Source of the DNA: Bacteroidales bacterium
Lineage (GTDB): Bacteria; Bacteroidota; Bacteroidia; Bacteroidales; VadinHA17
Direction: 5' to 3'
NCBI GenBank assembly: GCA_025454795.1
Contig: JALONT010000010.1
Span: 1 to 64,000, forward strand
DNA length: 64,000 nucleotides
A program made the translations under genes and the position numbers. The notes beneath the pieces were generated by a model that worked only from the letters and a program-made list of their open reading frames with translations, did not search any database and had not been told where the DNA came from. The first letter of the stretch is position 1. Every line of letters begins with the position of its first letter. Shown here piece after piece: positions 1-64,000 of the stretch.

Positions 1-61
1 ATTATTATGCCCTGCATTCGCCATTATAACCAAAAAAGATCTCACCATCTTGTTTTATTCT

Positions 62-111
62 ACTAAAAACAAAAATGAGTAAAACTCAGATCAGTGAATT
101 TTACTCATTTT
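62..111 (-). terminator. Intrinsic terminator downstream of pckG
   Basis: A perfect 13-bp inverted repeat (AAAATGAGTAAAA at 72-84, complement at 99-111) encloses a 14-nt loop. Read on the minus strand it is followed by a T-rich tail (TTTTTGTTTTT). It lies about 100 nt beyond the pckG stop codon and would end that transcript. The rest of 1-208 shows no gene. Confidence 0.7.
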
Positions 112-208
112 ACTAATTTGTCCTTACTCCCGAAAATCCCTATTGAAAACACCTGTTTCCGCAAACTCATTCACACATAAAGAATCCGATGAGTCACTTT
201 TAGTTTTG

Positions 209-1996
209 CTATTGGAATCTTTTTTCCAGCGCAATAAGTTGATTTTTCAATTCAACCGGAAGATGCTCTCCAAAAAGTGCATAATGTTCCTTAATTAATG
301 CAATCTCTTCTTTCCACATTTCTGGATCTACCGACAGCAACCCGTGAATATCTATTCCTTGATTTATACCGCTAATATCAATACTATCAACAGCAGGAAG
401 ATTGCCGATCTGGGTTCTGACAGCTTTAGCATTATTTTCACAGCGTTCAAAGATCCATTTCAATACACGGATATTATCTCCGAAACCAGGCCATAGCCAT
501 TTACCATTTTCATCCTTTCTGAACCAGTTAACATAAAATATTTTTGGCAGGGCCTTTTTATCCGGAGCAACTTCTCCTGTTTTTATCCAATGTTTAAAAT
601 AATCGGCCATATTATATCCGGCAAACGGAAGCATGGCAAAAGGATCGCGACGTACTCCTGCTTTTAAGCCAAGTGCTGCTGCGGTAACTTCTGAACCGGC
701 AATCGAACCAAGAAAGACGCCATGATTCCAGTCAAATGCTTCATGGACTAAAGGAATAGTTGTCGGCCTTCGGCCACCAAAAATAAATGCAGAAATAGGA
801 ACACCTTTCGGATCTTCCCAGGCAGGGTCAATAACAGGACACTGACTGGCAGGAGCAGTAAAGCGTGCATTTGGATGTGCTGCAGGTTTACTTCCCTTAG
901 GATCGAATATTTCATTTGTCCATGTTATGGTTCCCTCGGGAGCGTCATATCCGATACCTTCCCACCAGATATCTCCCTCAGGAGTGATTCCGGTATTTGT
1001 AAAAATGCAATTTTGCCTTAGCGAAAGCATTGCATTCGGATTAGTTTGCATTGAAGTCAATGGGGCTACCCCAAAGAAACCAGCTTCCGGATTAATAGCG
1101 TATAGCCGTCCATCCTCTCCAAACTTCATCCAGGCAATATCATCACCAACACATTCCACTTTCCATCCGGGAAGAGTCGGAACCAGCATTGCCAGGTTAG
1201 TTTTGCCACACGCACTTGGAAAAGCTGCAGCAAAATATTTTTTTATCCCTTCCGGGTTTGTAACTCCCATAATCAGCATATGTTCTGCCATCCAGCCTTC
1301 ATTTCTTGCCATAACCGAAGCAATCCTCAACGCAAAACATTTCTTTCCCAATAGCGCATTTCCTCCGTATCCGCTTCCATATGACCATATTTCTTTGGTT
1401 TCAGGGAAGTGAGAGATGAATTTTTGCTCTATAGGTGCGCAGGGCCATTTTTTATCCTTCTGTCCCGGCTCCAAAGGGTATCCTACAGAATGGATGCATG
1501 GAACAAATTCACCGTTACCCAGAATATTAAGTACTGCTTTTCCCATACGGGTCATAATTCTCATATTGACAACTACGTACGGAGAATCTGTTATTTCAAT
1601 ACCTATATGAGCAATCCTGGAACCTAAAGGACCCATACTGAAAGGAATAATGTACATTGTTCTGCCTTTCATGCATCCTTTATATAGTTTCTTCATTGTT
1701 TCTTTCATTTCAACCGGAGTAGACCAGTTATTTGTCGGTCCGGCATCTTCTTTCCTTTCTGAACAGATAAATGTTCTGTTCTCTACCCTGGCAACATCAT
1801 TCGGATCCGATTGAAAGTAATAACTATCTGGTCTTTTTGATTCATTCAGCTTTACGGCCATTCCGGATGCTGTCATCTTATCTAAAAGTTGTTTGTTTTC
1901 TGTTTCCGAACCATCACACCAATGGATTTTTTCAGGCTGGCATAACTCTGCCCATTCGTTAACCCAGCTAATTAATTTCTGATTCTGTGTCATCAT
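209..1996 (-). CDS. pckG: Phosphoenolpyruvate carboxykinase (GTP)
   Basis: Converts oxaloacetate and GTP to phosphoenolpyruvate, GDP and CO2 in the cytoplasm (reversible; gluconeogenesis, or anaplerotic in fermenters). At 595 residues it has the length of the GTP-dependent family. The P-loop with the reactive cysteine (FPSACGKTN, residues 259-267) is present, as are the conserved WWEGIGYD and FGGRRPTT segments downstream. The start is one of two adjacent ATG codons. It lies 26 nt downstream of the aminotransferase gene on the same strand, so the two may be co-transcribed, and it ends before a strong hairpin terminator. The ATP-type enzyme (pckA) has a different sequence, so the GTP assignment is firm. 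Confidence 0.95.
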
Positions 1997-2022
1997 TATA
2001 AATAAGATTTAATATATTCAGT

Positions 2023-3318
2023 TTATTGTTTGTCGAGATCTCTGCAAGCATTAAAAAGATTCTCAAGAAGATCAGATATTTTTGATTGAGGAACAGCGGA
2101 AAAGGCCAACCTGATAACATCTCCAAGAGCAATAACACCCGTACTGTATTCATTAAGTAACTGTTCCCGGACTTCTTCCGTATTTAGTCCTTTTTTAAGC
2201 TTCAGGCACATAAAATAACCGGAATTAAAAGGTAAAGGTTCAAAATATTCAGAATATTTACGAGTGTAAATTAAATCCTTCAATATCTTGTATCGCGTTT
2301 TTAAAACACCGTATTTCACTTCCTTCGAAGCTGCATAATTTTCGTGTGAATATAAAGTTTGTAATAATGATTGGGAAAGATGACTTATGTTTGAAATGTT
2401 TCCACGAATTGCACCGGCGGTTTTGTTCTCCAATGCTTCATACAGTTCAGATGTCCCGTTCTTAATACCATAAGTTATAAAACCAACCCTGAATCCCCAC
2501 ACATAATCTTCTTTGGTTGGGCCATCTAATTTCACTGCCAGAACATTTTCATGAAGGTTTGCAATTTTGATAAAGATTGATTCTTTGAAAACATTTTCTT
2601 CATAAACAAGCCCGAAATAGGCATCATCAATCAGAACAACAACATTTTTCCCTTTAATGGCCAGATTATTAACCTCATTGACGATCTGATCAATTTCACC
2701 TGGAAGTGGTGTGTAGCCTGACGGGTTATTAGGAAAATTTAATAATATAATTACTTTGTTATTATTAGTTTCATTAATCTTTTTTGAAAATGACTTTATA
2801 TTGAAACCGCCGTTATGGAACAACTCAAACAGACTTACCTTAGCTCCATATCCGTTCTCGAAAATCAAATTATAGTTTTCCCAGAAAAGATCGGAAAGGA
2901 CAACATTATCATTTTCATTGGCAAACATATAACCAGCAATACTTATTCCGTGAGTAATCCCATTTGTGGCGACAGGAGTACTGATTAACATGTTCTTCAA
3001 TGAAGGATTTTTCCTGTAAATAAATTCTTTCCAGGTATCCCGCAGATCTTTTTTCCCATAACTTGGAGCATAAGGAAAAGCATTATTGGCTGGTATTTTA
3101 ATCAGAGGATCAAATTCAGGAAGATGCATTGAAGAGCCATCATCTTCAACAGCTTCTCCAATAGTGGCATTTATATCTTTCCCTTTTGCCTGAGCAGACT
3201 GTGCCAGAATACCCAGCTTTGGAAAAAAAATGTTCCTTCCTTTCTCCGACAGCATCTCCAGAATATTACTATTGACTTTCCCTATTGTCGTATTCAAACT
3301 TATTGCCTGTTTGTTCAT
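2023..3318 (-). CDS. PLP-dependent aminotransferase class I/II
   Basis: A 431-residue fold-type I aminotransferase. Visible motifs are NFPNNPSGY (about residue 194), the aspartate that holds the PLP pyridine nitrogen in VVLIDDAYFG, the Schiff-base lysine candidate in KLDGPTKEDYVWG, and the arginine-bearing WGFRVGF. The N-terminus (KGRNIFFPKLGILAQ) and the NATIGEAVEDDG segment are typical of a Bacteroidetes aspartate-aminotransferase-like group whose substrate I cannot state. It is the upstream partner of pckG, 26 nt away, which would fit an amino donor interconverting with oxaloacetate or pyruvate, but that is inference. It is unlike the two other aminotransferases here (hisC and the one in the phe cluster). 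Confidence 0.8.
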   Translation of the reverse strand: MNKQAISLNTTIGKVNSNILEMLSEKGRNIFFPKLGILAQSAQAKGKDINATIGEAVEDDGSSMHLPEFDPLIKIPANNAFPYAPSYGKKDLRDTWKEFIYRKNPSLKNMLISTPVATNGITHGISIAGYMFANENDNVVLSDLFWENYNLIFENGYGAKVSLFELFHNGGFNIKSFSKKINETNNNKVIILLNFPNNPSGYTPLPGEIDQIVNEVNNLAIKGKNVVVLIDDAYFGLVYEENVFKESIFIKIANLHENVLAVKLDGPTKEDYVWGFRVGFITYGIKNGTSELYEALENKTAGAIRGNISNISHLSQSLLQTLYSHENYAASKEVKYGVLKTRYKILKDLIYTRKYSEYFEPLPFNSGYFMCLKLKKGLNTEEVREQLLNEYSTGVIALGDVIRLAFSAVPQSKISDLLENLFNACRDLDKQ

Positions 3319-3708
3319 TTTAGGAGTGTTTTTAAAAATAAAGTATTATTTACAAATTAAGATCGATTCAAAAATAGAAAAAATATCTTTATATTTAAGC
3401 TTAGCTTGATATCTTTAATAAAATGTTAATAATTTATAATCAATTGTAAGTTATTTGATCATCATACCTTAATTTTATTTAACAGGATCAAATTTATCCT
3501 GATGAGAGCAATTCACTTAATCCCTTTATTACAATTGATGAAAATTACATTAAAAGAAAATATTAAGATCTGTAAATGCAGGTATAATTTTTGTTGATAA
3601 TTCAATAAGTTATCCGTTCTTTAAACATACGGAGATTTTTCCTGTTTTATAGAAGGGAATAGTTTAATTTTACGATATATTTGACTAAATTATATTTTAT
3701 AGTTTTTT
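3319..3708. promoter_or_regulatory. Divergent intergenic region with a possible -7 element
   Basis: This 390-bp AT-rich spacer separates the leftward aminotransferase from the rightward AlgH-like gene and must hold both promoters. A good match to the Bacteroidetes -7 consensus TAnnTTTG occurs as TATATTTG at 3676-3683, 26 nt before the AlgH-like start. I see no convincing -33 box for it and no clear promoter for the leftward gene. No ORF, RNA gene or repeat is evident. Confidence 0.35.
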
Positions 3709-4299
3709 ATGAAACCGGAACTGGATCTGTTTACAATTCTGCCTGAAGACAAAATACCGGAAAAGGGAAAAATACTCATCTCTGAGCCCTTTCTCCCTGA
3801 TACTTTCTTTAACAGGACTATTGTTTACCTTGCCGATCATAACAGCGAGGGTTCTGTAGGTTTTATTCTTAATAAGAAACTCGAAATCAAAGTGTGTGAT
3901 GCCATATCCGGCTTTGACAAATGGGAAGAGTATCTCAGTATGGGCGGTCCTGTCGCTCCGGACACGCTTCATTACCTGCACAAGCTTGGTGACCAGATAC
4001 CCAAAAGCGTTTGGGTTGATGAAAATATTTTCTGGGGAGGAGATATAGATTTTATCAGGGATCTGATCAGAAACAGAAACATTTCAACGTCGCAGATCAG
4101 GTTCTTCCTGGGTTATTCAGGCTGGACAGCCGGGCAGCTTGAACGTGAGCTTAATGAAAATTCATGGGTTATTGCAAAAGTAAAAACAGACATTGTGCTG
4201 AATAACCCTGTTGAAAATACCTGGAAAAGAGTCCTGAGAGGTCTGAATAATAAATACCGCATGTGGGCCGATTTCCCGGAGTCACCGGATATGAATTAA
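3709..4299 (+). CDS. YqgE/AlgH family protein (UPF0301)
   Basis: A 196-residue protein of the YqgE/AlgH family. The family signature is clear: GKILISEPFLPDTFF near residue 25, then TIVYLADHNSEGSVGFILNK, GGPVAPDTLHYLH, and FLGYSGWTAGQLERE. The family is a compact cytoplasmic fold; AlgH was named from alginate regulation in Pseudomonas, but its biochemical role is unsettled, so no function is assigned here. It stands alone on the plus strand with a repeat element directly after the stop codon. Confidence 0.9.
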   Translation: MKPELDLFTILPEDKIPEKGKILISEPFLPDTFFNRTIVYLADHNSEGSVGFILNKKLEIKVCDAISGFDKWEEYLSMGGPVAPDTLHYLHKLGDQIPKSVWVDENIFWGGDIDFIRDLIRNRNISTSQIRFFLGYSGWTAGQLERELNENSWVIAKVKTDIVLNNPVENTWKRVLRGLNNKYRMWADFPESPDMN

Positions 4300-4307
4300 A
4301 TATGTCA

Positions 4308-4454
4308 CATGTACTCATCCCCCCGTCCCTCCCGCTGATGCGGGACAGGCTCTTCTCTGCCGTCGCAAAGAAGGGGGTGTAATGCATTGATTATTAATTC
4401 TTTTCCCCCTCTTTCCGGCAGGAGAGAGGGGGAACACAAGGGGGTGAGTACATG
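4308..4454. repeat. MITE/REP-like palindromic element with CATGTACTCA ends
   Basis: The 147-bp element is bounded by near-perfect terminal inverted repeats: CATGTACTCATCCCC on the left and GGGGGTGAGTACATG at 4440-4454. Inside are a GGGACAGG-type hairpin and a CCCCCTC...GAGGGGG hairpin. Elements with the same end sequence occur at 23503 and 32337, and the internal CCTCCCGC..GCGGGACAGGCTCT word recurs at 19510. It separates the convergent AlgH-like gene and holA and could also end transcription in both directions. Confidence 0.7.
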
Positions 4455-4459
4455 CTGTC

Positions 4460-5470
4460 TTATAGATGTAATATCTTGAATATCAGCTCTTTCAAAAGAT
4501 CTCCTGGTTCGCTGCTAAGATCTCCGTAACCCTTGGATTTCATGTCGTATGTGCGGAGAAGACTGATTATCCCTACAGTTTTTGAAATATTATATTTTGA
4601 TGCTGCTGTCTCAAAATCCTTTACGAAATAGGGATTGACTTTAAGAACGGCGGCAACATTGTTTTTTGACTTATCTGTAAGATAATGATAAGTAAGGATC
4701 TTACTGAAATAACTGAACAATGAAGCAATTGATAAAGTAATAGGATTGTCTTTGGTATTGGCAGCAAAATAATGAACTATCATATTTGCTTTAAGTATGT
4801 TCTTTTCCCCGATTGCTTTCTGGAGTTCAAAATTGTTATAATCCTTGCTGATGCCAATATTTTTTTCGATCAGAGTGTTTGTGATCACCGGTTTCCCTTC
4901 AGGCAGGGTTATTATCAGTTTGTTCAGTTCGTTGGCTATCTTATGAAGGTCAGTGCCCAGGTATTCTGTCAGCATGGCGCTGGCACTCGGATCAGCTTTG
5001 ATTCCCTTTATCATTAGAAATTTTTCAATCCAGGCAGGAACCTGGTAATCCCGTAACCTGGCAGATTCAAAATAGACAGCATGCTGCTCAAGAGCTTTGT
5101 AAAGCTTCGTCCTTTTATCAAGAACCTTGTACTTATAGTTAATAACCAGTATAGTAGAAGAAAGAGGCTTTTCGACATATAATATAAGCTCTTCGATTTT
5201 TTTCAGTGACTGTGCTTCCTTTATTATCACAACCTGGTGACTTGACATCATCGGGAACCTGCGGGAGGTCTCGATAATGGCCGGAACAGTGGTGTCTTCA
5301 CCATAGAAGACAGCCTGGTTAAATGATTTATCTGCTTCCGACAGAACACTCTCTTCTATATAATCTGTAATAAGGTCAATATAGTACGGTTCCTCTCCTG
5401 CAAGAAAATAGACAGGCTTAAAGATCCTTTTTTTCAGATCGGAAATTATCTCTTCGTAAGTGACAGGCAT
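4460..5470 (-). CDS. holA: DNA polymerase III subunit delta
   Basis: Subunit delta of the clamp-loader complex, which opens the sliding clamp onto primed DNA. At 336 residues it has the normal length. The N-terminal AAA-like fold carries the family marker FLAGEEPYYIDLITDYIEE (about residues 22-40) and SHQVVIIKEAQSLKK; the C-terminal helical collar domain ends in DLLKELIFKIL. As usual for delta there is no functional Walker A motif. The start lies 2 nt after the amn stop codon, so amn and holA form one unit. Confidence 0.92.
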   Translation of the reverse strand: MPVTYEEIISDLKKRIFKPVYFLAGEEPYYIDLITDYIEESVLSEADKSFNQAVFYGEDTTVPAIIETSRRFPMMSSHQVVIIKEAQSLKKIEELILYVEKPLSSTILVINYKYKVLDKRTKLYKALEQHAVYFESARLRDYQVPAWIEKFLMIKGIKADPSASAMLTEYLGTDLHKIANELNKLIITLPEGKPVITNTLIEKNIGISKDYNNFELQKAIGEKNILKANMIVHYFAANTKDNPITLSIASLFSYFSKILTYHYLTDKSKNNVAAVLKVNPYFVKDFETAASKYNISKTVGIISLLRTYDMKSKGYGDLSSEPGDLLKELIFKILHL

Positions 5471-5472
5471 TT

Positions 5473-6243
5473 TCAGAATTTAAGATGCTTGACCGAAACC
5501 CCGTTATCTTTTATCTCTCTTAATGAATCAATCCCTATTTTGAGATGAGTTTCAACAAACTCCCTTGTGACTTTCAGATCACTGGCTTCAGTCTTTATAC
5601 CCGTTGAAATCATAGGCTGATCAGAGACAAGCAGTAGAGCCCCTGTGGGTATTTCATTCGCGAAACCAACTGTAAAGATTGTGGCAGTCTCCATATCAAT
5701 AGCCATGGCACGTGTTTTTACAAGGTATTTTTTAAACCTGTCATCATATTCCCAAACCCTTCTGTTTGTGGTATATACGGTACCGGTCCAGTATTCTTTA
5801 TTATATCTTGTGATTGTTGCTGAGATTGCACTCTGGAGCTTAAATGCAGGCAGGGCAGGAACTTCATTCGGAAGGTAGTCATTGGATGTACCATCACTTC
5901 GAATGGCTGCAATGGGAAGAATCAGATCACCAAGCTTGTTCTTTTTCTTAAGGCCACCGCATTTCCCGAGAAAGAGAACAGCATTTGGAGTCACGGCACT
6001 AACAAGGTCCATAACAGTAGCAGCATTGGGACTTCCCATTCCGAAGTTGATTATCGTTATGCCCTCTGCCGTCGCGCTGGGCATATTTTTGTCTTTCCCT
6101 TCTACCGGAACTTTGTTCCACTTTGCAAACAGTTCGACATAATATAGATAGTTGGTAAGAAGGAAATACTTACCGAAAGTATCGAGCGATTTACCTGTAT
6201 ATCTTGGAAGCCAGTTATTAACAATTTCTTCTTTGGTTTTCAT
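5473..6243 (-). CDS. amn: AMP nucleosidase (short form)
   Basis: Hydrolyses AMP to adenine and ribose 5-phosphate in purine turnover. The 256-residue protein is the short phosphorylase-like form found in Bacteroidetes, lacking the long N-terminal regulatory domain of the E. coli enzyme. Nucleoside-phosphorylase landmarks are INFGMGSPNAATVMDL near residue 66, FLGKCGGLK, and the purine-binding MAIDMETATIFTVG. The EIPTGALLLVSDQP segment resembles that seen in AMP nucleosidases rather than uridine phosphorylases. It is the first gene of a two-gene unit with holA. Confidence 0.88.
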   Translation of the reverse strand: MKTKEEIVNNWLPRYTGKSLDTFGKYFLLTNYLYYVELFAKWNKVPVEGKDKNMPSATAEGITIINFGMGSPNAATVMDLVSAVTPNAVLFLGKCGGLKKKNKLGDLILPIAAIRSDGTSNDYLPNEVPALPAFKLQSAISATITRYNKEYWTGTVYTTNRRVWEYDDRFKKYLVKTRAMAIDMETATIFTVGFANEIPTGALLLVSDQPMISTGIKTEASDLKVTREFVETHLKIGIDSLREIKDNGVSVKHLKF

Positions 6244-6289
6244 TTTTATTAATCAATAAATTTTATCTCAATATATTTGTATCAGTTTA

Positions 6290-6402
6290 GTGATCATCTC
6301 ACTTTGTGTCCCTTTGTGATTTACTTTGTGATCCTTTGTGGTAAAAAACTAATTTAACCACGAAGTAACACAAAGGATTCCACGAAGTAATATAAAGGAG
6401 GA
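6290..6402. repeat. Imperfect palindromic repeat (CACGAAG/ACAAAGG type)
   Basis: The left half is built of TTTGTGT/CTTTGTG words and the right half of their complements (ACCACGAAGTAACACAAAGG, ACGAAGTA). The halves can fold on each other around a centre near 6345. It fills the space between divergent amn and the HsdR-N gene. Related elements occur at 24437, 43733 and 56628. Confidence 0.65.
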
Positions 6403-6448
6403 ATAAGAACATTAAGAACTATTCCTGATTCAAAAGTACAAAACAAAG

Positions 6449-6904
6449 TTGAAACAGTTAAATCTCCCTGAATATTCGTTCCGAATTGCCGGGAAAGAGG
6501 GCAATCAGTTGATCCTCGACACAATAAGGAAGAAATATGTGAAGCTTACCCCTGAGGAATGGGTCAGGCAGAACTTTTTACAGTATCTTATTCAGGAAGG
6601 GAAATACCCTCCCGGACTTATTGGAGTTGAAGTAATGTCGCCCTACAATAAACTTAAGAAAAGGGTTGACATACTTATCTATGACAGGTTGGGGAAGCCT
6701 GTGATGATAGTCGAGTGTAAAAAGCCGGAAGAAAAAATTGACGAGATAGTCTTTGACCAGTTAATCTGTTATAATATGGGCTTCAGAGTGCGTTATTTAA
6801 TTGTAACAAATGGTATGATCCATTATGCCTGCAAGGTTGACCCTGACCAGCATACATTTGAATACCTGCTGGTTATTCCGCTATATGAGGACCTTTTAAT
6901 CTGA
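6449..6904 (+). CDS. Orphan type I restriction HsdR N-terminal domain protein
   Basis: A 151-residue protein that is only the N-terminal nuclease-like domain of HsdR. PD-(D/E)XK-type residues are visible: RVDILIYD followed by MIVECKKPEEK, with RYLIVTNGMIHYAC closing the fold. There is no helicase part and no hsdM or hsdS nearby, so it is not a restriction system. The start is a TTG codon; no ATG lies near it in frame. I recall that this gene often neighbours holA in Bacteroidetes, which would hint at DNA replication or repair, but its function is unknown. It ends 7 nt before the Nudix-helical gene and is probably co-transcribed with it. Confidence 0.75.
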   Translation: MKQLNLPEYSFRIAGKEGNQLILDTIRKKYVKLTPEEWVRQNFLQYLIQEGKYPPGLIGVEVMSPYNKLKKRVDILIYDRLGKPVMIVECKKPEEKIDEIVFDQLICYNMGFRVRYLIVTNGMIHYACKVDPDQHTFEYLLVIPLYEDLLI

Positions 6905-6911
6905 AAATGTT

Positions 6912-7907
6912 ATGACCAGAGTAACCTGTGCAATTATCAGGAATGAAGAAAATGAAGTGCTAGTCGTTCAGAGGGGAGAGAAGAGCGACCATCCTTTTAA
7001 ATGGGAATTCCCCGGGGGCAAGGTCAATGACGGAGAGACAGAAGAGGAGTGTATCATCCGTGAGATCAGGGAGGAATTATCAATTGACATTGTAATCTGT
7101 GAACGCATGAGTGAGGTGGCATATGATTACGGGAAGAAGCATATTCTTCTTATCCCGTTCGTTTGCGATACCCTTGATGAGCTGCCTCTTCTGTCAGAAC
7201 ATATCGCTTTCAAATGGATCACCTCACGCGAACTCCGGAGTATCGATTATTCCGAAGCCGACATTATTGTGGCTGATAATTACCTGCAGGCTAATATTGA
7301 ACCTGATACGAGTTATGTGGCAATACCTGACACCGATCAGAGTGCAGCTATTGACAAAGAGCTAATGGCTATGGTTAACAATACTATGGGAGCAAAGGAA
7401 ATAGAATGGATAGCTGCATCTGCTATTGAAAATAGTGCCATTTTCAAAAAACTCCTGGACTACTCTTTCTCCGGGGACAAAAAACTTGCCTTTCATGCTT
7501 CATGGGTACTAACCAAAGTCTGCGACAGATATCCTGAGATAATCTATCCATATATTTCCGGTATTATTGAAAAACTGAATAAGATTGATAATGAGAGTAC
7601 TCAACGCTCCTTCATGAGGATAATATCCCTGACTGACATAACCCGCATCAGCACAAAGCAACATGGAATCCTTGCAGATCATTGCTTCACAGCTTTAAAA
7701 TCGGGCTTTTCAGCAATTGCTATCAAAGCCTATTCAATGGAAATACTTTATAAGCTTGCGGTATTATACCCCGAGCTGGTTAATGAACTCTCCGCAACAA
7801 TATTCATGCTTCAGGGCGAAGGTTCCGCCGGTATCATTGCAAGGGGACAGATGGTTCTCAAAAAGCTGGCAGAGATTTCAAATGAACCGCCCCGGCAAAA
7901 GAATTAA
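6912..7907 (+). CDS. MutT-like Nudix hydrolase fused to a helical (HEAT-like) domain
   Basis: The N-terminal ~130 residues are a MutT-type Nudix domain with an intact Nudix box (FPGGKVNDGETEEECIIREI, then REEL) and the WEFPGGK lead-in of oxidised-nucleotide pyrophosphatases such as 8-oxo-dGTPase. The C-terminal ~190 residues are entirely helical, with repeat-like units (LAFHASWVLTKVCDRYP; IAIKAYSMEILYKLAVLYPELV) resembling HEAT repeats, usually a protein-docking surface. At 331 residues it is far longer than MutT (~130). The nucleotide pool role is inferred from the Nudix half. The upstream neighbour is the nuclease-like HsdR-N protein, 7 nt away. Confidence 0.75.
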   Translation: MTRVTCAIIRNEENEVLVVQRGEKSDHPFKWEFPGGKVNDGETEEECIIREIREELSIDIVICERMSEVAYDYGKKHILLIPFVCDTLDELPLLSEHIAFKWITSRELRSIDYSEADIIVADNYLQANIEPDTSYVAIPDTDQSAAIDKELMAMVNNTMGAKEIEWIAASAIENSAIFKKLLDYSFSGDKKLAFHASWVLTKVCDRYPEIIYPYISGIIEKLNKIDNESTQRSFMRIISLTDITRISTKQHGILADHCFTALKSGFSAIAIKAYSMEILYKLAVLYPELVNELSATIFMLQGEGSAGIIARGQMVLKKLAEISNEPPRQKN

Positions 7908-7932
7908 GGGTGGATTCTAAATTCAGCAAAAT

Positions 7933-7979
7933 TTTCAACCCCCTTCAACCCCCTTCAACCCCCTTCAACCCCCTTCAAC
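7933..7979. repeat. Tandem 10-bp repeat (CCCTTCAACC)
   Basis: Four to five direct copies of a 10-bp unit (TTCAACCCCC phase) lie just after the Nudix-helical stop codon, then degenerate into TTCTTCAACCCTCTTAAAC up to about 8005. A shorter relative (CTTCAACTCCCTTCAACT) lies at 61842-61871. Confidence 0.85.
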
Positions 7980-8016
7980 TTTCTTCAACCCTCTTAAACT
8001 ATTCAACTCTTTTTCT

Positions 8017-8024
8017 TACTTTTG
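8017..8024 (+). promoter_or_regulatory. Candidate -7 promoter element for yedF-selD
   Basis: TACTTTTG at 8017-8024 matches the Bacteroidetes -7 consensus TAnnTTTG exactly and lies 22 nt before the yedF start codon. No clear -33 TTTG box is found at the expected distance, where degenerate tandem repeat sequence lies instead. Confidence 0.45.
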
Positions 8025-8046
8025 CAGATCATTTATTTTCAACAAA

Positions 8047-8661
8047 ATGCGAATTGTAGATACAAAGGGACAGGAATGCCCTGCCCCAATTATTGCAACA
8101 AAGAAAGCATTGCGCGATGCAAAGACGGGAGAAACATTCAAGGTACTTACGGATAATCAGACATCTCTGGATAATCTTTCCCGTTTTTTATACGACAACA
8201 AAACGGAATTCTCAGTAGAGCAGTCAGATAACTCCTGGACCATTACGATCACAAAAAAAGATTCTGATAAGCAGCTTAAGATTGCTGAAGAGTATTGCAA
8301 AACTGAAATCCCGCATTTTACAAAAGGTGATTTCATTATTGTTTTTTCCACAGATAAAATGGGTGAGGGTGAAGAGGAGCTTGGACGGTTACTTATGGTC
8401 AATTTCATTAAAGCTATCAAAGATATTGAACATCTTCCGCTAAAAATGGTATTTTATAATAATGGAGTAAAACTTGGATCATTTGATTCACCGGTTGCAG
8501 AACAACTGAGGGAGCTCGAAAAAATGGGCGTGGGTTTGCTCTTCTGTGCAACCTGTGTTAAGTTTTACCATCTTGAGGAAATGATAAAAATTGGTGATCT
8601 GAGCAACATGTTTGAAATTGCCCAGATGATGGCTTCTTCCAACAATATAGTAAAGCCTTGA
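8047..8661 (+). CDS. yedF: YedF-like selenium metabolism protein (TusA + DsrE-like)
   Basis: A 204-residue two-domain protein. Residues 1-75 are a TusA/SirA-like domain with the active-site CPxP motif (GQECPAPI, Cys about residue 10). The C-terminal half is a DsrE/DsrF-like domain with a conserved cysteine region (GLLFCATCVKFY). This pairing is the YedF family that regularly sits next to selD and is thought to handle selenium or sulfur as a persulfide/selenide carrier. It lies 19 nt upstream of selD on the same strand, supporting the assignment. No selA, selB or selU is in the window, so the end use of the selenium is unknown. Confidence 0.85.
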   Translation: MRIVDTKGQECPAPIIATKKALRDAKTGETFKVLTDNQTSLDNLSRFLYDNKTEFSVEQSDNSWTITITKKDSDKQLKIAEEYCKTEIPHFTKGDFIIVFSTDKMGEGEEELGRLLMVNFIKAIKDIEHLPLKMVFYNNGVKLGSFDSPVAEQLRELEKMGVGLLFCATCVKFYHLEEMIKIGDLSNMFEIAQMMASSNNIVKP

Positions 8662-8680
8662 TAATTAATATAATATTATC

Positions 8681-9721
8681 ATGAAGGTTGATTTGCTTCA
8701 GATGGTCGAAAGCGGCGGTTGTTCTGCAAAGATATCACCCGGACAGCTTGAGGAGATATTGAAGAATCTGCCTCTGCCTGAGGATCCGAATATTCTTGTC
8801 GGCATTGACACTCATGATGATGCTGGTGTCTATAAAGTGAATGACGATCTTGCCCTGGTACTCACAACTGATTTCTTTCCACCGGTTTGCAGTGATCCCT
8901 ATGAGTTCGGACAGATTGCCGCGGCTAATTCGATTAGTGATATTTATGCAATGGGAGGGACCCCGGTAATAGCCCTTAACATAATGATGTTTCCTGCATC
9001 GAAACTTCCCATGGAAGCTTATGCGGCAATTCTTAAAGGTGGATATGAAATGGCTTCTGAGGCGGGTGTAAGAATAATAGGCGGACATACCATTGATGAT
9101 ACACCTCCAAAATATGGACTGGCAGTTGTCGGATATATTCATCCCGATAAAATCATTACAAATGCCGGTGCCAGGCCCGGCGAGACTCTGATACTGACTA
9201 AACCGGTTGGCACCGGAATAATCCTTGCAGGCCAGAGGCTAAAAATGGCTGATGAAAAGGATGTCAAAGAGGCGTTAAAGCTTATGAAAATTCTTAATAA
9301 AACAGGTGCTGATGTGATGAAGGAATTCAATATTAAGGGTGCAACCGATATAACAGGATTCGGTCTTGCCGGACATGCTCTCAAGATGGCGAGAGCCAGT
9401 AATGTCTCCATTACACTTAAAATGAGACAGATACCTTTGATCGGAAATGCTTACAGAATTATTGATGAGGGTTGTATTCCTGGCGCTGCGTTCCGTAACC
9501 TTGATTTTGCCGGGCAGGAAACTTATTTTTCCGGGGACCTCGATTATAATCTTAAGATGATTGCCTTCGATGCCCAGACATCAGGAGGATTACTGATGAG
9601 TGTGCCTCAAGGAAAAGTTGATGCTGTATTAAATGAACTCCATCAAAGAGGATTATCGGATTCAACAGTCATAGGAAGTGTTACAGCTAAATGCGACAAA
9701 TTCCTGTACATCGAAAATTAA
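8681..9721 (+). CDS. selD: Selenide, water dikinase
   Basis: Makes selenophosphate from selenide and ATP. The 346-residue protein has the SelD/PurM fold with the glycine-rich N-terminus GGCSAKISP: Cys14 and Lys17 match the catalytic cysteine and lysine of E. coli SelD, while the second, non-essential cysteine is alanine. Metal/ATP motifs VGIDTHDDAGVYKV, ANSISDIYAMGG and GGHTIDDTPPKYG are present. Some organisms carry selenocysteine at the catalytic position, but here it is a cysteine codon, so no recoding is needed. It is the second gene of the yedF-selD unit, and its stop overlaps that of the convergent Nudix gene. Confidence 0.95.
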   Translation: MKVDLLQMVESGGCSAKISPGQLEEILKNLPLPEDPNILVGIDTHDDAGVYKVNDDLALVLTTDFFPPVCSDPYEFGQIAAANSISDIYAMGGTPVIALNIMMFPASKLPMEAYAAILKGGYEMASEAGVRIIGGHTIDDTPPKYGLAVVGYIHPDKIITNAGARPGETLILTKPVGTGIILAGQRLKMADEKDVKEALKLMKILNKTGADVMKEFNIKGATDITGFGLAGHALKMARASNVSITLKMRQIPLIGNAYRIIDEGCIPGAAFRNLDFAGQETYFSGDLDYNLKMIAFDAQTSGGLLMSVPQGKVDAVLNELHQRGLSDSTVIGSVTAKCDKFLYIEN

Positions 9722-10335
9722 TCAAATATCGTTTCGAAAAGCTTATGCTTTTTTGCTTCAAAGCATAATTCTATCTGTTTCCTGGTGGTCCTTTCAATTG
9801 AGAGTTCAGGGAGATCTGAAAGTGAAAAAAATCCTGAACTGAATGTTTCAGTATTTTCCTTAAAACTTTTTTCTATGAGTTCACATTCAACAAAAATCTT
9901 ATATATTGTATATGGTGAAAGCGGACCATTATGCTTACTGGCAAGATGTATCGCTATTACACGTCTTGTATTTACGGTTGCACCGGCTTCTTCAAAACAT
10001 TCTCTTACTGCTGATTCCCTGACAGTCGAATTTACATCAGCCCATCCTCCGGGCATTGACCATTTTCCATCTACCTTCTCTTTTACAAGAAGTATCTTCT
10101 TGTTTTTAATGACTGCTGCTCTGACATCTACCTTGGGAGTCTGGTATCCTGTTTCGTTAGTAAAGAGATCCTTTATTTTTTCATAACTCACTTCAGTATA
10201 ATTGTGCAGGATGTCTGCTGTAAGGTCGCTAATCTGCTGATACCTGTCTGTATCGTACTGGTTTTCAGCGAATGTCAATCCTGCCTGGGCTATCGACTGA
10301 AGTTGTGTAACCCATTGAAGCCATTTTTCTTTCAT
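9718..10335 (-). CDS. Nudix hydrolase with N-terminal helical domain (YjhB-like)
   Basis: A 205-residue protein. The first ~60 residues (WVTQLQSIAQAGLTFAENQY, DRYQQISDL) form the helical Nudix-associated N-terminal domain seen in ADP-ribose pyrophosphatase-like proteins. The Nudix domain follows: WSMPGGWADVNSTVRESAVR, then ECFEEAG. The first glutamate of the Nudix box is a serine here, although the REcfEE metal-binding core is kept. The substrate is probably a nucleoside diphosphate derivative, which the sequence cannot settle. It is convergent with selD, the two stop codons overlapping by 4 nt. The start is the ATG at 10335, after a non-coding spacer. Confidence 0.8.
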   Translation of the reverse strand: MKEKWLQWVTQLQSIAQAGLTFAENQYDTDRYQQISDLTADILHNYTEVSYEKIKDLFTNETGYQTPKVDVRAAVIKNKKILLVKEKVDGKWSMPGGWADVNSTVRESAVRECFEEAGATVNTRRVIAIHLASKHNGPLSPYTIYKIFVECELIEKSFKENTETFSSGFFSLSDLPELSIERTTRKQIELCFEAKKHKLFETIFD

Positions 10336-10449
10336 GATAGAAATTTTGTACGTGAGAAGAGAAACTCAGTACCTCCATCCGCTTTATTACAGACAGGGCA
10401 CACAAAAATACACTGAGTTTTTATTAACTTGCGGTTTTAAATAGAAAAA

Positions 10450-11136
10450 ATGAGAAGATTCTTATTCGTATTACTATTGCCGGGTTTCTTATCCGGATAT
10501 ATATACGGGCAATTATTCCTTCAGCCAAATTATGGACTGAAAAGTCACGAAACATTGATGATCAATAAGATAGAAGCAACCTCAAAAGGTGTAACATTTT
10601 ATCTGAGTGTTACTAACAAGATTGAGGGTGGTAGTTTCTGCGCCGATAAGAATATTTTTATGATATACCCTGATGGTGCCCGTAGCAAAATTGTCTCGGC
10701 TACCGGTATCCCGGTCTGCCCTGATGCATATAAATTCAGAACAGCAGGGGAGAGCCTCGATTTTGTTCTTGCTTTCCCACCCTTAAAGCAGGGAACAAAA
10801 TGGATTGACCTGGTTGAGGATTGCTCAGATAATTGTTTTTCGTTTTACGGTATTACTCTGGATAATGAGCTAAACAGAAAGATTGATGAAGCATTTTTCC
10901 TTGCCGAAAATGAACAGCCGTTAAAAGCAATGATCAACTTTATAAATATTGCAGATGCGAATGATAAAATGAACCTCGGAATTGAAGGTCTACTTTATAT
11001 AAATATTATAAAGCTTGCAGAGGAAACCGAAAATCCCGGCAGAGCTGCTGAATGGTACAGAAGATTAAAAACATCGGGAGCCCCCAGGGCTTCCGCGTAT
11101 CTTAAATATCTTAATGATCAGGGTATTAAGTATTAG
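10450..11136 (+). CDS. Secreted protein of unknown function
   Basis: I do not recognise this 228-residue protein. It starts with a signal peptide (MRRFLFVLLLPGFLSGYIYG, then Q). A beta-rich domain of about 120 residues carries four cysteines (SFCADKN, PVCPDAY, DCSDNC) suited to disulfide bonds in the periplasm or outside. The C-terminal ~75 residues are helical and resemble a single TPR-like pair (AEWYRRLKTSGAPRASAYLKYL). It stands alone between two genes of opposite strand and is followed by a bidirectional terminator hairpin shared with the porin gene. Confidence 0.6.
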   Translation: MRRFLFVLLLPGFLSGYIYGQLFLQPNYGLKSHETLMINKIEATSKGVTFYLSVTNKIEGGSFCADKNIFMIYPDGARSKIVSATGIPVCPDAYKFRTAGESLDFVLAFPPLKQGTKWIDLVEDCSDNCFSFYGITLDNELNRKIDEAFFLAENEQPLKAMINFINIADANDKMNLGIEGLLYINIIKLAEETENPGRAAEWYRRLKTSGAPRASAYLKYLNDQGIKY

Positions 11137-11140
11137 GATA

Positions 11141-11176
11141 AAAATAAAGCTGACCCGTAGGGGATCAGCTTTTTGT
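11141..11176. terminator. Bidirectional intrinsic terminator
   Basis: AAAGCTGA at 11146-11153 pairs with TCAGCTTT at 11165-11172 around a short GC-rich loop, with T-runs on the right (plus strand) and A-runs on the left (minus strand). It lies between the convergent unknown secreted protein and the FadL-family porin and can serve both. Confidence 0.75.
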
Positions 11177-11195
11177 TAATAGAGTAATGATTGTT

Positions 11196-12866
11196 CTAGA
11201 ATCTCATGTCAATACCAACTCCAAACACTACTGTACTTTTCCTATAAGTTTCATCAGCCTGGATATTAGTAGCTGTACCTGAAAGTATATGGTCGATTGT
11301 TTTGGTATCATCCATGTACTTTGTATAAGCGCAACCCAGATTAATTTTAATCTTGTCGTTGAATGCATAAGCACCGCCCGCACCAATTGTGTGTGTGGAA
11401 AGTCCATAGGTGAGGTCGCTCTGGTATTTGCTGTTGACCCCTTTATTTGCAAAAACATACCCGCCGCTTACCAGGAGTTTATCTGAAATATTATACTCAA
11501 GTCCTCCCTGAATCGACATTCCGTTGTTTCCAATTATATCGCTGTTTGCTATATGTACTACAGGAGTAGCGGGATTCAGGTCAGCATCCACTTTATGTCC
11601 GTAATCGGCTGTTTTATCGAAAAAGTAATTTCCACCGAGAGCTACTTTCAATTTTGGAGATAATCTGTAATCAATACCGATTGAAAGCATTGCAGGCATG
11701 TCATTTCTTATAACTTCTCCGTCGGGAAATTGAGTAATCGAATCACCTGTTGCGGTATAACCAATCAACAGGTCCTGTTTGGTGGCATTCGTCAGTTCAA
11801 GTTTAGTGGCCATCTCAAATTTAATGGCTATGTTCAGGTTTTCGTTTGGTGAGATATTAATGTTGAAGAAAGGAGTAATCCCTGATCCGCTTTGAGCCAC
11901 ATCTGCCGTCTTATCTTTAACCAGTGTTGCAGTAGCTGCTGCAACTGCCCTGTTTGTTCCTATTGTAGTAGCATTGGCAGTTACTGCACCGCTTACCTGA
12001 TTTAAAGTCATTGCATCAACTGCGGCCTGACTCAAACCAAGAACCTGTATCAGTCCCTGTTCCATACCCATTCTCTGTGCATTAGTTAATATAGTTCCAG
12101 CCTCAGCCTGAGCAAGAGTAAGTCCACCATAGGTAGGTAAAGCAGGAGCCAGCGAAGCCGGAATACCAAGTACCGATGTCAGGTTTGTTACAACTGTATT
12201 AAAATAACCGAAAGCTGATGTGCCTATTCCACCCATTATAAGCTGGATATCCTGAAGATGACCTGAATATGTGTTTTTTGCTGTTACTAAACGTGCTCCG
12301 GCAGCTACTGAAATCATATCATTTATTTTATATGAAGCTGCACCCTGGTAACCAAGAAATGTCGAACTCCCTTTGAAATATACATCTAAGCTGTAACCGG
12401 TGACTCCCCGTGCAGCAAGACTCGGAACAAGGTCAGAAATTCCCATTTCAAATGATGGAAGACCTTTTTCATAAGTTGCACCACCACCACCGCCGATAGG
12501 CAGAAATCCCAGAGAGAAAGCCAGTTTATCCATCTTATAGACTGCATAAACAGAAGGGAAAAAAGGTGCAGTTACTGTACCTTTGTACAAATGATCATTC
12601 AGCCCAAAATTTCCAGTGGGTCCTGCATATGAGTTCTCAATTTCTCTGGTTTGGAAAATAGTCTGGTTTGAAAGAGAAAAGTGAAATCCATTCTCCAGTT
12701 TCATCAATCCTGCCGGATTATAATATGCTGCATCAATTTCAGTTGATGCGTTCCTCGACGGGAGACGAACCCATGAGGCACTCTGGTTGGTGTTAGTAAC
12801 CAATCCTCCTGCCAGAAGAGTACCGGTAACCAATGTGCCGGCAAACAATGTTAGAATTTTTCTCAT
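11196..12866 (-). CDS. Outer-membrane transport protein, OmpP1/FadL/TodX family
   Basis: A 556-residue outer-membrane beta-barrel of the FadL type, which takes up long-chain fatty acids or other hydrophobic compounds. It has a signal peptide (RKILTLFAGTLVTGTLLAGG), the family N-terminal segment with the NPAG motif (AAYYNPAGLMKL), a GGGGG-containing turn, alternating strands and a terminal aromatic residue (GVGIDMRF). An alanine-, threonine- and leucine-rich insert of roughly 120 residues (about positions 205-325) interrupts the barrel and is longer than I would expect for this family. It appears to be a single-gene unit ending at the shared terminator. Confidence 0.82.
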   Translation of the reverse strand: MRKILTLFAGTLVTGTLLAGGLVTNTNQSASWVRLPSRNASTEIDAAYYNPAGLMKLENGFHFSLSNQTIFQTREIENSYAGPTGNFGLNDHLYKGTVTAPFFPSVYAVYKMDKLAFSLGFLPIGGGGGATYEKGLPSFEMGISDLVPSLAARGVTGYSLDVYFKGSSTFLGYQGAASYKINDMISVAAGARLVTAKNTYSGHLQDIQLIMGGIGTSAFGYFNTVVTNLTSVLGIPASLAPALPTYGGLTLAQAEAGTILTNAQRMGMEQGLIQVLGLSQAAVDAMTLNQVSGAVTANATTIGTNRAVAAATATLVKDKTADVAQSGSGITPFFNINISPNENLNIAIKFEMATKLELTNATKQDLLIGYTATGDSITQFPDGEVIRNDMPAMLSIGIDYRLSPKLKVALGGNYFFDKTADYGHKVDADLNPATPVVHIANSDIIGNNGMSIQGGLEYNISDKLLVSGGYVFANKGVNSKYQSDLTYGLSTHTIGAGGAYAFNDKIKINLGCAYTKYMDDTKTIDHILSGTATNIQADETYRKSTVVFGVGIDMRF

Positions 12867-13090
12867 AGATAAGTTTTTAAGTTAAAAATCAGAGATTTCT
12901 GCATTCAAGTTGCAAAAGACCCCTATACCTTTATTTTTTATGATCAAACGATCAAAAACATTTCAAATGTATACAATTATTTGAATCCTGCAAATAAGTC
13001 TAAAATAGTATATTGATATTAAGTTAATTAAAGGGTACTGTTGTAAGTTATTCGAATTTTATCAGATCGGGATGATGGAAGTTTTGGAGA

Positions 13091-13281
13091 AGGCGTCAGG
13101 CGTCAGGCATCAGGCGTCGGGCAAGAGATCATTTTTTTATATTTAATTATTAGTAAATTGCCTTTGGAATAAAAAATGTCTAATATTAACTAAAAATCAG
13201 CATTATGTTGACCGCGTTAATTAGACACAGATCGAAATAACAAACGATGTCGCCTGACGCCAGGCGCCTGACGCCTGACGT
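13091..13281. repeat. Inverted pair of GGCGTCAGGC repeat clusters
   Basis: The spacer 12867-13289 lies between the porin start and the TonB receptor stop codon. It contains about three GGCGTCAGGC-like units at 13091-13121 and the inverse units (GCCTGACGCC) at 13251-13280. The arms are about 30 bp each, separated by 130 bp of AT-rich DNA, and could form a GC-rich stem. The AT-rich remainder presumably holds the porin promoter; a TTTG box and a near-consensus GTCTTTTG occur on the minus strand around 12915-12945. No gene is seen. Confidence 0.7.
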
Positions 13282-13289
13282 CTTCCTGC

Positions 13290-15515
13290 TTAAAATTCCC
13301 CGGAAAACCTGACACTGAAATTCCGCTGCGGCTGAATATCCCCGGGCCTGCCCATATATTCAGTGTTTGTGATGTTTTTTACTGCCAATGAAAGTGTATA
13401 TTTTACACTAATTTTATATCCCAACGATCCGTCGAGTAATGCATAGCCCGTATTATGCCCTTCCCAGTATTCTGTAAATCCGACTAAGATTGGCTGCTCA
13501 AGGAATACTCTGTCGATGTTAAGGATTTTTGATTTTAGATAGAAATTCAGATCCAGGTCAAAATTTTTCCATTCTGCATTGTACGAAATCTTTCCGGAAT
13601 GCATCCTTCTGTACTTAAGAAAGTTATTTAATGGGAGTGATGTAAACGGCTTAAGATCAATTGGATAAATAAACGAATAACCTCCGGAAAATGCGTATTT
13701 GATTTTATTTGTTTCTCCCGATAGTAAAAACTCTAATTCGGTGCCGTAAATTCTGGCCTCCTCGCTGTTATTTGCCTTGAAACCCATTCCTTCATCAAGG
13801 TATGAGGCAAACATATATTCGATCAGGTTGGTGTTTCTCATGTAAAAAAGTGCAATATCAAACTGGCCTGATAATTTTCCGAATGACAATCCCTGTTTTG
13901 CACCAAGTTCTGTACTCCAGCCCGATTCCGCCAGGATATCAGGATTTTCAATGATCTTTATGGAACCAAGAGTTGTTGCGGCAAATTTCTCGGCAATTGA
14001 GGGGTATCGGTAACCCTGTCCGAATGATGCCCTGATGAATGTATAATCTGCAGCCTGCCAGTTGAGTCCTGCCCTGAATACAGGAATTATCTTATCGTTT
14101 ATTCCATCAAGAGAATTATTTTCGACACGAATGCCCGCAACTCCTTTCAACCGGTTCAAAGGTCTTACTTCAAGCTGTGTAAAACCAGCAATATTAAGGC
14201 TGGTGTGATTGCCAAAAAAACGGGCTGAATTTACCTTACTGTAGTTTTCAGATGCTCCGGCCGTAAAATCCATAAAATCAGATAATTTATACCAAAGCTG
14301 ATATTCGGTATAAAAAGAAATGGCATCACTGTTATTATCCGGGTTGTTTGGTAACCTGTTAAGTGATGACTGGAGTCGTACTTTAAGATCATGGCGGAAT
14401 TTGTCTGTTTGTCTGAATGAAATAAATGGATCGAAGGTGATAAATGTACCATGAAATTCTGACGCTGTAGACCAATCCTGCTTAAGCGCACCTGAATCAG
14501 CATCCTCCCATAATAGAAAATCTTTCTTAACAGTGTAGCCCGAATTCAGGTTTATACCGTAAGTAAGTCCTTCGATTTTACTGTTGAAATGTTTCAGCTT
14601 AAGACTTAACCTCACCAGCTTTTCCCCGTTAAATCTACGGTATCCGTCATCAATCAGAAAGTTTCCGCTGATTCCAAAATCTGTTTTTCCGTACTTTTGA
14701 AGATGAGAAAACGAAGCATTTGAAAATGTTCTTGGAGTATCCCACCAGATCCGGGCTTTATTCTTTGGTTTGTCAAATATTCCTGTTTCGATAAAAAATT
14801 TGGTTACAGGAGTGTTTGTTGCATCAGCTGTCCTGAAGTTTATAACTCCGTTCAGGGCAGATGACCCATACAATACTGAGGAGGCTCCTTTGATTATTTC
14901 GATCTGAGACAGGTTCTCAAGAGGAAGGAACTGCCATTTAATATTTCCGGCATCGGCAGAGACCATTGGCAATCCATCAATAAGGGCGAGGACCCTGCTG
15001 CCGGCACCGTAGCTGAACCCGCTGCCACCCCTGACTGATGCCTGCCCGTCCATGACCTCAATTCCCGGAATCTTATTTATAAGTTCCTGAGCATCATTGA
15101 TATGATTATCGGAAAGGAAGGTGCTTTTAATTATATCCATCGATACTGACAGTTCAGCGATTTTCTGTTCGTTCCTGTTGGCACTGACGACGATCTGGTC
15201 AATTTCGCGGACCATCATTTCGAGACTGACGTCGAGTGATAAAGTTTCATTATCTGTTAGGGTCACTTCCCTTGTTACAGATCCGTAACCAATGAACTGA
15301 AATCTGATATGGAGTTTCCCGGCGTTCGTTTTGATGAAGTAGTCACCATCCTGACCCGTAGTAGTTCCCAGAGCTTTACCATATATTATATAGACACCTG
15401 CAAGAGGTTCTCCGGTGTTCTTGTCAGATACCTTTCCTCTGACGATCCCATCCGGATCAGCGGCTGTCAGGACATAGCTTATAAGCAGCCCCAGGGTGGT
15501 AAGGATCCGGTGCAT
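13290..15515 (-). CDS. TonB-dependent receptor with N-terminal CarboxypepD-reg-like domain
   Basis: A 741-residue outer-membrane receptor using energy from TonB. After a signal peptide (HRILTTLGLLISYVLTAA) comes a CarboxypepD-regulatory-like beta-sandwich (GIVRGKVSDKNTGEPLAGVY), then a plug domain (IPGIEVMDGQASVRGGSG, IEIIKGASSVLYGSSALNGV) and a 22-strand-type barrel ending in the aromatic terminus VRFSGEF. The plug resembles those of siderophore and cobalamin receptors rather than SusC, and no SusD is adjacent, so the substrate is unknown. Translation starts at ATG 15515, overlapping the stop codon of the upstream lipoprotein (TGATG); a GTG one codon earlier is also possible. Confidence 0.88.
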   Translation of the reverse strand: MHRILTTLGLLISYVLTAADPDGIVRGKVSDKNTGEPLAGVYIIYGKALGTTTGQDGDYFIKTNAGKLHIRFQFIGYGSVTREVTLTDNETLSLDVSLEMMVREIDQIVVSANRNEQKIAELSVSMDIIKSTFLSDNHINDAQELINKIPGIEVMDGQASVRGGSGFSYGAGSRVLALIDGLPMVSADAGNIKWQFLPLENLSQIEIIKGASSVLYGSSALNGVINFRTADATNTPVTKFFIETGIFDKPKNKARIWWDTPRTFSNASFSHLQKYGKTDFGISGNFLIDDGYRRFNGEKLVRLSLKLKHFNSKIEGLTYGINLNSGYTVKKDFLLWEDADSGALKQDWSTASEFHGTFITFDPFISFRQTDKFRHDLKVRLQSSLNRLPNNPDNNSDAISFYTEYQLWYKLSDFMDFTAGASENYSKVNSARFFGNHTSLNIAGFTQLEVRPLNRLKGVAGIRVENNSLDGINDKIIPVFRAGLNWQAADYTFIRASFGQGYRYPSIAEKFAATTLGSIKIIENPDILAESGWSTELGAKQGLSFGKLSGQFDIALFYMRNTNLIEYMFASYLDEGMGFKANNSEEARIYGTELEFLLSGETNKIKYAFSGGYSFIYPIDLKPFTSLPLNNFLKYRRMHSGKISYNAEWKNFDLDLNFYLKSKILNIDRVFLEQPILVGFTEYWEGHNTGYALLDGSLGYKISVKYTLSLAVKNITNTEYMGRPGDIQPQRNFSVRFSGEF

Positions 15516-15925
15516 CACTTAACTTTAAAAGTCATTCGTATAGGGATCGGTTGTGAAGGGTTAACCTGGTTAGGGGCAGAGGTTTTGATCTTTAATGAAT
15601 TTACTGTCAGTTCTACAATGTCGCAGAAAAAAGACATTGGCTCATTGTCAGGCATAATGATAATTTCTGTATCATCTGCATATAATTTCCAAATACCTGT
15701 ATAAGTACCGAAGTAGCCCGTACCATCTTCCTGGAATTTTGCATCTCCCTTAAATTTCTCAAGCATCTGTCCAGGGCCGCTTGCATCCATCCCATTTGCC
15801 AGTAAGCTGTCGGCCGTCCAGATGGGTGTAGTCAGAATTATGAATCTTTCAGACTTCTTATCTTTGGAACAGGAAAAAAACATCAAACCGGCTGTGATGA
15901 CTAATAGCAGTGAAAGTTTTTTCAT
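15515..15925 (-). CDS. Small lipoprotein, lipocalin-like
   Basis: A 136-residue lipoprotein with signal peptide MKKLSLLLVITAGLMFFS and lipobox cysteine (FFSC, about residue 19), followed by SKDKK. The mature part is beta-rich with a Gly-x-Trp segment (TGIWKLYADDTEIII) and resembles the lipocalin-like lipoproteins common in Bacteroidetes. The start was set at ATG 15925 because the residues further upstream do not look like coding sequence. It overlaps the TonB receptor by one base, which suggests a surface or periplasmic partner of that receptor, an inference from position only. Confidence 0.7.
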   Translation of the reverse strand: MKKLSLLLVITAGLMFFSCSKDKKSERFIILTTPIWTADSLLANGMDASGPGQMLEKFKGDAKFQEDGTGYFGTYTGIWKLYADDTEIIIMPDNEPMSFFCDIVELTVNSLKIKTSAPNQVNPSQPIPIRMTFKVK

Positions 15926-16064
15926 GGTGCTTAAAGTTAATTTGTAAAACAGTCGTTCAGAATAACAATCAGGATGAACCTTTTTAAAGACCTGAATTAC
16001 AACAAATGTAAGAAAGTTTAGAAAATTATATATAAACTTCAAATTGATTATGACTGACCTCAAG

Positions 16065-16131
<67 letters not shown>

Positions 16132-16269
16132 CAGCTAACCAGTTAAATTAAAAACTATAATAAAAATCCCCTATAAGATTATTCCGGTTCAGATTCGTCT
16201 CTTTTTTAGAAAGTAAGGCACCAATCATCCATATGTTTTCTATTTTTGAAAGAATAAATTCTTAGAATC

Positions 16270-17067
16270 ATGAAAAATCAAAATCATTTTAAAAGAGACT
16301 TACTTGTAATGACTGTTCTCATAATTACTTTTTCTCTGCAGAGTTCATTCTCCCAGCCTGTTGTTGGTCTCGATAACTGGTTTAACCGCGAGACAAACGC
16401 AAAAACAGGGAAACCTTTCCATTATCTCTGGACTGATACCGAAAACAGCGGATATGAACGGTGGGGTGAAATTTTTAAGATGAAAGGAGCGAAGCTTACT
16501 ACGGTTGAAAAACCAATCGCTGCTTCACTTGCCAAGATTGATGTTTATATTATTGTTGATCCGGATACAACAACCGAATCGAAATCACCAAATTATATAA
16601 TGCCGGATGATATCAAGGCAATCAGTAAATGGATGAAAAAAGGTGGTGTCCTGGCTATTCTTGCCAACGATGCACCGAACTGTGAATTCACGAATCTTAA
16701 CAAGCTTATGGAGAAATTCGGGATGAAATTTAATCACGTCACTCTGCATCCGGTAACAGGGACCAATTTTGAAATGGGTGCATGTATAAACCTGCCTGCT
16801 CATCCCTTGTTTAAAGGTGTTTCGAAGATCTATATCAAAGAGGTTTCTGATATAAACATTTCTGGAACTGCAAAATCCATACTGACCGAAAACGGGAAGG
16901 TACTGATAGCTGAGAATAAGGTTGGAAAGGGTTATGTCTTTGCAATCGGAGATCCATGGATCTATAATGAATATATTGATCATGACCGGCTTCCGGAAAG
17001 TTTTGAAAACCGTAAAGCTGCGGAGAATCTGACGGATCTGCTGCTGGGGAATGTGAAGAAGAAATAA
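16270..17067 (+). CDS. Secreted DUF4350/GATase-like protein, carbohydrate-associated
   Basis: A 265-residue exported protein (signal peptide ending FSLQSSFS, then QP). The mature protein begins VVGLDNWFNRETNAKTGKPF and contains a Rossmann-like alpha/beta core (IDVYIIVDPDTTT, IKAISKWMKKGGVLAILAND, GYVFAIGDPWIYNEY). From memory, this domain occurs alone or fused to GH105/GH88 unsaturated glucuronyl or rhamnogalacturonyl hydrolases in Bacteroidetes; no such hydrolase is next to it here. I treat it as a glutamine-amidotransferase-like fold of unknown activity. It ends 1 nt before the GTG of the SDR gene, so the two are probably co-transcribed. Confidence 0.6.
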   Translation: MKNQNHFKRDLLVMTVLIITFSLQSSFSQPVVGLDNWFNRETNAKTGKPFHYLWTDTENSGYERWGEIFKMKGAKLTTVEKPIAASLAKIDVYIIVDPDTTTESKSPNYIMPDDIKAISKWMKKGGVLAILANDAPNCEFTNLNKLMEKFGMKFNHVTLHPVTGTNFEMGACINLPAHPLFKGVSKIYIKEVSDINISGTAKSILTENGKVLIAENKVGKGYVFAIGDPWIYNEYIDHDRLPESFENRKAAENLTDLLLGNVKKK

Positions 17068-17068
17068 G

Positions 17069-17860
17069 GTGAATAAAACAGCACTGATAACCGGTGCCTC
17101 AAAGGGCATAGGCTTTGAACTTGCACGGATTCATGCCTCGCGGGGTGATAATCTTATTCTTGTCGCCCGGAATAAAAACAAGCTTGATGAACTGAAGAGG
17201 GAACTGGAAAAGAAATATGCAATAAACGTGTATACAATCGGGAAAGACTTATCATTAAGGAGTTCAGCAAGAGAAGTTTATGATGATGTGAAAAGAAATG
17301 GAATTTCTGTTGATTACCTGATCAATAATGCAGGATTTGGCGATTTTGGACTGTTTGCAGATTGTGACTGGGACAAACAGGAGAAGATGATCAATCTGAA
17401 TATTACGGCTCTTATTCATTTAACCAGGCTCTTTTTACCGGGCATGATTGAAAAAGAAGAAGGTAAAATCCTGAATATGGCTTCAACAGCAGCATTTCAG
17501 CCCGGACCTACGATGTCTGTATATTTTGCTTCAAAAGCATTTGTCCTGAGCTTTTCTGAAGCAATCAATAATGAAGTGAGAGACAAGGGTATAACAGTGA
17601 CGGCACTCTGCCCTGGTTCCACTGATACCAACTTCCATGCCATAGTACTGGATGATCCAAAACTGGTTAAATACCGTAAGATGGCCTCCCCGAAGGAAGT
17701 GGCGGAGTATGGTTACAGGGCAATGATGAAGGGGAAGCCCTTAGCAATTCAAGGATTTAAGAATTCTTTGATGGCTAATGCTGTCAGGTTCTTTCCCCGG
17801 GGTTTTATTGTTAAAATTGTACGCAAAATACAGGAGAAGAAGCACTTCAGAAAGATTTAA
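17069..17860 (+). CDS. Short-chain dehydrogenase/reductase (SDR)
   Basis: A 263-residue classical SDR using NAD(P)H. The cofactor motif TGASKGIG lies at residues 8-15, the structural NNAG motif in INNAGFGDFG, the catalytic serine in MASTAAFQPG and the YxxxK pair in YFASKAF. The family is close to the DltE/YqjQ-type oxidoreductases with an RFFPR membrane-proximal C-terminus; the substrate is unknown. The start is a GTG one base after the stop of the upstream secreted protein. The next gene downstream is a decayed GH2. Confidence 0.85.
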   Translation: MNKTALITGASKGIGFELARIHASRGDNLILVARNKNKLDELKRELEKKYAINVYTIGKDLSLRSSAREVYDDVKRNGISVDYLINNAGFGDFGLFADCDWDKQEKMINLNITALIHLTRLFLPGMIEKEEGKILNMASTAAFQPGPTMSVYFASKAFVLSFSEAINNEVRDKGITVTALCPGSTDTNFHAIVLDDPKLVKYRKMASPKEVAEYGYRAMMKGKPLAIQGFKNSLMANAVRFFPRGFIVKIVRKIQEKKHFRKI

Positions 17861-17924
17861 CATGAACGGACTCCCGAACTGGATTCTTTTTGTAAAATTG
17901 CATCCGCTAAAAAAGACGATCATT

Positions 17925-19505
17925 ATGAAAAAAATATTCTTGTTTTTCCTCATTATTGTTGGGTTATTGCAGGCTGAAGCTCAGGAAACTGAGACTTTAT
18001 ATTTATCGGGTAAAGATAAGGATCATACAGTTCAATGGGATTTTTTCTGTGCCAATGGGCGTAACAGCGGTCATATGGAGTAAGATAAGAGTGCCCTCAA
18101 ATTGGGAGATGCAGGGCTTTGGTCCATATTTATATGGTAATACAAATCTGACTGCAAACGAAAAAGGGCTTTATAAATATGAATTTAAAGTTCCTTCCGG
18201 ATGGGACAAGAAAAAGATTTTTATCGTTTTTGAAGGTTCAATGACTGATACTGAAGTGAAGATCAACGGGAAGCCTGCAGGACCTGTTCATCAGGGAGCA
18301 TTTTACCGGTTCAGGTATGATATATCAGAGCTTCTGAGTTATGAAAACAAGAATCTTCTTGAGGTTACTGTATCCAAGGAATCTTCCAACCAAGATGTAA
18401 ACAACACTGAAAGGTTCTTTTTCAGAACCTGACCTCTGGAATCCTGAATTTCCAAACCGTTACAAAGTACTTGTGACCATAAATACCCGTAAAAAAGTCA
18501 TACATCAGATAACTCAAAAGTTTGGATTCAGGACAGTTGAAGTTAAAAATGAAGACGGGATATATGTTAATGGTCAGAAAGTAATGTTCAGGGGAGTCTG
18601 TCGTCATACTTTCTGGCCGTCATCGGGGCGTACAAGCAGCAAACAGCTTGCCATTGACGATGTTAATTTAATGAAGGACATGAATATGAATGCTGTCAGG
18701 ATGAGTCATTACCCTCCCGACGGGTTCTTCCTGGATGTCTGCGATTCGATGGGAATGTTTGTGTTAGACGAGATCGCAGGATGGCAGAAATTCTATGATA
18801 CTCCCACAGCAAAACGTCTTGTAAAACAGATGATTGAGTGTGATGTCAATCACCCATCCATTGTGCTATGGGACAATGGCAATGAAGGTGGCTTCAATAA
18901 GGATATCCGCAACGATTATTCACTTTATGATCCTCAGAAATGAACTGTAATTGAGCCGCAATCAATTATAAATGGGACCAATACAAAGCATTATCCTGGT
19001 TATAAATATGTTGAAAATGCCCTGAATAACGGGAAAGAGATATTCTTCCCCACAGAGTTTTTGCATGGTCTTTGTGATGGTGGTCTTGGAGCCGGACTTG
19101 ATGACCATAGGTGGAGGCTGGTTAAAGCTTGAATATGATTACTCACCCTCCGGGGAGCTCGATTATACCGGAATCACTTTTTCCTGTCCTGAGAATCTGG
19201 TAGCCGGGGCAACTCTGATGGCAAACGGACCATATCATGTCTGGAAGAATCGTCTGAGAGGAACTCAGTTCGGGATATCTTTCTCCACCTGTTCACTCCC
19301 GAAGCCGCAAAGTTTTCAACTCAATCGACTGATGTACGGGGAGAAGTAAATCCTCCATTCCCATCGGGAAATATATCTTTCTTACACGGGATTAGTCCAA
19401 TAGGCACTAAATTCACCAAAGCTGAAGGAGAGGGACCCCAGAGCCAGAAAAATAATTATGACGGGGGAGACACTGAAAGGGACACTATATTTCAGGTTTG
19501 GGGAA
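17925..19505 (+). pseudogene. Decayed glycoside hydrolase family 2 gene
   Basis: Pieces of one GH2 beta-galactosidase/glucuronidase-like protein lie in different frames. A signal peptide (MKKIFLFFLIIVGLLQAEAQ) opens the gene. A frameshift follows near 18070, just before the conserved KIRVPSNWEMQGFGPY. The jelly-roll domain then jumps from NNTERF directly to LWNPEFPNRY, so about 100 residues are deleted. The TIM barrel part with VRMSHYPPD and the acid/base region LWDNGNEGG stays open to an in-frame stop at 18941-18943. Beyond it lie further shifted fragments, of which KFTKAEGEGPQ is one. The enzyme cannot be made whole. An intact, different GH2 lies at 53448. Confidence 0.85.
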
Positions 19506-19509
19506 TAAA

Positions 19510-19582
19510 AGCCTCTCCCCAAACCTCCCGCCGAAGCGGGACAGGCTCTCCCCCTGGGAGAGGGGGATATGAGTGGGTGAGG
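19510..19582. repeat. REP-like palindromic element
   Basis: CCTCCCGCCGAAGCGGGACAGG followed by a CTCTCCCCC...GGGAGAGGGGG hairpin. The first word is nearly identical to that inside the element at 4308-4454, so this is a shortened relative. It lies between the decayed GH2 and the convergent DUF5009 gene. Confidence 0.65.
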
Positions 19583-19594
19583 CAGATGGGAGTT

Positions 19595-20716
19595 CTACAC
19601 CTTCAGAAATATCTTCTTCTTATAAAGTATATATAAAAATACCCAGGCTATTGTTGTTACTCCCACAGCGTTGACAAACGGAGTCCATGTTTCAGGCAAC
19701 AGTTCAGCAAATCCTCCGAAGAAGAAGTTTGATGCTGACCTGAAATTTACTATCCTCTCTGTCAGGTAAATTGTGATAGGATTCATACCGATAACGACAA
19801 AAATGAATACCCATTTCTTATATCCCCAGACATCGATAATTAAGTAAAAGATTGCAAACAGAAGCAGGCTTAGTCCGCCAACCCAGCATACAAATGAGCT
19901 TGTCCAGAGGTTTTTGTTTATAGGGAAAACGATATTCCAGAGCTTGCCGATTAACATTAGAGCAATTGCAGCTATAATTAAATAAAGGACCCTGCACAAT
20001 GGTTTGTTTTTCAAATAATCTGACAACAGGAACTCACCGGTAAACATACCCAGAAGTGCTGTTCCGATGGCAGGCATTGTGCTGAGGATTCCTTCCGGAT
20101 CATGATTCCCGAGGTACAGTTTCCCTGGCATCAGCAGCCTGTCGATATAGCTTGTAAGGTTTCCTTCCCTGGAGAATATATCATTTGAGCCGAGGTCATG
20201 TGCCGGAAAGAGAAGCAGAAGTATCCAGTAACCGATAAGGAGTCCGGTGAACCAAATAATCCGTGTGTTAAGTTTGGTGTTCATGAAGATCAGGGCTGCA
20301 AACATCCAGGACAGACCGATCCTTCCGAGAACACTCCCATAACGAAGTTCTCCAAAATTGAATCTTACTGCATTATTATAAAGTATTCCCAGGAGAACCA
20401 GTATGAGTCCCCGGATAATGATATGTTTATAAATTGACTGACGACTGTCATTTCTCTCAATGCGTTTTGCAAGAGAGTAGGGAAAGGATATTCCTGCTAT
20501 AAACAGAAAGAGAGGGAATATCATATCATAAAAAACGAAACCGTGCCAGGGCACATGATCAAGCTGTTCTGCACACCACTTAAAGACCGGCCATCCGGTA
20601 AGGGAAGCAAGTGCAATGAATATGCCCTCTCCGCCCATTATCCAAAACATATCGAATCCCCGGAGGGCATCAAGTGAATATAATCTCTTTGACGATAATT
20701 TGTTATTGGTTTCCAT
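19595..20716 (-). CDS. DUF5009 / heparan-alpha-glucosaminide N-acetyltransferase-like membrane protein
   Basis: A 373-residue integral membrane protein with about ten hydrophobic helices. The family signature is LDALRGFDMFWIMGGEG near residue 16, then HVPWHGFVFYDMIFPLFLFI and NPITIYLTERIV. These match the NagX/HGSNAT-related acyltransferase family (DUF5009), whose human member transfers acetyl groups to glucosamine across the lysosomal membrane. In Bacteroidetes these genes accompany glycan-degradation loci. Activity and substrate here are not shown. It is a single gene, transcribed towards the GH2 remnant. Confidence 0.8.
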   Translation of the reverse strand: METNNKLSSKRLYSLDALRGFDMFWIMGGEGIFIALASLTGWPVFKWCAEQLDHVPWHGFVFYDMIFPLFLFIAGISFPYSLAKRIERNDSRQSIYKHIIIRGLILVLLGILYNNAVRFNFGELRYGSVLGRIGLSWMFAALIFMNTKLNTRIIWFTGLLIGYWILLLLFPAHDLGSNDIFSREGNLTSYIDRLLMPGKLYLGNHDPEGILSTMPAIGTALLGMFTGEFLLSDYLKNKPLCRVLYLIIAAIALMLIGKLWNIVFPINKNLWTSSFVCWVGGLSLLLFAIFYLIIDVWGYKKWVFIFVVIGMNPITIYLTERIVNFRSASNFFFGGFAELLPETWTPFVNAVGVTTIAWVFLYILYKKKIFLKV

Positions 20717-21081
20717 AGATCTTTTTTTATTCTAAGTTACAAATATTTGTAAAAAGGTACAAAACCGAAGGAAAGTTATCTTTGTAATTGCACCCGGAAG
20801 TATTCCTTTTGTTTCAGCTGGAACTTTTACTTCGTGCCCTGAATAGATTCCTTTTCAACATTGGGAAATGATCATGATTTTGTAAGGCTTATATCTGGTA
20901 TCCGGGGCACTAAAAAGTATCCGCTGTTAATAAAAGTTAAAGTTCAGAAATATAGAAAAAAGCATGGAATTTATGTGTGCACGGTAACAGAATTAAGTAT
21001 TTTTACACACCAGGCTTTTTTAAGGAAGTTTTGGGATTAGACGGTAACTAATTAATAATAGATACTTTAATCAATAAGATT
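20717..21081. other. Intergenic region, no clear gene
   Basis: A 365-bp spacer between divergent genes. Conceptual translation shows protein-like stretches in two frames (IAPGSIPFVSAGTFTSCPE, then LGNDHDFVRLISGIRGTKK) broken by a stop and a frame change around 20840, which may be a worn gene remnant I cannot identify. No RNA gene or repeat is evident; the promoters of both flanking genes should lie here. Confidence 0.3.
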
Positions 21082-22413
21082 ATGACAACACGCAGAGAAT
21101 TTGTACAGAAGACTGCTCTTGGAGCTGCAGGTTTGACACTCGGAGCAAAAAGCTATTCACGTATCCCTGGTGCTAACGACAGGATCCGTGTTGGTATTGT
21201 TGGCTATTCAGACCGTTTCAGGGGAGGGCTGTTGCCGTCTTTCCTGAGCCTTGCAAAAGAACTTAATTTTGAATTTACAGCCTTATCTGATCTCTGGAGT
21301 TTGAGGCGACAGGATGCAGATACCTACTTCAAGGGTAAAGGAATAAATCTCAGGCTTGCACGAAACAATGATGAACTTTACAGCGGTAAAGACACGGATG
21401 CGGTAATATTAAGCACTGCTGATTTCCAGCATGCATTGCTTTGTGCCGAAGCTGTAAGGGCAGGACGCGATGTTTATTGTGAAAAACCTTTTGCAGAAAC
21501 AATGGCCGATGCCCGTGAAGCCAGGAAAGCAGTTGAAGAGACCGGGAAGATTGTTCAGATCGGTTCTCAGCGCCGAAGCGCTCCTAACTATATTGCTGCA
21601 AATGAATATATTAAATCAGGCAAATTCGGTAAAATAGTGATGGTTGAAATGTCATGGAATGTAAACCAGCCCGCAAGGTGGAGAAGAACTAATGTAGTTC
21701 CGCTGTTAAAAGAAGCAGATACCGACTGGAAAAGATACCAGCTGAATCGTCCGGCAGCAGATTTTGATCCAAGGAAATATCTTGAATTCAGACTCTTCTG
21801 GCCATATTCATCCGGAATCCCCGGTCAATGGATGGCACACCAGATCGACACAGTTCATTGGTTCACCGGACTGGCTCACCCGAAAAGCATAGCAGCAAAT
21901 GGTGGTATTTACCAGTGGAAAGACGGACGGTCAAATTATGACACAATGACTGCAGTTATGGAGTACATCGATCCCGCTGATCCTGATTCAGCATTTCAGG
22001 TAGTATATTCATCGAGATTTACCAACTCCGCTGGTGGTATAAAAGAACTTTATTATTCTAACGGAGGTATGCTCAACCTTGATACTAATAAGATTACATC
22101 GGAAGGCGGACTCAACGAAAAAGAAGCAAAGGCAATGAATATGAAGGCAAATCTTTTAGAGCCGTTTAACCTTCCGGAAATGAAAATAGAAACTTCTGCA
22201 GATACTGGTGGTGATCCAATGACAACCGCTCATATGAGAAACTGGATGGAGTGTGTCCGTGACCGCAAAAAACCACATGCTGATGTTGTAGCAGGTTATA
22301 ACCACTCTATTGCAAACATTATGTGTACAGCTGCCCTGAGAACGGGTGAAAAAGCATCCTTTGATGAAGCTAAACAGGAAGTTCTTGCGGGCGGTAAGGT
22401 TTTCCAGTATTAA
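21082..22413 (+). CDS. Gfo/Idh/MocA family oxidoreductase, Tat-exported
   Basis: A 443-residue NAD(P)-dependent sugar oxidoreductase-like protein. The N-terminus carries a twin-arginine signal (TTRREFVQKTALGAAGLTLG), so it is exported folded to the periplasm. The Rossmann motif is RVGIVGYSDRFRGG, and the catalytic EKP motif is present in VYCEKPFAETMADA; the C-terminal alpha/beta domain has HQIDTVHWFTG. Exported members of this family often act on glycans with tightly bound NAD, as in the GH109-like group, but the reaction is unknown here. It is followed closely by the PmoA-like gene at 22446 and the NIPSNAP gene, suggesting one unit. Confidence 0.87.
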   Translation: MTTRREFVQKTALGAAGLTLGAKSYSRIPGANDRIRVGIVGYSDRFRGGLLPSFLSLAKELNFEFTALSDLWSLRRQDADTYFKGKGINLRLARNNDELYSGKDTDAVILSTADFQHALLCAEAVRAGRDVYCEKPFAETMADAREARKAVEETGKIVQIGSQRRSAPNYIAANEYIKSGKFGKIVMVEMSWNVNQPARWRRTNVVPLLKEADTDWKRYQLNRPAADFDPRKYLEFRLFWPYSSGIPGQWMAHQIDTVHWFTGLAHPKSIAANGGIYQWKDGRSNYDTMTAVMEYIDPADPDSAFQVVYSSRFTNSAGGIKELYYSNGGMLNLDTNKITSEGGLNEKEAKAMNMKANLLEPFNLPEMKIETSADTGGDPMTTAHMRNWMECVRDRKKPHADVVAGYNHSIANIMCTAALRTGEKASFDEAKQEVLAGGKVFQY

Positions 22414-22445
22414 TCTTGTCAGTATTTGAAAATAATATATTTATA

Positions 22446-23495
22446 ATGAAAAAAATATCAGAATTTCTTCTAACCCTTGTTCTCGTACTTACAACCACAG
22501 CCGGAACAATTAACGCTCAGACAGTAGAAGTTAAACTTGTAAGGGCTGATGATATGCATAAAGTTGATGTCCTTGTTGGTGATAAACTTTTTACATCTTA
22601 CATGTATCCTGAAAACCTTGAGAAGCCATTCCTCTACCCCGTAATTGCCCCGAACGGCTCGGTAATAACCAGAGGTTTCCCTATAGAACCAAGGAAGGGT
22701 GAGCGTGTTGATCACCCTCATCATGTTGGCATCTGGTTCAATTATGGCAATGTTAACGGTCTTGACTTCTGGAATAACTCATCCGCAATACCAGCAAACA
22801 AAAAGGACTTATATGGTCATATTGTTGTAAAACAAATCGTTAACGCAAAAAGCGGAAAGAAAGGAACCCTCACGGTTGTTTCAAACTGGGATGACAACAA
22901 AGGGCACACACTGCTTGTTGAAAATACCAAATATATCTTTTCCGGCGATAAAAGTTCCAGGACCATTGATCACATCTCTACTCTCACTGCAGTTAATGAA
23001 ACAGTGACCTTTACAGACAATAAAGAGGGTATGTTTGCCATCCGGGTTGACAGGGCATTTGAGATGCCTTCAAATGAGTCACTTATCTTCACTGACGAAA
23101 AAGGAAATCCAACAACTGTTAAAGCCACAGACAATACAGGCGTTACCGGAATGTACACTTCAAGCAGCGGTAAAAAAGGTGATGCAGTGTGGAGTACCAC
23201 AAACGACTGGGTCCTGCTTTCAGGAATAAAAGATAATGTTCTTACTACTATGGGGATATTTGACCATCCGAAAAACATAGGTTATCCATCTCATTCACAT
23301 GCAAGAGGTTATGGTCTTTTCTCAACAAATAACCTTGGTGCAAATGCATATAATAAGGATGCCGAAAAGATAATCGTAACTCTTAAGAAAGGAGAATCAC
23401 TCACACTTCGGCACAGGTTTTATGTTCAGTCTGGTGCTGAGCTCACACCGGATGGGGCCAATAAGATTTTTATGGAGTTTTCAAAATTGTACTAG
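22446..23495 (+). CDS. Secreted PmoA family protein (DUF6807)
   Basis: A 349-residue exported protein with signal peptide KKISEFLLTLVLVLTTTAG ending near NAQ. The family motif DHPHHVGIWFNYGNVNG (about residue 88) and the later FDHPKNIGYPSHSHARGYGL define the PmoA/DUF6807 group, a beta-sandwich related to galactose-mutarotase-like folds. These proteins accompany Gfo/Idh/MocA oxidoreductases in Bacteroidetes and Planctomycetes sugar loci, as here. The name PmoA (methane oxygenase) is a database label and does not imply methane oxidation. The start is ATG 22446; a TTG at 22416 would spoil the signal peptide. Confidence 0.82.
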   Translation: MKKISEFLLTLVLVLTTTAGTINAQTVEVKLVRADDMHKVDVLVGDKLFTSYMYPENLEKPFLYPVIAPNGSVITRGFPIEPRKGERVDHPHHVGIWFNYGNVNGLDFWNNSSAIPANKKDLYGHIVVKQIVNAKSGKKGTLTVVSNWDDNKGHTLLVENTKYIFSGDKSSRTIDHISTLTAVNETVTFTDNKEGMFAIRVDRAFEMPSNESLIFTDEKGNPTTVKATDNTGVTGMYTSSSGKKGDAVWSTTNDWVLLSGIKDNVLTTMGIFDHPKNIGYPSHSHARGYGLFSTNNLGANAYNKDAEKIIVTLKKGESLTLRHRFYVQSGAELTPDGANKIFMEFSKLY

Positions 23496-23502
23496 ACTAA
23501 TA

Positions 23503-23562
23503 CATGTACTCACCCCCCCCAGCCCCCCTCTCTCCGCCAGTCGGAGGAAAGAGGGGGGAGGT
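23503..23562. repeat. CATGTACTCA-ended REP-like element
   Basis: It begins CATGTACTCACCCCCC, the same left end as the elements at 4308 and 32337, and continues into a CCCCCCTCTCTCC...GGAAAGAGGGGGG hairpin. The right terminal repeat is missing, so it is a shortened copy. It separates the PmoA-like and NIPSNAP genes. Confidence 0.65.
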
Positions 23563-23622
23563 AAAAAACGTGAAGAACTGTATCAAAAATAGAAGTATAT
23601 ACAAAAAATAAAACAAAGAATT

Positions 23623-24426
23623 ATGAAAAGATATCAATATTTAAGACTAGGACTGATGGCTATATTTACTATGTTTTTTATTTCGGGGCCGGCTTTTATT
23701 GCATCTGCGGCTCCTGCCAAACAGATGTATTATGAGATTAAGATTTACAGGATAAAGGATGCATCACAGGCAGCAACAACCGATAAGTACCTGAAGGATG
23801 CGTTTATACCTGCTTTACACCGTGTCGGCATAAGTAAGGTCGGAGTTTTCAAACCCGTTGAAACTGACACGGCATTCGGTAAGTTTATTTATGTTTTTAT
23901 CCCCTTTAAAACTGTCGATCAGTATCTGAAACTGATTACTACTCTCGAAAATGATAAGGTATACCAGCAGGCAGGAAAAGATTTCCTGGATGCTCCTTAT
24001 AATAATCCGCCATTTGTAAGGTACGAAAGTGTTTTTATGAAGGCTTTTTCTTTTATGCCACAGTTCAGAGTTCCAGCGTTTACAACACCTGTTACCGAAA
24101 GGATTTATGAACTTCGAAGCTATGAAAGTGCCACCGAGGCAAAAGCCCTGAAGAAAATACATATGTTCAATGAAGGAGGAGAGATCGGCATATTTGAGAA
24201 GATAGGTGCCAATGCAGTATTTTATGGCCAGGTATTACTGGGAAGCCAGAAGCCAAGACTTATGTATATGACCACATATGCAGACATGAAATCACATGAC
24301 GAGCATTGGGCAGCATTCAGGAGTCATCCCGACTGGATAACACTCAGGGCTAAGGAAGAGTATCAGAATACAACTTCAAAAACAAAAGCCTTTCTGCTTC
24401 ATCCGACTGATTATTCGGATTTTTAA
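23623..24426 (+). CDS. Secreted NIPSNAP family protein
   Basis: A 267-residue exported protein: signal peptide up to about residue 29 (ending FIASAAPAKQ), then two NIPSNAP-type ferredoxin-like domains. The first starts MYYEIKIYRIKDASQ, the second RIYELRSYESATEAKALKKI with GEIGIFEKIGANAVFYGQVL. The family fold is a dimeric alpha/beta barrel; its biochemical role is not known. In Bacteroidetes exported NIPSNAP proteins commonly lie beside Gfo/Idh/MocA and PmoA-like genes, matching this order. A REP-like element lies before it and a palindromic repeat after it. Confidence 0.85.
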   Translation: MKRYQYLRLGLMAIFTMFFISGPAFIASAAPAKQMYYEIKIYRIKDASQAATTDKYLKDAFIPALHRVGISKVGVFKPVETDTAFGKFIYVFIPFKTVDQYLKLITTLENDKVYQQAGKDFLDAPYNNPPFVRYESVFMKAFSFMPQFRVPAFTTPVTERIYELRSYESATEAKALKKIHMFNEGGEIGIFEKIGANAVFYGQVLLGSQKPRLMYMTTYADMKSHDEHWAAFRSHPDWITLRAKEEYQNTTSKTKAFLLHPTDYSDF

Positions 24427-24436
24427 TCCTGTTTTA

Positions 24437-24533
24437 TTCTCTGTGTGCCTCTGTGACTTCTCTGTGGTCCTCGGTGTAAGTTCTTTTGGTTACACAGAGT
24501 TTCGCAGAGGATACACAGAGCGACACAGAGTTT
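24437..24533. repeat. Imperfect palindromic repeat (CTCTGTG/CACAGAG type)
   Basis: The left arm has CTCTGTGTGCCTCTGTGACT and TCTCTGTGG; the right arm has the complements TTACACAGAG, GCAGAGGATACACAGAG and ACACAGAG. The arms fold around a centre near 24487. It lies between the convergent NIPSNAP gene and trpB2 and could act as a terminator for both. It is closely related to the copy at 43733. Confidence 0.75.
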
Positions 24534-24550
24534 TATTGTTTTAATGAATC

Positions 24551-25906
24551 TTAGAAAGTAATTTTTGAGATTGCTTCGTCAACTTCAGCAGTTGTAAGTT
24601 CGTGATCGGGGAGATTGTTCTCGAAATACTTTTCATAAGCAGAGATGTCCATATGACCGTGACCGCTAAGGTTAAAAAGTATTGTCCTTGAGACTCCTTC
24701 CAGGTCTGCCTTTCTTGCCTCGTCAAGTGCAGCGGCAATGGCATAATTGGATTCGGGAGCAGGAAGAATACCTTCAGTCTTTGCAAAAAGCACACCACCT
24801 TCAAAGCATTCTCTCTGCATCTTTGCCTTTGCTTCAATAAATCCGTCTTTGAGGAGCTGGCTTACGAGCACTCCTGCACCGTGGTAACGTAAACCGCCAG
24901 CATGTATCCCTGCGGGTATAAAATTATGTCCGAGAGTATACATAGGAAGGAGAGGGGTCATCCCGGCAGAATCACCAAAATCGTACATGAATTTTCCCTT
25001 GGTAAGTTTTGGGCATGAAGCTGGCTCAACGGTCAAGAGCCTGATATCTTTTCCGTTAAGAAGCTTCTCGCGCAGGAATGGAAATGCAATTCCCGAGAAG
25101 TTAGAACCACCTCCAAAGCAGCCAATTACAACATCTGGATAATCGCCAGTCTTTTCCATCTGAAGCAAAGCCTCCTGTCCTATGATGGTCTGGTGAAGGA
25201 TTACATGGTTGAGTACGCTGCCGAGGGAATATTTGGTATAGGGGTCCTGCACTGCCACCTCCATGGCTTCGGAAATTGCAATACCCAGACTCCCCGGAGA
25301 TTCAGGGTCCAATTCAAGTATTTTCCTTCCGGCTGCTGTCATATTACTTGGTGAAGGAATTACCTTTGCACCATAGGTATTCATTAAGAGCTTGCGACCT
25401 GGTTTCTGGTCATAACTGACCCTTACCATAAATACCAGCAGTTCAAGTCCGAAATGTTGACAGGCAAAGCTCATAGCACTACCCCATTGTCCTGCTCCAG
25501 TTTCTGTTGTGATCCTTTTAATTCCCTCTTTTTTGTTGAAATAAGCCTGGGCAATGGCAGTGTTTGCCTTGTGGGAACCTGAATAATTACCTCCCTCATA
25601 CTTATAATAGATCTTGCTTTTTGTACCCAGAACTTTTTCAAGGTTGATTGCCCTGAACAGAGGAGAGGGACGATAAGTTTTGTAGAGGTCAAGAACCTCA
25701 TCCGGTATATCAATATATCTCTCGGTTGATACTTCCTGTTTTATAAGCTCCATAGGGAAAACAGCAGCAAGGTCCTCAGGGCCAACAGGTTGCCTGGTGA
25801 CCGGATTAAGCGGTGGCAGAGGCTTGTTTGGCATATCAGCCTGGATATTATACCATTGACGCGGCATTTCTTTTTCGCTCAGTGAAATTTTTGTACTCTT
25901 TTTCAT
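24551..25906 (-). CDS. trpB2: Tryptophan synthase beta chain 2 (TrpB2-type)
   Basis: PLP enzyme condensing indole with serine to give tryptophan. At 451 residues it belongs to the longer TrpB2 group, not the ~400-residue TrpB1. The PLP lysine is Lys113 in GNYSGSHKANTA, and the phosphate loop is GCFGGGSNFSG. TrpB2 features such as the N-terminal PRQWYNIQADMP and the RPSPLFRA substrate loop are visible. No trpA or other trp gene is nearby. The gene has its own leader with two Trp codons and a terminator (25951-26080), which implies control by tryptophan and thus a true role in tryptophan synthesis or indole salvage. Confidence 0.92.
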   Translation of the reverse strand: MKKSTKISLSEKEMPRQWYNIQADMPNKPLPPLNPVTRQPVGPEDLAAVFPMELIKQEVSTERYIDIPDEVLDLYKTYRPSPLFRAINLEKVLGTKSKIYYKYEGGNYSGSHKANTAIAQAYFNKKEGIKRITTETGAGQWGSAMSFACQHFGLELLVFMVRVSYDQKPGRKLLMNTYGAKVIPSPSNMTAAGRKILELDPESPGSLGIAISEAMEVAVQDPYTKYSLGSVLNHVILHQTIIGQEALLQMEKTGDYPDVVIGCFGGGSNFSGIAFPFLREKLLNGKDIRLLTVEPASCPKLTKGKFMYDFGDSAGMTPLLPMYTLGHNFIPAGIHAGGLRYHGAGVLVSQLLKDGFIEAKAKMQRECFEGGVLFAKTEGILPAPESNYAIAAALDEARKADLEGVSRTILFNLSGHGHMDISAYEKYFENNLPDHELTTAEVDEAISKITF

Positions 25907-25950
25907 AGTTTTAATTATTAATTATTAATTGGTAATTGAAATTATTTAAA

Positions 25951-25980
25951 CAAAAAAGGCACGCTGTGAACAGCGTGCCT
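25951..25980 (-). terminator. Attenuator terminator before trpB2
   Basis: A perfect 10-bp stem (AGGCACGCTG / CAGCGTGCCT) with a 4-nt loop, followed on the minus strand by TTTTTTG, ending 44 nt before the trpB2 start codon. The 8 nt TTCACAGC spanning its loop and 3' arm are exactly complementary to GCTGTGAA at 26029-26022 inside the leader ORF, giving a competing antiterminator fold. Confidence 0.88.
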
Positions 25981-26005
25981 ATATAATTCTGATATCTTTT
26001 AAGGG

Positions 26006-26080
26006 TTATACAATGGCCTGTTTCACAGCATCAATTGATGAACTGCGCCACGACCAATTATATATCCTCCTTGTCTTCAC
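26006..26080 (-). CDS. trp leader peptide (attenuator), TGG TCG TGG
   Basis: A short ORF too small for standard gene calling, on the minus strand upstream of trpB2. In frame from a GTG it reads MKTRRIYNWSWRSSS... to a TAA at 26006, 24 residues, with two Trp codons (TGG TCG TGG) at positions 9 and 11. A ribosome stalled there would leave GCTGTGAA (codons 18-20) free to pair with the terminator. The start codon is uncertain: the nearest promoter match puts the transcript start almost on the GTG, and an AGGAGG lies inside the frame. The Trp codons and terminator are the strong part of the evidence. Confidence 0.72.
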   Translation of the reverse strand: MKTRRIYNWSWRSSSIDAVKQAIV

Positions 26081-26085
26081 AGGTG

Positions 26086-26118
26086 CAAATCTATATAAAA
26101 AATTCAATTCAGTGCAAA
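26086..26118 (-). promoter_or_regulatory. Candidate promoter of the trpB2 unit
   Basis: On the minus strand TTTG (26118-26115) lies 21 nt before TAGATTTG (26093-26086), matching the Bacteroidetes -33/-7 consensus. The predicted start, about 7 nt downstream, coincides with the leader GTG, so either the leader mRNA is leaderless or a different start is used. Confidence 0.5.
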
Positions 26119-26186
26119 AAAGTTAATTTTTTTTATTTTTATAATGAGTTTTAATAGATATGTTACTTGATTAATTCATTTTAAGA

Positions 26187-27437
26187 TTATTCGTAAACCT
26201 CTGCCCCGATACTTCTGAGATCATCAAAAAAACCCGGGTATGATTTGCCAATGCAATGTGAATCCTTGATATAGACTTTATCAGTTGCACCCAGTCCGGC
26301 TACAGCGGCTGCCATTGCAATGCGATGATCGTCATGTGAATTAACATGCGTTCCTTTTACTTTTCCTCCCGTAATGAGCAAATAATCATCACTTATTTCA
26401 ACCTTAATACCCATCTTCCCCAGCTCTTCCACAAGGGCAACAGCACGATTACTCTCCTTATGTATCAGCCTGCTCACGCCGTTAATTCCTGATACCCCTT
26501 TGCTGTATGCTGCAAGAACTGCAAGAGGAGGGAAGAGATCGGGCGATTCAGAAGCATCAAATTCGAATGCTTTTAGTTCAGATTTCTTAATTTCAATTGC
26601 GTTATTGGTGATTGTCATCTTTGCACCAGCTTTATCGAGTGCAGTAAGTATTGCTTTATCGCTTTGACGGCTTCCGGGATTGAGTCCATTGACAGTGATA
26701 TGCCCGGTTATAGCACCGGCAACCAGAAGAAATGCACCACCGCTCCAGTCACTTTCGACTTCAAATCTGGTTGGTTTATATTTCTGGTTACCCTTTATAA
26801 TAAACTGTTTATAATGATCGTTTTTAATTTTTATTCCAAATTTTCCGAGCACCTGGAGTGTCATATCAATATAGGGTTTACTCTTCAGGTTATTAACTAT
26901 AACCTCGGAGTCTTTTTCTGCAACAGGAAGAGCCATCAGCAAACCTGTAAGTAACTGTGAGCTGACTGACCCATCAATTTCGCAATTTCCACCTTTTAAA
27001 GGTCCTTCAATTGTCAGTGGCAGAAATCCTCCTTCACTGATGCATCTGACACCAAACTGTTTAAGCGCATTCTCGATCATCGACATGGGTCTTCTTTTAA
27101 GGGAACCCGCTCCTGTAAGAATTATTTCGGCTGGATATAATGCTGCAATTGGTGAAAACATCCTGATTGCCAGGCCCGACTCTCCACAATTAAGCTTTTT
27201 CTCCCTTAGTTCGCCGGCCCCTGTGATCTTCATTTCACCTATGCCAGGATTAACCCTTGCCCCAAGACCGACAGCCAGGGTCATTGCAGCAAGAGAATCG
27301 TCACAATATGATGGATTGAGGATAGTGCTCTCTCCCTCGGCAAGAAGAGATGCTGCAATAGCACGTTGTGTCATGCTTTTTGATGATGGAGCATTGATAT
27401 TACCTTTTAACTTAGAGGGCACTATTATTCTTTCCAT
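26187..27437 (-). CDS. aroA: 3-phosphoshikimate 1-carboxyvinyltransferase (EPSP synthase)
   Basis: Sixth step of the shikimate pathway: transfers enolpyruvate from PEP to shikimate 3-phosphate. The protein has 416 residues. Motifs seen are APSSKSMTQRAIAASLLA at the N-terminus (shikimate-phosphate binding), NCGESGLAIRMFSPIAALYP (PEP site; the variant ESG replaces the usual NSGTxxR, seen in some class II-like enzymes) and HDDHRIAMAAAVAG. It is the last gene of the phe/tyr unit, 14 nt after the DAHP synthase fusion; the trpB2 leader begins about 70 nt downstream. Confidence 0.93.
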   Translation of the reverse strand: MERIIVPSKLKGNINAPSSKSMTQRAIAASLLAEGESTILNPSYCDDSLAAMTLAVGLGARVNPGIGEMKITGAGELREKKLNCGESGLAIRMFSPIAALYPAEIILTGAGSLKRRPMSMIENALKQFGVRCISEGGFLPLTIEGPLKGGNCEIDGSVSSQLLTGLLMALPVAEKDSEVIVNNLKSKPYIDMTLQVLGKFGIKIKNDHYKQFIIKGNQKYKPTRFEVESDWSGGAFLLVAGAITGHITVNGLNPGSRQSDKAILTALDKAGAKMTITNNAIEIKKSELKAFEFDASESPDLFPPLAVLAAYSKGVSGINGVSRLIHKESNRAVALVEELGKMGIKVEISDDYLLITGGKVKGTHVNSHDDHRIAMAAAVAGLGATDKVYIKDSHCIGKSYPGFFDDLRSIGAEVYE

Positions 27438-27451
27438 TTCTTCCTCCCTTT

Positions 27452-28570
27452 TTAGTGGTTTGAATGGTTATGGTTTTCGATGCCGTTATTCATAATCTTC
27501 ATCTGCCGGTTAATTGACTCCTGGTGGATTGCCCTGAACATGTTATTAATCAGCTCTGAGCTGAGTCCTTTTGACTGACCTTTGATCATTACTCTTTTTA
27601 CAATTTCGTCCCAGCGTGTGCTTTGTAAGATAGTGATATTATTTTCTTTTTTATACTTTCCAATGGTTTCTGAGACTTTCATTCGCTGTTCCATCAGATC
27701 AATGAGATGATCATCAAATACATCTATCTGCTGTCTCAGTTCTCCAAGAACATCAAGAAGTTTTGGATCGGAGGGTAAAGCATTACGAAGGATCAGCCTG
27801 CTCAGCAACTCTTTGAGATCATTTGGCGTGAGCTGCTGTGAGGCATCACTCAGAGCCTTATCAGGATTTATATGGGATTCGATCATCAGCCCGTCGAAGT
27901 TCAGATCCATAGCTTTCTGCGAGATATCAAGAATATATTCACGTGCTCCGGCAATATGACTTGGATCACAGATGATAGGCAAATCGGGAATCCTTCTTCT
28001 CAGTTCAATCGGTAACTGCCAGTTGGGCTGATTACGGTAGGTTGTTTTCTCATAGGAGGAGAATCCCCGGTGAATGGCACCCAGTCTTTTTATTCCGGCT
28101 TTAGCTACTCTTTCAAGGGCTCCGATCCACAATTCAATATCAGGATTTATAGGATTCTTAATAAAGACCATAACATCCACGCCTTTCAGAGCATCAGCGA
28201 TCTCCTGCACAGTGAAAGGATTTACAGATGTCCTGGCTCCGATCCACAGCATATCGATGCCATGTTTCAATGCTTCATAAACATGCTTCTGATTTGCTAC
28301 TTCGGTAGCAACCGGGAGGCCTGTTTCCTGCCTGACATGCCTTAGCCATTTAAGTCCTTCATTGCCAATACCTTCAAATGAATTCGGACGTGTCCGTGGT
28401 TTCCAGATACCTGCTCTGAAAATACTGATATTGTTTATCTTTGCCAGCTGCCTGGCAGTCTCCATTACCTGTTCTTCAGTCTCTGCACTGCAGGGACCTG
28501 AGATCAGGAAAGGTCTGCCGTTATAACCTTCCCACTCTTTAATCAGTGATGTATCGAGTTTTACTACCAT
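27452..28570 (-). CDS. Bifunctional DAHP synthase / chorismate mutase
   Basis: Residues ~1-260 are a class Ibeta 3-deoxy-7-phosphoheptulonate synthase (FLISGPCSAETEEQVMETA, KPRTRPNSFEGIG, GLPVATEV, PIICDPSHIAGAREYI), the first committed aromatic step. Residues ~280-372 form a type II chorismate mutase (LRQQIDVFDDHLIDLMEQRM, IGKYKKENNITI), which makes prephenate. Fusion of the first and the branch-point enzymes in this order is common in Bacteroidetes and allows prephenate-type feedback on carbon entry. It lies between tyrA (15 nt upstream) and aroA (14 nt downstream) in one operon. Length is 372 residues, start at ATG 28570. Confidence 0.93.
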   Translation of the reverse strand: MVVKLDTSLIKEWEGYNGRPFLISGPCSAETEEQVMETARQLAKINNISIFRAGIWKPRTRPNSFEGIGNEGLKWLRHVRQETGLPVATEVANQKHVYEALKHGIDMLWIGARTSVNPFTVQEIADALKGVDVMVFIKNPINPDIELWIGALERVAKAGIKRLGAIHRGFSSYEKTTYRNQPNWQLPIELRRRIPDLPIICDPSHIAGAREYILDISQKAMDLNFDGLMIESHINPDKALSDASQQLTPNDLKELLSRLILRNALPSDPKLLDVLGELRQQIDVFDDHLIDLMEQRMKVSETIGKYKKENNITILQSTRWDEIVKRVMIKGQSKGLSSELINNMFRAIHQESINRQMKIMNNGIENHNHSNH

Positions 28571-28585
28571 CTGTCAGTCAGTTGA

Positions 28586-29431
28586 TTAATTCAATATTTT
28601 TCTTATTTTATTTGCTTCTTCCATTAATGATTTCAACCCCTCGGTATCTTTCCCGGAAATCAATTTTTTAAAAATATTCATCTTTTCGATATAAGTATCA
28701 ATAGCTTCTATAATATATTTTGAGTTTTCAGAAAAGATCGGAGCCCATGTGTCGCCGTTGCTCTTGGCAAGACGTACTGTACTCTCAAAACCGCCACCGG
28801 CAAGCGTAAGAATATTTTCTTCCTCCTGCTCTTTTTCCAGGACACTCAGCGCCAGTGAAAATGATGTTATGTGAGAAATGTGGGAAACGTAAGCAACGTG
28901 TACATCATGTAATGCAGAATTCATATACACTATACGCATATTAAGGATCTTAAGCATTTTTTCAATCAGAGCGTTGGCATCCGGATCACTTAGTTCAGGA
29001 TCGCAGATTATAACAGTTTTATAATCGAAAAGTTTTCCGATTGCGGCAAGAGGACCAGAGTACTCAGTACCTGCCATGGGGTGAGTCGCTACATATCTTC
29101 CCCTTTGTGGATGATCCTTTGAAATTTCTGCAATGCTGCCTTTTGTCGAGCCCATATCTGCAACTACTTTTGATGTCCCGGAAATTCTGTCAAGAATTCC
29201 TGGCAGCATATCACAGTTTGAATCAACAGGTGTACAAAGAAGTATCAGATCGCTTCTGTAGATAGCATTATCGAGCGTATCTGCCTCATCAATTATCCCG
29301 CATAGCAATGCGATATTCTGATGCTGAAGGTTTGAATCCACACCGATGATCTTATCAGCGAATCCTCGTTTGCGGAGGTCGAGCATTAAAGAGCCTCCTA
29401 TCAGTCCTATACCTACTACTGCAATTGTCAT
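28586..29431 (-). CDS. tyrA: Prephenate dehydrogenase
   Basis: Oxidises prephenate to 4-hydroxyphenylpyruvate for tyrosine. The 281-residue protein has an N-terminal Rossmann motif (IAVVGIGLIGGSLMLDL), the DMGSTKGSI loop, the conserved HPMAGTEYSGP with its catalytic histidine, and a C-terminal helical dimer domain. No ACT domain is attached, so tyrosine feedback may act elsewhere. The ATG is immediately preceded by a run of 7-bp AAATAAG repeats (29441-29469) where a ribosome-binding region would be. It sits between the aminotransferase and the DAHP synthase fusion. Confidence 0.92.
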   Translation of the reverse strand: MTIAVVGIGLIGGSLMLDLRKRGFADKIIGVDSNLQHQNIALLCGIIDEADTLDNAIYRSDLILLCTPVDSNCDMLPGILDRISGTSKVVADMGSTKGSIAEISKDHPQRGRYVATHPMAGTEYSGPLAAIGKLFDYKTVIICDPELSDPDANALIEKMLKILNMRIVYMNSALHDVHVAYVSHISHITSFSLALSVLEKEQEEENILTLAGGGFESTVRLAKSNGDTWAPIFSENSKYIIEAIDTYIEKMNIFKKLISGKDTEGLKSLMEEANKIRKILN

Positions 29432-29440
29432 TCTGGTTAT

Positions 29441-29469
29441 TTGTTATTTCTTATTTCTTATTTCTTATT
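29441..29469. repeat. Tandem 7-bp repeat (TTATTTC) upstream of tyrA
   Basis: About four copies of a 7-mer (TTATTTC on the plus strand, AAATAAG in the mRNA sense) fill the 49-nt gap between the aminotransferase and tyrA, starting roughly 10 nt before the tyrA ATG, in the translation initiation region. Confidence 0.8.
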
Positions 29470-29480
29470 GGACTTATTAA

Positions 29481-30656
29481 TCACATTTTTTTTGAAAGTA
29501 AATAATCTGAGATTCTTGTTTTTGCTACTTTCAGGGTTTTTTCATCGGCACACAAAGATATCCTGATGTAACGATCGCCTCCGGCACCGAAGATAAAGCC
29601 CGGAGTCAGGAAAACATGAGTTTTATTCAGAATTTCTTCGACAAACGTTTCACAGCTGTCAATCTCTTCGGGAAGCCTGCCCCATACGAATAAGCCAACC
29701 TGTTCTTTATTAAAGCTGCATTTAAGGAGAAGCATGATCTCTTCTACTATTTTCCGGCGTTGAAAATAAACTCTGTTTACAGTTTCATACCAGGAGGGAG
29801 GATTTCCAAGCGCCTCAACTGCAGCTACCTGCATTGCCCTGAACATTCCGGAGTCCATATTGCTTTTTATTTTCAGAATGGTGTTGATATATTCTTTATG
29901 TCCGGCTACCATGCCTATTCTCCATCCCGCCATGTTATGCGATTTACTTAGTGAATTGAGCTCAAGAGCAATCTCCTTTGCCCCATCCACTGCCAGAAGA
30001 CTATAGTATTCATTATTCAGAATGAAGCTATAAGGATTATCGTTGCAGAGCAGAATATTGTGTTTTGAAGCAAAAGCAACGAGCTTTTCATAAAGAGCGA
30101 CAGATCCGTTTGTACCGCTTGGCATATGAGGATAATTGACCCACATGATTTTCACCCTTCCCAGATCACTGTCCTCAAGTTTATCAAGATCAGGAAGCCA
30201 TCCGTTTTTCTCATCCAGTTCATAATATCTGACGTTGCCGCCAACGAGCTTAGTAACTGATGTATAAGTGGGATATCCGGGATCCGGTACCAGTACATCA
30301 TCTCCCTGATTGACGAATGCCATGCTGATATGCATTATCCCCTCTTTACTGCCCATCAGTGGAAGTATTTCGTTTTCAGGGTCAAGATCGACATGAAAAT
30401 AAGTCTTGTACCAATCTGCAAAAGCCTTGCGAAGAGCCGGCATGCCCGTATAGCTCTGGTATCCGTGGGAGGTGGGCTTTGCAGCTTCCACACCCAGGTA
30501 CCTGATTGTATTTTCAGATGGTGGCTGGTCGGGGCTGCCGATACCCAGGTTTATAACATCGGCTCCGGATTTGCGCATCTGGTCTATCTCTCTTAGTTTC
30601 CGGGAAAAATAGTATTCCTGGACACTGCCTGTTCTGTCTGCCGGTTTAACTTTCAT
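29481..30656 (-). CDS. PLP-dependent aminotransferase of the phe/tyr cluster
   Basis: A 391-residue class I aminotransferase, with INLGIGSPDQPPSENTI near the N-terminus, NYPHMPSGT, LCNDNPYSF and the PLP-lysine motif SLSKSHNMAGWRIGMV. It resembles the LL-diaminopimelate/aspartate aminotransferase-like group. Its position between pheA and tyrA suggests it aminates phenylpyruvate and 4-hydroxyphenylpyruvate to Phe and Tyr, an inference from context. The start was placed at ATG 30656, overlapping the pheA end by 11 nt; the first possible start (30716) would overlap by 71 nt and adds residues that do not fit the family. Confidence 0.85.
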   Translation of the reverse strand: MKVKPADRTGSVQEYYFSRKLREIDQMRKSGADVINLGIGSPDQPPSENTIRYLGVEAAKPTSHGYQSYTGMPALRKAFADWYKTYFHVDLDPENEILPLMGSKEGIMHISMAFVNQGDDVLVPDPGYPTYTSVTKLVGGNVRYYELDEKNGWLPDLDKLEDSDLGRVKIMWVNYPHMPSGTNGSVALYEKLVAFASKHNILLCNDNPYSFILNNEYYSLLAVDGAKEIALELNSLSKSHNMAGWRIGMVAGHKEYINTILKIKSNMDSGMFRAMQVAAVEALGNPPSWYETVNRVYFQRRKIVEEIMLLLKCSFNKEQVGLFVWGRLPEEIDSCETFVEEILNKTHVFLTPGFIFGAGGDRYIRISLCADEKTLKVAKTRISDYLLSKKM

Positions 30657-31476
30657 ATAAATGTTCTCCTTTATTATAGATCCCCAGAACCTCAAGATTT
30701 GTGGTGTAATTTTCAAGGATATTTTTTATGAGAGGAATATCATGATCAGGATTAAGCTCAAGATCAAGATAAAATAAATATTCCCATTCCCCGTTTAGTC
30801 TGGGAACCGACTGGATCTTCGACAGATTTATCTCCAGTTCTGCAAGCCTCACGAGAACTGCTGCCAGTGAGCCAGGTTTATGCCCTGTTGAGAAGCAGAT
30901 TGAGACTTTATTTCCGTCTGTATTTGCATCTTTCTCTTCACAAAGAACAAGGAAACGAGTGTAATTCTTCTTATAGGTCTCTATTCCGGGAGCAAGAATC
31001 TCAAGTCTATATAGCTCTGCAGTCGCTGCAGATGCAATAGCAGCTACGCCGGGCAGTTTACTTTCACTGATTTGTCTTGCACTTCCGGCAGTATCATCAC
31101 TCTCCACCAGCAATACTCCACGCAGGTGATTAAGAAATGACATGCATTGTGAAAGTGCAATGGGATGAGACCTGATCTCCCTGATCGCCATAATTGTCTG
31201 TCCCGGTAATGCCATCAGATTCTGCCTTATCCTGAGGTTAATTTCCCCGATTATCTTCATTCCTGATTCCCTTATCAGAGAATAATTATATAGTATGCTC
31301 CCTGACCTGGCATTTTCGATAGCCATAACTGCGAATTCAGCCTCTTTCTCCTTCACTGCCATCAGAGTAAGATCGAATGTGGAACATGGTACAATGTCGA
31401 TGGCTTGATTATTGAAAAAATGTCTTGCGGCAACTTCGTGAAAACTACCTTTTTCTCCCTGAATTGAAATTTTCAT
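30646..31476 (-). CDS. pheA: Prephenate dehydratase with ACT domain
   Basis: Converts prephenate to phenylpyruvate. The 276-residue protein has a periplasmic-binding-like catalytic part (ISIQGEKGSFHEVAARHFF, FAVMAIENARSGSI, SHPIALSQC, AAIASAATAELY) and a C-terminal ACT domain (ICFSTGHKPGSLAAVLVRLA, ending ESRP-like IQSVPRLNGEWEYLFYLDL) for phenylalanine feedback. No chorismate mutase domain is attached; that is in the DAHP synthase fusion. The start is ATG 31476: the longer frame would begin with a TTG inside the attenuator hairpin and T-tract. First gene of the phe/tyr unit. Confidence 0.93.
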   Translation of the reverse strand: MKISIQGEKGSFHEVAARHFFNNQAIDIVPCSTFDLTLMAVKEKEAEFAVMAIENARSGSILYNYSLIRESGMKIIGEINLRIRQNLMALPGQTIMAIREIRSHPIALSQCMSFLNHLRGVLLVESDDTAGSARQISESKLPGVAAIASAATAELYRLEILAPGIETYKKNYTRFLVLCEEKDANTDGNKVSICFSTGHKPGSLAAVLVRLAELEINLSKIQSVPRLNGEWEYLFYLDLELNPDHDIPLIKNILENYTTNLEVLGIYNKGEHLYES

Positions 31477-31491
31477 CTCTTCTGTCTTATT

Positions 31492-31518
31492 AAAAAAAAA
31501 AGTCCCCAACCCGGGGAC
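31492..31518 (-). terminator. Attenuator terminator before pheA
   Basis: GTCCCC and GGGGAC (31513-31518 and 31502-31507) form a 6-bp GC stem with a 5-nt loop, followed on the minus strand by ten T residues, ending 15 nt before the pheA ATG. GGGGAT directly after the leader stop codon (31557-31552) can pair with the 5' arm GTCCCC and so prevent the terminator. Confidence 0.88.
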
Positions 31519-31557
31519 CTTGTATCATATAGTTTTTATCTGTACACAAAAATCCCC

Positions 31558-31623
31558 TTATCTTTTCTTAAAATAAAAAAAGAAATAAAAATAAGTGGCA
31601 AACCAGTTGTGTACAATATTCAT
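31558..31623 (-). CDS. phe/tyr leader peptide (attenuator)
   Basis: A 21-residue ORF (ATG 31623 to TAA 31558) upstream of pheA containing the stretch WFATYFYFFFYF: six Phe, three Tyr and one Trp codon in 21. The downstream terminator (31492-31518) and the antiterminator segment touching the stop codon complete a ribosome-stalling attenuator. Tyr and Trp codons fit an operon that also holds tyrA, DAHP synthase and aroA. A self-complementary pair (TGTACACA in codons 3-6 and TGTGTACA after the stop) could form the early pause hairpin. The start lies about 14 nt after the predicted transcript start. Confidence 0.9.
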   Translation of the reverse strand: MNIVHNWFATYFYFFFYFKKR

Positions 31624-31643
31624 CCTGATAGATTATTGGCCTA

Positions 31644-31672
31644 CAAAAATATATTATTTTTTAATATAACAA
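31644..31672 (-). promoter_or_regulatory. Promoter of the phe/tyr operon
   Basis: On the minus strand TTG (31672-31670) is 18 nt before TATTTTTG (31651-31644), a full match to TAnnTTTG. The predicted start of transcription is about 14 nt before the leader ATG. It lies only ~55 nt beyond the hisIE stop codon. Confidence 0.65.
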
Positions 31673-31725
31673 CTAAAATGAGTGAAAAACTATCATTTAT
31701 TAATAAATAATGTTGATTATTTTTA

Positions 31726-32325
31726 TTATTTATGACGTCTGACCAGACAATCCTCTATTTCAGAGATTGATGTTCCTTTCATTTTAAGTAAAATCAGCAA
31801 ATGGTAAAGCAGATCTGCAGCTTCATTTTTAAAAAGGTCAATATTATTATCCTTGGCTTCGATAATCAATTCAACTGCTTCTTCACCGACTTTCTGAGCT
31901 GCTTTATTTATCCCCTTCCGGAAGATCTTATTTGTATATGAGTCTTCAATATTATCATCTATCCGCTGATTAATGATCTGCTCCAGCTTATAAAGAAATC
32001 CTTTTGATGGTTCTTCCCCGAAGCACGATTGGTTGCCGGTGTGGCATACCGGACCTGCAGGATCGACTTTAATGAGTATTGAGTCATTATCGCAATCTGC
32101 TGTTATTTCTTTAACAGACAGATAGTTGCCCGACGTTTCGCCTTTTGTCCAGAGACGGTTTTTACTCCTGCTGAAAAAAGTGACCCTCCCTTCCTTCTGA
32201 GTCTTTTCGAGAGCTTCTTCATTCATAAACCCGACCATCAGAACCTGAAGTGTCGTATTATCCTGGATCACAGCTGGTACCAGGCCGTTGGATTTGGTAA
32301 AATTGATATTGTCCATATTTTTCAT
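31726..32325 (-). CDS. hisIE: Bifunctional phosphoribosyl-AMP cyclohydrolase / phosphoribosyl-ATP pyrophosphatase
   Basis: Catalyses the second and third steps of histidine synthesis. Residues ~1-110 are HisI (VLMVGFMNEEALEKTQKEG, SRSKNRLWTKGETSGN, zinc-binding DCDNDSILI and CHTGNQSCF). The C-terminal ~85 residues are HisE (GINKAAQKVGEEAVELIIEA, EAADLLYHLLILLK). At 199 residues it is the normal fused length. It is the last gene of the his operon, separated from hisF by 193 bp that holds a repeat element. The phe promoter starts right behind its stop codon; no strong terminator is seen between. Confidence 0.95.
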   Translation of the reverse strand: MKNMDNINFTKSNGLVPAVIQDNTTLQVLMVGFMNEEALEKTQKEGRVTFFSRSKNRLWTKGETSGNYLSVKEITADCDNDSILIKVDPAGPVCHTGNQSCFGEEPSKGFLYKLEQIINQRIDDNIEDSYTNKIFRKGINKAAQKVGEEAVELIIEAKDNNIDLFKNEAADLLYHLLILLKMKGTSISEIEDCLVRRHK

Positions 32326-32336
32326 TTATTATATCA

Positions 32337-32490
32337 CACGTACTCACCACCTTCCCTAATGCAATTCTCATTATCCGATGAACCCTTCCCCCGGCCCCTT
32401 CCCTTAAGCCCAAGGGAAGGGGAGGTGATCAATTTTATTTGGTATGTCACCCTTCCCTTATTGTTTAAGGGAAGGGCAGGGGAAGGGTTA
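32337..32490. repeat. CACGTACTCA-ended repeat inside the his operon
   Basis: It begins CACGTACTCACC, close to the left end of the elements at 4308 and 23503. Two hairpins follow: CCCTTCCCTTAAGC..AAGGGAAGGG and CCCTTCCCTTATTGTTTAAGGGAAGGG. It occupies the hisF-hisIE gap, so it is transcribed with the operon and could reduce or process the distal message. Confidence 0.65.
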
Positions 32491-32518
32491 AGAGTTCAGA
32501 AAGGGGGATTTATAAATT

Positions 32519-33274
32519 TCATATTCTTACTGCAATCTGTTCATTATTAAGATATTCCTTCAACTCTCTGATACCAATTTCGCCGAAATGGAATATACTG
32601 GCTGCCAGGGCTGCACTGCAGGAGGTATCAAAGAATACCTCCCTGAAATGTTCCATTTTTCCTGCACCACCTGACGCTATAACAGGAATATTTACAACAC
32701 GGCTCACCCCGGCTGTTATGTCGATTGAGAATCCTCCTTTTTTACCGTCATTCTGCATGGAAGTAAGCAAAATTTCACCTGCTCCGAGACTGGCAACCTG
32801 AATAGCCCAGTCAATTGTCTTGAGTTTTACAGGTGTACGTCCTCCATCAACAACCACCATCCAGTTATCCTGGATCAGGTCAGTATCTATAGCAACAACA
32901 ATACATTGGTTTCCGAACTCTCCGGCCATTTCGGTTATGAGACCGGGTCTTCTTACTGCTGCTGAATTAACTGTTATCTTATCTGCACCGGCCTTCAGCA
33001 AATGAGCGACATCCTGCACGCTGTTGATACCTCCACCGACGGTAAAGGGGACATTTATTTCAGCAGCAATCCTTTCCACAAGCCCGATGAGGGTCTGCCG
33101 GTTTTCGATGGTAGCAGTGATATCAAGAAAAACCAGTTCATCCGCACCCTGATCTGCATATATTTTTGCCAGTTCAACAGGGTCGCCTGCATCTCTGATA
33201 TTGACGAACCTGACCCCTTTCACCGTTCTCCCATCCTGTATGTCAAGGCATGGGATGATCCTTCTTTTTAACAT
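32519..33274 (-). CDS. hisF: Imidazole glycerol phosphate synthase subunit HisF
   Basis: Cyclase half of the HisH-HisF enzyme, joining the pathway to purine synthesis through release of AICAR. The 251-residue beta/alpha barrel has the catalytic aspartates in [15 protein letters not shown] and in VVAIDTD, plus phosphate-binding GGGINSVQD and [12 protein letters not shown]. The start overlaps the hisA stop by 7 nt. A 193-bp gap with a repeat follows before hisIE. Confidence 0.96.
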
Positions 33275-33981
33275 ATGTCTCTCAACTCTTTTAGTTTTAT
33301 TTTTCCTTCATAAATGGCTTTCCCGATAATCACTCCTTCACAACCGGCTTCTTTTATATCCTCAATATCCTTTATTGATGAGATACCTCCGCTTGCTATG
33401 AGATTGAGTTTTGTATTTCTGAGTATCTCCCTGTAAAGTTCCGTTCCCGGGCCCTTCATCATTCCGTCTTTGTTAACATCGGTACAGATCGAGTACAAAA
33501 GTCCCTTCGTACAGTATCCGGAAATGAATTTAATGATATCTACTTCCGACTTTTCAGTCCATCCTTCTGTTGTTACTTTCCTGTTTTTACAGTCGGCTCC
33601 AAGGATTATCTTCTCATTGCCGTATTTCCTTATCCAGTCAAGGAAAGAAGAAGGGGATGAAACCGCAATGCTGCCACCCGTAACCTGGCTGGCACCAGAG
33701 TGGAAGGCTATTTTCAGATCCTCATCAGATCTGATCCCGCCTCCGAAGTCAATGATTAAACCTGTTTTTGCGGCAATCTTTTCAAGTACCTTTGAGTTAA
33801 TGATTCTCTTGTTTTTTGCACCATCAAGGTCGACAAGATGCAGGTATTTCAACCCGCTATCTTCGATCATTTTAGCAGCTTCGAGGGGATCTTCATTATA
33901 AATCTTTTTTGTCCTGTAATCACCTCTGGTCAGCCTTACACATTTCCCATCGAGGATATCAATGGCAATAATAATTCTCAT
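33268..33981 (-). CDS. hisA: ProFAR isomerase (HisA)
   Basis: Phosphoribosylformimino-5-aminoimidazole carboxamide ribotide isomerase, fourth step of histidine synthesis. The 237-residue TIM barrel is homologous to HisF. Catalytic aspartates lie in [15 protein letters not shown] and in the [10 protein letters not shown] segment; phosphate sites are [11 protein letters not shown] and [12 protein letters not shown]. The start overlaps the hisH stop by 4 nt (ATGA type) and its end overlaps hisF, showing tight translational coupling. Confidence 0.96.
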
Positions 33982-34556
33982 ATCTCCAGAAAGTTTTTAA
34001 GTATCCTTTCACCAACTGCTGCAGATTTTTCAGGGTGAAACTGTGTGGCATAGAAATTATTTTTATTCATTGCTGAGCTGAATGGCAGTATGTAATCACA
34101 TATTGCTATAGTACAGGATGATATTTCAGGATAATAACTGTGAACGTAGTAAACGTCATCCTTTAGTGATACTCCAGAGAAAAGCTCTCCTCTGAACGAG
34201 AAGAAATTATTCCATCCCATATGCGGAACCTTATCGACCTGAGGAAAAAGTTTTACATCTGAATTAAAGATGTTCAGGCATTCAGTGTTGCCTTCCTCCG
34301 AGTATCTGCACATAAGCTGGAGACCCAGGCATATTCCTAGTACAGGCTGGTTCAGAGAAGTTATGACCCTGTCGAGATCCTTTTCTTTAAGGTATTTCAT
34401 GGCAGAGATGGCTTCACCTACTCCCGGGAAAATGACTTTATCGGCTTTAAGAATTTCTTCTTTATCATCAGTGATCACGCTTTCATAACCGAGTCGCTGC
34501 AGAGCATTCTGCACCGACCTGATATTGCCGGCATTATATTTAATAATTGCAATCAC
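33978..34556 (-). CDS. hisH: Imidazole glycerol phosphate synthase subunit HisH
   Basis: Glutaminase half of the HisH-HisF complex, supplying ammonia. The 192-residue class I glutamine amidotransferase has the nucleophile cysteine in [12 protein letters not shown] and the His-Glu pair in [29 protein letters not shown] near residue 45 is typical for HisH. It overlaps hisB by 4 nt upstream and hisA by 4 nt downstream. Confidence 0.96.
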
Positions 34557-35641
34557 AACTTTCCTTTGGTTGTCGGCAGGTTAAAGTTATCTGTTTGTTT
34601 TACAGCCATCTTCAGTGCTCTTGCAAATGCCTTGAAAATAGCTTCGATTTTATGGTGCTCATTACTTCCATCTGCTTTTATATTCAGATTGCACCGGGCG
34701 TTATCACTGAAAGATTTAAAAAAATGAAAGAACATCTCTGAGGGAATTTCACCGATTTTCTGACCTGAGAATTCAGCCTCCCAGACCAACCATGGTCTTC
34801 CTCCAAGATCAAGTGCAACCTGAGCAAGACAATCATCCATTGGCAGAACGAAACTATACCTTTCAATTCCCTTTTTACTTCCGGCAGCTTTCCTCAAAGC
34901 TTCTCCCATGCATATCGCCAGATCCTCGATCAGGTGATGACCTTCCGTACCATCATCGCCTGAAGCGGTTATAGTAAGATCGAAGTTTCCGTGTCGTGCG
35001 ATCTGATCGAGCATGTGGTCAAAAAATTGCATGCCTGTGGAGATATTGCTTTTCCCGGTACCATCAAGATTAATTTCCAGCCGGATATCTGTTTCCTTTG
35101 TCTTTCTTTCTATTGCTGCAATACGGGGTATGGACTTCAGATAACTGTAAATTTCGTTCCAGTCGGTAGTTGAGAATATAGCATCCTGTGATTTCCTTTT
35201 ATTAAAATAAATTGCTTTACAACCAAGATTTTTTGCAAGCTCTACATCTGTGAGCCTGTCACCAATTACATAAGAATCATTCAGGTCAATCCCTTTTGCC
35301 AGGTAATTAACAAGCATTCCTGTCCCAGGTTTGCGTGTTGGCAGATTCTCTTCCGGGAAGCTTCTGTCGATGAAGATCTCAGCGAATCTTACACCCTCTC
35401 CCTGAAGGATCTGTAACATCTTATTTTGTGATGGCCAGAAAGTATCCTCAGGGAATGATTTTGTTCCGAGCCCATCCTGGTTTGTGACCATGACAAGTTC
35501 GTAATCGGTCTCAACTGCAATCCTTGAGAGACCCGTTATTACCCCGGGAATAAAACTGAACTTTTCAAGGCTGTCGACCTGCTCATCCTCCGGTTCTGTT
35601 AATACTGTACCATCCCTGTCGATAAAAAGAACCCTCTTCAT
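34553..35641 (-). CDS. hisB: Bifunctional histidinol-phosphatase / imidazoleglycerol-phosphate dehydratase
   Basis: The N-terminal ~165 residues are a HAD-type histidinol-phosphate phosphatase ([42 protein letters not shown]). The C-terminal ~195 residues are IGP dehydratase with the metal-binding histidine motifs ([53 protein letters not shown]). The fusion is the one known from enteric bacteria and Bacteroidetes; most other bacteria have separate proteins. It overlaps both neighbours hisC and hisH by 4 nt. Confidence 0.96.
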
Positions 35642-36669
35642 ATTTTTATTTTTTCTAACGCATTCATAAGTTTATTATTTTCCGTTTTTGTTCCAACAGT
35701 GATCCTAAGGCAGTTATTTATAATGCTGCTGCGGTTTCTTACAATTATTTTCCTTTCAATGAGATAATTATAAATATATCCGGCATCACTTACCTGTACC
35801 AGGAGGAAATTGGCATCGGAAGGATAAACATGTTTGACGAATGACAGGTTTTTAAGGTTTTCAGCAAGCCGCATCCTTTCATCTTTTATTTTGCTTACCT
35901 GCTCTTTGAGTCTCTTCTGTTTTTTTAAGTTCTGGAGTACCGTTTTCTGATTTACCGTACTTATATTATAAGGAGGTTTCATCTTATTGAAATAGCGGAT
36001 AATACCGTGATTCGCAAATGCCATTCCTACTCTTACTGAAGCCATTCCGTAAGCTTTGCTGAAAGTCTGCATCACGATCAAGTTGGGATACCTGCTGATT
36101 TCATCTGTAAATGACGGCTCATCAGCGAAATCATTGTAAGCCTCATCAAGCAGAACTATACCATTAAATCTAGCCAGGATAGTTTCAAGACCAGCCCTGT
36201 TCATGCAGTTTCCTGTTGGATTATTTGGTGAACATATCAGGATAAGTTTCAGGTTTTCATCTGAAAAGAAGGGATTTAATGTATCAATATCAATCTGGAA
36301 GTTCTTATTCAGAGGTAATTTGATAATCCCGACATCATTAACTGCAGCCGATACTTCATACATCCCGTAGGTGGGTGTGAAGGTAAGAGCCCTGTCGGTC
36401 CCGGGTCTGCAGAAAATTCTGAAACAGAGATCAATTATCTCATCGCTCCCGTTTCCGAGGAAGATATTTTTGGCAGGAACACCTTTTATATTACTGATAA
36501 CGTTTTTCAGTTCCTTCTGGTAAGGATCAGGATACCTGTTGAGCGTACCGAAAGGATTCTCGTTGGCGTCAAGAAATATCCCTTCATTCCCCTGGAATTC
36601 ATCCCTTGCGCAGGAATAAGGAGTAAGCGAGAGTACGTTAGGTCTTACAAGTTTATCTAAGTCAGACAT
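35638..36669 (-). CDS. hisC: Histidinol-phosphate aminotransferase
   Basis: PLP enzyme converting imidazole acetol phosphate and glutamate to histidinol phosphate. The 343-residue protein has LDANENPFG near residue 34, [21 protein letters not shown] and the PLP lysine in [18 protein letters not shown]. The start overlaps the hisD stop by 8 nt and its stop overlaps the hisB start by 4 nt. Confidence 0.96.
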
Positions 36670-37951
36670 TTTTCAGACTTTTTAATCTGATACTTACTGC
36701 ATTTTTATGTCCTGAAAGATGCTCAGCTTCAGCCATCGCTTCAATTGCCGGTCCGATATTGATGATACCCTCCGCAGAAAGTTCCTGGAAAGTGACTTTC
36801 TTTACAAAACTATCAACAGACACACCGCTGAAGGTTCTGGCAAATCCATTCGTCGGTAATGTGTGATTTGTGCCGGAAGCATAATCTCCTGCACTCTCGC
36901 AACTGTATTTTCCAATAAAAACCGAACCTGCGTTTACTACTTTTTCGGCAAGGGCCCCGGCATTTTTAGTATTGATTATGAGATGTTCCGGAGCATATAA
37001 ATTACTGAATTCAATACATTCATCCATATCTGACAATAAAATAGATAAGCTGTTTAAAAGGGCATGCCCTGCAATGCTTTTTCTCGGCAGTTTTTGCAAT
37101 TGAATATTTATTACACGATTTACTTCTGCCATCAATTCTTTACTGTCGGTAAGAAATATTACCTGGCTGTCGGGACCATGCTCAGCCTGAGAAAGCAGAT
37201 CGGCAGCGATGAATTCAGGATCAGCCGAAGAATCAGCTATTACAAGTACTTCACTTGGTCCTGCCGGCATATCAATTGAGACTCCTTCAGACTGAACTAT
37301 CTCCTTGGCTTTTGTGACATACTGATTCCCGGGACCGAATATTTTATTTACTTTAGGTACGCTTTCGGTTCCATAAGCCATAGCTGCTATTGCGAGAGCA
37401 CCTCCGATTTTATATATATCAGTAATCCCTGAAAGTGAAGCAACGTACAGAATATTCGGATCCACTTTCCCATTTTTGTCAGGAGGAGTACACATGACAA
37501 TCCGGGTGCATCCTGCAATTTTTGCAGGAATTGACAACATAAGAGCTGTAGAGAAGAGAGGAGCGCTGCCCCCGGGAATATACAGGCCTACTTTTTCAAC
37601 GGGAATATTCTTTCTCCAGCACTTTACACCGGCCATTGTATCAACAACCTGCACCTGTTGAGTCTGCGATCTGTGAAATTTTTCGATATTCTTTGCAGCA
37701 ATATCGATAGCCTTTTTAAGCTTTTCCGTGATTAACGCAGCTGATTCATCAAGCTCAGCTTTTGATACTTTAATTTCTTTAAGTTCAATTTTGTCAAGCT
37801 GCATCGAGTAGTCACGAATTGCTTTATCCCCTTCGGTTTTAACCCTGCTCATGATTCTCCTGACAGGTATATCCAGGTTTAACATTCCCAGAGTAGGACG
37901 ATTACACAGCGTCTCCCATGTTTCTTTCTGAGGATAGAAGATCTTTTCCAT
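36662..37951 (-). CDS. hisD: Histidinol dehydrogenase
   Basis: NAD-dependent, zinc-containing enzyme for the last two oxidations to histidine. The 429-residue protein shows VEKVGLYIPGGSAPLFSTAL, IFGPGNQYVTKAK, the signature SIDMPAGPSEVLVIADSSAD, LLSQAEHGPDSQVIF, and the catalytic Glu-His pair in YAPEHLII. Its start shares one base with the hisG stop codon, so the order hisG-hisD is tightly coupled. Confidence 0.96.
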   Translation of the reverse strand: MEKIFYPQKETWETLCNRPTLGMLNLDIPVRRIMSRVKTEGDKAIRDYSMQLDKIELKEIKVSKAELDESAALITEKLKKAIDIAAKNIEKFHRSQTQQVQVVDTMAGVKCWRKNIPVEKVGLYIPGGSAPLFSTALMLSIPAKIAGCTRIVMCTPPDKNGKVDPNILYVASLSGITDIYKIGGALAIAAMAYGTESVPKVNKIFGPGNQYVTKAKEIVQSEGVSIDMPAGPSEVLVIADSSADPEFIAADLLSQAEHGPDSQVIFLTDSKELMAEVNRVINIQLQKLPRKSIAGHALLNSLSILLSDMDECIEFSNLYAPEHLIINTKNAGALAEKVVNAGSVFIGKYSCESAGDYASGTNHTLPTNGFARTFSGVSVDSFVKKVTFQELSAEGIINIGPAIEAMAEAEHLSGHKNAVSIRLKSLKNV

Positions 37952-38808
37952 TATAATATCATTTTTTCAATTGGTATAACAAGAATTCCTTCTGCTCCAG
38001 CTTTTTTAAGCTGGTCTATTCTTTCCCAGAATTCATCTTCCCTTACAACGGAATGGAGTGAGCACCATCCTTTTTCAGCAAGAGGAAGGATAGTAGGACT
38101 TTTCATTCCCGGCAGAATTCTGCAGATATCTGAAATCGATGATTCCGGTGCGTTCAGGAGTATATATTTATTCACTTTTGCACTCTTTACCGCCCTTATC
38201 CTGAAGAGAAGCTTTTTAAGGATATCTTCCTTCTCACGGGTGAGTTTTTTGCTCCCGATTATAACAGCCTGACTCTTCAGGATCGTTGCCACTTCGCGCA
38301 ATCCATTTGTCATAAGAGTACTGCCTGAGCTTACTATATCGCATACTGCGTCGGCCAAACCGATACCGGGAGCGATTTCAACACTGCCACTGATCTCCTC
38401 AATCTCTGCTTTGATCTTGTTTTCTGTAAAGAAGTCAGAAAGAAGTTTCGGATAACTTGTTGCAACTTTCTTATTATTGAAATATTCTGGTCCGGAGTAT
38501 TTATCTTCTTTTGGTATTGCAAGGCTGAGACGGCATTGCGCAAAACCAAGCTGCTCCAGGATTATTACATCCTTGTTTTTTTCAAAGACCATATTTTCTC
38601 CAAGAATGCCAATATCGACAACCTTCTGCTCGACATACTGAGGTATGTCATCGTCTCTGAGAAACAATATCTCAACGGGAAAATTTGTTGCCCTTGCTTT
38701 CAGTACACCAGCGCCGTTGGAAAAAGTTATCCCGCACTCTTCCAGTATCTTATGAGACTGTTCGTTCAGCCTGCCACTCTTCTGGATTGCAATCTTAAGT
38801 TCACTCAT
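37951..38808 (-). CDS. hisG: ATP phosphoribosyltransferase, long form
   Basis: First and feedback-controlled step of histidine synthesis. At 285 residues it is the long form with a C-terminal ACT-like regulatory domain (RIRAVKSAKVNKYILLNAP onward), so no HisZ subunit is needed. Catalytic landmarks are LKIAIQKSGRLNEQS, VDIGILGENMV and the PRPP loop region GLADAVCDIVSSGSTLMTNGL. It is the first gene of the his operon, 38 nt after the attenuator terminator and 99 nt after the leader stop codon. Confidence 0.96.
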   Translation of the reverse strand: MSELKIAIQKSGRLNEQSHKILEECGITFSNGAGVLKARATNFPVEILFLRDDDIPQYVEQKVVDIGILGENMVFEKNKDVIILEQLGFAQCRLSLAIPKEDKYSGPEYFNNKKVATSYPKLLSDFFTENKIKAEIEEISGSVEIAPGIGLADAVCDIVSSGSTLMTNGLREVATILKSQAVIIGSKKLTREKEDILKKLLFRIRAVKSAKVNKYILLNAPESSISDICRILPGMKSPTILPLAEKGWCSLHSVVREDEFWERIDQLKKAGAEGILVIPIEKMIL

Positions 38809-38845
38809 TTTTCTTTCTTTTTGTCAAGACACATCCTGCGGCATC

Positions 38846-38877
38846 AAAAAACCCGCCTGATATGCTCTGACGGGTTT
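38846..38877 (-). terminator. Attenuator terminator before hisG
   Basis: AAACCCG and CGGGTTT form a 7-bp stem around a 15-nt loop, with TTTTTTG after it on the minus strand. Segments AGAGCA and CATATC inside the hairpin are complementary to TGCTCT in the leader ORF and GATATG just after the leader stop, which allows a competing fold. Confidence 0.82.
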
Positions 38878-38906
38878 ATGATAATTGTTATTTAATGCAC
38901 ATATCA

Positions 38907-38966
38907 CTATCTCCTCGCCTGAGAGCAAGTATGATAATGATGATGATGTGATGAATTCAGATACAT
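38907..38966 (-). CDS. his leader peptide (attenuator), HHHHYH
   Basis: A 19-residue ORF (ATG 38966 to TAG 38907) reading MYLNSSHHHHYHTCSQARR. Five of six consecutive codons are His, the same logic as the enteric his leader. It is followed by a terminator (38846-38877) 30 nt after the stop codon and then hisG. TGCTCT (codons 14-15) and GATATG after the stop can pair with the terminator region. Start of transcription from the -7 element TATCTTTG would be about 12 nt before the ATG. Confidence 0.92.
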   Translation of the reverse strand: MYLNSSHHHHYHTCSQARR

Positions 38967-38984
38967 TTCTTAATAATATAAATA

Positions 38985-38992
38985 CAAAGATA
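38985..38992 (-). promoter_or_regulatory. -7 promoter element of the his operon
   Basis: TATCTTTG on the minus strand (38992-38985) matches TAnnTTTG. The only candidate -33 box is a TTTT 20 nt upstream, in place of TTTG. It lies about 60 nt behind the leuB stop codon, and no strong terminator separates the two operons. Confidence 0.55.
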
Positions 38993-39051
38993 GTAAAAAT
39001 TTAATAGATTTTAAAAGAATTAATAAAATTATGACACTCCAGGGCGCCAGT

Positions 39052-40113
39052 TTATAATCTTTCCGCAACGAGATCACCGACCTCCATAGTTGAATAACCC
39101 ATTTTCCCGGCTCCCATATCCTTTAGTTTATTGGCTGTTACATCCATAATAGCTTTCTCAATAGCCAGAGATGCTTTATTTTCACCAAGATGTTCAAGCA
39201 TCATCGAGCCGGAAGATATTGCAGCTAAAGGATTTATAACATTTTTCCCGGTGTATTTCGGAGCAGATCCTCCAATTGGTTCGAACATAGAAACACCTTC
39301 AGGATTGATATTTCCGCCTGCAGCAATACCCATTCCTCCCTGTGTGATCGCACCAAGATCGGTTATAATATCGCCGAACATATTGGTTGTTACGATTACA
39401 TCAAACCATTCAGGATTTTTAACCATCCACATGCATGTGGCGTCAACATGGTAGTATTCACGGATGATATCAGGATAATCAGCTTTTCCTATTTCATGGA
39501 ATGCCCGTTCCCAGAGATCAAAGACATATGTTAATACATTTGTTTTACCACAAAGAGCCAGGGTATTTTTCTTATTTCTCTTTCTGGTAAATTCAAATGC
39601 ATAACGAAGGCAACGTTCCACCTGCATTCTTGTATATACCATGTTCTGAATAGCTACCTCACCTGGAGTACCTTTAAGTGTAACCCCGCCAATACCCGTA
39701 TATACATCGCCTGTATTCTCCCTTATCACCACATAATCAATATGTTCCGGACCCTTATCTTTAAGTGGAGTGGCAACACCGGGATAGAGTTTAATAGGGC
39801 GTAGATTGATATACTGATCCAGTTCGAAACGAAGCCTGAGGAGAATTCCTTTCTCAAGTATTCCCGGCTTTACATCAGGATGTCCTATAGCACCGAGAAA
39901 TATTGAATCAAATTTTCTAAGTTGTTCTGTTGCCGTATCCGGAAGTATCTCCCCTGTTCTAAGGTAGCGGTCCCCTCCAAAATCGAACTCTTCAAAGTTC
40001 AGTTTAAAACCGAACTTTGATGCGGCAGCAGCAAGGACTTTTATGCCTTCCCTGACAACCTCCGGACCGGTACCATCTCCTGGTATTACTGCAATATTGT
40101 ACGTTTTACTCAT
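39052..40113 (-). CDS. leuB: 3-isopropylmalate dehydrogenase
   Basis: Oxidative decarboxylation of 3-isopropylmalate in leucine synthesis; homologues also act on methylmalate in the citramalate route. The 353-residue beta-decarboxylating dehydrogenase has IAVIPGDGTGPEVVREG, the Arg-rich RFELDQYINLRPIKLYPG, VIRENTGDVYTG, the YHVDATCMWMV segment and the NAD site EPIGGSAPKYTGK. It is the last gene of the ilv-leu unit, 20 nt after the second isopropylmalate synthase homologue. Confidence 0.94.
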   Translation of the reverse strand: MSKTYNIAVIPGDGTGPEVVREGIKVLAAAASKFGFKLNFEEFDFGGDRYLRTGEILPDTATEQLRKFDSIFLGAIGHPDVKPGILEKGILLRLRFELDQYINLRPIKLYPGVATPLKDKGPEHIDYVVIRENTGDVYTGIGGVTLKGTPGEVAIQNMVYTRMQVERCLRYAFEFTRKRNKKNTLALCGKTNVLTYVFDLWERAFHEIGKADYPDIIREYYHVDATCMWMVKNPEWFDVIVTTNMFGDIITDLGAITQGGMGIAAGGNINPEGVSMFEPIGGSAPKYTGKNVINPLAAISSGSMMLEHLGENKASLAIEKAIMDVTANKLKDMGAGKMGYSTMEVGDLVAERL

Positions 40114-40133
40114 AAGGTAGTTTTTAATAATTG

Positions 40134-41693
40134 TTATTCATTTGTATTATTTGGTGATGCTTTACCCCCGATCTTCATTTCATTATTTTCTATGATGTTC
40201 AGCATTTTTTCTGTCGCTTTGATTGCTGATTCTGTCTGGTCGGCGTCAAGTCCTTTTGTCCGGAATTCCCAGTCGTTGATGCTCCAGGTTATTAATGTTT
40301 CAACAAGTGCATCTGTCTTTCCTCCCGGAGGGATTGATACCTGGTAATCAATAAGCAGAGGAAGCTCTTTTCCAAGCCTGTCATATATAACCCTGATAGC
40401 CTTCATAAAAGCATCGTACTGACCGTCTCCCGAAGATGTTTCCTGGTAAAGGTTGCCGTCAATCTCAATCTGAACGCTTGCAAAGGGCTTCAGTCCGAAT
40501 GACAGGGAGAGGGAATAATTTTTTATAAAGATCTTATAGTTAGATGTGTCATTCCCGAGGACATCGGAAATGATATAGGGAAGATCCTCGGTGGTCACAT
40601 TCTCCTTTTTATCTCCAAGCTCGATGACTCGCTGTGTTACTTCGTTTAAAGTTTCAGGACTAAGAAATAATCCGAATTCTTCAAGATTTTTTTTGATGGT
40701 TGCCTTGCCTGACTGCTTTCCGAGTGCATATTTTCTCTTTCGTCCAAATCTTTCAGGAAGAAGATTGTTGAAATAGAGATTATCTTTGCTGTCGCCATCG
40801 GCATGGACACCTGAGGTCTGCGTAAAAACATTCTCGCCGATCACAGGTTTATTAACAGGTATCCGTATTCCGCTGAATGTCTCAACTATCTTGCTGATTT
40901 TGGTGATCTCGAATTCATTTATTCCCGTTTCCGCGTTTAGCTGGTCGCGCAGTACACCAATAACACTTGAAAGTGGTGCATTTCCGGCTCTTTCACCCAG
41001 ACCATTTATTGTCGTATGTATTCCTTGTATGCCGGCTTTGACTGCTGAAAAAACATTTGCAATAGCGAGATCATAATCGTTATGTGCGTGAAAATCAAAG
41101 TGAAGCTCAGGGTAACGATCGACAGTCTTTTTACAGAATTCAAATGTCTGCTCGGGATTCAGTATACCAAGTGTGTCCGGAAGCATAAACCTTCCAATAT
41201 TTTCATCCTTCAATGAATCAAGCAGATAGAAGACATAGTCTTCGGAGTGGATCATTCCGTTCGACCAGTCTTCGAGGTAGATGTTCACACTGATATCTGA
41301 CTTTTCGGCACTTCTGATAATCTCTTTAATATCGCTGACATGCTCCTGAGGTGTTTTCCGCAGTTGTTTTTCCAGATGTCTGAGCGATCCTTTGCACAGA
41401 AGGTTATCCACTTTTCCGCCGGCGTCATTTATCCACTTAAGTGAAATATCTCCATCAACAAATCCCAGGACCTCAACTTTCCTTTGAAGGTTATTATGAC
41501 GAGCCCATTCAGTAATCTTCTTTACTGCTTCGAATTCCCCCTTTGAAACACGTGCGGATGAAACTTCGATACGGTCAACCTTGAGATCCTTTAAAAGAAG
41601 TCGTGCAATATGCAGCTTTTCAAGAGGAGAGTAAGAGACGCTCTGTGTCTGTTCGCCATCCCTGAGGGTGGTATCCATTATCTCGATTCTCAT
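40134..41693 (-). CDS. Second 2-isopropylmalate synthase homologue (possible citramalate synthase)
   Basis: A 519-residue DRE-TIM metallolyase: [17 protein letters not shown] at the N-terminus, metal-binding HAHNDYDLAIANVFSAV, NGLGERAGNAPLSSVIG and a C-terminal LeuA-type allosteric domain (YQVSIPPGGKTDALVETLI). It differs clearly from the first synthase at 43838: the loop after DGEQ is TQSVSYS, not VPGCQL. With leuC, leuD and leuB beside it and no ilvA nearby, it may be a citramalate synthase feeding isoleucine from pyruvate; a second leucine enzyme is the alternative. The start overlaps the leuD stop by 4 nt. Confidence 0.8.
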   Translation of the reverse strand: MRIEIMDTTLRDGEQTQSVSYSPLEKLHIARLLLKDLKVDRIEVSSARVSKGEFEAVKKITEWARHNNLQRKVEVLGFVDGDISLKWINDAGGKVDNLLCKGSLRHLEKQLRKTPQEHVSDIKEIIRSAEKSDISVNIYLEDWSNGMIHSEDYVFYLLDSLKDENIGRFMLPDTLGILNPEQTFEFCKKTVDRYPELHFDFHAHNDYDLAIANVFSAVKAGIQGIHTTINGLGERAGNAPLSSVIGVLRDQLNAETGINEFEITKISKIVETFSGIRIPVNKPVIGENVFTQTSGVHADGDSKDNLYFNNLLPERFGRKRKYALGKQSGKATIKKNLEEFGLFLSPETLNEVTQRVIELGDKKENVTTEDLPYIISDVLGNDTSNYKIFIKNYSLSLSFGLKPFASVQIEIDGNLYQETSSGDGQYDAFMKAIRVIYDRLGKELPLLIDYQVSIPPGGKTDALVETLITWSINDWEFRTKGLDADQTESAIKATEKMLNIIENNEMKIGGKASPNNTNE

Positions 41694-42292
41694 CTCTTTA
41701 GGGTATTTCTGAATTCATATCCTGTTATCATTTCTTTGATATTCAGCAGGTAATCAATATCATCGAGGCCTTTCAAAAGACACTCTTTCTTGTAGGGATT
41801 TATTTCAAATCCGACTGATTCACCGGAAGCCGGAATTTTTAATTCCTGGTTTTCAAGGTCAATTCTGACTATAGTGCCGGGTTCTCTTGTGACAAGCTCC
41901 AGCATATCCTTAAGGAATTTCTCCGGGACTACTACCGGCAGAAGCCTGTTGTTCATGGAGTTATTTTTAAAAATATCAGCAAAGAAGCTGGAGACTACAG
42001 CCTGGAATCCGTAATCGACGATAGCCCAGACAGCATGCTCGCGGCTTGAACCGCAGCCAAAATTCTTTCCGGCAACAAGGATATTACCTTTGTATTGTGC
42101 ATTGTTAAGAACAAAATCATTGTTTTTCTGCCCTTCCTTGTTATATCTCCAGTCGCGGAAAAGATTCTCACCAAAACCTTCACGTGAAGTGGCGCTCAGG
42201 AACCTTGCCGGTATTATCTGGTCGGTATCAATGTTCTCGAGGGGAAGAGGGACACAGGTGGTCTCAAGTATATCAAATTTTTGTTTTGGCAT
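41690..42292 (-). CDS. leuD: 3-isopropylmalate dehydratase small subunit
   Basis: Swivelling-domain subunit of isopropylmalate isomerase, partner of LeuC. The 200-residue protein has the markers PLENIDTDQIIPARFL, NILVAGKNFGCGSSREHAVW with its substrate-binding serine/arginine, and FFADIFKNNSMNNRLLP. It lies 20 nt after leuC and overlaps the next gene by 4 nt. Confidence 0.95.
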   Translation of the reverse strand: MPKQKFDILETTCVPLPLENIDTDQIIPARFLSATSREGFGENLFRDWRYNKEGQKNNDFVLNNAQYKGNILVAGKNFGCGSSREHAVWAIVDYGFQAVVSSFFADIFKNNSMNNRLLPVVVPEKFLKDMLELVTREPGTIVRIDLENQELKIPASGESVGFEINPYKKECLLKGLDDIDYLLNIKEMITGYEFRNTLKR

Positions 42293-42312
42293 ATCAGGTT
42301 GTTTTGTGGATT

Positions 42313-43716
42313 TTAATTGGATAGCAGATCCCTGGGATCAGTAATCTTCCCGGTGACTGCTGCAGCAGCTGCGGTAAGCGGACTTGCCAGCAATGTTCTG
42401 GCTCCGGGTCCCTGGCGTCCCTCAAAATTCCTGTTCGAGGTAGAGACGGCATATTTTCCGGCAGGCACTTTATCCTCGTTCATGGCAAGGCATGAAGAGC
42501 ATCCGGGTTGTCTCATTTCAAAACCGGAATCTTTAAGTATTTTATCAAGGCCCTCATCAACAGCCTGTTGCTCTACTCTTTTTGATCCGGGAACAATAAG
42601 AGCGATTACATTTTCTGCCTTTTTTCTTCCTCTGACAAAATATGCAAATGATCTCAGATCCTCAATCCTTCCGTTTGTACAGCTGCCCAGAAAAACATAA
42701 TCAATCGGGTGACCGAGTATTTTTTCTCCGGGATTAAATCCCATATAATTCAGCGATTTGGTAAATGAAGCAGCTCCTTCCGGACTATTGTCAGCATCCG
42801 GAATTGATTCGTCGATTCCCATACCCATACCGGGATTTGTTCCGAATGTTATCATAGGTTTGATATTCCCGGCATTAAGTATAAGCTCCCGGTCGAAATG
42901 AGCCCCCTCATCGCTCTTCAGGTTCCTCCACCTTAGAAGTAGCGTTTTAAAATCGTTACGACCTGCAAGTGAAGGAATACTGTTCAGATATTCAAATGTT
43001 ATTAAGTCGGGTGCGATCAATCCGCCACGCGCGCCCATTTCTATACTCATATTGCAGATTGTCATTCTTCCTTCCATGCTCAGGGCTTCAATTGCCTGAC
43101 CGCAGTATTCAACAAAGTAACCTGTTGCTCCGCCGGATGAAACCTGGGAAATAATATAAAGTATAATATCTTTTGATGTTACACCTTCCTGAAGCTTGCC
43201 ATTAACCAGAATCTTCATCTTTTTCGGCTTGGCCTGGAGGATGCATTGTGTTGCAAGGACCATTTCTACTTCACTTGTCCCTATTCCAAAGGCAATATTA
43301 CCAAAAGCTCCGTGTGTCGATGTATGGCTGTCGCCGCAGACTATTGTCATGCCCGGCATGGTATATCCAAGCTCAGGACCAATAACATGAACAATGCCGT
43401 TTTTTGGATGGTTCAGTCCGAAATAATCGATACCAAACTCCCTGCAGTTATCATTAAGTTTCTCGACCTGGTTGCGTGACAGCTCATCCTTTATTGTAAG
43501 GTGCTGATCTCTTGTCGGTATATTATGATCAGCCGTAGCGACAGTTTTACCGGGACGGAAAACACGGATTCCCCTTTGCCTCAATCCCTCAAAAGCCTGA
43601 GGGCTGGTGACTTCATGTATAAAGTGCTGATCGATATACAGGACATCCGGGCCACTCTCTATAGAGCTGACTACATGGTTGTCCCATAACTTGTCGAATA
43701 GTGTTTTTGGTTCCAT
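42313..43716 (-). CDS. leuC: 3-isopropylmalate dehydratase large subunit
   Basis: Aconitase-family subunit carrying the [4Fe-4S] cluster; isomerises 2- to 3-isopropylmalate with LeuD. In the 467-residue protein the cluster cysteines appear in [14 protein letters not shown] and in [14 protein letters not shown]. The N-terminal [12 protein letters not shown] and the [14 protein letters not shown] motif are typical of bacterial LeuC. It is separated from leuA by 121 bp that hold a palindromic repeat. Confidence 0.96.
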
Positions 43717-43732
43717 CAGGTTTATTCCTTTT

Positions 43733-43837
43733 TTCTCTGTGGCTCTCTGTGCCTTCTCTGGATTTCCTCTGTGTAACCTAAAGAAATATAAGAACTTACA
43801 CAGAGTTACGCAGAGGAGATACAGAGTTCCACAGAGT
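43733..43837. repeat. Imperfect palindromic repeat (CTCTGTG/CACAGAG) inside the leu operon
   Basis: The left arm CTCTGTGGCTCTCTGTGCC...CCTCTGTGTAACC is complementary to the right arm (TTACACAGAG, TTACGCAGAGGAGATACAGAG, CCACAGAG). It fills the leuA-leuC gap and ends at the leuA stop codon. The same family occurs at 24437, with looser relatives at 6290 and 56628. As part of the operon mRNA it would form a long hairpin. Confidence 0.75.
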
Positions 43838-45331
43838 TTATTTTATTTTTGCAATTGCGTCAATAAATGCTTCAACTGAAGCTGTTATAATATCAGTATT
43901 TGTTCCAAAACCATAATATATTTTCCCCTGATGCTCAACCTGGATATGTACTTTACCGAGGTCATCGCTCCCTTTGGTGATAGCCTGAATGAGGAACTCC
44001 TCCAGATGGACTGTCTTGCTGATCAGGTGTTTGACAGCTGTAAATGCAGCATCAATCGGACCATTTCCTGAGGCTGTTGATGTATGAATCTCACCATTTA
44101 TTTTTACACCAACAGTTGCAACCGGGATTGCAGATTTCCCGCAAGTGACCTGCAGGAGCTCGAGCTTAAGCGATTTTTCGCCCTGAAAAACCTCGCCTGT
44201 CAGTATTCTTATGTCCTCATCGTTGATCTCTTTCTTTTTGTCAGCCAGGAGAAGGAAACGGTGGTAAATATCGTCAAGCTCCTCTTTACCAAGGTTGAAT
44301 CCCAGCAGCTCCAGCCTGTGTTTCAGTGCTGCCCTGCCGCTTCGGGCGGTAAGGATAATAGATGATTCCCTGATCCCAACTTCAACCGGATCTATAATTT
44401 CGTAGTTCTCCCTGTTCTTAAGTACCCCATCCTGGTGAATGCCCGATGAGTGCGAAAAGGCATTACGACCGACAATAGCTTTATTAGACTGGACAGGCAT
44501 GCTCATCAGGGTTGAGACAAGACGGCTTGTACTGAAGATCAGTTTCGAGTTAACTTCGGTCCTTAACTTCAGATTGTGATGGCTTTTAATGATCATTACT
44601 ATTTCTTCGAGTGATGTATTACCTGCTCTCTCGCCTATACCGTTCATTGTTACCTCGGCCTGTCTTGCACCGTTTATGATACCCATCATTGTGTTTGCCG
44701 TCGCCATTCCAAGATCGTTATGACAATGAGTTGAGATTGTTGCTTTTCCGATGTTTGGGACGTTTTCTTTAAGGTACCTGATTTTTGCACCATATTCTTC
44801 CGGGAGGCAGTAACCTGTTGTATCAGGTATGTTTACGACTGTTGCACCTGCTTTAATCACTGCTTCTATGACCCTGGCGAGGTACTCATTTTCACTGCGC
44901 CCTGCATCTTCGGCATAAAACTCCACATCCTCAACAAATTTCTTGGCGTATTTAACCGCATCAGCAGCTCTTTTAAGAATCTCTTCAGGTGTGGTTCTTA
45001 TTTTGTACTGTATATGAAAAGGAGATGTACCGATCCCTGTGTGGATCCTTTTCTTTTTTGCATACTGCAAAGCTTCTGCTGCAACCTCGATATCTTTCTT
45101 TACTGCCCTGGTCAGAGCACAGATTACAGGTGTGGTAATAGCTTTGGATATTTCAACTACCGAGTTAAAATCACCAGGGCTTGATATCGGGAAGCCTGCC
45201 TCAATAACATCTACACCAAGGGCTTCAAGAGCCTGGGCAACCTCTATTTTTTCAATAGTGTTCAGCTGGCAACCCGGCACCTGCTCGCCGTCCCTGAGTG
45301 TTGTGTCGAAAATAATGACCTTTTCGTCCAT
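43838..45331 (-). CDS. leuA: 2-isopropylmalate synthase
   Basis: First committed step of leucine synthesis: acetyl-CoA plus 2-oxoisovalerate. The 497-residue protein has [30 protein letters not shown], metal-binding [34 protein letters not shown] and the C-terminal allosteric leucine-binding domain ([20 protein letters not shown]). It is the canonical LeuA of the two homologues in this operon. It follows ilvC by 22 nt and is followed by a 121-bp repeat-bearing gap before leuC. Confidence 0.95.
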
Positions 45332-45353
45332 CGTCTTTTCTATTTAATATGAT

Positions 45354-46403
45354 TTATTTATTTTCAGGTCTGAGCTTTCTTACAGCTGCTCCTGCTCTCC
45401 ACATTTCTGAATTGCCAAGCTCATTAAGTTCCGCATCGAGAATTTCTTTATAATTTGTTGAACCGGTCGATTTAAGCACTCTTACGCACTCTTCACCTGA
45501 TTTAACCTTACTATATAGCTCGGTGAATACCGGGAGGGTGGCTTTCATGAATTTGGGACGCCAGTCAAGAGCACCCCGCTGTGCCGTGGCACTGCAGTTC
45601 GCATACATCCAGTCCATGCCTTTTTCGTCGACAAGTCTGATAAGACTCTGAGTCAGTTCTTCGACAGTCTCGTTAAATGCCTCGGAAGGAGAGTGTCCGT
45701 TTTCGCGCAGAACCTGGTACTGGGCATCCATGATTCCAGCCAGGGCTCCCATAAGAACACCTCGTTCACCTGTCAGATCAGAGAATACTTCATTCTCAAA
45801 CGTAGTGGGGAACAGGTAGCCTGAGCCAATTGCAATTCCAAGAGCAATAGTTCTTTCTTCGGCTTTACCCGTGAAATCCTGGAATACCGAATAACTCGAA
45901 TTTATACCCGCCCCTGCCAGAAAGTTACGACGGACACTTGTGCCTGAACCTTTTGGCGCGCAGAGAATTACATCAATGTCAGCCGGAGGTATGACCCCTG
46001 TATGTGTTTTATAGGTAATCGAAAAACCATGAGAGAAATAGAGTGCCTTCCCTTTTGTAAGGTGAGGTTTAAGCTTTGGCCAGAGAATTCTCTGGGCTGC
46101 ATCCGATACCAGGTATTGAATAATGGTTCCTTTTGCAGCTGCTTCCTCAATCGGAAACAGAGTTTTCCCGGGGACAAATCCATCCCTGACAGCTTTATCC
46201 CAGTCGGCTTTAAACTCAGGAGCCTGGCCAATAATGACATTGATCCCGTTATCTTTCATATTGAGAGACTGAGCCGGTCCCTGAACTCCATATCCGATTA
46301 CAGCAACAATTTCGTTTTTAAGTACTTCCCTTGCTTTTGAAAGAGGAAACTCTTCTCTTGTTACAACATTTTCAATTACACCGCCAAAATCGATTTTTGC
46401 CAT
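45354..46403 (-). CDS. ilvC: Ketol-acid reductoisomerase
   Basis: Second common step of valine, leucine and isoleucine synthesis: isomerisation and NAD(P)H reduction of acetohydroxy acids. The 349-residue class I-length enzyme has the cofactor motif VAVIGYGVQGPAQSLNMKD, CAPKGSGTSVRRNF and the metal-binding acidic helix with ENEVFSDLTGERGVLMGAL and ETVEELTQSL. It lies between ilvN and leuA in the operon. The loop after GYGVQG lacks the usual NADPH-binding arginine cluster at first sight, so cofactor preference is open. Confidence 0.94.
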   Translation of the reverse strand: MAKIDFGGVIENVVTREEFPLSKAREVLKNEIVAVIGYGVQGPAQSLNMKDNGINVIIGQAPEFKADWDKAVRDGFVPGKTLFPIEEAAAKGTIIQYLVSDAAQRILWPKLKPHLTKGKALYFSHGFSITYKTHTGVIPPADIDVILCAPKGSGTSVRRNFLAGAGINSSYSVFQDFTGKAEERTIALGIAIGSGYLFPTTFENEVFSDLTGERGVLMGALAGIMDAQYQVLRENGHSPSEAFNETVEELTQSLIRLVDEKGMDWMYANCSATAQRGALDWRPKFMKATLPVFTELYSKVKSGEECVRVLKSTGSTNYKEILDAELNELGNSEMWRAGAAVRKLRPENK

Positions 46404-46436
46404 GATAGTTTATTTTAGGTTATGTTAATTTTTGTT

Positions 46437-46994
46437 TTATTCTTCATTCTCGTCAGTATTGAACCTGTTGGCCTCATCCATCTCTTTAAGATATGAATTA
46501 AGCTCCCTGACCTGTCTGGTTATTGCCACCCTTCCTGATCTTGAAAACTGAAGGACACCATAAGGTTCAAGATGATTAAGTAATTCACTGATTTCTGTCT
46601 TATGGCCGGTCTTTTCAAGTACAATGTATTCGGGCGATACTTCTATAATCCGGGCATGATGAGTTCTTACTACATGATCGATAACATTGCCTGACATCAG
46701 TCCATTGGTTGTGACTTTATACAGTGCAATCTCCTGGTAGATGATCTCATCAGTTGTATGTACAAAGACTTTCAGAACATCGACCAGTTTTTCGATTTGT
46801 TTTGAAACTTTTCGTACCATGTCAGGTGTTGTCTTCACCACAAGTGTAAGGAGATGAACTCCTTTAACTGCAGATTCCGAAGCGGTAATGCTTTCTATGT
46901 TTATCTGTCTTCTTGTCAGTATTATGGTGATCTGGTTCAGGATACCGATGTGGTTTTCGCTGAATATAGACAATGTGTATTCCTGCTTTCCCAT
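46437..46994 (-). CDS. ilvN: Acetolactate synthase small (regulatory) subunit
   Basis: Regulatory subunit that confers valine feedback on IlvB. The 185-residue protein has an N-terminal ACT domain (LSIFSENHIGILNQITIILTRR, INIESITASES) and a C-terminal domain with VIDHVVRTHHARIIEV and GVLQFSRSGRVAI. It starts 1 nt after the ilvB stop codon, as expected for coupled subunits. Confidence 0.94.
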   Translation of the reverse strand: MGKQEYTLSIFSENHIGILNQITIILTRRQINIESITASESAVKGVHLLTLVVKTTPDMVRKVSKQIEKLVDVLKVFVHTTDEIIYQEIALYKVTTNGLMSGNVIDHVVRTHHARIIEVSPEYIVLEKTGHKTEISELLNHLEPYGVLQFSRSGRVAITRQVRELNSYLKEMDEANRFNTDENEE

Positions 46995-46995
46995 T

Positions 46996-48741
46996 TTATA
47001 TTTTATAATTAAGTGTGATTTCAGAAACTGATGCTCCTGGTTCTATCATTGGAAGAACATTACCTTCCTTTTCTATTTTTATATCCAACAGGTATGGCCC
47101 TTTTGCAGCAAGCATCTTTTCAAGAGAGCTATTAAGCTCTTTCCTGTCGGATACTTTCTTACCAGGTATGCTGAAACCTTTTGCTATTGTCACAAAATCG
47201 GGATTTACCAGCTCAGTGGATGCATATCTCTTTTTAAAGAACATCTCCTGCCATTGCCTTACCATTCCAAGATATCCGTTGTTGAGAATTACGATTTTAA
47301 CAGGAATTTTATAATGAAGAATTGTTCCCAGTTCCTGTATGGTCATCTGGAAACCGCCATCACCAATGAAAACAACAACCTGTTTATCCGGTCTGCCGAT
47401 TTTTGCTCCCACTGAAGCAGGAAGACCGAATCCCATTGTCCCCATTCCACCGGAAGTCACAAAACTTTTAGGTTCTGTAAATTTAAAATAGCGTGCAGCA
47501 GTCATCTGGTTCTGTCCGACATCGGTCACAATAACAGCATCGCCATTTGTCATCTCTGATACCATTCTCACTACTTCGCCCATGCGAATATCCCCCTTAT
47601 CGGGTTTTGTTTCGGTTTTTATAACTTTCTCATATTCAGTTTTATCACAAATTCTGAATTCACGTACCCATGATTCGTAAGATTTTTGTTCTACCAGGGG
47701 AATAAGGTACTCCAGGGCCTCTTTTGCATCGTTATGTATTTCAAGATCAACAATAACATTCTTATTGATCTCTGCTTCATCGATCTCGATATGGATTATC
47801 CTTGCCTGTTTTGCATATTTTGTAATGTTACCGGTAACCCTGTCATCAAACCGCATCCCAATAGCAATAATAAGATCGGCTTCATTGGTTAGCAGGTTGG
47901 GCCCATAATTGCCATGCATACCCAGGAACCCTGTGTACAGTCTGTGTCCGGAAGGGAAGGAGGAGAGTCCAAGAAGGGTTACAGCTACGGGGATACCGGT
48001 TTTTTCAACAAATTTTCTGAGTTCCTTTTCCGCACCGGATATAAGGACCCCGTGACCAGCAAGTATCAAAGGCTTTTCTGCATGATTAATCATTATTGCA
48101 GCAGAATCCAGAGCTCTTTTGTTTAAAGGGATATGAGGATTATAACTTCTCATGTAGCTGCACTTTTTGTACTTGAATGAGCACTTCTCTATCTGTGCAT
48201 CTTTTGTAATATCGATCAGAACAGGTCCTGGCCTGCCGTTTGTGGCAATGTAAAATGCTTTTGCAATAGTGTTGGAAATATCCTGGGCTTTTTTGACCTG
48301 GCAATTCCACTTAGTTACAGGCATTGATACGCCGAGAATATCTGTTTCCTGGAATGCATCGGTACCGATGAGGCCAGATACGACCTGGGCAGTTATGAAT
48401 ACCATCGGGACAGAGTCGAGATATGCATTGGCAATTCCGGTAATAAGGTTTGTTGCACCCGGACCAGATGTAGCAAAGCAGATCCCTGGTTTGCCTGAGA
48501 CCATTGCATATGCCTGGGCTGCATGTGCGGCACCTTGTTCATGCCGGGTCAGAATATGTCTCAGCTTATCATTAAAGTCAAGCAGCTTGTCATAAACGGG
48601 CATTATGGCACCACCCGGGTAACCGAAAATTGTATCCACTCCTTCTGCAATAAGGCATCTCAGCAGAGCTTCAGCTCCTGTGATATGCTCATAGCCATTG
48701 ACTTGCTGTATTATCTGCTTTGCTTCTTCTTCACTTTTCAT
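46996..48741 (-). CDS. ilvB: Acetolactate synthase large subunit
   Basis: ThDP- and FAD-dependent catalytic subunit that joins two pyruvates, or pyruvate and 2-oxobutyrate. At 581 residues it is full length. Landmarks are the catalytic Glu in GYPGGAIMPVYDKL / HEQGAAHAAQAYA, the FAD region and the ThDP motif GDGGFQMTIQELGTILHYKIP. The start was set at ATG 48741: a longer frame to 48834 exists, but its extra residues (KNPLLGGARGGF) are just the translation of a REP-like repeat and not protein. It lies between ilvD and ilvN. Confidence 0.95.
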   Translation of the reverse strand: MKSEEEAKQIIQQVNGYEHITGAEALLRCLIAEGVDTIFGYPGGAIMPVYDKLLDFNDKLRHILTRHEQGAAHAAQAYAMVSGKPGICFATSGPGATNLITGIANAYLDSVPMVFITAQVVSGLIGTDAFQETDILGVSMPVTKWNCQVKKAQDISNTIAKAFYIATNGRPGPVLIDITKDAQIEKCSFKYKKCSYMRSYNPHIPLNKRALDSAAIMINHAEKPLILAGHGVLISGAEKELRKFVEKTGIPVAVTLLGLSSFPSGHRLYTGFLGMHGNYGPNLLTNEADLIIAIGMRFDDRVTGNITKYAKQARIIHIEIDEAEINKNVIVDLEIHNDAKEALEYLIPLVEQKSYESWVREFRICDKTEYEKVIKTETKPDKGDIRMGEVVRMVSEMTNGDAVIVTDVGQNQMTAARYFKFTEPKSFVTSGGMGTMGFGLPASVGAKIGRPDKQVVVFIGDGGFQMTIQELGTILHYKIPVKIVILNNGYLGMVRQWQEMFFKKRYASTELVNPDFVTIAKGFSIPGKKVSDRKELNSSLEKMLAAKGPYLLDIKIEKEGNVLPMIEPGASVSEITLNYKI

Positions 48742-48767
48742 AAGTTTGTTTTTTATCGTTTGAAACC

Positions 48768-48797
48768 CACCCCTTGCCCCTCCCAGGAGGGGATTTT
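48768..48797. repeat. Short REP-like hairpin between ilvD and ilvB
   Basis: AACCCACCCCTTGCCCCTCCC followed by AGGAGGGGATTT; CCCCTCC and GGAGGGG form a stem. The sequence class is like the C-rich elements at 4308, 19510, 23503 and 32337. It is in the transcribed spacer of the ilv operon. Confidence 0.5.
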
Positions 48798-48836
48798 TTT
48801 CTATTGTCTCCCGACTCCCGTCTTCCGTCTTCAATC

Positions 48837-50663
48837 TTATATTTCCCTTACGGCTCCTTTATCAGCTGAGCTTACCGTAGCTGCGTAAGCCCTTAATGAA
48901 GCCGGAATTTCCCGGTCTCTTTTTTCAGGTTTGAATGCCAGTTTTCCTCTTTTTTCTTCTTCTTTATATCTTTTAGTCAGTTCTTTCCCGGTAAGCTTGA
49001 CATTAATTTCTCTTTGTGAGATATTTATTTCAATTATGTCACCAGATCTGATCAACGCTATATTGCCCTTCGCAGCAGCCTCAGGCGAAACATGTCCGAT
49101 AGATAAGCCGGATGTACCTCCGGAAAACCTGCCGTCGGTAATCAGGGCACATTTTTTTCCAAGTCCCATTGATTTGAGATATGAAGTAGGATAGAGCATC
49201 TCCTGCATACCGGGACCTCCCTTTGGCCCTTCATATCTTATAACGACAAAGTTACCTTCGCGTACCTTTCCTCCGAGGATCCCTTCGACTGCTTCTTCCT
49301 GTGATTCAAAAACAACTGCCGGCCCTGAGAAGGAATACGATCCGGGATCGACACCTGCGGTCTTGACTATGCATCCATTTTCTGCAATATTCCCATAGAG
49401 GACCGCAAGTCCGCCATCTTTGCTATATGGATGCTTAACACTTCTTATGCAGCCTTTTTCCCTGTCAGTATCAAGCTCTTTATATAAAGTATCCTGGGAT
49501 CCCATTTCAAGGCTTTTTTTCCCTGCAGGAGCACTTCTGAAAAAGTCAAATGCTTCCTGTTTTGCTTTTCCGCCCAGAATGTCCCAGTCTGCAATTGCAT
49601 CGTGCAGGGTTGGGTAATCAACCCGACCCGCTGATGTGTCTATCAGGTTATTGCGTTCCAGTTCACCCATTATTGACATGATACCTCCTGCACGGTTTAC
49701 ATCCTGGACATGATAATGTGAGCTTGGTGCGACTTTACAGATATTTGGTATTTTACGGGAGAGAGCATCAATATCCTTCATTGTAAAACCGACTCCTGCT
49801 TCCTGTGCAAGGGCGAGCAGATGAAGAACAGTATTGGTTGATCCGCCCATTGCAATATCGAGAGACATTGAATTCAAGAAAGCAGTTTTTGTTGCAATAG
49901 AGCGTGGAAGCACGCTGGAGTCTCCCTCCTTGTAGTACCTGTTTGTCAGACTGACTAAAAGATTTGCTGCTTTCAGGAATAACTTATGACGGTTGGCATG
50001 AGTTGCCAGTACAGTACCATTTCCCGGAAGAGCTAAACCCAGCGCCTCATTCAGGCAATTCATGGAGTTTGCAGTGAACATACCGGAACAGGATCCGCAG
50101 GTAGGACACGCTGATCTCTCAGTTTCTCTTAATTCTTCTTCACTGACGTTTTTATCAGGACCTTCGACCATAGCATCAATAAGATCGAGGTACCTGTTTC
50201 CCAAACGGCCGGCTTCCATAGGACCACCTGATACAAATACTGTTGGTATATTAAGCCGCAGGGCTGCCATCATCATTCCGGGCGTTATTTTATCGCAGTT
50301 GCTGATACAAATCATGGCATCAGCGCAATGGGCATTGCAGACATATTCAACACTGTCGGCAATGAGTTCGCGTGAGGGCAGGGAATAGAGCATCCCGGCA
50401 TGTCCCATCGCTATACCATCGTCGATTGCAATCGTATTGAACTCTGCTGCAAAAAAACCATGCTTCTCAATCTCTTTCTTGACGATCTGGCCAATTTCAT
50501 GAAGATGAACATGCCCGGGAACAAACTGTGAAAATGAATTGACAATTGCTATTACTGGTTTGCCAAAGCTCTCCTCCTTCATTCCATTTGCACGCCAGAG
50601 GCTCCTGGCGCCGGCCATGTTCCTTCCTGTGATCGTTTTTAAGCTCCTGAGCTGATTTTCCAT
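48837..50663 (-). CDS. ilvD: Dihydroxy-acid dehydratase
   Basis: Iron-sulfur enzyme dehydrating 2,3-dihydroxy acids to 2-oxo acids for valine, isoleucine and leucine. The 608-residue protein has cluster-binding cysteines in [13 protein letters not shown] and [18 protein letters not shown], plus [16 protein letters not shown] near the N-terminus and [21 protein letters not shown] near the C-terminus. It is the first gene of the ilv-leu operon, preceded at 17 nt by the attenuator T-tract. Confidence 0.96.
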
Positions 50664-50679
50664 TTTAATACTCTTTTAT

Positions 50680-50710
50680 AAAAAAAAACTTCCCGGTTTT
50701 CCGGAAAGCT
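50680..50710 (-). terminator. Attenuator terminator before ilvD
   Basis: CTTTCCGG and CCGGGAAG form an 8-bp stem (one T-G pair) with an AAAA loop, followed on the minus strand by an uninterrupted run of T residues, 17 nt before the ilvD ATG. CCGGGAG, 1 nt after the leader stop codon, can pair with the 5' arm (CTTTCCGG) and oppose termination. Confidence 0.88.
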
Positions 50711-50745
50711 TTGGTATGTTTATAGTCTTACATATTACTCCCGGA

Positions 50746-50805
50746 TCAGGTGCTTTGCACAAGAATAAGAATGAGGGCAACAATATGTAATAAAGAATTT
50801 CTCAT
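50746..50805 (-). CDS. ilv-leu leader peptide (attenuator)
   Basis: A 19-residue ORF (ATG 50805 to TGA 50746) reading MRNSLLHIVALILILVQST: five Leu, three Ile and two Val codons. It stands in front of an operon that makes all three branched-chain amino acids. The terminator lies 36 nt beyond its stop codon, and an antiterminator segment (CCGGGAG) starts 1 nt after the stop. A second hairpin (TATGT...ACATA) lies between. The hydrophobic composition could suggest a signal peptide, but the stop codon and hairpins make a leader peptide the better call. Confidence 0.88.
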   Translation of the reverse strand: MRNSLLHIVALILILVQST

Positions 50806-50827
50806 CGTTTTGCTTTAATTCAAGGGA

Positions 50828-50857
50828 CAAAACTAGTCTTAATTTTAATATTTCAAA
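50828..50857 (-). promoter_or_regulatory. Promoter of the ilv-leu operon
   Basis: On the minus strand TTTG (50857-50854) lies 18 nt before TAGTTTTG (50835-50828), a full match to both Bacteroidetes promoter boxes. Predicted transcription starts about 16 nt before the leader ATG. Confidence 0.7.
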
Positions 50858-50978
50858 GAGAAAAGATAAAAAATCTTTATTTTGGTTATAATTTAAATGA
50901 ATTATGAATAGATTTTCATCTGTTCTATTTTTGGATAAGAGGGTCAGGATGAACTCCTTAAAGCCAGGTCTCAGGTAA

Positions 50979-53228
50979 TTATTTTTCGGTATCTCTAAGG
51001 ATATATTCGTAATACGAACCGTATCCTCCTCCCTTATTACGGGCAAGCCAGAGTTTATATTCAATATCCCGGGAAGGAGTGACATAACGTTTATCAATGG
51101 ATGTAGGGGCTGTAATTACAATAATTGCACGTCGTCCGTCTGTATCAACGCCATTAATTACAATTTCAATCCGGAAATCACCACATAAGTCTGCCGTAAA
51201 CTGGATGTAAGAATTTGGAACAGGATTAGGGCTTTCACCAGGAACAAGAATAATATCGGTTCCATTAAAATTGCCAGCTATAGATCCATTTTCCCCGATT
51301 AATTCCCTTGTAGGATCTCCATCCCATTCAATGGGAGAGAATCCAATAGGAAATTTTTCACTTAACTTTATTCCATCTGATGAAAAAAGAAGGTAAATTC
51401 TGTCATCATGTCCTGCCCTGTTTGTCATACATTCCATGCCCGGAGATCCGTCCCAGATGTCCGCTGTCCAGCCAATATGTCCATGCATCCAGGCATTATC
51501 GTCTTCACGGTTATTCTTCCATATTACTTCGCCATTGTTCGCATCAACCATATAAATACCTGCGTGTGCTGAAGGTTCAACTATATAACATATCTCCAGC
51601 CCCGGACGTTCGGGGATATAATCATGTATTGAAATAATATCAGGGTGCCTGCGGTAAATTGACCAGCGGAATGTGCCATCTGAATTCAGGCAGGTTGTGC
51701 CATAAATAACTTCCTGGTTCCCGTCGTTATCCACATCAGCTATTTATACTTTATGGCCACCGCTGCCACTTGTTTCCATGAAACTTTTGTAAGTCCGGGT
51801 TTTATTGAGATTTTTATCGTAAGCAGATATTATTTCATTTTCGCAAATTCCCGTTTGAGTTATTATGACAGGATCTTTACCATCCAGGTAAGCAACACTC
51901 ATCTGTACACGTGTGGAAGAGAGCGAAAAATCAGTTGCCATTTTATCCCAAAGAGTATTTTTAATTAACCTGCCTGACATGCCATCAAGGATCGCTATGT
52001 TTTTATCTTCACCAATCTGAAGGAGGGTAATCACTTCATCTTTCCCGTCGCCATTCATATCCCAGACATTAAACGGACAATTATTGGCACTTCCATATAT
52101 GTTACTGTGATGGGCAATATCTTTTCGCGATAGTGATCTGCCTGTATATGAAAATGCTTCGAGCTGGACCGGTATCCCTGGATCCTGAGACATTTCTTTA
52201 CAACCATTGTCCAGACGTATTACACAATTAAGCTTCCCATACCCTTCAATATCTCCAAATACAGGTAACATGTCTCCCTTTTCAAAGACAGGTTTGAATT
52301 TCACAACAACCGGATATTTGTCTGCTCCTGCAATAATAGAAGCCCAGTCAGATGGATTACCTTCTTTCCCGTTATAATCTACGGTAACAACACGGTACTG
52401 GTAACGTGTACTATCTCTGATATCAGCTTCATCTACAAATGAGGTGTTAACCAATGGTTCTTTAATCAGTTTAACACCATTATGTGAACGATAATTACCG
52501 GTTATGCGATAGATATTAAATCTCGTTTCTTTGGTATCGCTGTTGAGCAATGCCCAGCTTCCTCACATTATTAAGCGTTCCCGATCCAGTGGCTTTTCAA
52601 TCCGGAATATCCATGGTGCCATAAAGGGATCTTCGTTCTGTCCTACTAATTGCCAGACATTTCCGGCCATTTGATAAAGACCGATCTCATTTTTAAGACC
52701 CCATTTAGCAGGTTTAAGATAAACTTTCCACTGGTCATATTTACGATCCATGCTTTCGTTGAAATTTATGTTTTCAGTGGTGAGTAATGCTTCGTTATTC
52801 CCCCAATAATACCTATAGTTGTTCTTTTTTTCGCCGCGTGCGGCAATTTCAAATTCAAAGGGAGTCGGAAGACGATGAACACGCCCTGTAATCTGAGTAA
52901 GCCATCGGGTATATGCTTCTGCATCGTCACGATTGACAAATATTACCGGGTAATCCTCTTTTCCATCTGGTATTATACCTTTTTCCCAATGTAAGGGTGC
53001 CGGATATTTCGTATCGTCAATAAAAACTTTGTATTCTAAATTGGTTATGGGATGATTTAATATTTCAAAATCGCTGATGTTAATGATTCTGTCCTGCCAT
53101 TCATATTGTATTCCTTTTACCGCTACAAAATCCCCTGGAACAGAAGGATCATTTTCTTTAACATTCTTGCAGCTCGTTGCAAACAACAGTATCAAAAGGA
53201 ACGCACAGATATTAATTGTTTTCCTAAT
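50979..53228 (-). pseudogene. Broken SUMF-domain / rhamnogalacturonan-lyase-like (PL11-type) fusion gene
   Basis: One frame runs through ~750 codons but is broken by TGA at 52563-52565 and TAA at 51744-51746. The lipoprotein signal (RKTINICAFLLILLFATSC) lacks a normal start: the expected ATG is ATT at 53228. The N-terminal ~210 residues are a formylglycine-generating-enzyme-like (SUMF/FGE-sulfatase) domain (FVNRDDAEAYTRWLTQITGR, YQMAGNVWQLV), ending at its usual GGSW motif where the TGA replaces a glycine-type codon. The rest resembles the FG-GAP beta-propeller of PL11 rhamnogalacturonan lyases (NVWDMNGDGKDEVITL, DMDNDGNQEVIYGTTCLN-like). The gene is not functional as read. It is divergent from the GH2 gene. 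Confidence 0.8.
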
Positions 53229-53447
53229 CGCACTTTAAGATTAAGTTTTTACCGTCTCTTACCTGAACCCGGGTACCACTTCGTAATCTGCCATTGTAGT
53301 CCGTACTATTTATAAGGCATCATTGTATTTGTGGAAAGGTTCTGATAATGAATCTATAAATATAAACTTTAACCTGAATTAATTGTATAACAAATGCTGT
53401 TATAAGGATGATTTCGTTTAATTTTATTGCTGAATAATTTAAATCCA

Positions 53448-56400
53448 ATGAATACTTTAACCGCCATAATTCTTATAGTTCTTTCTCTTCCATACTCCGG
53501 GGAAAAGAAGAAGACCTACTCTCCTGCTAAAAGTCAGCGTGTGGAAAAGATAATCAACTCACAGTGGACATTTAATTATATTCCTTATGAGCAAGCCGAT
53601 AAGGGATACGAAGCACCGGGGTATATCGATTCAAGGTGGCTGGCAGTGAGCATTCCGCATACCTGGAGCACTTACGAAACAACAGGTGACAGACACCCGT
53701 TCATCAGAGATGCAGCTGAAAGCGACAACACTTACTGGTGGACAGGCTGGGGATGGTACCGGAAACATTTTATGATCAGTGAATCAGCAAAGGGGCAAAA
53801 AGTATTCCTCGAGTTTGAAGGTGTTCAGAAATACTGTAAGGTATGGATCAACGGCAAATACCTCGGCGATCACAAAGGTGGTTATGGATCATTTGATTTT
53901 GATCTGACGGATTATATAACCCCCGGGAAAGATAATGTAATTGCCGTTGCTGTAAACAACAGGCAGAAGGACCCTTACCAGATACCTCCGATGGCGGCAG
54001 GCAACTTTAATGTTTACGGAGGTATTTACCGCGATGTAAAGATTGTACTAAAAGACAAGCTTTACATTCCAATGCAGGGTTCCGCATCTCATGAAGGCGG
54101 TACTTTTGTGACAACCCCGGGAGTGTCTGAGAAAGAGGGCATCGTAAGGGTACAGACATGGGTGAAAAATGATTACCCTCAACCAAAGATCTGTGTGCTG
54201 AACACCTATATTATGGATGCAACCGGCAAAGTGATCCAGGTGCTAAAGTCAAAGGTCACCATTAATCCGAACCAGCTTTACAAATTTGACCAGACATCAA
54301 AACCTGTAGTAAAACCTCATCTGTGGTCAAACGAGGATCCTTGTTTGTATAAGGTTCATTCAGAGGTAATTGACGGGACAAAAGTTACTGACAGCTATAC
54401 AAGTCCGCTGGGATTCAGATGGTTCAGATGGGATTATAAAGAAAACTTCCTTTATGTGAATGGTAAAAAAATGTTGATCCACGGCGGAAACCGTCACCAG
54501 GAATATCCATGGCTTGGAGATGCAATCCCAAAGTGGTTAACTCTAATGGATTATACGGATATGGCAGAAAACCTGAATTATAATTTCATGCGTACTGCAC
54601 ATTACCCGAACGATAAATATGTGTATGAACTGGCAGATAAATTCGGAATTGTCATAGATGAGGAGTCCCCGAGCATAAAAAATCAGACGTTTTCAGTTGA
54701 TGTACAGGTTCAGCAGGTGAAGGAGATGATCCGCCGCGATCGCAATCACCCAAGCATAATGTTCTGGAGCATGGGTAATGAAACAAACCATGCTGTTGAC
54801 TCAAAATTTGCAATTGCCGAAGATACCACAAGAATACTTACAGCTAGGAGAGTTCTGGATGGATCAGCAGGCGAATGGGTTACTCACTCTGACGATAACC
54901 TTGCAATCGAAAACCTTCTCCGCTGTAATATCCGGGGATGGTATAACAAGGATGTAAAAGCCCTTGAGCCTTTGAATGTCCAGCATTGCGGTACAGAAGA
55001 ACATCAACAGAACATGTTGAAAGCAAGCGGCCTTTTTGGAACAGCAAATTTATGCACCTGGCTCTATGAAGATCATGGTGCTGACCGGGAATACCTTAAT
55101 TCGCCACTTCTCCATGTGAATCCAAAGGGCTATGTCGATGTATACAGAGTACCGAAATATGCATACTATTTCTGGCAGGCAACTTACCACGATAAACCAA
55201 TGGTATTCATTCTGCCTCATTACTGGCGGTCACAATACATTGGACAAGAGAAAGATATAGTAGTAAATTCCAATTGCGACAAAGTTGAGCTGAAAGTCAA
55301 CGGAGTAAGTAAAGGATTTCAGACACCGGATCAGATCAATTTTCACAGTGTGACTTTTAAGGATGTGCTAATCGAAAAAGGTACAATCAGCGCAGTTGCT
55401 TCAAAAGCTGGTAAGACAGTCACTTCAGAGGTTATAATGGCAGGAGAACCAGCCAGAATTATACTGAAAGGATCCCATCAGAAAATAAAAGCCGACCGGG
55501 GTTCTGTAGCCATAATTACTGCCGATATTGTTGATTCAAAGGGCGTGCATATATATGGTGCAAACAATACGATAAAATGGACAGTCACAGGACCAGCCAC
55601 GCTGGCAGGACCTTCAGTTTACAAAACAGATATCGACAGGCATCATGAAATGGAAGGTGTATGGTATATGGATATGCCTGTTTCCAATGTAATAAGGTCA
55701 ACAGGGAAACCCGGGAAGATTCATGTTACTGTTTCATCCGGCGGTCTGGCTTCAGGATCATTCGACATTGAGGCCGGGGAACTGATTACTGAAAACTCAA
55801 TAATCTCTGAACCCGTTCTTGAAAATGAGGGTCGTGAGCCAGTTGAAAGACCTGTTATGAATATCTACAGACTTGATGAGATACCAAAGGAAATAAAGCC
55901 AACTGAAGATGAGTTCAACCTGGGGTCTTCAGACAGGCAATCTTATGCAAAAGTGATGAGGGATTACATATTGAAGAACAATCCTGCGACCGATACATCA
56001 ACAATCGAGGTCAGGGTTCTGATTGAATTATTTTCTTCCCATCTATTGAATAACAGCGGTAAGCTGGTGGCGGACGATTATAATTTCAATACCGATCATT
56101 ACAATAACTGCAGGCTCATCTCTGGCTATATCAACGCAACAAAACTACCACAATTATTCAAGGAGACATTAAAGAAATATTACGCAGATGCGATCATCAG
56201 GCAGGGGAGCGAGAAAAATGCAGGTGATGAAATGAACTGGCTCAACTGGATCCCATCGGGAGGCACAGTACTTATTTCGCAGGAAGGCTCAGCTCCGGTG
56301 TGGCCTAAAGGGACGATCGTAACTTCTAAAACTGAACTTGCCGATCTGATAGCAGTTGTTTACCCGGTATTTGTTAATTACAGCGAAGACGCAAAGGAGA

Positions 56401-56561
56401 GAGCTCTTTCATTTACCAGCAAGATGAATCCATATATAATAGTTAAGGAGTCAGGTGAGCAGAGCAGGGAGGGAGACCAGACGAAGAAAATAACTGTCTC
56501 ATATGCAGCCGAAAAAGGAAAACCTATACTTATACCTTTAATAAAATTTATCTCAGAGTAA
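53448..56561 (+). CDS. Glycoside hydrolase family 2 protein (beta-galactosidase-like)
   Basis: A 1037-residue exported enzyme: signal peptide MNTLTAIILIVLSLPYSG, then the GH2 sugar-binding jelly-roll (WTFNYIPYEQADKGYEAPGY; YWWTGWGWYRKHF), immunoglobulin-like domain, and a TIM barrel with NYNFMRTAHYPND and the acid/base glutamate in FWSMGNETNH (Glu445). The nucleophile is probably a glutamate in HCGTEEHQQ (about 517). Ig-like modules follow (ADRGSVAIITADIVDSKG), and the last ~240 residues are unlike any domain I know. The sugar specificity cannot be read from sequence. The start is ATG 53448; an in-frame TTG lies 21 nt upstream. Confidence 0.87.
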   Translation: MNTLTAIILIVLSLPYSGEKKKTYSPAKSQRVEKIINSQWTFNYIPYEQADKGYEAPGYIDSRWLAVSIPHTWSTYETTGDRHPFIRDAAESDNTYWWTGWGWYRKHFMISESAKGQKVFLEFEGVQKYCKVWINGKYLGDHKGGYGSFDFDLTDYITPGKDNVIAVAVNNRQKDPYQIPPMAAGNFNVYGGIYRDVKIVLKDKLYIPMQGSASHEGGTFVTTPGVSEKEGIVRVQTWVKNDYPQPKICVLNTYIMDATGKVIQVLKSKVTINPNQLYKFDQTSKPVVKPHLWSNEDPCLYKVHSEVIDGTKVTDSYTSPLGFRWFRWDYKENFLYVNGKKMLIHGGNRHQEYPWLGDAIPKWLTLMDYTDMAENLNYNFMRTAHYPNDKYVYELADKFGIVIDEESPSIKNQTFSVDVQVQQVKEMIRRDRNHPSIMFWSMGNETNHAVDSKFAIAEDTTRILTARRVLDGSAGEWVTHSDDNLAIENLLRCNIRGWYNKDVKALEPLNVQHCGTEEHQQNMLKASGLFGTANLCTWLYEDHGADREYLNSPLLHVNPKGYVDVYRVPKYAYYFWQATYHDKPMVFILPHYWRSQYIGQEKDIVVNSNCDKVELKVNGVSKGFQTPDQINFHSVTFKDVLIEKGTISAVASKAGKTVTSEVIMAGEPARIILKGSHQKIKADRGSVAIITADIVDSKGVHIYGANNTIKWTVTGPATLAGPSVYKTDIDRHHEMEGVWYMDMPVSNVIRSTGKPGKIHVTVSSGGLASGSFDIEAGELITENSIISEPVLENEGREPVERPVMNIYRLDEIPKEIKPTEDEFNLGSSDRQSYAKVMRDYILKNNPATDTSTIEVRVLIELFSSHLLNNSGKLVADDYNFNTDHYNNCRLISGYINATKLPQLFKETLKKYYADAIIRQGSEKNAGDEMNWLNWIPSGGTVLISQEGSAPVWPKGTIVTSKTELADLIAVVYPVFVNYSEDAKERALSFTSKMNPYIIVKESGEQSREGDQTKKITVSYAAEKGKPILIPLIKFISE

Positions 56562-56627
56562 GAATTACCAGGCAAATCTCTTTACTACCCTTTATACTCA
56601 ACTTTTTTCTCTTTTTTAAAGCTTAAT

Positions 56628-56770
56628 TAACCACGGTTGCACTGAGTAATTGCTGAGTTACACTGTTAAAGACCTGGAATAATATTGAAAGTTAGATTAG
56701 AAAGATTCTTTTTAGCTGATGTATTTACTCCGTAAAACCTCCGTGTAACTTCGTGTAACTCCGTGGTTAA
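56628..56770. repeat. Imperfect palindrome ending in TTAACCACGG
   Basis: TTAACCACGGTTGCACTGAG near 56628 is answered by CTCCGTGTAACTTCGTGTAA and CTCCGTGGTTAA at 56738-56770. The arms are complementary at the ends and looser in the middle. It is the same family style as the elements at 6290, 24437 and 43733, and follows the GH2 stop codon. Confidence 0.6.
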
Positions 56771-56850
56771 TAAAAATATAACAGAATTTATATAACCCTT
56801 TAATAATTTTGAATTATCTCATCTACATGGGAGAAGATTTAGTTAAATGA

Positions 56851-57032
56851 TTATTTAACCCATTTTGCTTTCCATGCAGGGTAATCTTTCAGAATCTTAT
56901 CAGGACCATCGGTATACCGGATGAATCCGTTTCGTCTTTCATATCCTATCTCTTCGATCCTCTTCTTTTTTATTGCGTCACGGTCGCATACAAATGGTTC
57001 TCCTGTTTTATGTAAAGCTTTGCATAAATTCT
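56851..57032 (-). pseudogene. C-terminal fragment of an unidentified protein
   Basis: About 57 codons of protein-like sequence (CKALHKTGEPFVCDRDAIK, YERRNGFIRYTDGPDKILK, PAWKAKWVK) end at a normal stop codon near 56851. Its 5' side stops abruptly where the IS transposase remnant begins, so the gene was cut by the insertion or a later deletion. I do not recognise the family. The aromatic, lysine-rich C-terminus looks like that of a secreted carbohydrate-active or related enzyme, but that is a guess. Confidence 0.45.
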
Positions 57033-57304
57033 TCAAATGGATTAAACAACATTTGCGAATAAAAACCCTCTGGGGAACTTCGCCAAATGCTGTTAAAACT
57101 CAAATTTGGATAGCAGTTTGCACTTACTTGCTGATCGCATATGCCAAAAATCAATTAAAAAGTGGCCTTACTTTGTATGAAATCACACAAATTTTAAGTG
57201 TTTCTGCATTTGACAAAACACCTATAAATGAGCTACTTACAAACTTTTAAAAGAATGCTGAAATCAAAGATATCTATAATCAATTGAATTTGTTCGAGTT
57301 ATAA
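57033..57304 (+). mobile_element. Remnant of an IS4-type transposase gene (3' end)
   Basis: About 90 codons from the transposase C-terminus remain: FFKWIKQHLRIKTLWGTSPN, AVKTQIWIAVCTYLL, LYEITQILSVSAFDKTPINE. A TAA at 57248-57250 breaks the frame, and the natural end (YNQLNLFEL) follows at 57302-57304. The N-terminal part and left end of the element are missing; the right end presumably lies near 57320. The family, with KTQIW and LQILS-like motifs, is the IS4-related group common in Bacteroidetes. It is immobile as it stands. Confidence 0.75.
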
Positions 57305-57320
57305 CGCACCACTAGTGATC

Positions 57321-58556
57321 TCAATCATAAGATTTATATCTCTCATTTACAATATTATTATATATCGATCCAAATGTGAACCTTAATCCAAGGCTGCCAT
57401 TTATTTCATAAGTAGTTGCGAGTTTACGCCTTTTTAATAAAATATCTTCCCTGGAAGCATCTCCTGTTGGCAGATATAATTGATCATGTATAACTTCTGA
57501 TTGTAACTCACAGAAGACTGAGAAATTTTTTGTGAGGCGGAGGGAAAAATATGATTCGAGAGTCAGTCTGCTTTTCGAGAAATCATGAAAATAATGTCTG
57601 CCTTCCAACCCGACAGATATTTCACCCCATGGTTGGATCAATATAAGATTCACAAGCATCGATTCCGAAAGAAGTGTTTCCTTCATCTTTTCATAAATCG
57701 TCTGCTCGGTATAATTAATAAAATTAAAGCCTGCATTATAACGGATTGAAAATATTCTCCGGTTACTTTCTGCCCAGGGAAAGAAATTATATTCTATTCC
57801 AGCGGAAGTACCATAATCGTGTTTTATGTTCAGATAAGTTTGTGATTCATAACTTCCAAAAAATCCGGTTGACCATTTAGTATTTATGCTCTTTATTAAA
57901 TATGCAGTAAGATTTCTGGAATCCTGATTATCGGAAATTAGCTGATCATCATCATAATAATTTTCACGGTTTATTTCGGATTCTGCCTCGATCCTTGTTT
58001 TCCATTCTTCAGTGATTTTTTCTATTCTTATTTCTGAGGTAATCGAATACGCATTCTGACTCTCCTCTTTCTGAAATTCACCACCGGTCTCAAATCTGAA
58101 TACCCATTTATTCCACGGATCAATCAATTGTAGTCCTGCTTTTTTATTCCCGTTTTCGTTAATATCAATTTTCACATCATCCAGGCTACCGTTCTTAGCA
58201 TAATATTGAAGTATGCCTGTTTTTAACGACTTAAGGAGCTCTTTCCTGATGTAGTCTTCAGTATCAGTTTGACTGGTTATCACATTGTATTCAAGGTTGG
58301 TACCTTTAAAATCTTTTAATCCAATAAAATTTAAAAAGTATTTATGTCCACCTCCCCCGGTTTTTGAATCGGTAACAAGAACATGAATATCAGCCAGTTG
58401 CGGATCACGTACAAACGATATGAAAGGCAATTCCTGTCTCACATAATTAAAATCACATTCTTCACAATCGAGAAAAAAATTCAGGGTCCCCGGTTTCTGA
58501 CCCGTACCCTGACCGTTCCCTTCGAAAACGGACTGTGACAGGAGTGTAAATGTCAA
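57321..58556 (-). CDS. Outer-membrane beta-barrel protein of unknown function
   Basis: A 411-codon frame. The N-terminal region (LNFFLDCEECDFNYVRQELP, FVRDPQLADIHVLVTDSKTG, GGGGHKYFLNFIGLKDF) is a conserved domain I have seen in uncharacterised envelope proteins of Bacteroidetes and Gemmatimonadetes. The C-terminal ~250 residues are amphipathic strands ending with LGLRFTFGSIYNN, as in a barrel. The start is unclear: TTG 58556 leaves half a signal peptide, while the in-frame residues upstream (NRKFSLIVILTFTLLSQS) would complete one but have only ATA/ATT as start. It follows the GH28-like gene by about 12-30 nt and is probably co-transcribed. Confidence 0.65.
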   Translation of the reverse strand: MTFTLLSQSVFEGNGQGTGQKPGTLNFFLDCEECDFNYVRQELPFISFVRDPQLADIHVLVTDSKTGGGGHKYFLNFIGLKDFKGTNLEYNVITSQTDTEDYIRKELLKSLKTGILQYYAKNGSLDDVKIDINENGNKKAGLQLIDPWNKWVFRFETGGEFQKEESQNAYSITSEIRIEKITEEWKTRIEAESEINRENYYDDDQLISDNQDSRNLTAYLIKSINTKWSTGFFGSYESQTYLNIKHDYGTSAGIEYNFFPWAESNRRIFSIRYNAGFNFINYTEQTIYEKMKETLLSESMLVNLILIQPWGEISVGLEGRHYFHDFSKSRLTLESYFSLRLTKNFSVFCELQSEVIHDQLYLPTGDASREDILLKRRKLATTYEINGSLGLRFTFGSIYNNIVNERYKSYD

Positions 58557-58585
58557 TATAACTATTAAAGAAAATTTCCTGTTTA

Positions 58586-60445
58586 TTATTTCTTCTCATT
58601 TAGTTTATAAAACGAATCCGTAATTTGTTTTTGTTTTGCTTCGAGTATGCTGCCATCTTCGGAAATTCCAGCAAGAAAAAGTATTTCACGGGTCTCTCCG
58701 GCAATTTCATAATAAGTAAAGGCCTGAACAGTTATCTTTTTTATTTCGTCTGTTAAATAGGGAAGGGGATCTGTCTTAATGAAGGACCCTAGAGCTGCAA
58801 TTACCTTGACAGGCAACACGTTGTACAAGATCTCCTGTTCAGAACGTATTATCTCTCCCTGGGATGAAATCAATAAGTCAAGGTTCATAGAGTTTTCAGG
58901 TTCAAGCTCAATTTCATAGTTGACACCTGTTTTCGTTATTATTCTTTCAATTTTTTCAACAGGAATAAATGGATAGAGATTATTAATGGCTCCCTTCACC
59001 AATTCATTCAGTTCGTTATAAGGGATATCATCGCTGTCCAGAATGTTATCATCCTTCTTATTATCAACAAGTTCATCAACATCTATATCTTCAACATCGA
59101 ATTGCTTGGTGTATAGCTTTCCTCCATCTGAAACATTTTCGAGATTTAAATTTCTTACATTCTCAGCTAATGATTCTCTGAAAGAAAGAAATCCGGAGTT
59201 TTTAATTGAAATATTATAGATATTTTGTTTGGATGAACCATCAATTATAAATGCGCGTCCGCATGAATCTATCTTTAAGTCCTCGAACTTCAGATTTGAC
59301 ATATTTGATTTCTTCAGGTCAGACGATCCATTTGTTATTCCGCAGAACACAAATGCTCCTGATATTCTTTTAGCTGTAATATCTTTTACAAATACCTCAT
59401 TGATAATTCCACGGTAATCAGCGTCCAGAAGTATAGACAGCCCTCCTTTAGCGCCATCGATCAATATTCCGGAGACAAATACTCTGTTCACCCCCCCTCT
59501 GACTTTGGACCCTATTGCTATTGCATCATCTTCAATATTGATGAATTCAGAATTCCTTATAATAATGTCATGTGAAGGTTTAATGGAAGGCTCTTTTACT
59601 CTTCCCGCCAGGATTCTTATCCCGTCATCCGTACCACTTATATTAACATTATCAATTAATACCCGACTGCTGCTTTCAGGAGCAATTCCGATCTGGTTAT
59701 AACCGCTGCTTTTAATATTTAAATGGCTGATTGTCAGATTCTCACAGAGTATAGGGTGAATAGTCCAATACGGAGCATTATGTATAGTCACACCTGTGAT
59801 TTCTACATTTTTACAATTAACAAGTGTTATCAGATCAGGCCTTAAGGAGTGACCTTTACCGAAAGCCCTGTGTTCGGAAGAAACATCTTCATCCTCCATA
59901 TCTTTTAAAAGTGACCAGTCAATTTCTTCCCTGTATTTCATGGTTTTCCACACAGGTAGATTTCCCTGTCCGTCTATTGTACCGGTCCCGCTTATTTTTA
60001 CATTTACCTGGTCCCTGGCATATATCATCGACGAATAATTCATACAGGGTATTCCTTCGAACCATGTATATACCAATGGATATTCTTCAGGTTCAGGAAT
60101 AAATTTCAGTAAAGCACCCTCTTCAAGAAAGAGGTGTACATTGCTTTTCATTTGTACAGGTCTGCTTAAGTGAACTCCTTTGAGAATCTGAACTGTTCCT
60201 CCCCCTCTTTCAGCTGCTTTATCAACAGCTTCCTGGATTTTATAAGATCCCTTACCTGCCGGAACCGGAAAATTCAAATCATGAATTTCAGCTTTCTGAA
60301 TTGTAACACGGATCGAATCGGAATATGTCCAGTCTGTACTAACAGGTGGAATAAACTCTATTCCGGTCTCTTTGTTTTCGTCTTTGTTTCTGCAGCTGAT
60401 GCTGACCAGAAATAAGAAAATCATAATTTTACTAATTGCCTTCAT
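58586..60445 (-). CDS. GH28-like right-handed beta-helix lipoprotein with C-terminal PepSY-like domain
   Basis: A 619-residue lipoprotein (MKAISKIMIFLFLVSISC lipobox). Residues ~60-440 form a beta-helix of the polygalacturonase (GH28) type: VPAGKGSYKIQEAVDKAAER, GGTVQILKGVHLSRP, GTIDGQG, then the active-site-like GTDDGIRI and EDDAIAIGSKVRGG. The usual GHG histidine motif is not obvious. An acidic linker (VEDIDVDELVDNKKDDN) leads to ~150 residues resembling PepSY repeats (NLDLLISSQGEIIRSEQEIL). The beta-helix/PepSY pairing is unusual to me. The start is ATG 60445, divergent from the membrane winged-helix regulator. Activity as pectinase or glycosidase is inferred. Confidence 0.72.
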   Translation of the reverse strand: MKAISKIMIFLFLVSISCRNKDENKETGIEFIPPVSTDWTYSDSIRVTIQKAEIHDLNFPVPAGKGSYKIQEAVDKAAERGGGTVQILKGVHLSRPVQMKSNVHLFLEEGALLKFIPEPEEYPLVYTWFEGIPCMNYSSMIYARDQVNVKISGTGTIDGQGNLPVWKTMKYREEIDWSLLKDMEDEDVSSEHRAFGKGHSLRPDLITLVNCKNVEITGVTIHNAPYWTIHPILCENLTISHLNIKSSGYNQIGIAPESSSRVLIDNVNISGTDDGIRILAGRVKEPSIKPSHDIIIRNSEFINIEDDAIAIGSKVRGGVNRVFVSGILIDGAKGGLSILLDADYRGIINEVFVKDITAKRISGAFVFCGITNGSSDLKKSNMSNLKFEDLKIDSCGRAFIIDGSSKQNIYNISIKNSGFLSFRESLAENVRNLNLENVSDGGKLYTKQFDVEDIDVDELVDNKKDDNILDSDDIPYNELNELVKGAINNLYPFIPVEKIERIITKTGVNYEIELEPENSMNLDLLISSQGEIIRSEQEILYNVLPVKVIAALGSFIKTDPLPYLTDEIKKITVQAFTYYEIAGETREILFLAGISEDGSILEAKQKQITDSFYKLNEKK

Positions 60446-60614
60446 GATTTTTCTTTCAAAAGTAGTCTGCCTTTGCATAGAGAACAAGTTTTTAACTGTC
60501 AGCAACTGTTAATATTTTAACAGAAGGGTGTTAAAAACAGTTATTGACATTTATCCGGGAACTGATTGCTGATTAAAAACAAGTGAATGATTATCTTGCA
60601 GCAGTTTTTAAACA

Positions 60615-61832
60615 ATGGTTGGAAAAACTGATATCGGAATCTGGATCGACAAGATTTGCAGCAGCAGGGTATTTACTTCACCCACCGATGCCAGGTTGTT
60701 GCGTTTCCTGGTAAATTCAACACTTGAAGGAATGGTGTTAAAGGAAACTGTGATTGCTGTGGAAATATTTAATCGTGATCCTTCTTACAATCCCGGTGAT
60801 GACTCAATAGTCAGGTCAAGCATATATAACCTTCGGAAAAAGCTGGATACATACTATCTTGAAGAGGGAAAATCAGATAGGATAAGAGTCACAATTCCTA
60901 AGGGAAGTTATCAGGTTGCTTTTGCAGAAGTAAAAACGGATTCAGAACCTGGAAATAACAAAATATTGACTAAAAGGAAGATTTTTCCCCGGGTTTTATT
61001 AATACTGCTTTTAATCATCTCGTCACTATTCATATATCTCTTTATTTTTAGCAAAGATGATAGGCAGGTAAGAAAAAGTATCAGTGGTAATTATTTATGG
61101 TCAGGTCTTCTCTCAGATGATAAGCCTTTATTGATAGTGCTTGGTGATTATTTTATGATGGAAAGGATTCAGCCCGGTGACAGCAGTCACAGTTTTATCC
61201 GCAATCCTGAAGTTAATACGCCTGAAGATTTTATTACCTACAGAGATAAGAATCCTGAGCTCAGGGACCAGATGAAAGCATTCGGGATGAGTTATTTCGG
61301 GGAAGAAATTCCATGGGGTCTTATGAAGATATTGGAAGTGTTCAAAGGTTCATCACGTACGATAAATGTTAAATACTCATCAGAGTTGTCTCCTGGTGAT
61401 ATGCGCGGTAATGATATTATATTCTTCGGTGACTTTTCAACAATGCATATGCTGAAAAGTTTTTTAAGCCATACTCATTACAGGTTTAATTTAACACCTC
61501 CGGCGGTTTATTATACTGAAAATTATACTGACACAACTGAAACAATTTATATTACCAATCCAATAGTGTCTGATTTTCAGAATGATTATGCAATCGTTTC
61601 CAAGATCAAGGGTTACGAGGGGAGCACGATCATGTTGATTATTTCTTTTTCTCCCTTTGGAAAAACAGAAGCAGTCAACAAGCTTACCGATCCTGCTTTC
61701 ATTGATGAACTGAAAAAAATATCATCTGACAGGCCTGATTACTGGGATATGCTGCTGAAAGTCTCAGGATTGGGAACCAGCGGGTTCTATTACGAAATAC
61801 TCAGGTTTGAAAGCCTTCGTTCTGAACCCTGA
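60615..61832 (+). CDS. Membrane-anchored winged-helix transcriptional regulator
   Basis: A 405-residue protein. Residues ~1-105 are a winged-helix DNA-binding domain of the type seen ahead of TPR or adenylate-cyclase-like modules (FTSPTDARLLRFLVNSTLEG, KETVIAVEIFNRDPSYNPGD, IVRSSIYNLRKKLDTYYLEE, IPKGSYQV). A single transmembrane helix follows (residues ~124-146, RVLLILLLIISSLFIYLFIF), then a ~255-residue periplasmic domain I do not recognise. The layout is that of ToxR/CadC one-component regulators, which sense outside signals and bind DNA directly. It is divergent from the GH28-like/outer-membrane pair, with only 169 nt between them, so these are the likely targets. Confidence 0.75.
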   Translation: MVGKTDIGIWIDKICSSRVFTSPTDARLLRFLVNSTLEGMVLKETVIAVEIFNRDPSYNPGDDSIVRSSIYNLRKKLDTYYLEEGKSDRIRVTIPKGSYQVAFAEVKTDSEPGNNKILTKRKIFPRVLLILLLIISSLFIYLFIFSKDDRQVRKSISGNYLWSGLLSDDKPLLIVLGDYFMMERIQPGDSSHSFIRNPEVNTPEDFITYRDKNPELRDQMKAFGMSYFGEEIPWGLMKILEVFKGSSRTINVKYSSELSPGDMRGNDIIFFGDFSTMHMLKSFLSHTHYRFNLTPPAVYYTENYTDTTETIYITNPIVSDFQNDYAIVSKIKGYEGSTIMLIISFSPFGKTEAVNKLTDPAFIDELKKISSDRPDYWDMLLKVSGLGTSGFYYEILRFESLRSEP

Positions 61833-61954
61833 CCAGGATTTCTTCAACTCCCTTCAACTTTTTCAACTTTTATCCTCCGAAGCTTTAGCGAAGAGAAACT
61901 TTAGCTTTAATATTAATTTGTATATTTCGTAAAAATTATTAAACCTGATCCAAA

Positions 61955-62377
61955 ATGAAAAATCCTGATCTTACATTTGTCGGCTGTCATCTTGCAAGCT
62001 TCGAATGGAATGTAGATTCGCTGGCTGCAAGACTTGATAAGTACCCGAATCTGGCAGTCGATATGTCGGCAAGGATATGCCACCTGGAGTACCAGTCCGC
62101 AAAAGACAGGTACCTGGTCCGCAATTTCATTATTAAATACCAGGACAGGCTGCTTTATGGTACTGATGAAGGCTACAGTGGCAGCAGCAATCCTGAAGTA
62201 TTCAAAAACCAGATACATGAAACCTGGGTTGACGACTGGAAATATTTTGCAACAGATTCAGAAATGACCGCAGAACAATTTGACGGGAAATTCACCGGAC
62301 TGAAACTGCCGAAAGAAGTAGTAAATAAGATTTACGGCAAGAATGCAATTAAATGGTATAATCTTCCGGTTCAATGA
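61955..62377 (+). pseudogene. C-terminal fragment of an amidohydrolase family protein
   Basis: The 140-codon frame matches only the last part of amidohydrolase-2 type metal-dependent hydrolases (FVGCHLASFEWNVDSLAARL, YPNLAVDMSARICHL, YQDRLLYGTDEGYSG with the metal/acid aspartate, and the terminal VVNKIYGKNAIKWYN). Intact relatives are roughly 300-380 residues, and the N-terminal HxH metal site is missing. A start ATG and a promoter-like TATATTTCG upstream exist, so a short product may still be made, but it cannot be an active hydrolase of the usual kind. The preceding ~120 nt contain only C-rich TTCAAC repeats and AT-rich DNA. Confidence 0.7.
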
Positions 62378-62431
62378 AGGTTGTAAACCTTAATATAGTT
62401 TCCACAATGACTTCGCTATATTTTATTAGGA

Positions 62432-63193
62432 ATGAAAAATAAAAATAATTCCCGCCGCAGTTTTCTTAAGAAAGCGGCATTAGGCACGATAGCAGCAATA
62501 AGTATCCCGGAGATCCTTTCAGCTTCAATGGTCAGAGGAGGATCAAAAAAGGTTGAACTTCTGAAAGGACAAACCATTCTGTTCCAGGGTGATTCCATAA
62601 CCGACTCTTCAAGGAATAAAGAGGACAATGGCTATAACAATGCCAGAGCCCTGGGTTCCGGTTATGCGATGCTTGCAGGTGCTGCACTACTTGAAAAATA
62701 TGCCTCACACGAACTGAAGATATATAATAAAGGTATCTCAGGAAATAAAGTTTATCAGCTTGCCGAAAGATGGGATATGGATTGCCTTGAGATCAAACCC
62801 GATGTATTGAGCATCCTTATAGGGGTAAATGATATCTGGCATAAGTATAAGAAGGATTATAAAGGTACAATTGAAATATACAGAAATGATTACATAGCAC
62901 TGCTCGAGAGAACAAAAAAAGTGCTTCCGGATGTAAAGCTAATCATTGGTGAGCCGTTTGCTATTAAGAATGGAAGCGCTGTTGAAGATAAATGGTATCC
63001 TGAATTTTATGAATATCAAAAAGCTGCCAGGGAAATTGCTGCCAATTTTGGAGGAGTGTTCATTCCATATCAGGCAATTTATGATGAGGCAGGGAAACGC
63101 GCTCCGGGCACTTTCTGGACCGCCGACGGAGTTCATCCGACTCTTGCAGGTGCACAATTAATGGCAGAAGCATGGCTAACCGTAATCAAATGA
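62432..63193 (+). CDS. SGNH/GDSL-family esterase, Tat-exported
   Basis: A 253-residue esterase with a twin-arginine signal (NSRRSFLKKAALGTIAAIS). SGNH blocks are all present: GDSI in TILFQGDSITDSSRN (nucleophile Ser), the Gly of NKGISGNKVYQL, GVNDIWHKYKKD (block III Asn) and the catalytic Asp/His in WTADGVHPTLAGAQLM. The closest types are rhamnogalacturonan or xylan acetylesterases, which remove O-acetyl groups from plant polysaccharides; the exact substrate is open. Its TGA overlaps the ATG of the NagA-like gene by four bases (ATGA), showing they are co-translated. Confidence 0.88.
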   Translation: MKNKNNSRRSFLKKAALGTIAAISIPEILSASMVRGGSKKVELLKGQTILFQGDSITDSSRNKEDNGYNNARALGSGYAMLAGAALLEKYASHELKIYNKGISGNKVYQLAERWDMDCLEIKPDVLSILIGVNDIWHKYKKDYKGTIEIYRNDYIALLERTKKVLPDVKLIIGEPFAIKNGSAVEDKWYPEFYEYQKAAREIAANFGGVFIPYQAIYDEAGKRAPGTFWTADGVHPTLAGAQLMAEAWLTVIK

Positions 63194-64000
63194 GAAAGTT
63201 CAGATTATTACTTGTTTTTTCTTTTATTAATGGTATTTTATTCAGCCAGCAGACTGTATCAGGAATATTATTCTCTGATAATAAACCTGTCTCCGTTACA
63301 ATTAAAGACGGTAAAATTTCAGCAATAAAAAGGATAAAGAAACTGCCTGAAGGATCAGGAAATTTATTCCTGTCTCCCGGTCTGATAGATAACCAGGTTA
63401 ATGGATTTGCAGGTGTATCCTTTACTTTCGGAGGAGGAGAGTTGACGCCGGAAGGGGTCAAAAAGGCCACTGAAGCATTATGGGAAACAGGTGTAACAAC
63501 CTATTTACCAACACTTACCACCAACAGCAAAGATCTGCTTAAGAATAACTTTGCAGTGCTTGCACGGGTTAAGGACGATCCGGCTCTGCTTGGTTCCATT
63601 CCTGGCTTTCATCTTGAAGGTCCTTATATTTCTCCGGTTGACGGCTTTAGAGGAGCTCATCCGCTAAGGTTTGTCCGTAAACCTGACTGGAATGAATTCA
63701 TGGAACTGAATGAGGCATCAGGAAATAACATACTGCAGGTTACTATTGCCCCTGAAACTGAAGGAGCCTTTGATTTTATTTCGAAGTGCACTGCCAACGG
63801 TATTTTAATTGCTCTGGGTCATCACAATGCATCTGCGGAGATTGTTAGTATAGCAATTGACCTGGGAGCAGTAATAGCTACCCATTTTGGCAATGGCTGT
63901 GCAAACATGATAAACCGTCACGTGAATCCACTGTGGCCACAGCTTTCTGATGACCGACTGATGATAAGCATCATCGGCGATGGTTTTCATCTTAATCCGG
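63190..64000 (+). CDS. Exported NagA-like amidohydrolase (partial, runs off the window)
   Basis: An open frame of 270 codons from ATG 63190 reaches the window end without a stop. It matches N-acetylglucosamine-6-phosphate deacetylase: FLSPGLIDNQVNGFAGVSF, TTYLPTLTTNSKDLL, the metal ligand motif PGFHLEGPYISP, and later ILIALGHHNASAEI and ATHFGNGCANMINRH. Unlike cytoplasmic NagA it starts with a signal peptide (RKFRLLLVFSFINGILFSQQ), and the usual HLFN motif reads HFGN. So it may deacylate a non-phosphorylated sugar or another N-acyl compound in the periplasm; the substrate is unknown. It overlaps the esterase gene by 4 nt. Confidence 0.82.
   Translation, partial: MRKFRLLLVFSFINGILFSQQTVSGILFSDNKPVSVTIKDGKISAIKRIKKLPEGSGNLFLSPGLIDNQVNGFAGVSFTFGGGELTPEGVKKATEALWETGVTTYLPTLTTNSKDLLKNNFAVLARVKDDPALLGSIPGFHLEGPYISPVDGFRGAHPLRFVRKPDWNEFMELNEASGNNILQVTIAPETEGAFDFISKCTANGILIALGHHNASAEIVSIAIDLGAVIATHFGNGCANMINRHVNPLWPQLSDDRLMISIIGDGFHLNP

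Follow-up and report, generated by a model that had tools for sequence, protein, structure and literature searches.

Is amino-acid biosynthesis in this lineage (uncultured Bacteroidales bacterium, VadinHA17) governed by leaders that sense the ribosome, and does it matter that the genes lie side by side? In the enteric his, phe, trp and ilv operons a leader with control codons is followed by alternative helices (1:2, 2:3 and 3:4) and by a terminator placed before the first gene. The earlier note had proposed this enteric layout for minus-strand units at positions 24551-50857 of the window, a 64,000-nt stretch of contig JALONT010000010.1, and its count of 23 genes in four units was reproduced: with families assigned, there are nine ilv-leu, eight his, five aromatic genes and trpB2. 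Judged from the sequence, its conservation and folding calculations, which cover the leaders with their control codons, the promoter motif, the terminators, and the alternative pairings with their dependence on ribosome position, the units very probably carry four ribosome-mediated transcription attenuators, or five with the trp operon, since an attenuator-type leader was also found upstream of trpEGDCFBA in the same genome. The off-switch that each of the four operons appears to possess is of the classical kind that senses the ribosome, and the relatives share this known form of control.

Anatomy of the four units

As shown in Table 1, the four leader ORFs lie on the minus strand exactly where they had been placed, a terminator precedes each first gene as claimed, and all four leaders contain a segment able to pair with the terminator.

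Table 1. Features of the four units in the window (all on the minus strand).
Feature	Position	Strand	Basis
-7 box TAGTTTTG, ilv-leu promoter	50828..50835	-	TAnnTTTG motif search
ilv-leu leader ORF MRNSLLHIVALILILVQST, Ile/Leu/Val control codons	50746..50805	-	ORF; 28/30 genus loci
ilv intrinsic terminator (3:4)	50685..50712	-	terminator search
ilvD-ilvB-ilvN-ilvC-leuA-leuC-leuD-cimA-like-leuB	39052..50663	-	ORFs and family assignments
-7 box TATCTTTG, his promoter	38985..38992	-	27/29 his loci; shuffles 139/1450
his leader ORF MYLNSSHHHHYHTCSQARR	38907..38966	-	ORF; 29/30 genus loci
his intrinsic terminator	38850..38876	-	leader/terminator scan
hisG-D-C-B-H-A-F-IE	31726..38808	-	ORFs and family assignments
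-7 box TATTTTTG, phe/tyr promoter	31644..31651	-	30/30 phe loci; shuffles 162/1500
phe/tyr leader ORF MNIVHNWFATYFYFFFYFKKR	31558..31623	-	ORF; 30/30 genus loci
phe intrinsic terminator	31499..31521	-	terminator search
pheA - DapL-like aminotransferase - tyrA - DAHP synthase - aroA	26187..31476	-	ORFs and family assignments
-7 box TAGATTTG, trpB2 promoter, 21 nt after TTTG (-33 element)	26086..26093	-	motif search
trp leader ORF (GTG)KTRRIYNWSWRSSSIDAVKQAIV, Trp codons in NWSW	26006..26080	-	ORF; 26/30 genus loci
trpB2 intrinsic terminator	25957..25980	-	terminator search
trpB2, TrpB-like PLP enzyme, NF009057, 709 bits	24551..25906	-	profile match

The leaders, that of the trp operon included, are 19-24 codons long, and in the window their stops lie 81-99 nt ahead of the first gene with the terminator in between. 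Between the last stop of one unit and the start of the following leader there are 85, 102 and 106 nt; of these three intervals, which had been given as under 100 bp, only the first is that short. All four units have their own TAnnTTTG promoter motif upstream of the leader; at the ilv loci it lies no more than 60 nt ahead of the leader in 28/28 cases, at a median of 22 nt before the start, compared with 113/1400 shuffles. No Shine-Dalgarno sequence was found at the leaders, and Bacteroidota mRNAs are described, in a passage of PMC7366714, as lacking classical Shine-Dalgarno sequences. The proposed enteric layout thus stands for the anatomy of each unit and not for the signals around it, which comprise TAnnTTTG promoters, no Shine-Dalgarno sequence and, at trpB2, a probably leaderless leader.

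The units being placed end to end, the hairpins could also be ordinary operon-end terminators and the short ORFs chance frames in AT-rich DNA. It would fit this explanation that the search between the units gave no further strong terminator, with one weak match of 6 pairs after leuB and terminator-like matches as numerous as in shuffles, and that short ORFs near hairpins are common: a scan of 130 kb of the genome, on both strands, gave 41 terminators with 59 candidate ORFs next to them. In that scan the phe leader ranked 3rd, his 4th, trpE 5th and ilv 10th, and the trpB2 leader was not among the best 22 listed of the 59 candidates. However, the ORFs carry codons of the downstream pathway, and the peptides that contain them differ from family to family and over the phylum; moreover, a promoter motif precedes each leader, and therefore the hairpin would sit within the transcript of the downstream unit. 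We consider the operon-end explanation very unlikely. Most amino-acid synthesis in this lineage may be controlled by attenuation, as the earlier note had proposed; the leader of the trp operon speaks for it, and at thrA, examined as another candidate, a terminator-like hairpin was present and no leader ORF was found.

Control codons and conservation of the leaders

The codon score of the window leader was reached in 3000 dinucleotide shuffles 2 times for his, 10 for ilv, 8 for phe and 80 for trpB2. Among relatives, the score for the leader's own target was attained in no more than 1 of 100 shuffles at 42/49 his, 35/45 ilv, 41/43 phe and 29/43 trpB2 loci (L059 was excluded from this scoring). 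The bias is operon-specific, as each non-cognate target passes the same cut-off in only 0-3 loci per set. The trpB2 unit is the weakest of the four cases, with only two Trp codons and a window locus that misses the cut-off of 1/100 (4/100 shuffles reach its score).

The genus set comprised 120 loci, 30 per unit, and the leader frequencies are given in Table 1. Seven loci were left out of the alignment, pairing, folding and promoter analyses: no leader was found at one his locus (L008) and three trpB2 loci (L099, L102 and L117), L044 has an assembly gap, and L059 and L105 reach a contig end. The gap and the contig end of L059 account for the two loci without a visible ilv leader. Alignment with relatives, the check that had been suggested, found the control codons conserved and the hairpins paired within the genus. 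The four genes occur in the same order on one contig in 14 of 36 genus-group genomes, spanning about 25 kb in 13 and 36 kb in one; most of the others are draft assemblies in which they fall on different contigs, and these are uninformative on linkage. The block is a genus-level arrangement. It does not hold as a control unit, contrary to what had been suggested, for in other sampled families of the order the genes are mostly scattered over different contigs and yet many have leaders, which differ in sequence and keep the same control amino acid. The ilv, phe and trpB2 leaders were surveyed inside the order and His leaders across the phylum, where 33 of 40 sampled genomes have one; the same criterion was passed by 1/40 opposite strands and 98/2000 shuffles.

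Could these 5′ regions instead be ligand- or tRNA-binding elements (a riboswitch or T-box), with ORFs that have no role? They do fold better than shuffles, with z-scores of -3.0 to -4.4. Against this, no Rfam riboswitch or T-box was matched, either at gathering thresholds or at E up to 5, and conservation follows the ORF. Divergence of the ilv leader by codon position is 0.206, 0.098 and 0.328, lowest at position 2, and the phe leader varies among relatives by Phe/Tyr exchange; a clean coding signal from codon-position divergence was not clear for his and trpB2. A ligand- or tRNA-binding role is accordingly judged extremely improbable. At gathering thresholds Rfam gave no match. The permissive scan gave six matches, of which the best three that are not miRNAs each fall on the correct operon: Phe_leader (E 0.15; 31 bits vs 55 for gathering), His_leader (E 0.69; 28.2 vs 49) and Trp_leader (E 0.29; 25.5 vs 41), in Rfam RF01859, RF00514 and RF00513, respectively. 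The window leaders work like these families and by score are not members.

Alternative pairings and ribosome position

In the attenuation mechanism we propose, RNA polymerase would start at the TAnnTTTG promoter just 5′ of the leader ORF, on which a ribosome would initiate without a Shine-Dalgarno sequence. With ample charged tRNA the ribosome would reach the stop codon and cover segment 2, allowing the terminator (3:4) to form before the first gene. When the amino acid is scarce it would stall on the control codons and cover segment 1; the freed segment 2 would then pair with the terminator, at the 5′ arm in his, ilv and phe and at the loop and 3′ arm in trpB2, and transcription would continue. 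From this we infer translation of the leaders, coupling of transcription and translation, and a response to starvation.

The predicted 2:3 pairings are present genus-wide. The ilv terminator 5′ arm TTCCGGA is also complementary to TCCGGGA at the leader stop (paired cells over 28 loci: 3:4 95.4%, 2:3 92.3%). The end of the his leader, CAGGCGAGG, is similar to the 3′ arm of the terminator and able to pair with the 5′ arm; this pairing holds in 85.8% of cells at slide -1 and in 35.8% in the register one base off, and the terminator in 99.6% (29 loci). In the phe/tyr unit the leader start TGTACACAA can form a 1:2 helix with TTGTGTACA after the stop (92.2% of cells paired), and the terminator 5′ arm GGTCCCC is also complementary to GGGGATT near the leader stop. 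Here the window's register gives 85.7% for 2:3 and 80.5% for 3:4, and one-base slides give 91.3% and 83.8%, because some members of the genus have the register shifted. At trpB2, segment GCTGTGAA is complementary to the terminator loop and 3′ arm TTCACAGC (3:4 97.4%, 2:3 96.1% over 26 loci). Terminators are thus 95-99.6% paired in three of the four families, and slid controls reach at most 58.6 (his), 71.8 (ilv), 83.8 (phe) and 53.8% (trpB2). Covariation, which the earlier note had also proposed to check, was seen in part: the trpB2 2:3 pairing has changes on both sides in L107, L109 and L112 (loop) and in L113 and L115 (arm), while in L092, L098 and L106 the leader segment is altered and the loop has not changed to match. 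Per helix only 0-3 pairs change on both sides, and slid versions at times equal or exceed this.

Folding with the ribosome stalled on the control codons was scored as a gain above 0.3 in masking of the terminator 5′ arm and compared with segment-shuffled controls. The gain was predicted at 29/29 his (control 91/580), 27/28 ilv (109/560), 30/30 phe (141/600) and 17/26 trpB2 loci (118/520), the other 9/26 trpB2 loci having none. In full-length RNA at equilibrium the terminator was not lost by more than 0.3 at 29/29 his, 20/28 ilv and 19/30 phe loci, and therefore the switch would need to be kinetic there; for trpB2 such a loss was found at 14/26 loci vs 2/520 in the control. Without a ribosome the 5′ arm is already largely masked in ilv and phe (medians 0.67 and 0.93), and coupling would therefore be required. 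On these models, an antiterminator that excludes the terminator and depends on ribosome position has a strong case for his, ilv and phe and a weaker one for trpB2.

Another possibility is that the main effect of the leaders is on how the first gene is translated, by re-initiation or by masking of its ribosome site. Gene-proximal leaders may boost translation through re-initiation, as a section of PMC4833913 describes, and very His-rich leaders without a detected terminator occur in five genomes of other classes (L332, L334, L337, L339 and L340). The window leaders, however, stop 81-99 nt from the gene with the terminator intervening, and the alternative pairing masks a terminator arm rather than the gene start, which leaves little probability for an effect mainly on translation.

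Relation to known attenuators and the trpB2 leader

The window leaders resemble the enteric ones in control codons, alternative helices, a terminator before the gene and sub-threshold Rfam matches on the correct operons. Unlike those, they score below Rfam gathering, lack a Shine-Dalgarno sequence and have TAnnTTTG promoters, and the trpB2 antiterminator targets the terminator loop and 3′ arm. A 2010 survey states, in the part concerned, that before its own Firmicutes case leader-peptide systems were known only from Proteobacteria and Actinobacteria (PMC2965389). For Flavobacterium psychrophilum, of the same phylum as the window genome, PMC9723704 reports 'strong clues' for leader-peptide attenuation at amino-acid operons, where hisG and pheA are preceded by structured elements in the 5′ region that are conserved in other Flavobacteriaceae and have no Rfam matches. 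Section 19 of that paper contains neither ORFs nor pairings nor a broader survey, and does not name ilv, trpB2 or phylum-wide His leaders.

In 25/26 loci the spacing between the trpB2 -7 box and the start of the leader is exactly 5 nt, and the leader is therefore probably leaderless, the start site being placed by promoter spacing alone. In this it would resemble trpL of the alphaproteobacterium Sinorhizobium meliloti, a Trp attenuator whose RNA begins at the leader ATG (according to the relevant part of PMC7298713); trpL precedes trpE(G), whereas the window leader precedes a stand-alone trpB2.

We lean slightly towards the view that attenuation is ancestral for Bacteroidota amino-acid operons, with ribosomes starting without Shine-Dalgarno sequences, and that in one branch a leaderless Trp leader controls stand-alone TrpB2 and is kept even in genomes that lack the trp operon, so tuning indole salvage to tryptophan supply. 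If so, transcription and translation would be tightly coupled in Bacteroidota; attenuation needs the first ribosome close behind RNA polymerase, and its conservation would make coupling testable with native reporters. Leaders also reveal the signal of an operon, here tying TrpB2 to tryptophan in genomes seemingly unable to make it: of the genomes that lack strong TrpE, TrpA or TrpB1 matches, all those testable (14/14) keep the trpB2 leader, the association of trp-operon loss with retention not being significant (14/0 vs 16/3, Fisher p 0.24). The start codon of this leader is GTG in the window and ATG in 25 aligned relatives.

Leader ORFs and gene content of the four units

Gene calls and the NCBIfam families used for gene identities bore out the 23 genes in four units described in the earlier note, and all four leader ORFs lie where it had placed them. 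The claimed intervals of less than 100 bp between end-to-end units held for one gap (85 nt, last stop to next leader start) but not for the other two (102 and 106 nt). The second LeuA-like enzyme of the ilv-leu unit has (R)-citramalate synthase NF042433 as top match (694 bits, below the cut-off of 950), which suggests a citramalate route to isoleucine within this unit. The aminotransferase between pheA and tyrA, DapL-like by family score but under the cut-offs, is presumably the Phe/Tyr transaminase.

Units and other features of the window, with the thrA element of the same genome
Feature	Position	Strand	Leader ORF	Content
Four units, 23 genes	24551-50663	minus
ilv-leu unit		minus	50746-50805	ilvD-B-N-C-leuA-leuC-leuD-(CimA-like)-leuB (NCBIfam)
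Second LeuA-like enzyme	40134-41693
his unit		minus	38907-38966	hisG-D-C-B-H-A-F-IE (NCBIfam)
Aromatic unit		minus	31558-31623	pheA-aminotransferase-tyrA-DAHP synthase-aroA (NCBIfam)
Aminotransferase	29481-30716
trpB2 unit		minus	26006-26080	single gene (NCBIfam)
thrA element	L218 (upstream locus, contig C47), 1242-1302			TATCTTTG promoter motif, 14 nt, GCATCC-TGA-GGATGC, T run, directly before thrA

The best short ORF of each upstream region was scored for the amino acid of its own operon against dinucleotide shuffles. Scores of the window leaders were equalled in 2 (his), 10 (ilv), 8 (phe) and 80 (trpB2) of 3000 shuffles. Among genus and order loci, the own-target score was equalled by at most 1/100 shuffles in 42/49 his, 35/45 ilv, 41/43 phe and 29/43 trpB2 loci; each of the three other targets reached this cut-off in 0 to 3 loci per set. 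Among the loci that miss it is that of trpB2 in the window (4/100). When 130 kb of the same genome was scanned with no amino acid preset, phe ranked 3rd, his 4th, trpE 5th and ilv 10th among 59 candidate leader ORFs, and the trpB2 leader was absent from the best 22. Support for trpB2 thus comes chiefly from conservation.

Searches of sixty relatives with HisG, IlvD, PheA and TrpB2 gave matches in 49, 47, 46 and 53. For each query, all of the top 30 loci come from the same genus. Inspection identified leaders in 29/30 (his), 28/30 (ilv), 30/30 (phe) and 26/30 (trpB2) of these. The seven exceptions are L008 (his), L044 (assembly gap), L059 and L105 (contig end), and L099, L102 and L117, where the trpB2 leader is gone. 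In other families of the order the leader sequences differ and the codons are the same (e.g. MNNTLHHHHHHCNSSR, MFYYYFFYYP, CWRWRWW), with no leader at several order-level loci. Control codons, whose conservation the earlier note had made a check, are kept in both groups. Upstream of hisG, L008 has the his terminator without a leader, and the end of leuB is close to the terminator. At L099 and L102 a terminator hairpin still precedes trpB2 and no Trp leader ORF was found; trpB2 may there be damped at all times, or read from upstream.

Pairing of the leader transcripts and ribosome position

Genus loci other than these seven were used for the pairing counts. Paired cells in the terminator (3:4) amounted to 99.6% (his), 95.4% (ilv), 80.5% (phe, window register; 83.8% after a one-base slide) and 97.4% (trpB2). 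The antiterminator (2:3) was paired in 85.8% (slide -1) plus 95.9% of cells in its two parts for his, 92.3% plus 95.7% for ilv, 85.7% for phe (91.3% at slide +1) and 96.1% for trpB2, and the 1:2 helices in 62.1% to 99.4%. Both-side changes are few, at 0-3 pairs per helix, a number that certain slid versions equal. The final his leader codons, CAG GCG AGG, are similar to the terminator 3' arm, which allows them to pair with the 5' arm. For trpB2, the partners of the leader segment are the loop and the 3' arm of the terminator; corresponding changes occur in L107, L109 and L112 (loop) and L113 and L115 (arm), and in L092, L098 and L106 the leader has changed with the loop unmatched.

Folding was computed for the RNA not covered by a ribosome on a control codon or on the stop codon, with the footprint edge assumed 13 nt downstream. 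Stalling raised predicted 5'-arm masking by more than 0.3, before the 3' arm exists, in 29/29 his, 27/28 ilv, 30/30 phe and 17/26 trpB2 loci, compared with 91/580, 109/560, 141/600 and 118/520 when the intervening segment was shuffled. At full length and equilibrium, terminator loss exceeded 0.3 in 0/29, 8/28, 11/30 and 14/26 loci (controls 2/580, 3/560, 2/600 and 2/520), so switching at his and at most ilv and phe loci would need to be kinetic. With no ribosome present, the 5' arm is often masked also (medians 0.48, 0.67, 0.93 and 0.33). Overall, the comparisons support well that this is a real set of classical attenuators.

Promoters, translation starts and trpB2

The motif TAnnTTTG (-7 box) occurs no more than 60 nt before the leader start in 27/29 his, 28/28 ilv, 30/30 phe and 26/26 trpB2 loci (shuffles, 8-17%), with TTG a further 17-23 nt upstream in 19/27, 26/28, 30/30 and 24/26 (no shuffle control). 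Shine-Dalgarno-like 4-mers were found in 0/29, 0/28, 1/30 and 0/26. Median motif-to-start distances are 18 (his), 22 (ilv) and 20 nt (phe); in trpB2 the distance is exactly 5 nt in 25/26 loci, the five bases being variable. According to PMC9723704, the -7 box spans -12 to -5. With the 5-nt spacing, transcription would start about at the first base of the trpB2 leader, which is thus probably leaderless. The window's trpB2 leader begins with GTG, an unusual start in leaderless mRNA. Few mRNAs of the phylum are of this kind: 5.5% are leaderless in F. psychrophilum (PMC9723704), and in B. thetaiotaomicron about 3.7% have a 5' UTR below 10 nt (PMC7366714).

No strong TrpE, TrpA or TrpB1 match was found in 15 of 36 genus-group genomes, some of them incomplete assemblies and one (G009) with a weak partial TrpE match. 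All 15 keep trpB2, and all 14 with sufficient upstream sequence (G035 is cut) keep the Trp leader. Among 19 other genomes with testable trpB2, 16 have the leader and 3 do not, a difference that is not significant (14/14 vs 16/19, p 0.24); four of the 19 (G004, G018, G020, G021) lack a TrpE or TrpA match. G023 and G027 gave no trpB2 match. Thermococcus TrpB2 is reported in indole salvage (Hiyama 2014, as cited in PMC11085991); we infer that TrpB2 here would serve indole salvage under Trp control.

Leaders outside the block

On contig C79, the trp operon is preceded by a leader of its own, MRLLVNNWWWQILPVTYGR, with a terminator after it. Two or more Trp codons occur in a short ORF upstream of trpE in 28/30 loci, this one included (no shuffle test); L208 and L215 have no such ORF. 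Upstream of thrA there is no leader ORF; a promoter motif is present there, as is a hairpin with a run of T, possibly an attenuator whose reader is not a leader peptide.

His leaders were surveyed in 40 of the 102 further genomes of the phylum in which HisG had a match (22/24 of the same class and 18/78 others, 17 of these 18 being closer HisG matches). They are present in 22/22 and 11/18, respectively; 1/40 opposite strands and 98/2000 shuffles scored likewise. A strict scan detected terminators in 15/22 and 7/18 (shuffles 4/160). Five hisG loci of other classes (L332, L334, L337, L339, L340) have leaders with 8-10 His codons and no intrinsic terminator in the scan; their read-out may differ.

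Attenuation of this type is itself already known; of interest are how widely it occurs in the phylum, the starts free of Shine-Dalgarno sequences and the trpB2 leader, which is probably leaderless. Lopatovskaya 2010 and Lyubetsky 2007, both cited in PMC4833913, may cover Bacteroidetes, so priority is uncertain. Among the papers listed, one is a direct report for the phylum (PMC9723704). PMC7366714 remarks that certain short ORFs of B. thetaiotaomicron are 'reminiscent of leader peptides'. PMC2965389 stated in 2010 that before the authors' own Firmicutes case leader-peptide systems were known only in Proteobacteria and Actinobacteria, and PMC8305728, on his genes of this superphylum, refers to attenuation a single time, in enteric bacteria.

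In 14/36 genus-group genomes the four genes lie on a single contig, their order unchanged; in other families they are mostly on different contigs. Many of those families' loci have leaders too, so the leaders look older than the block, which speaks against the earlier idea of a single block as the basis of control.
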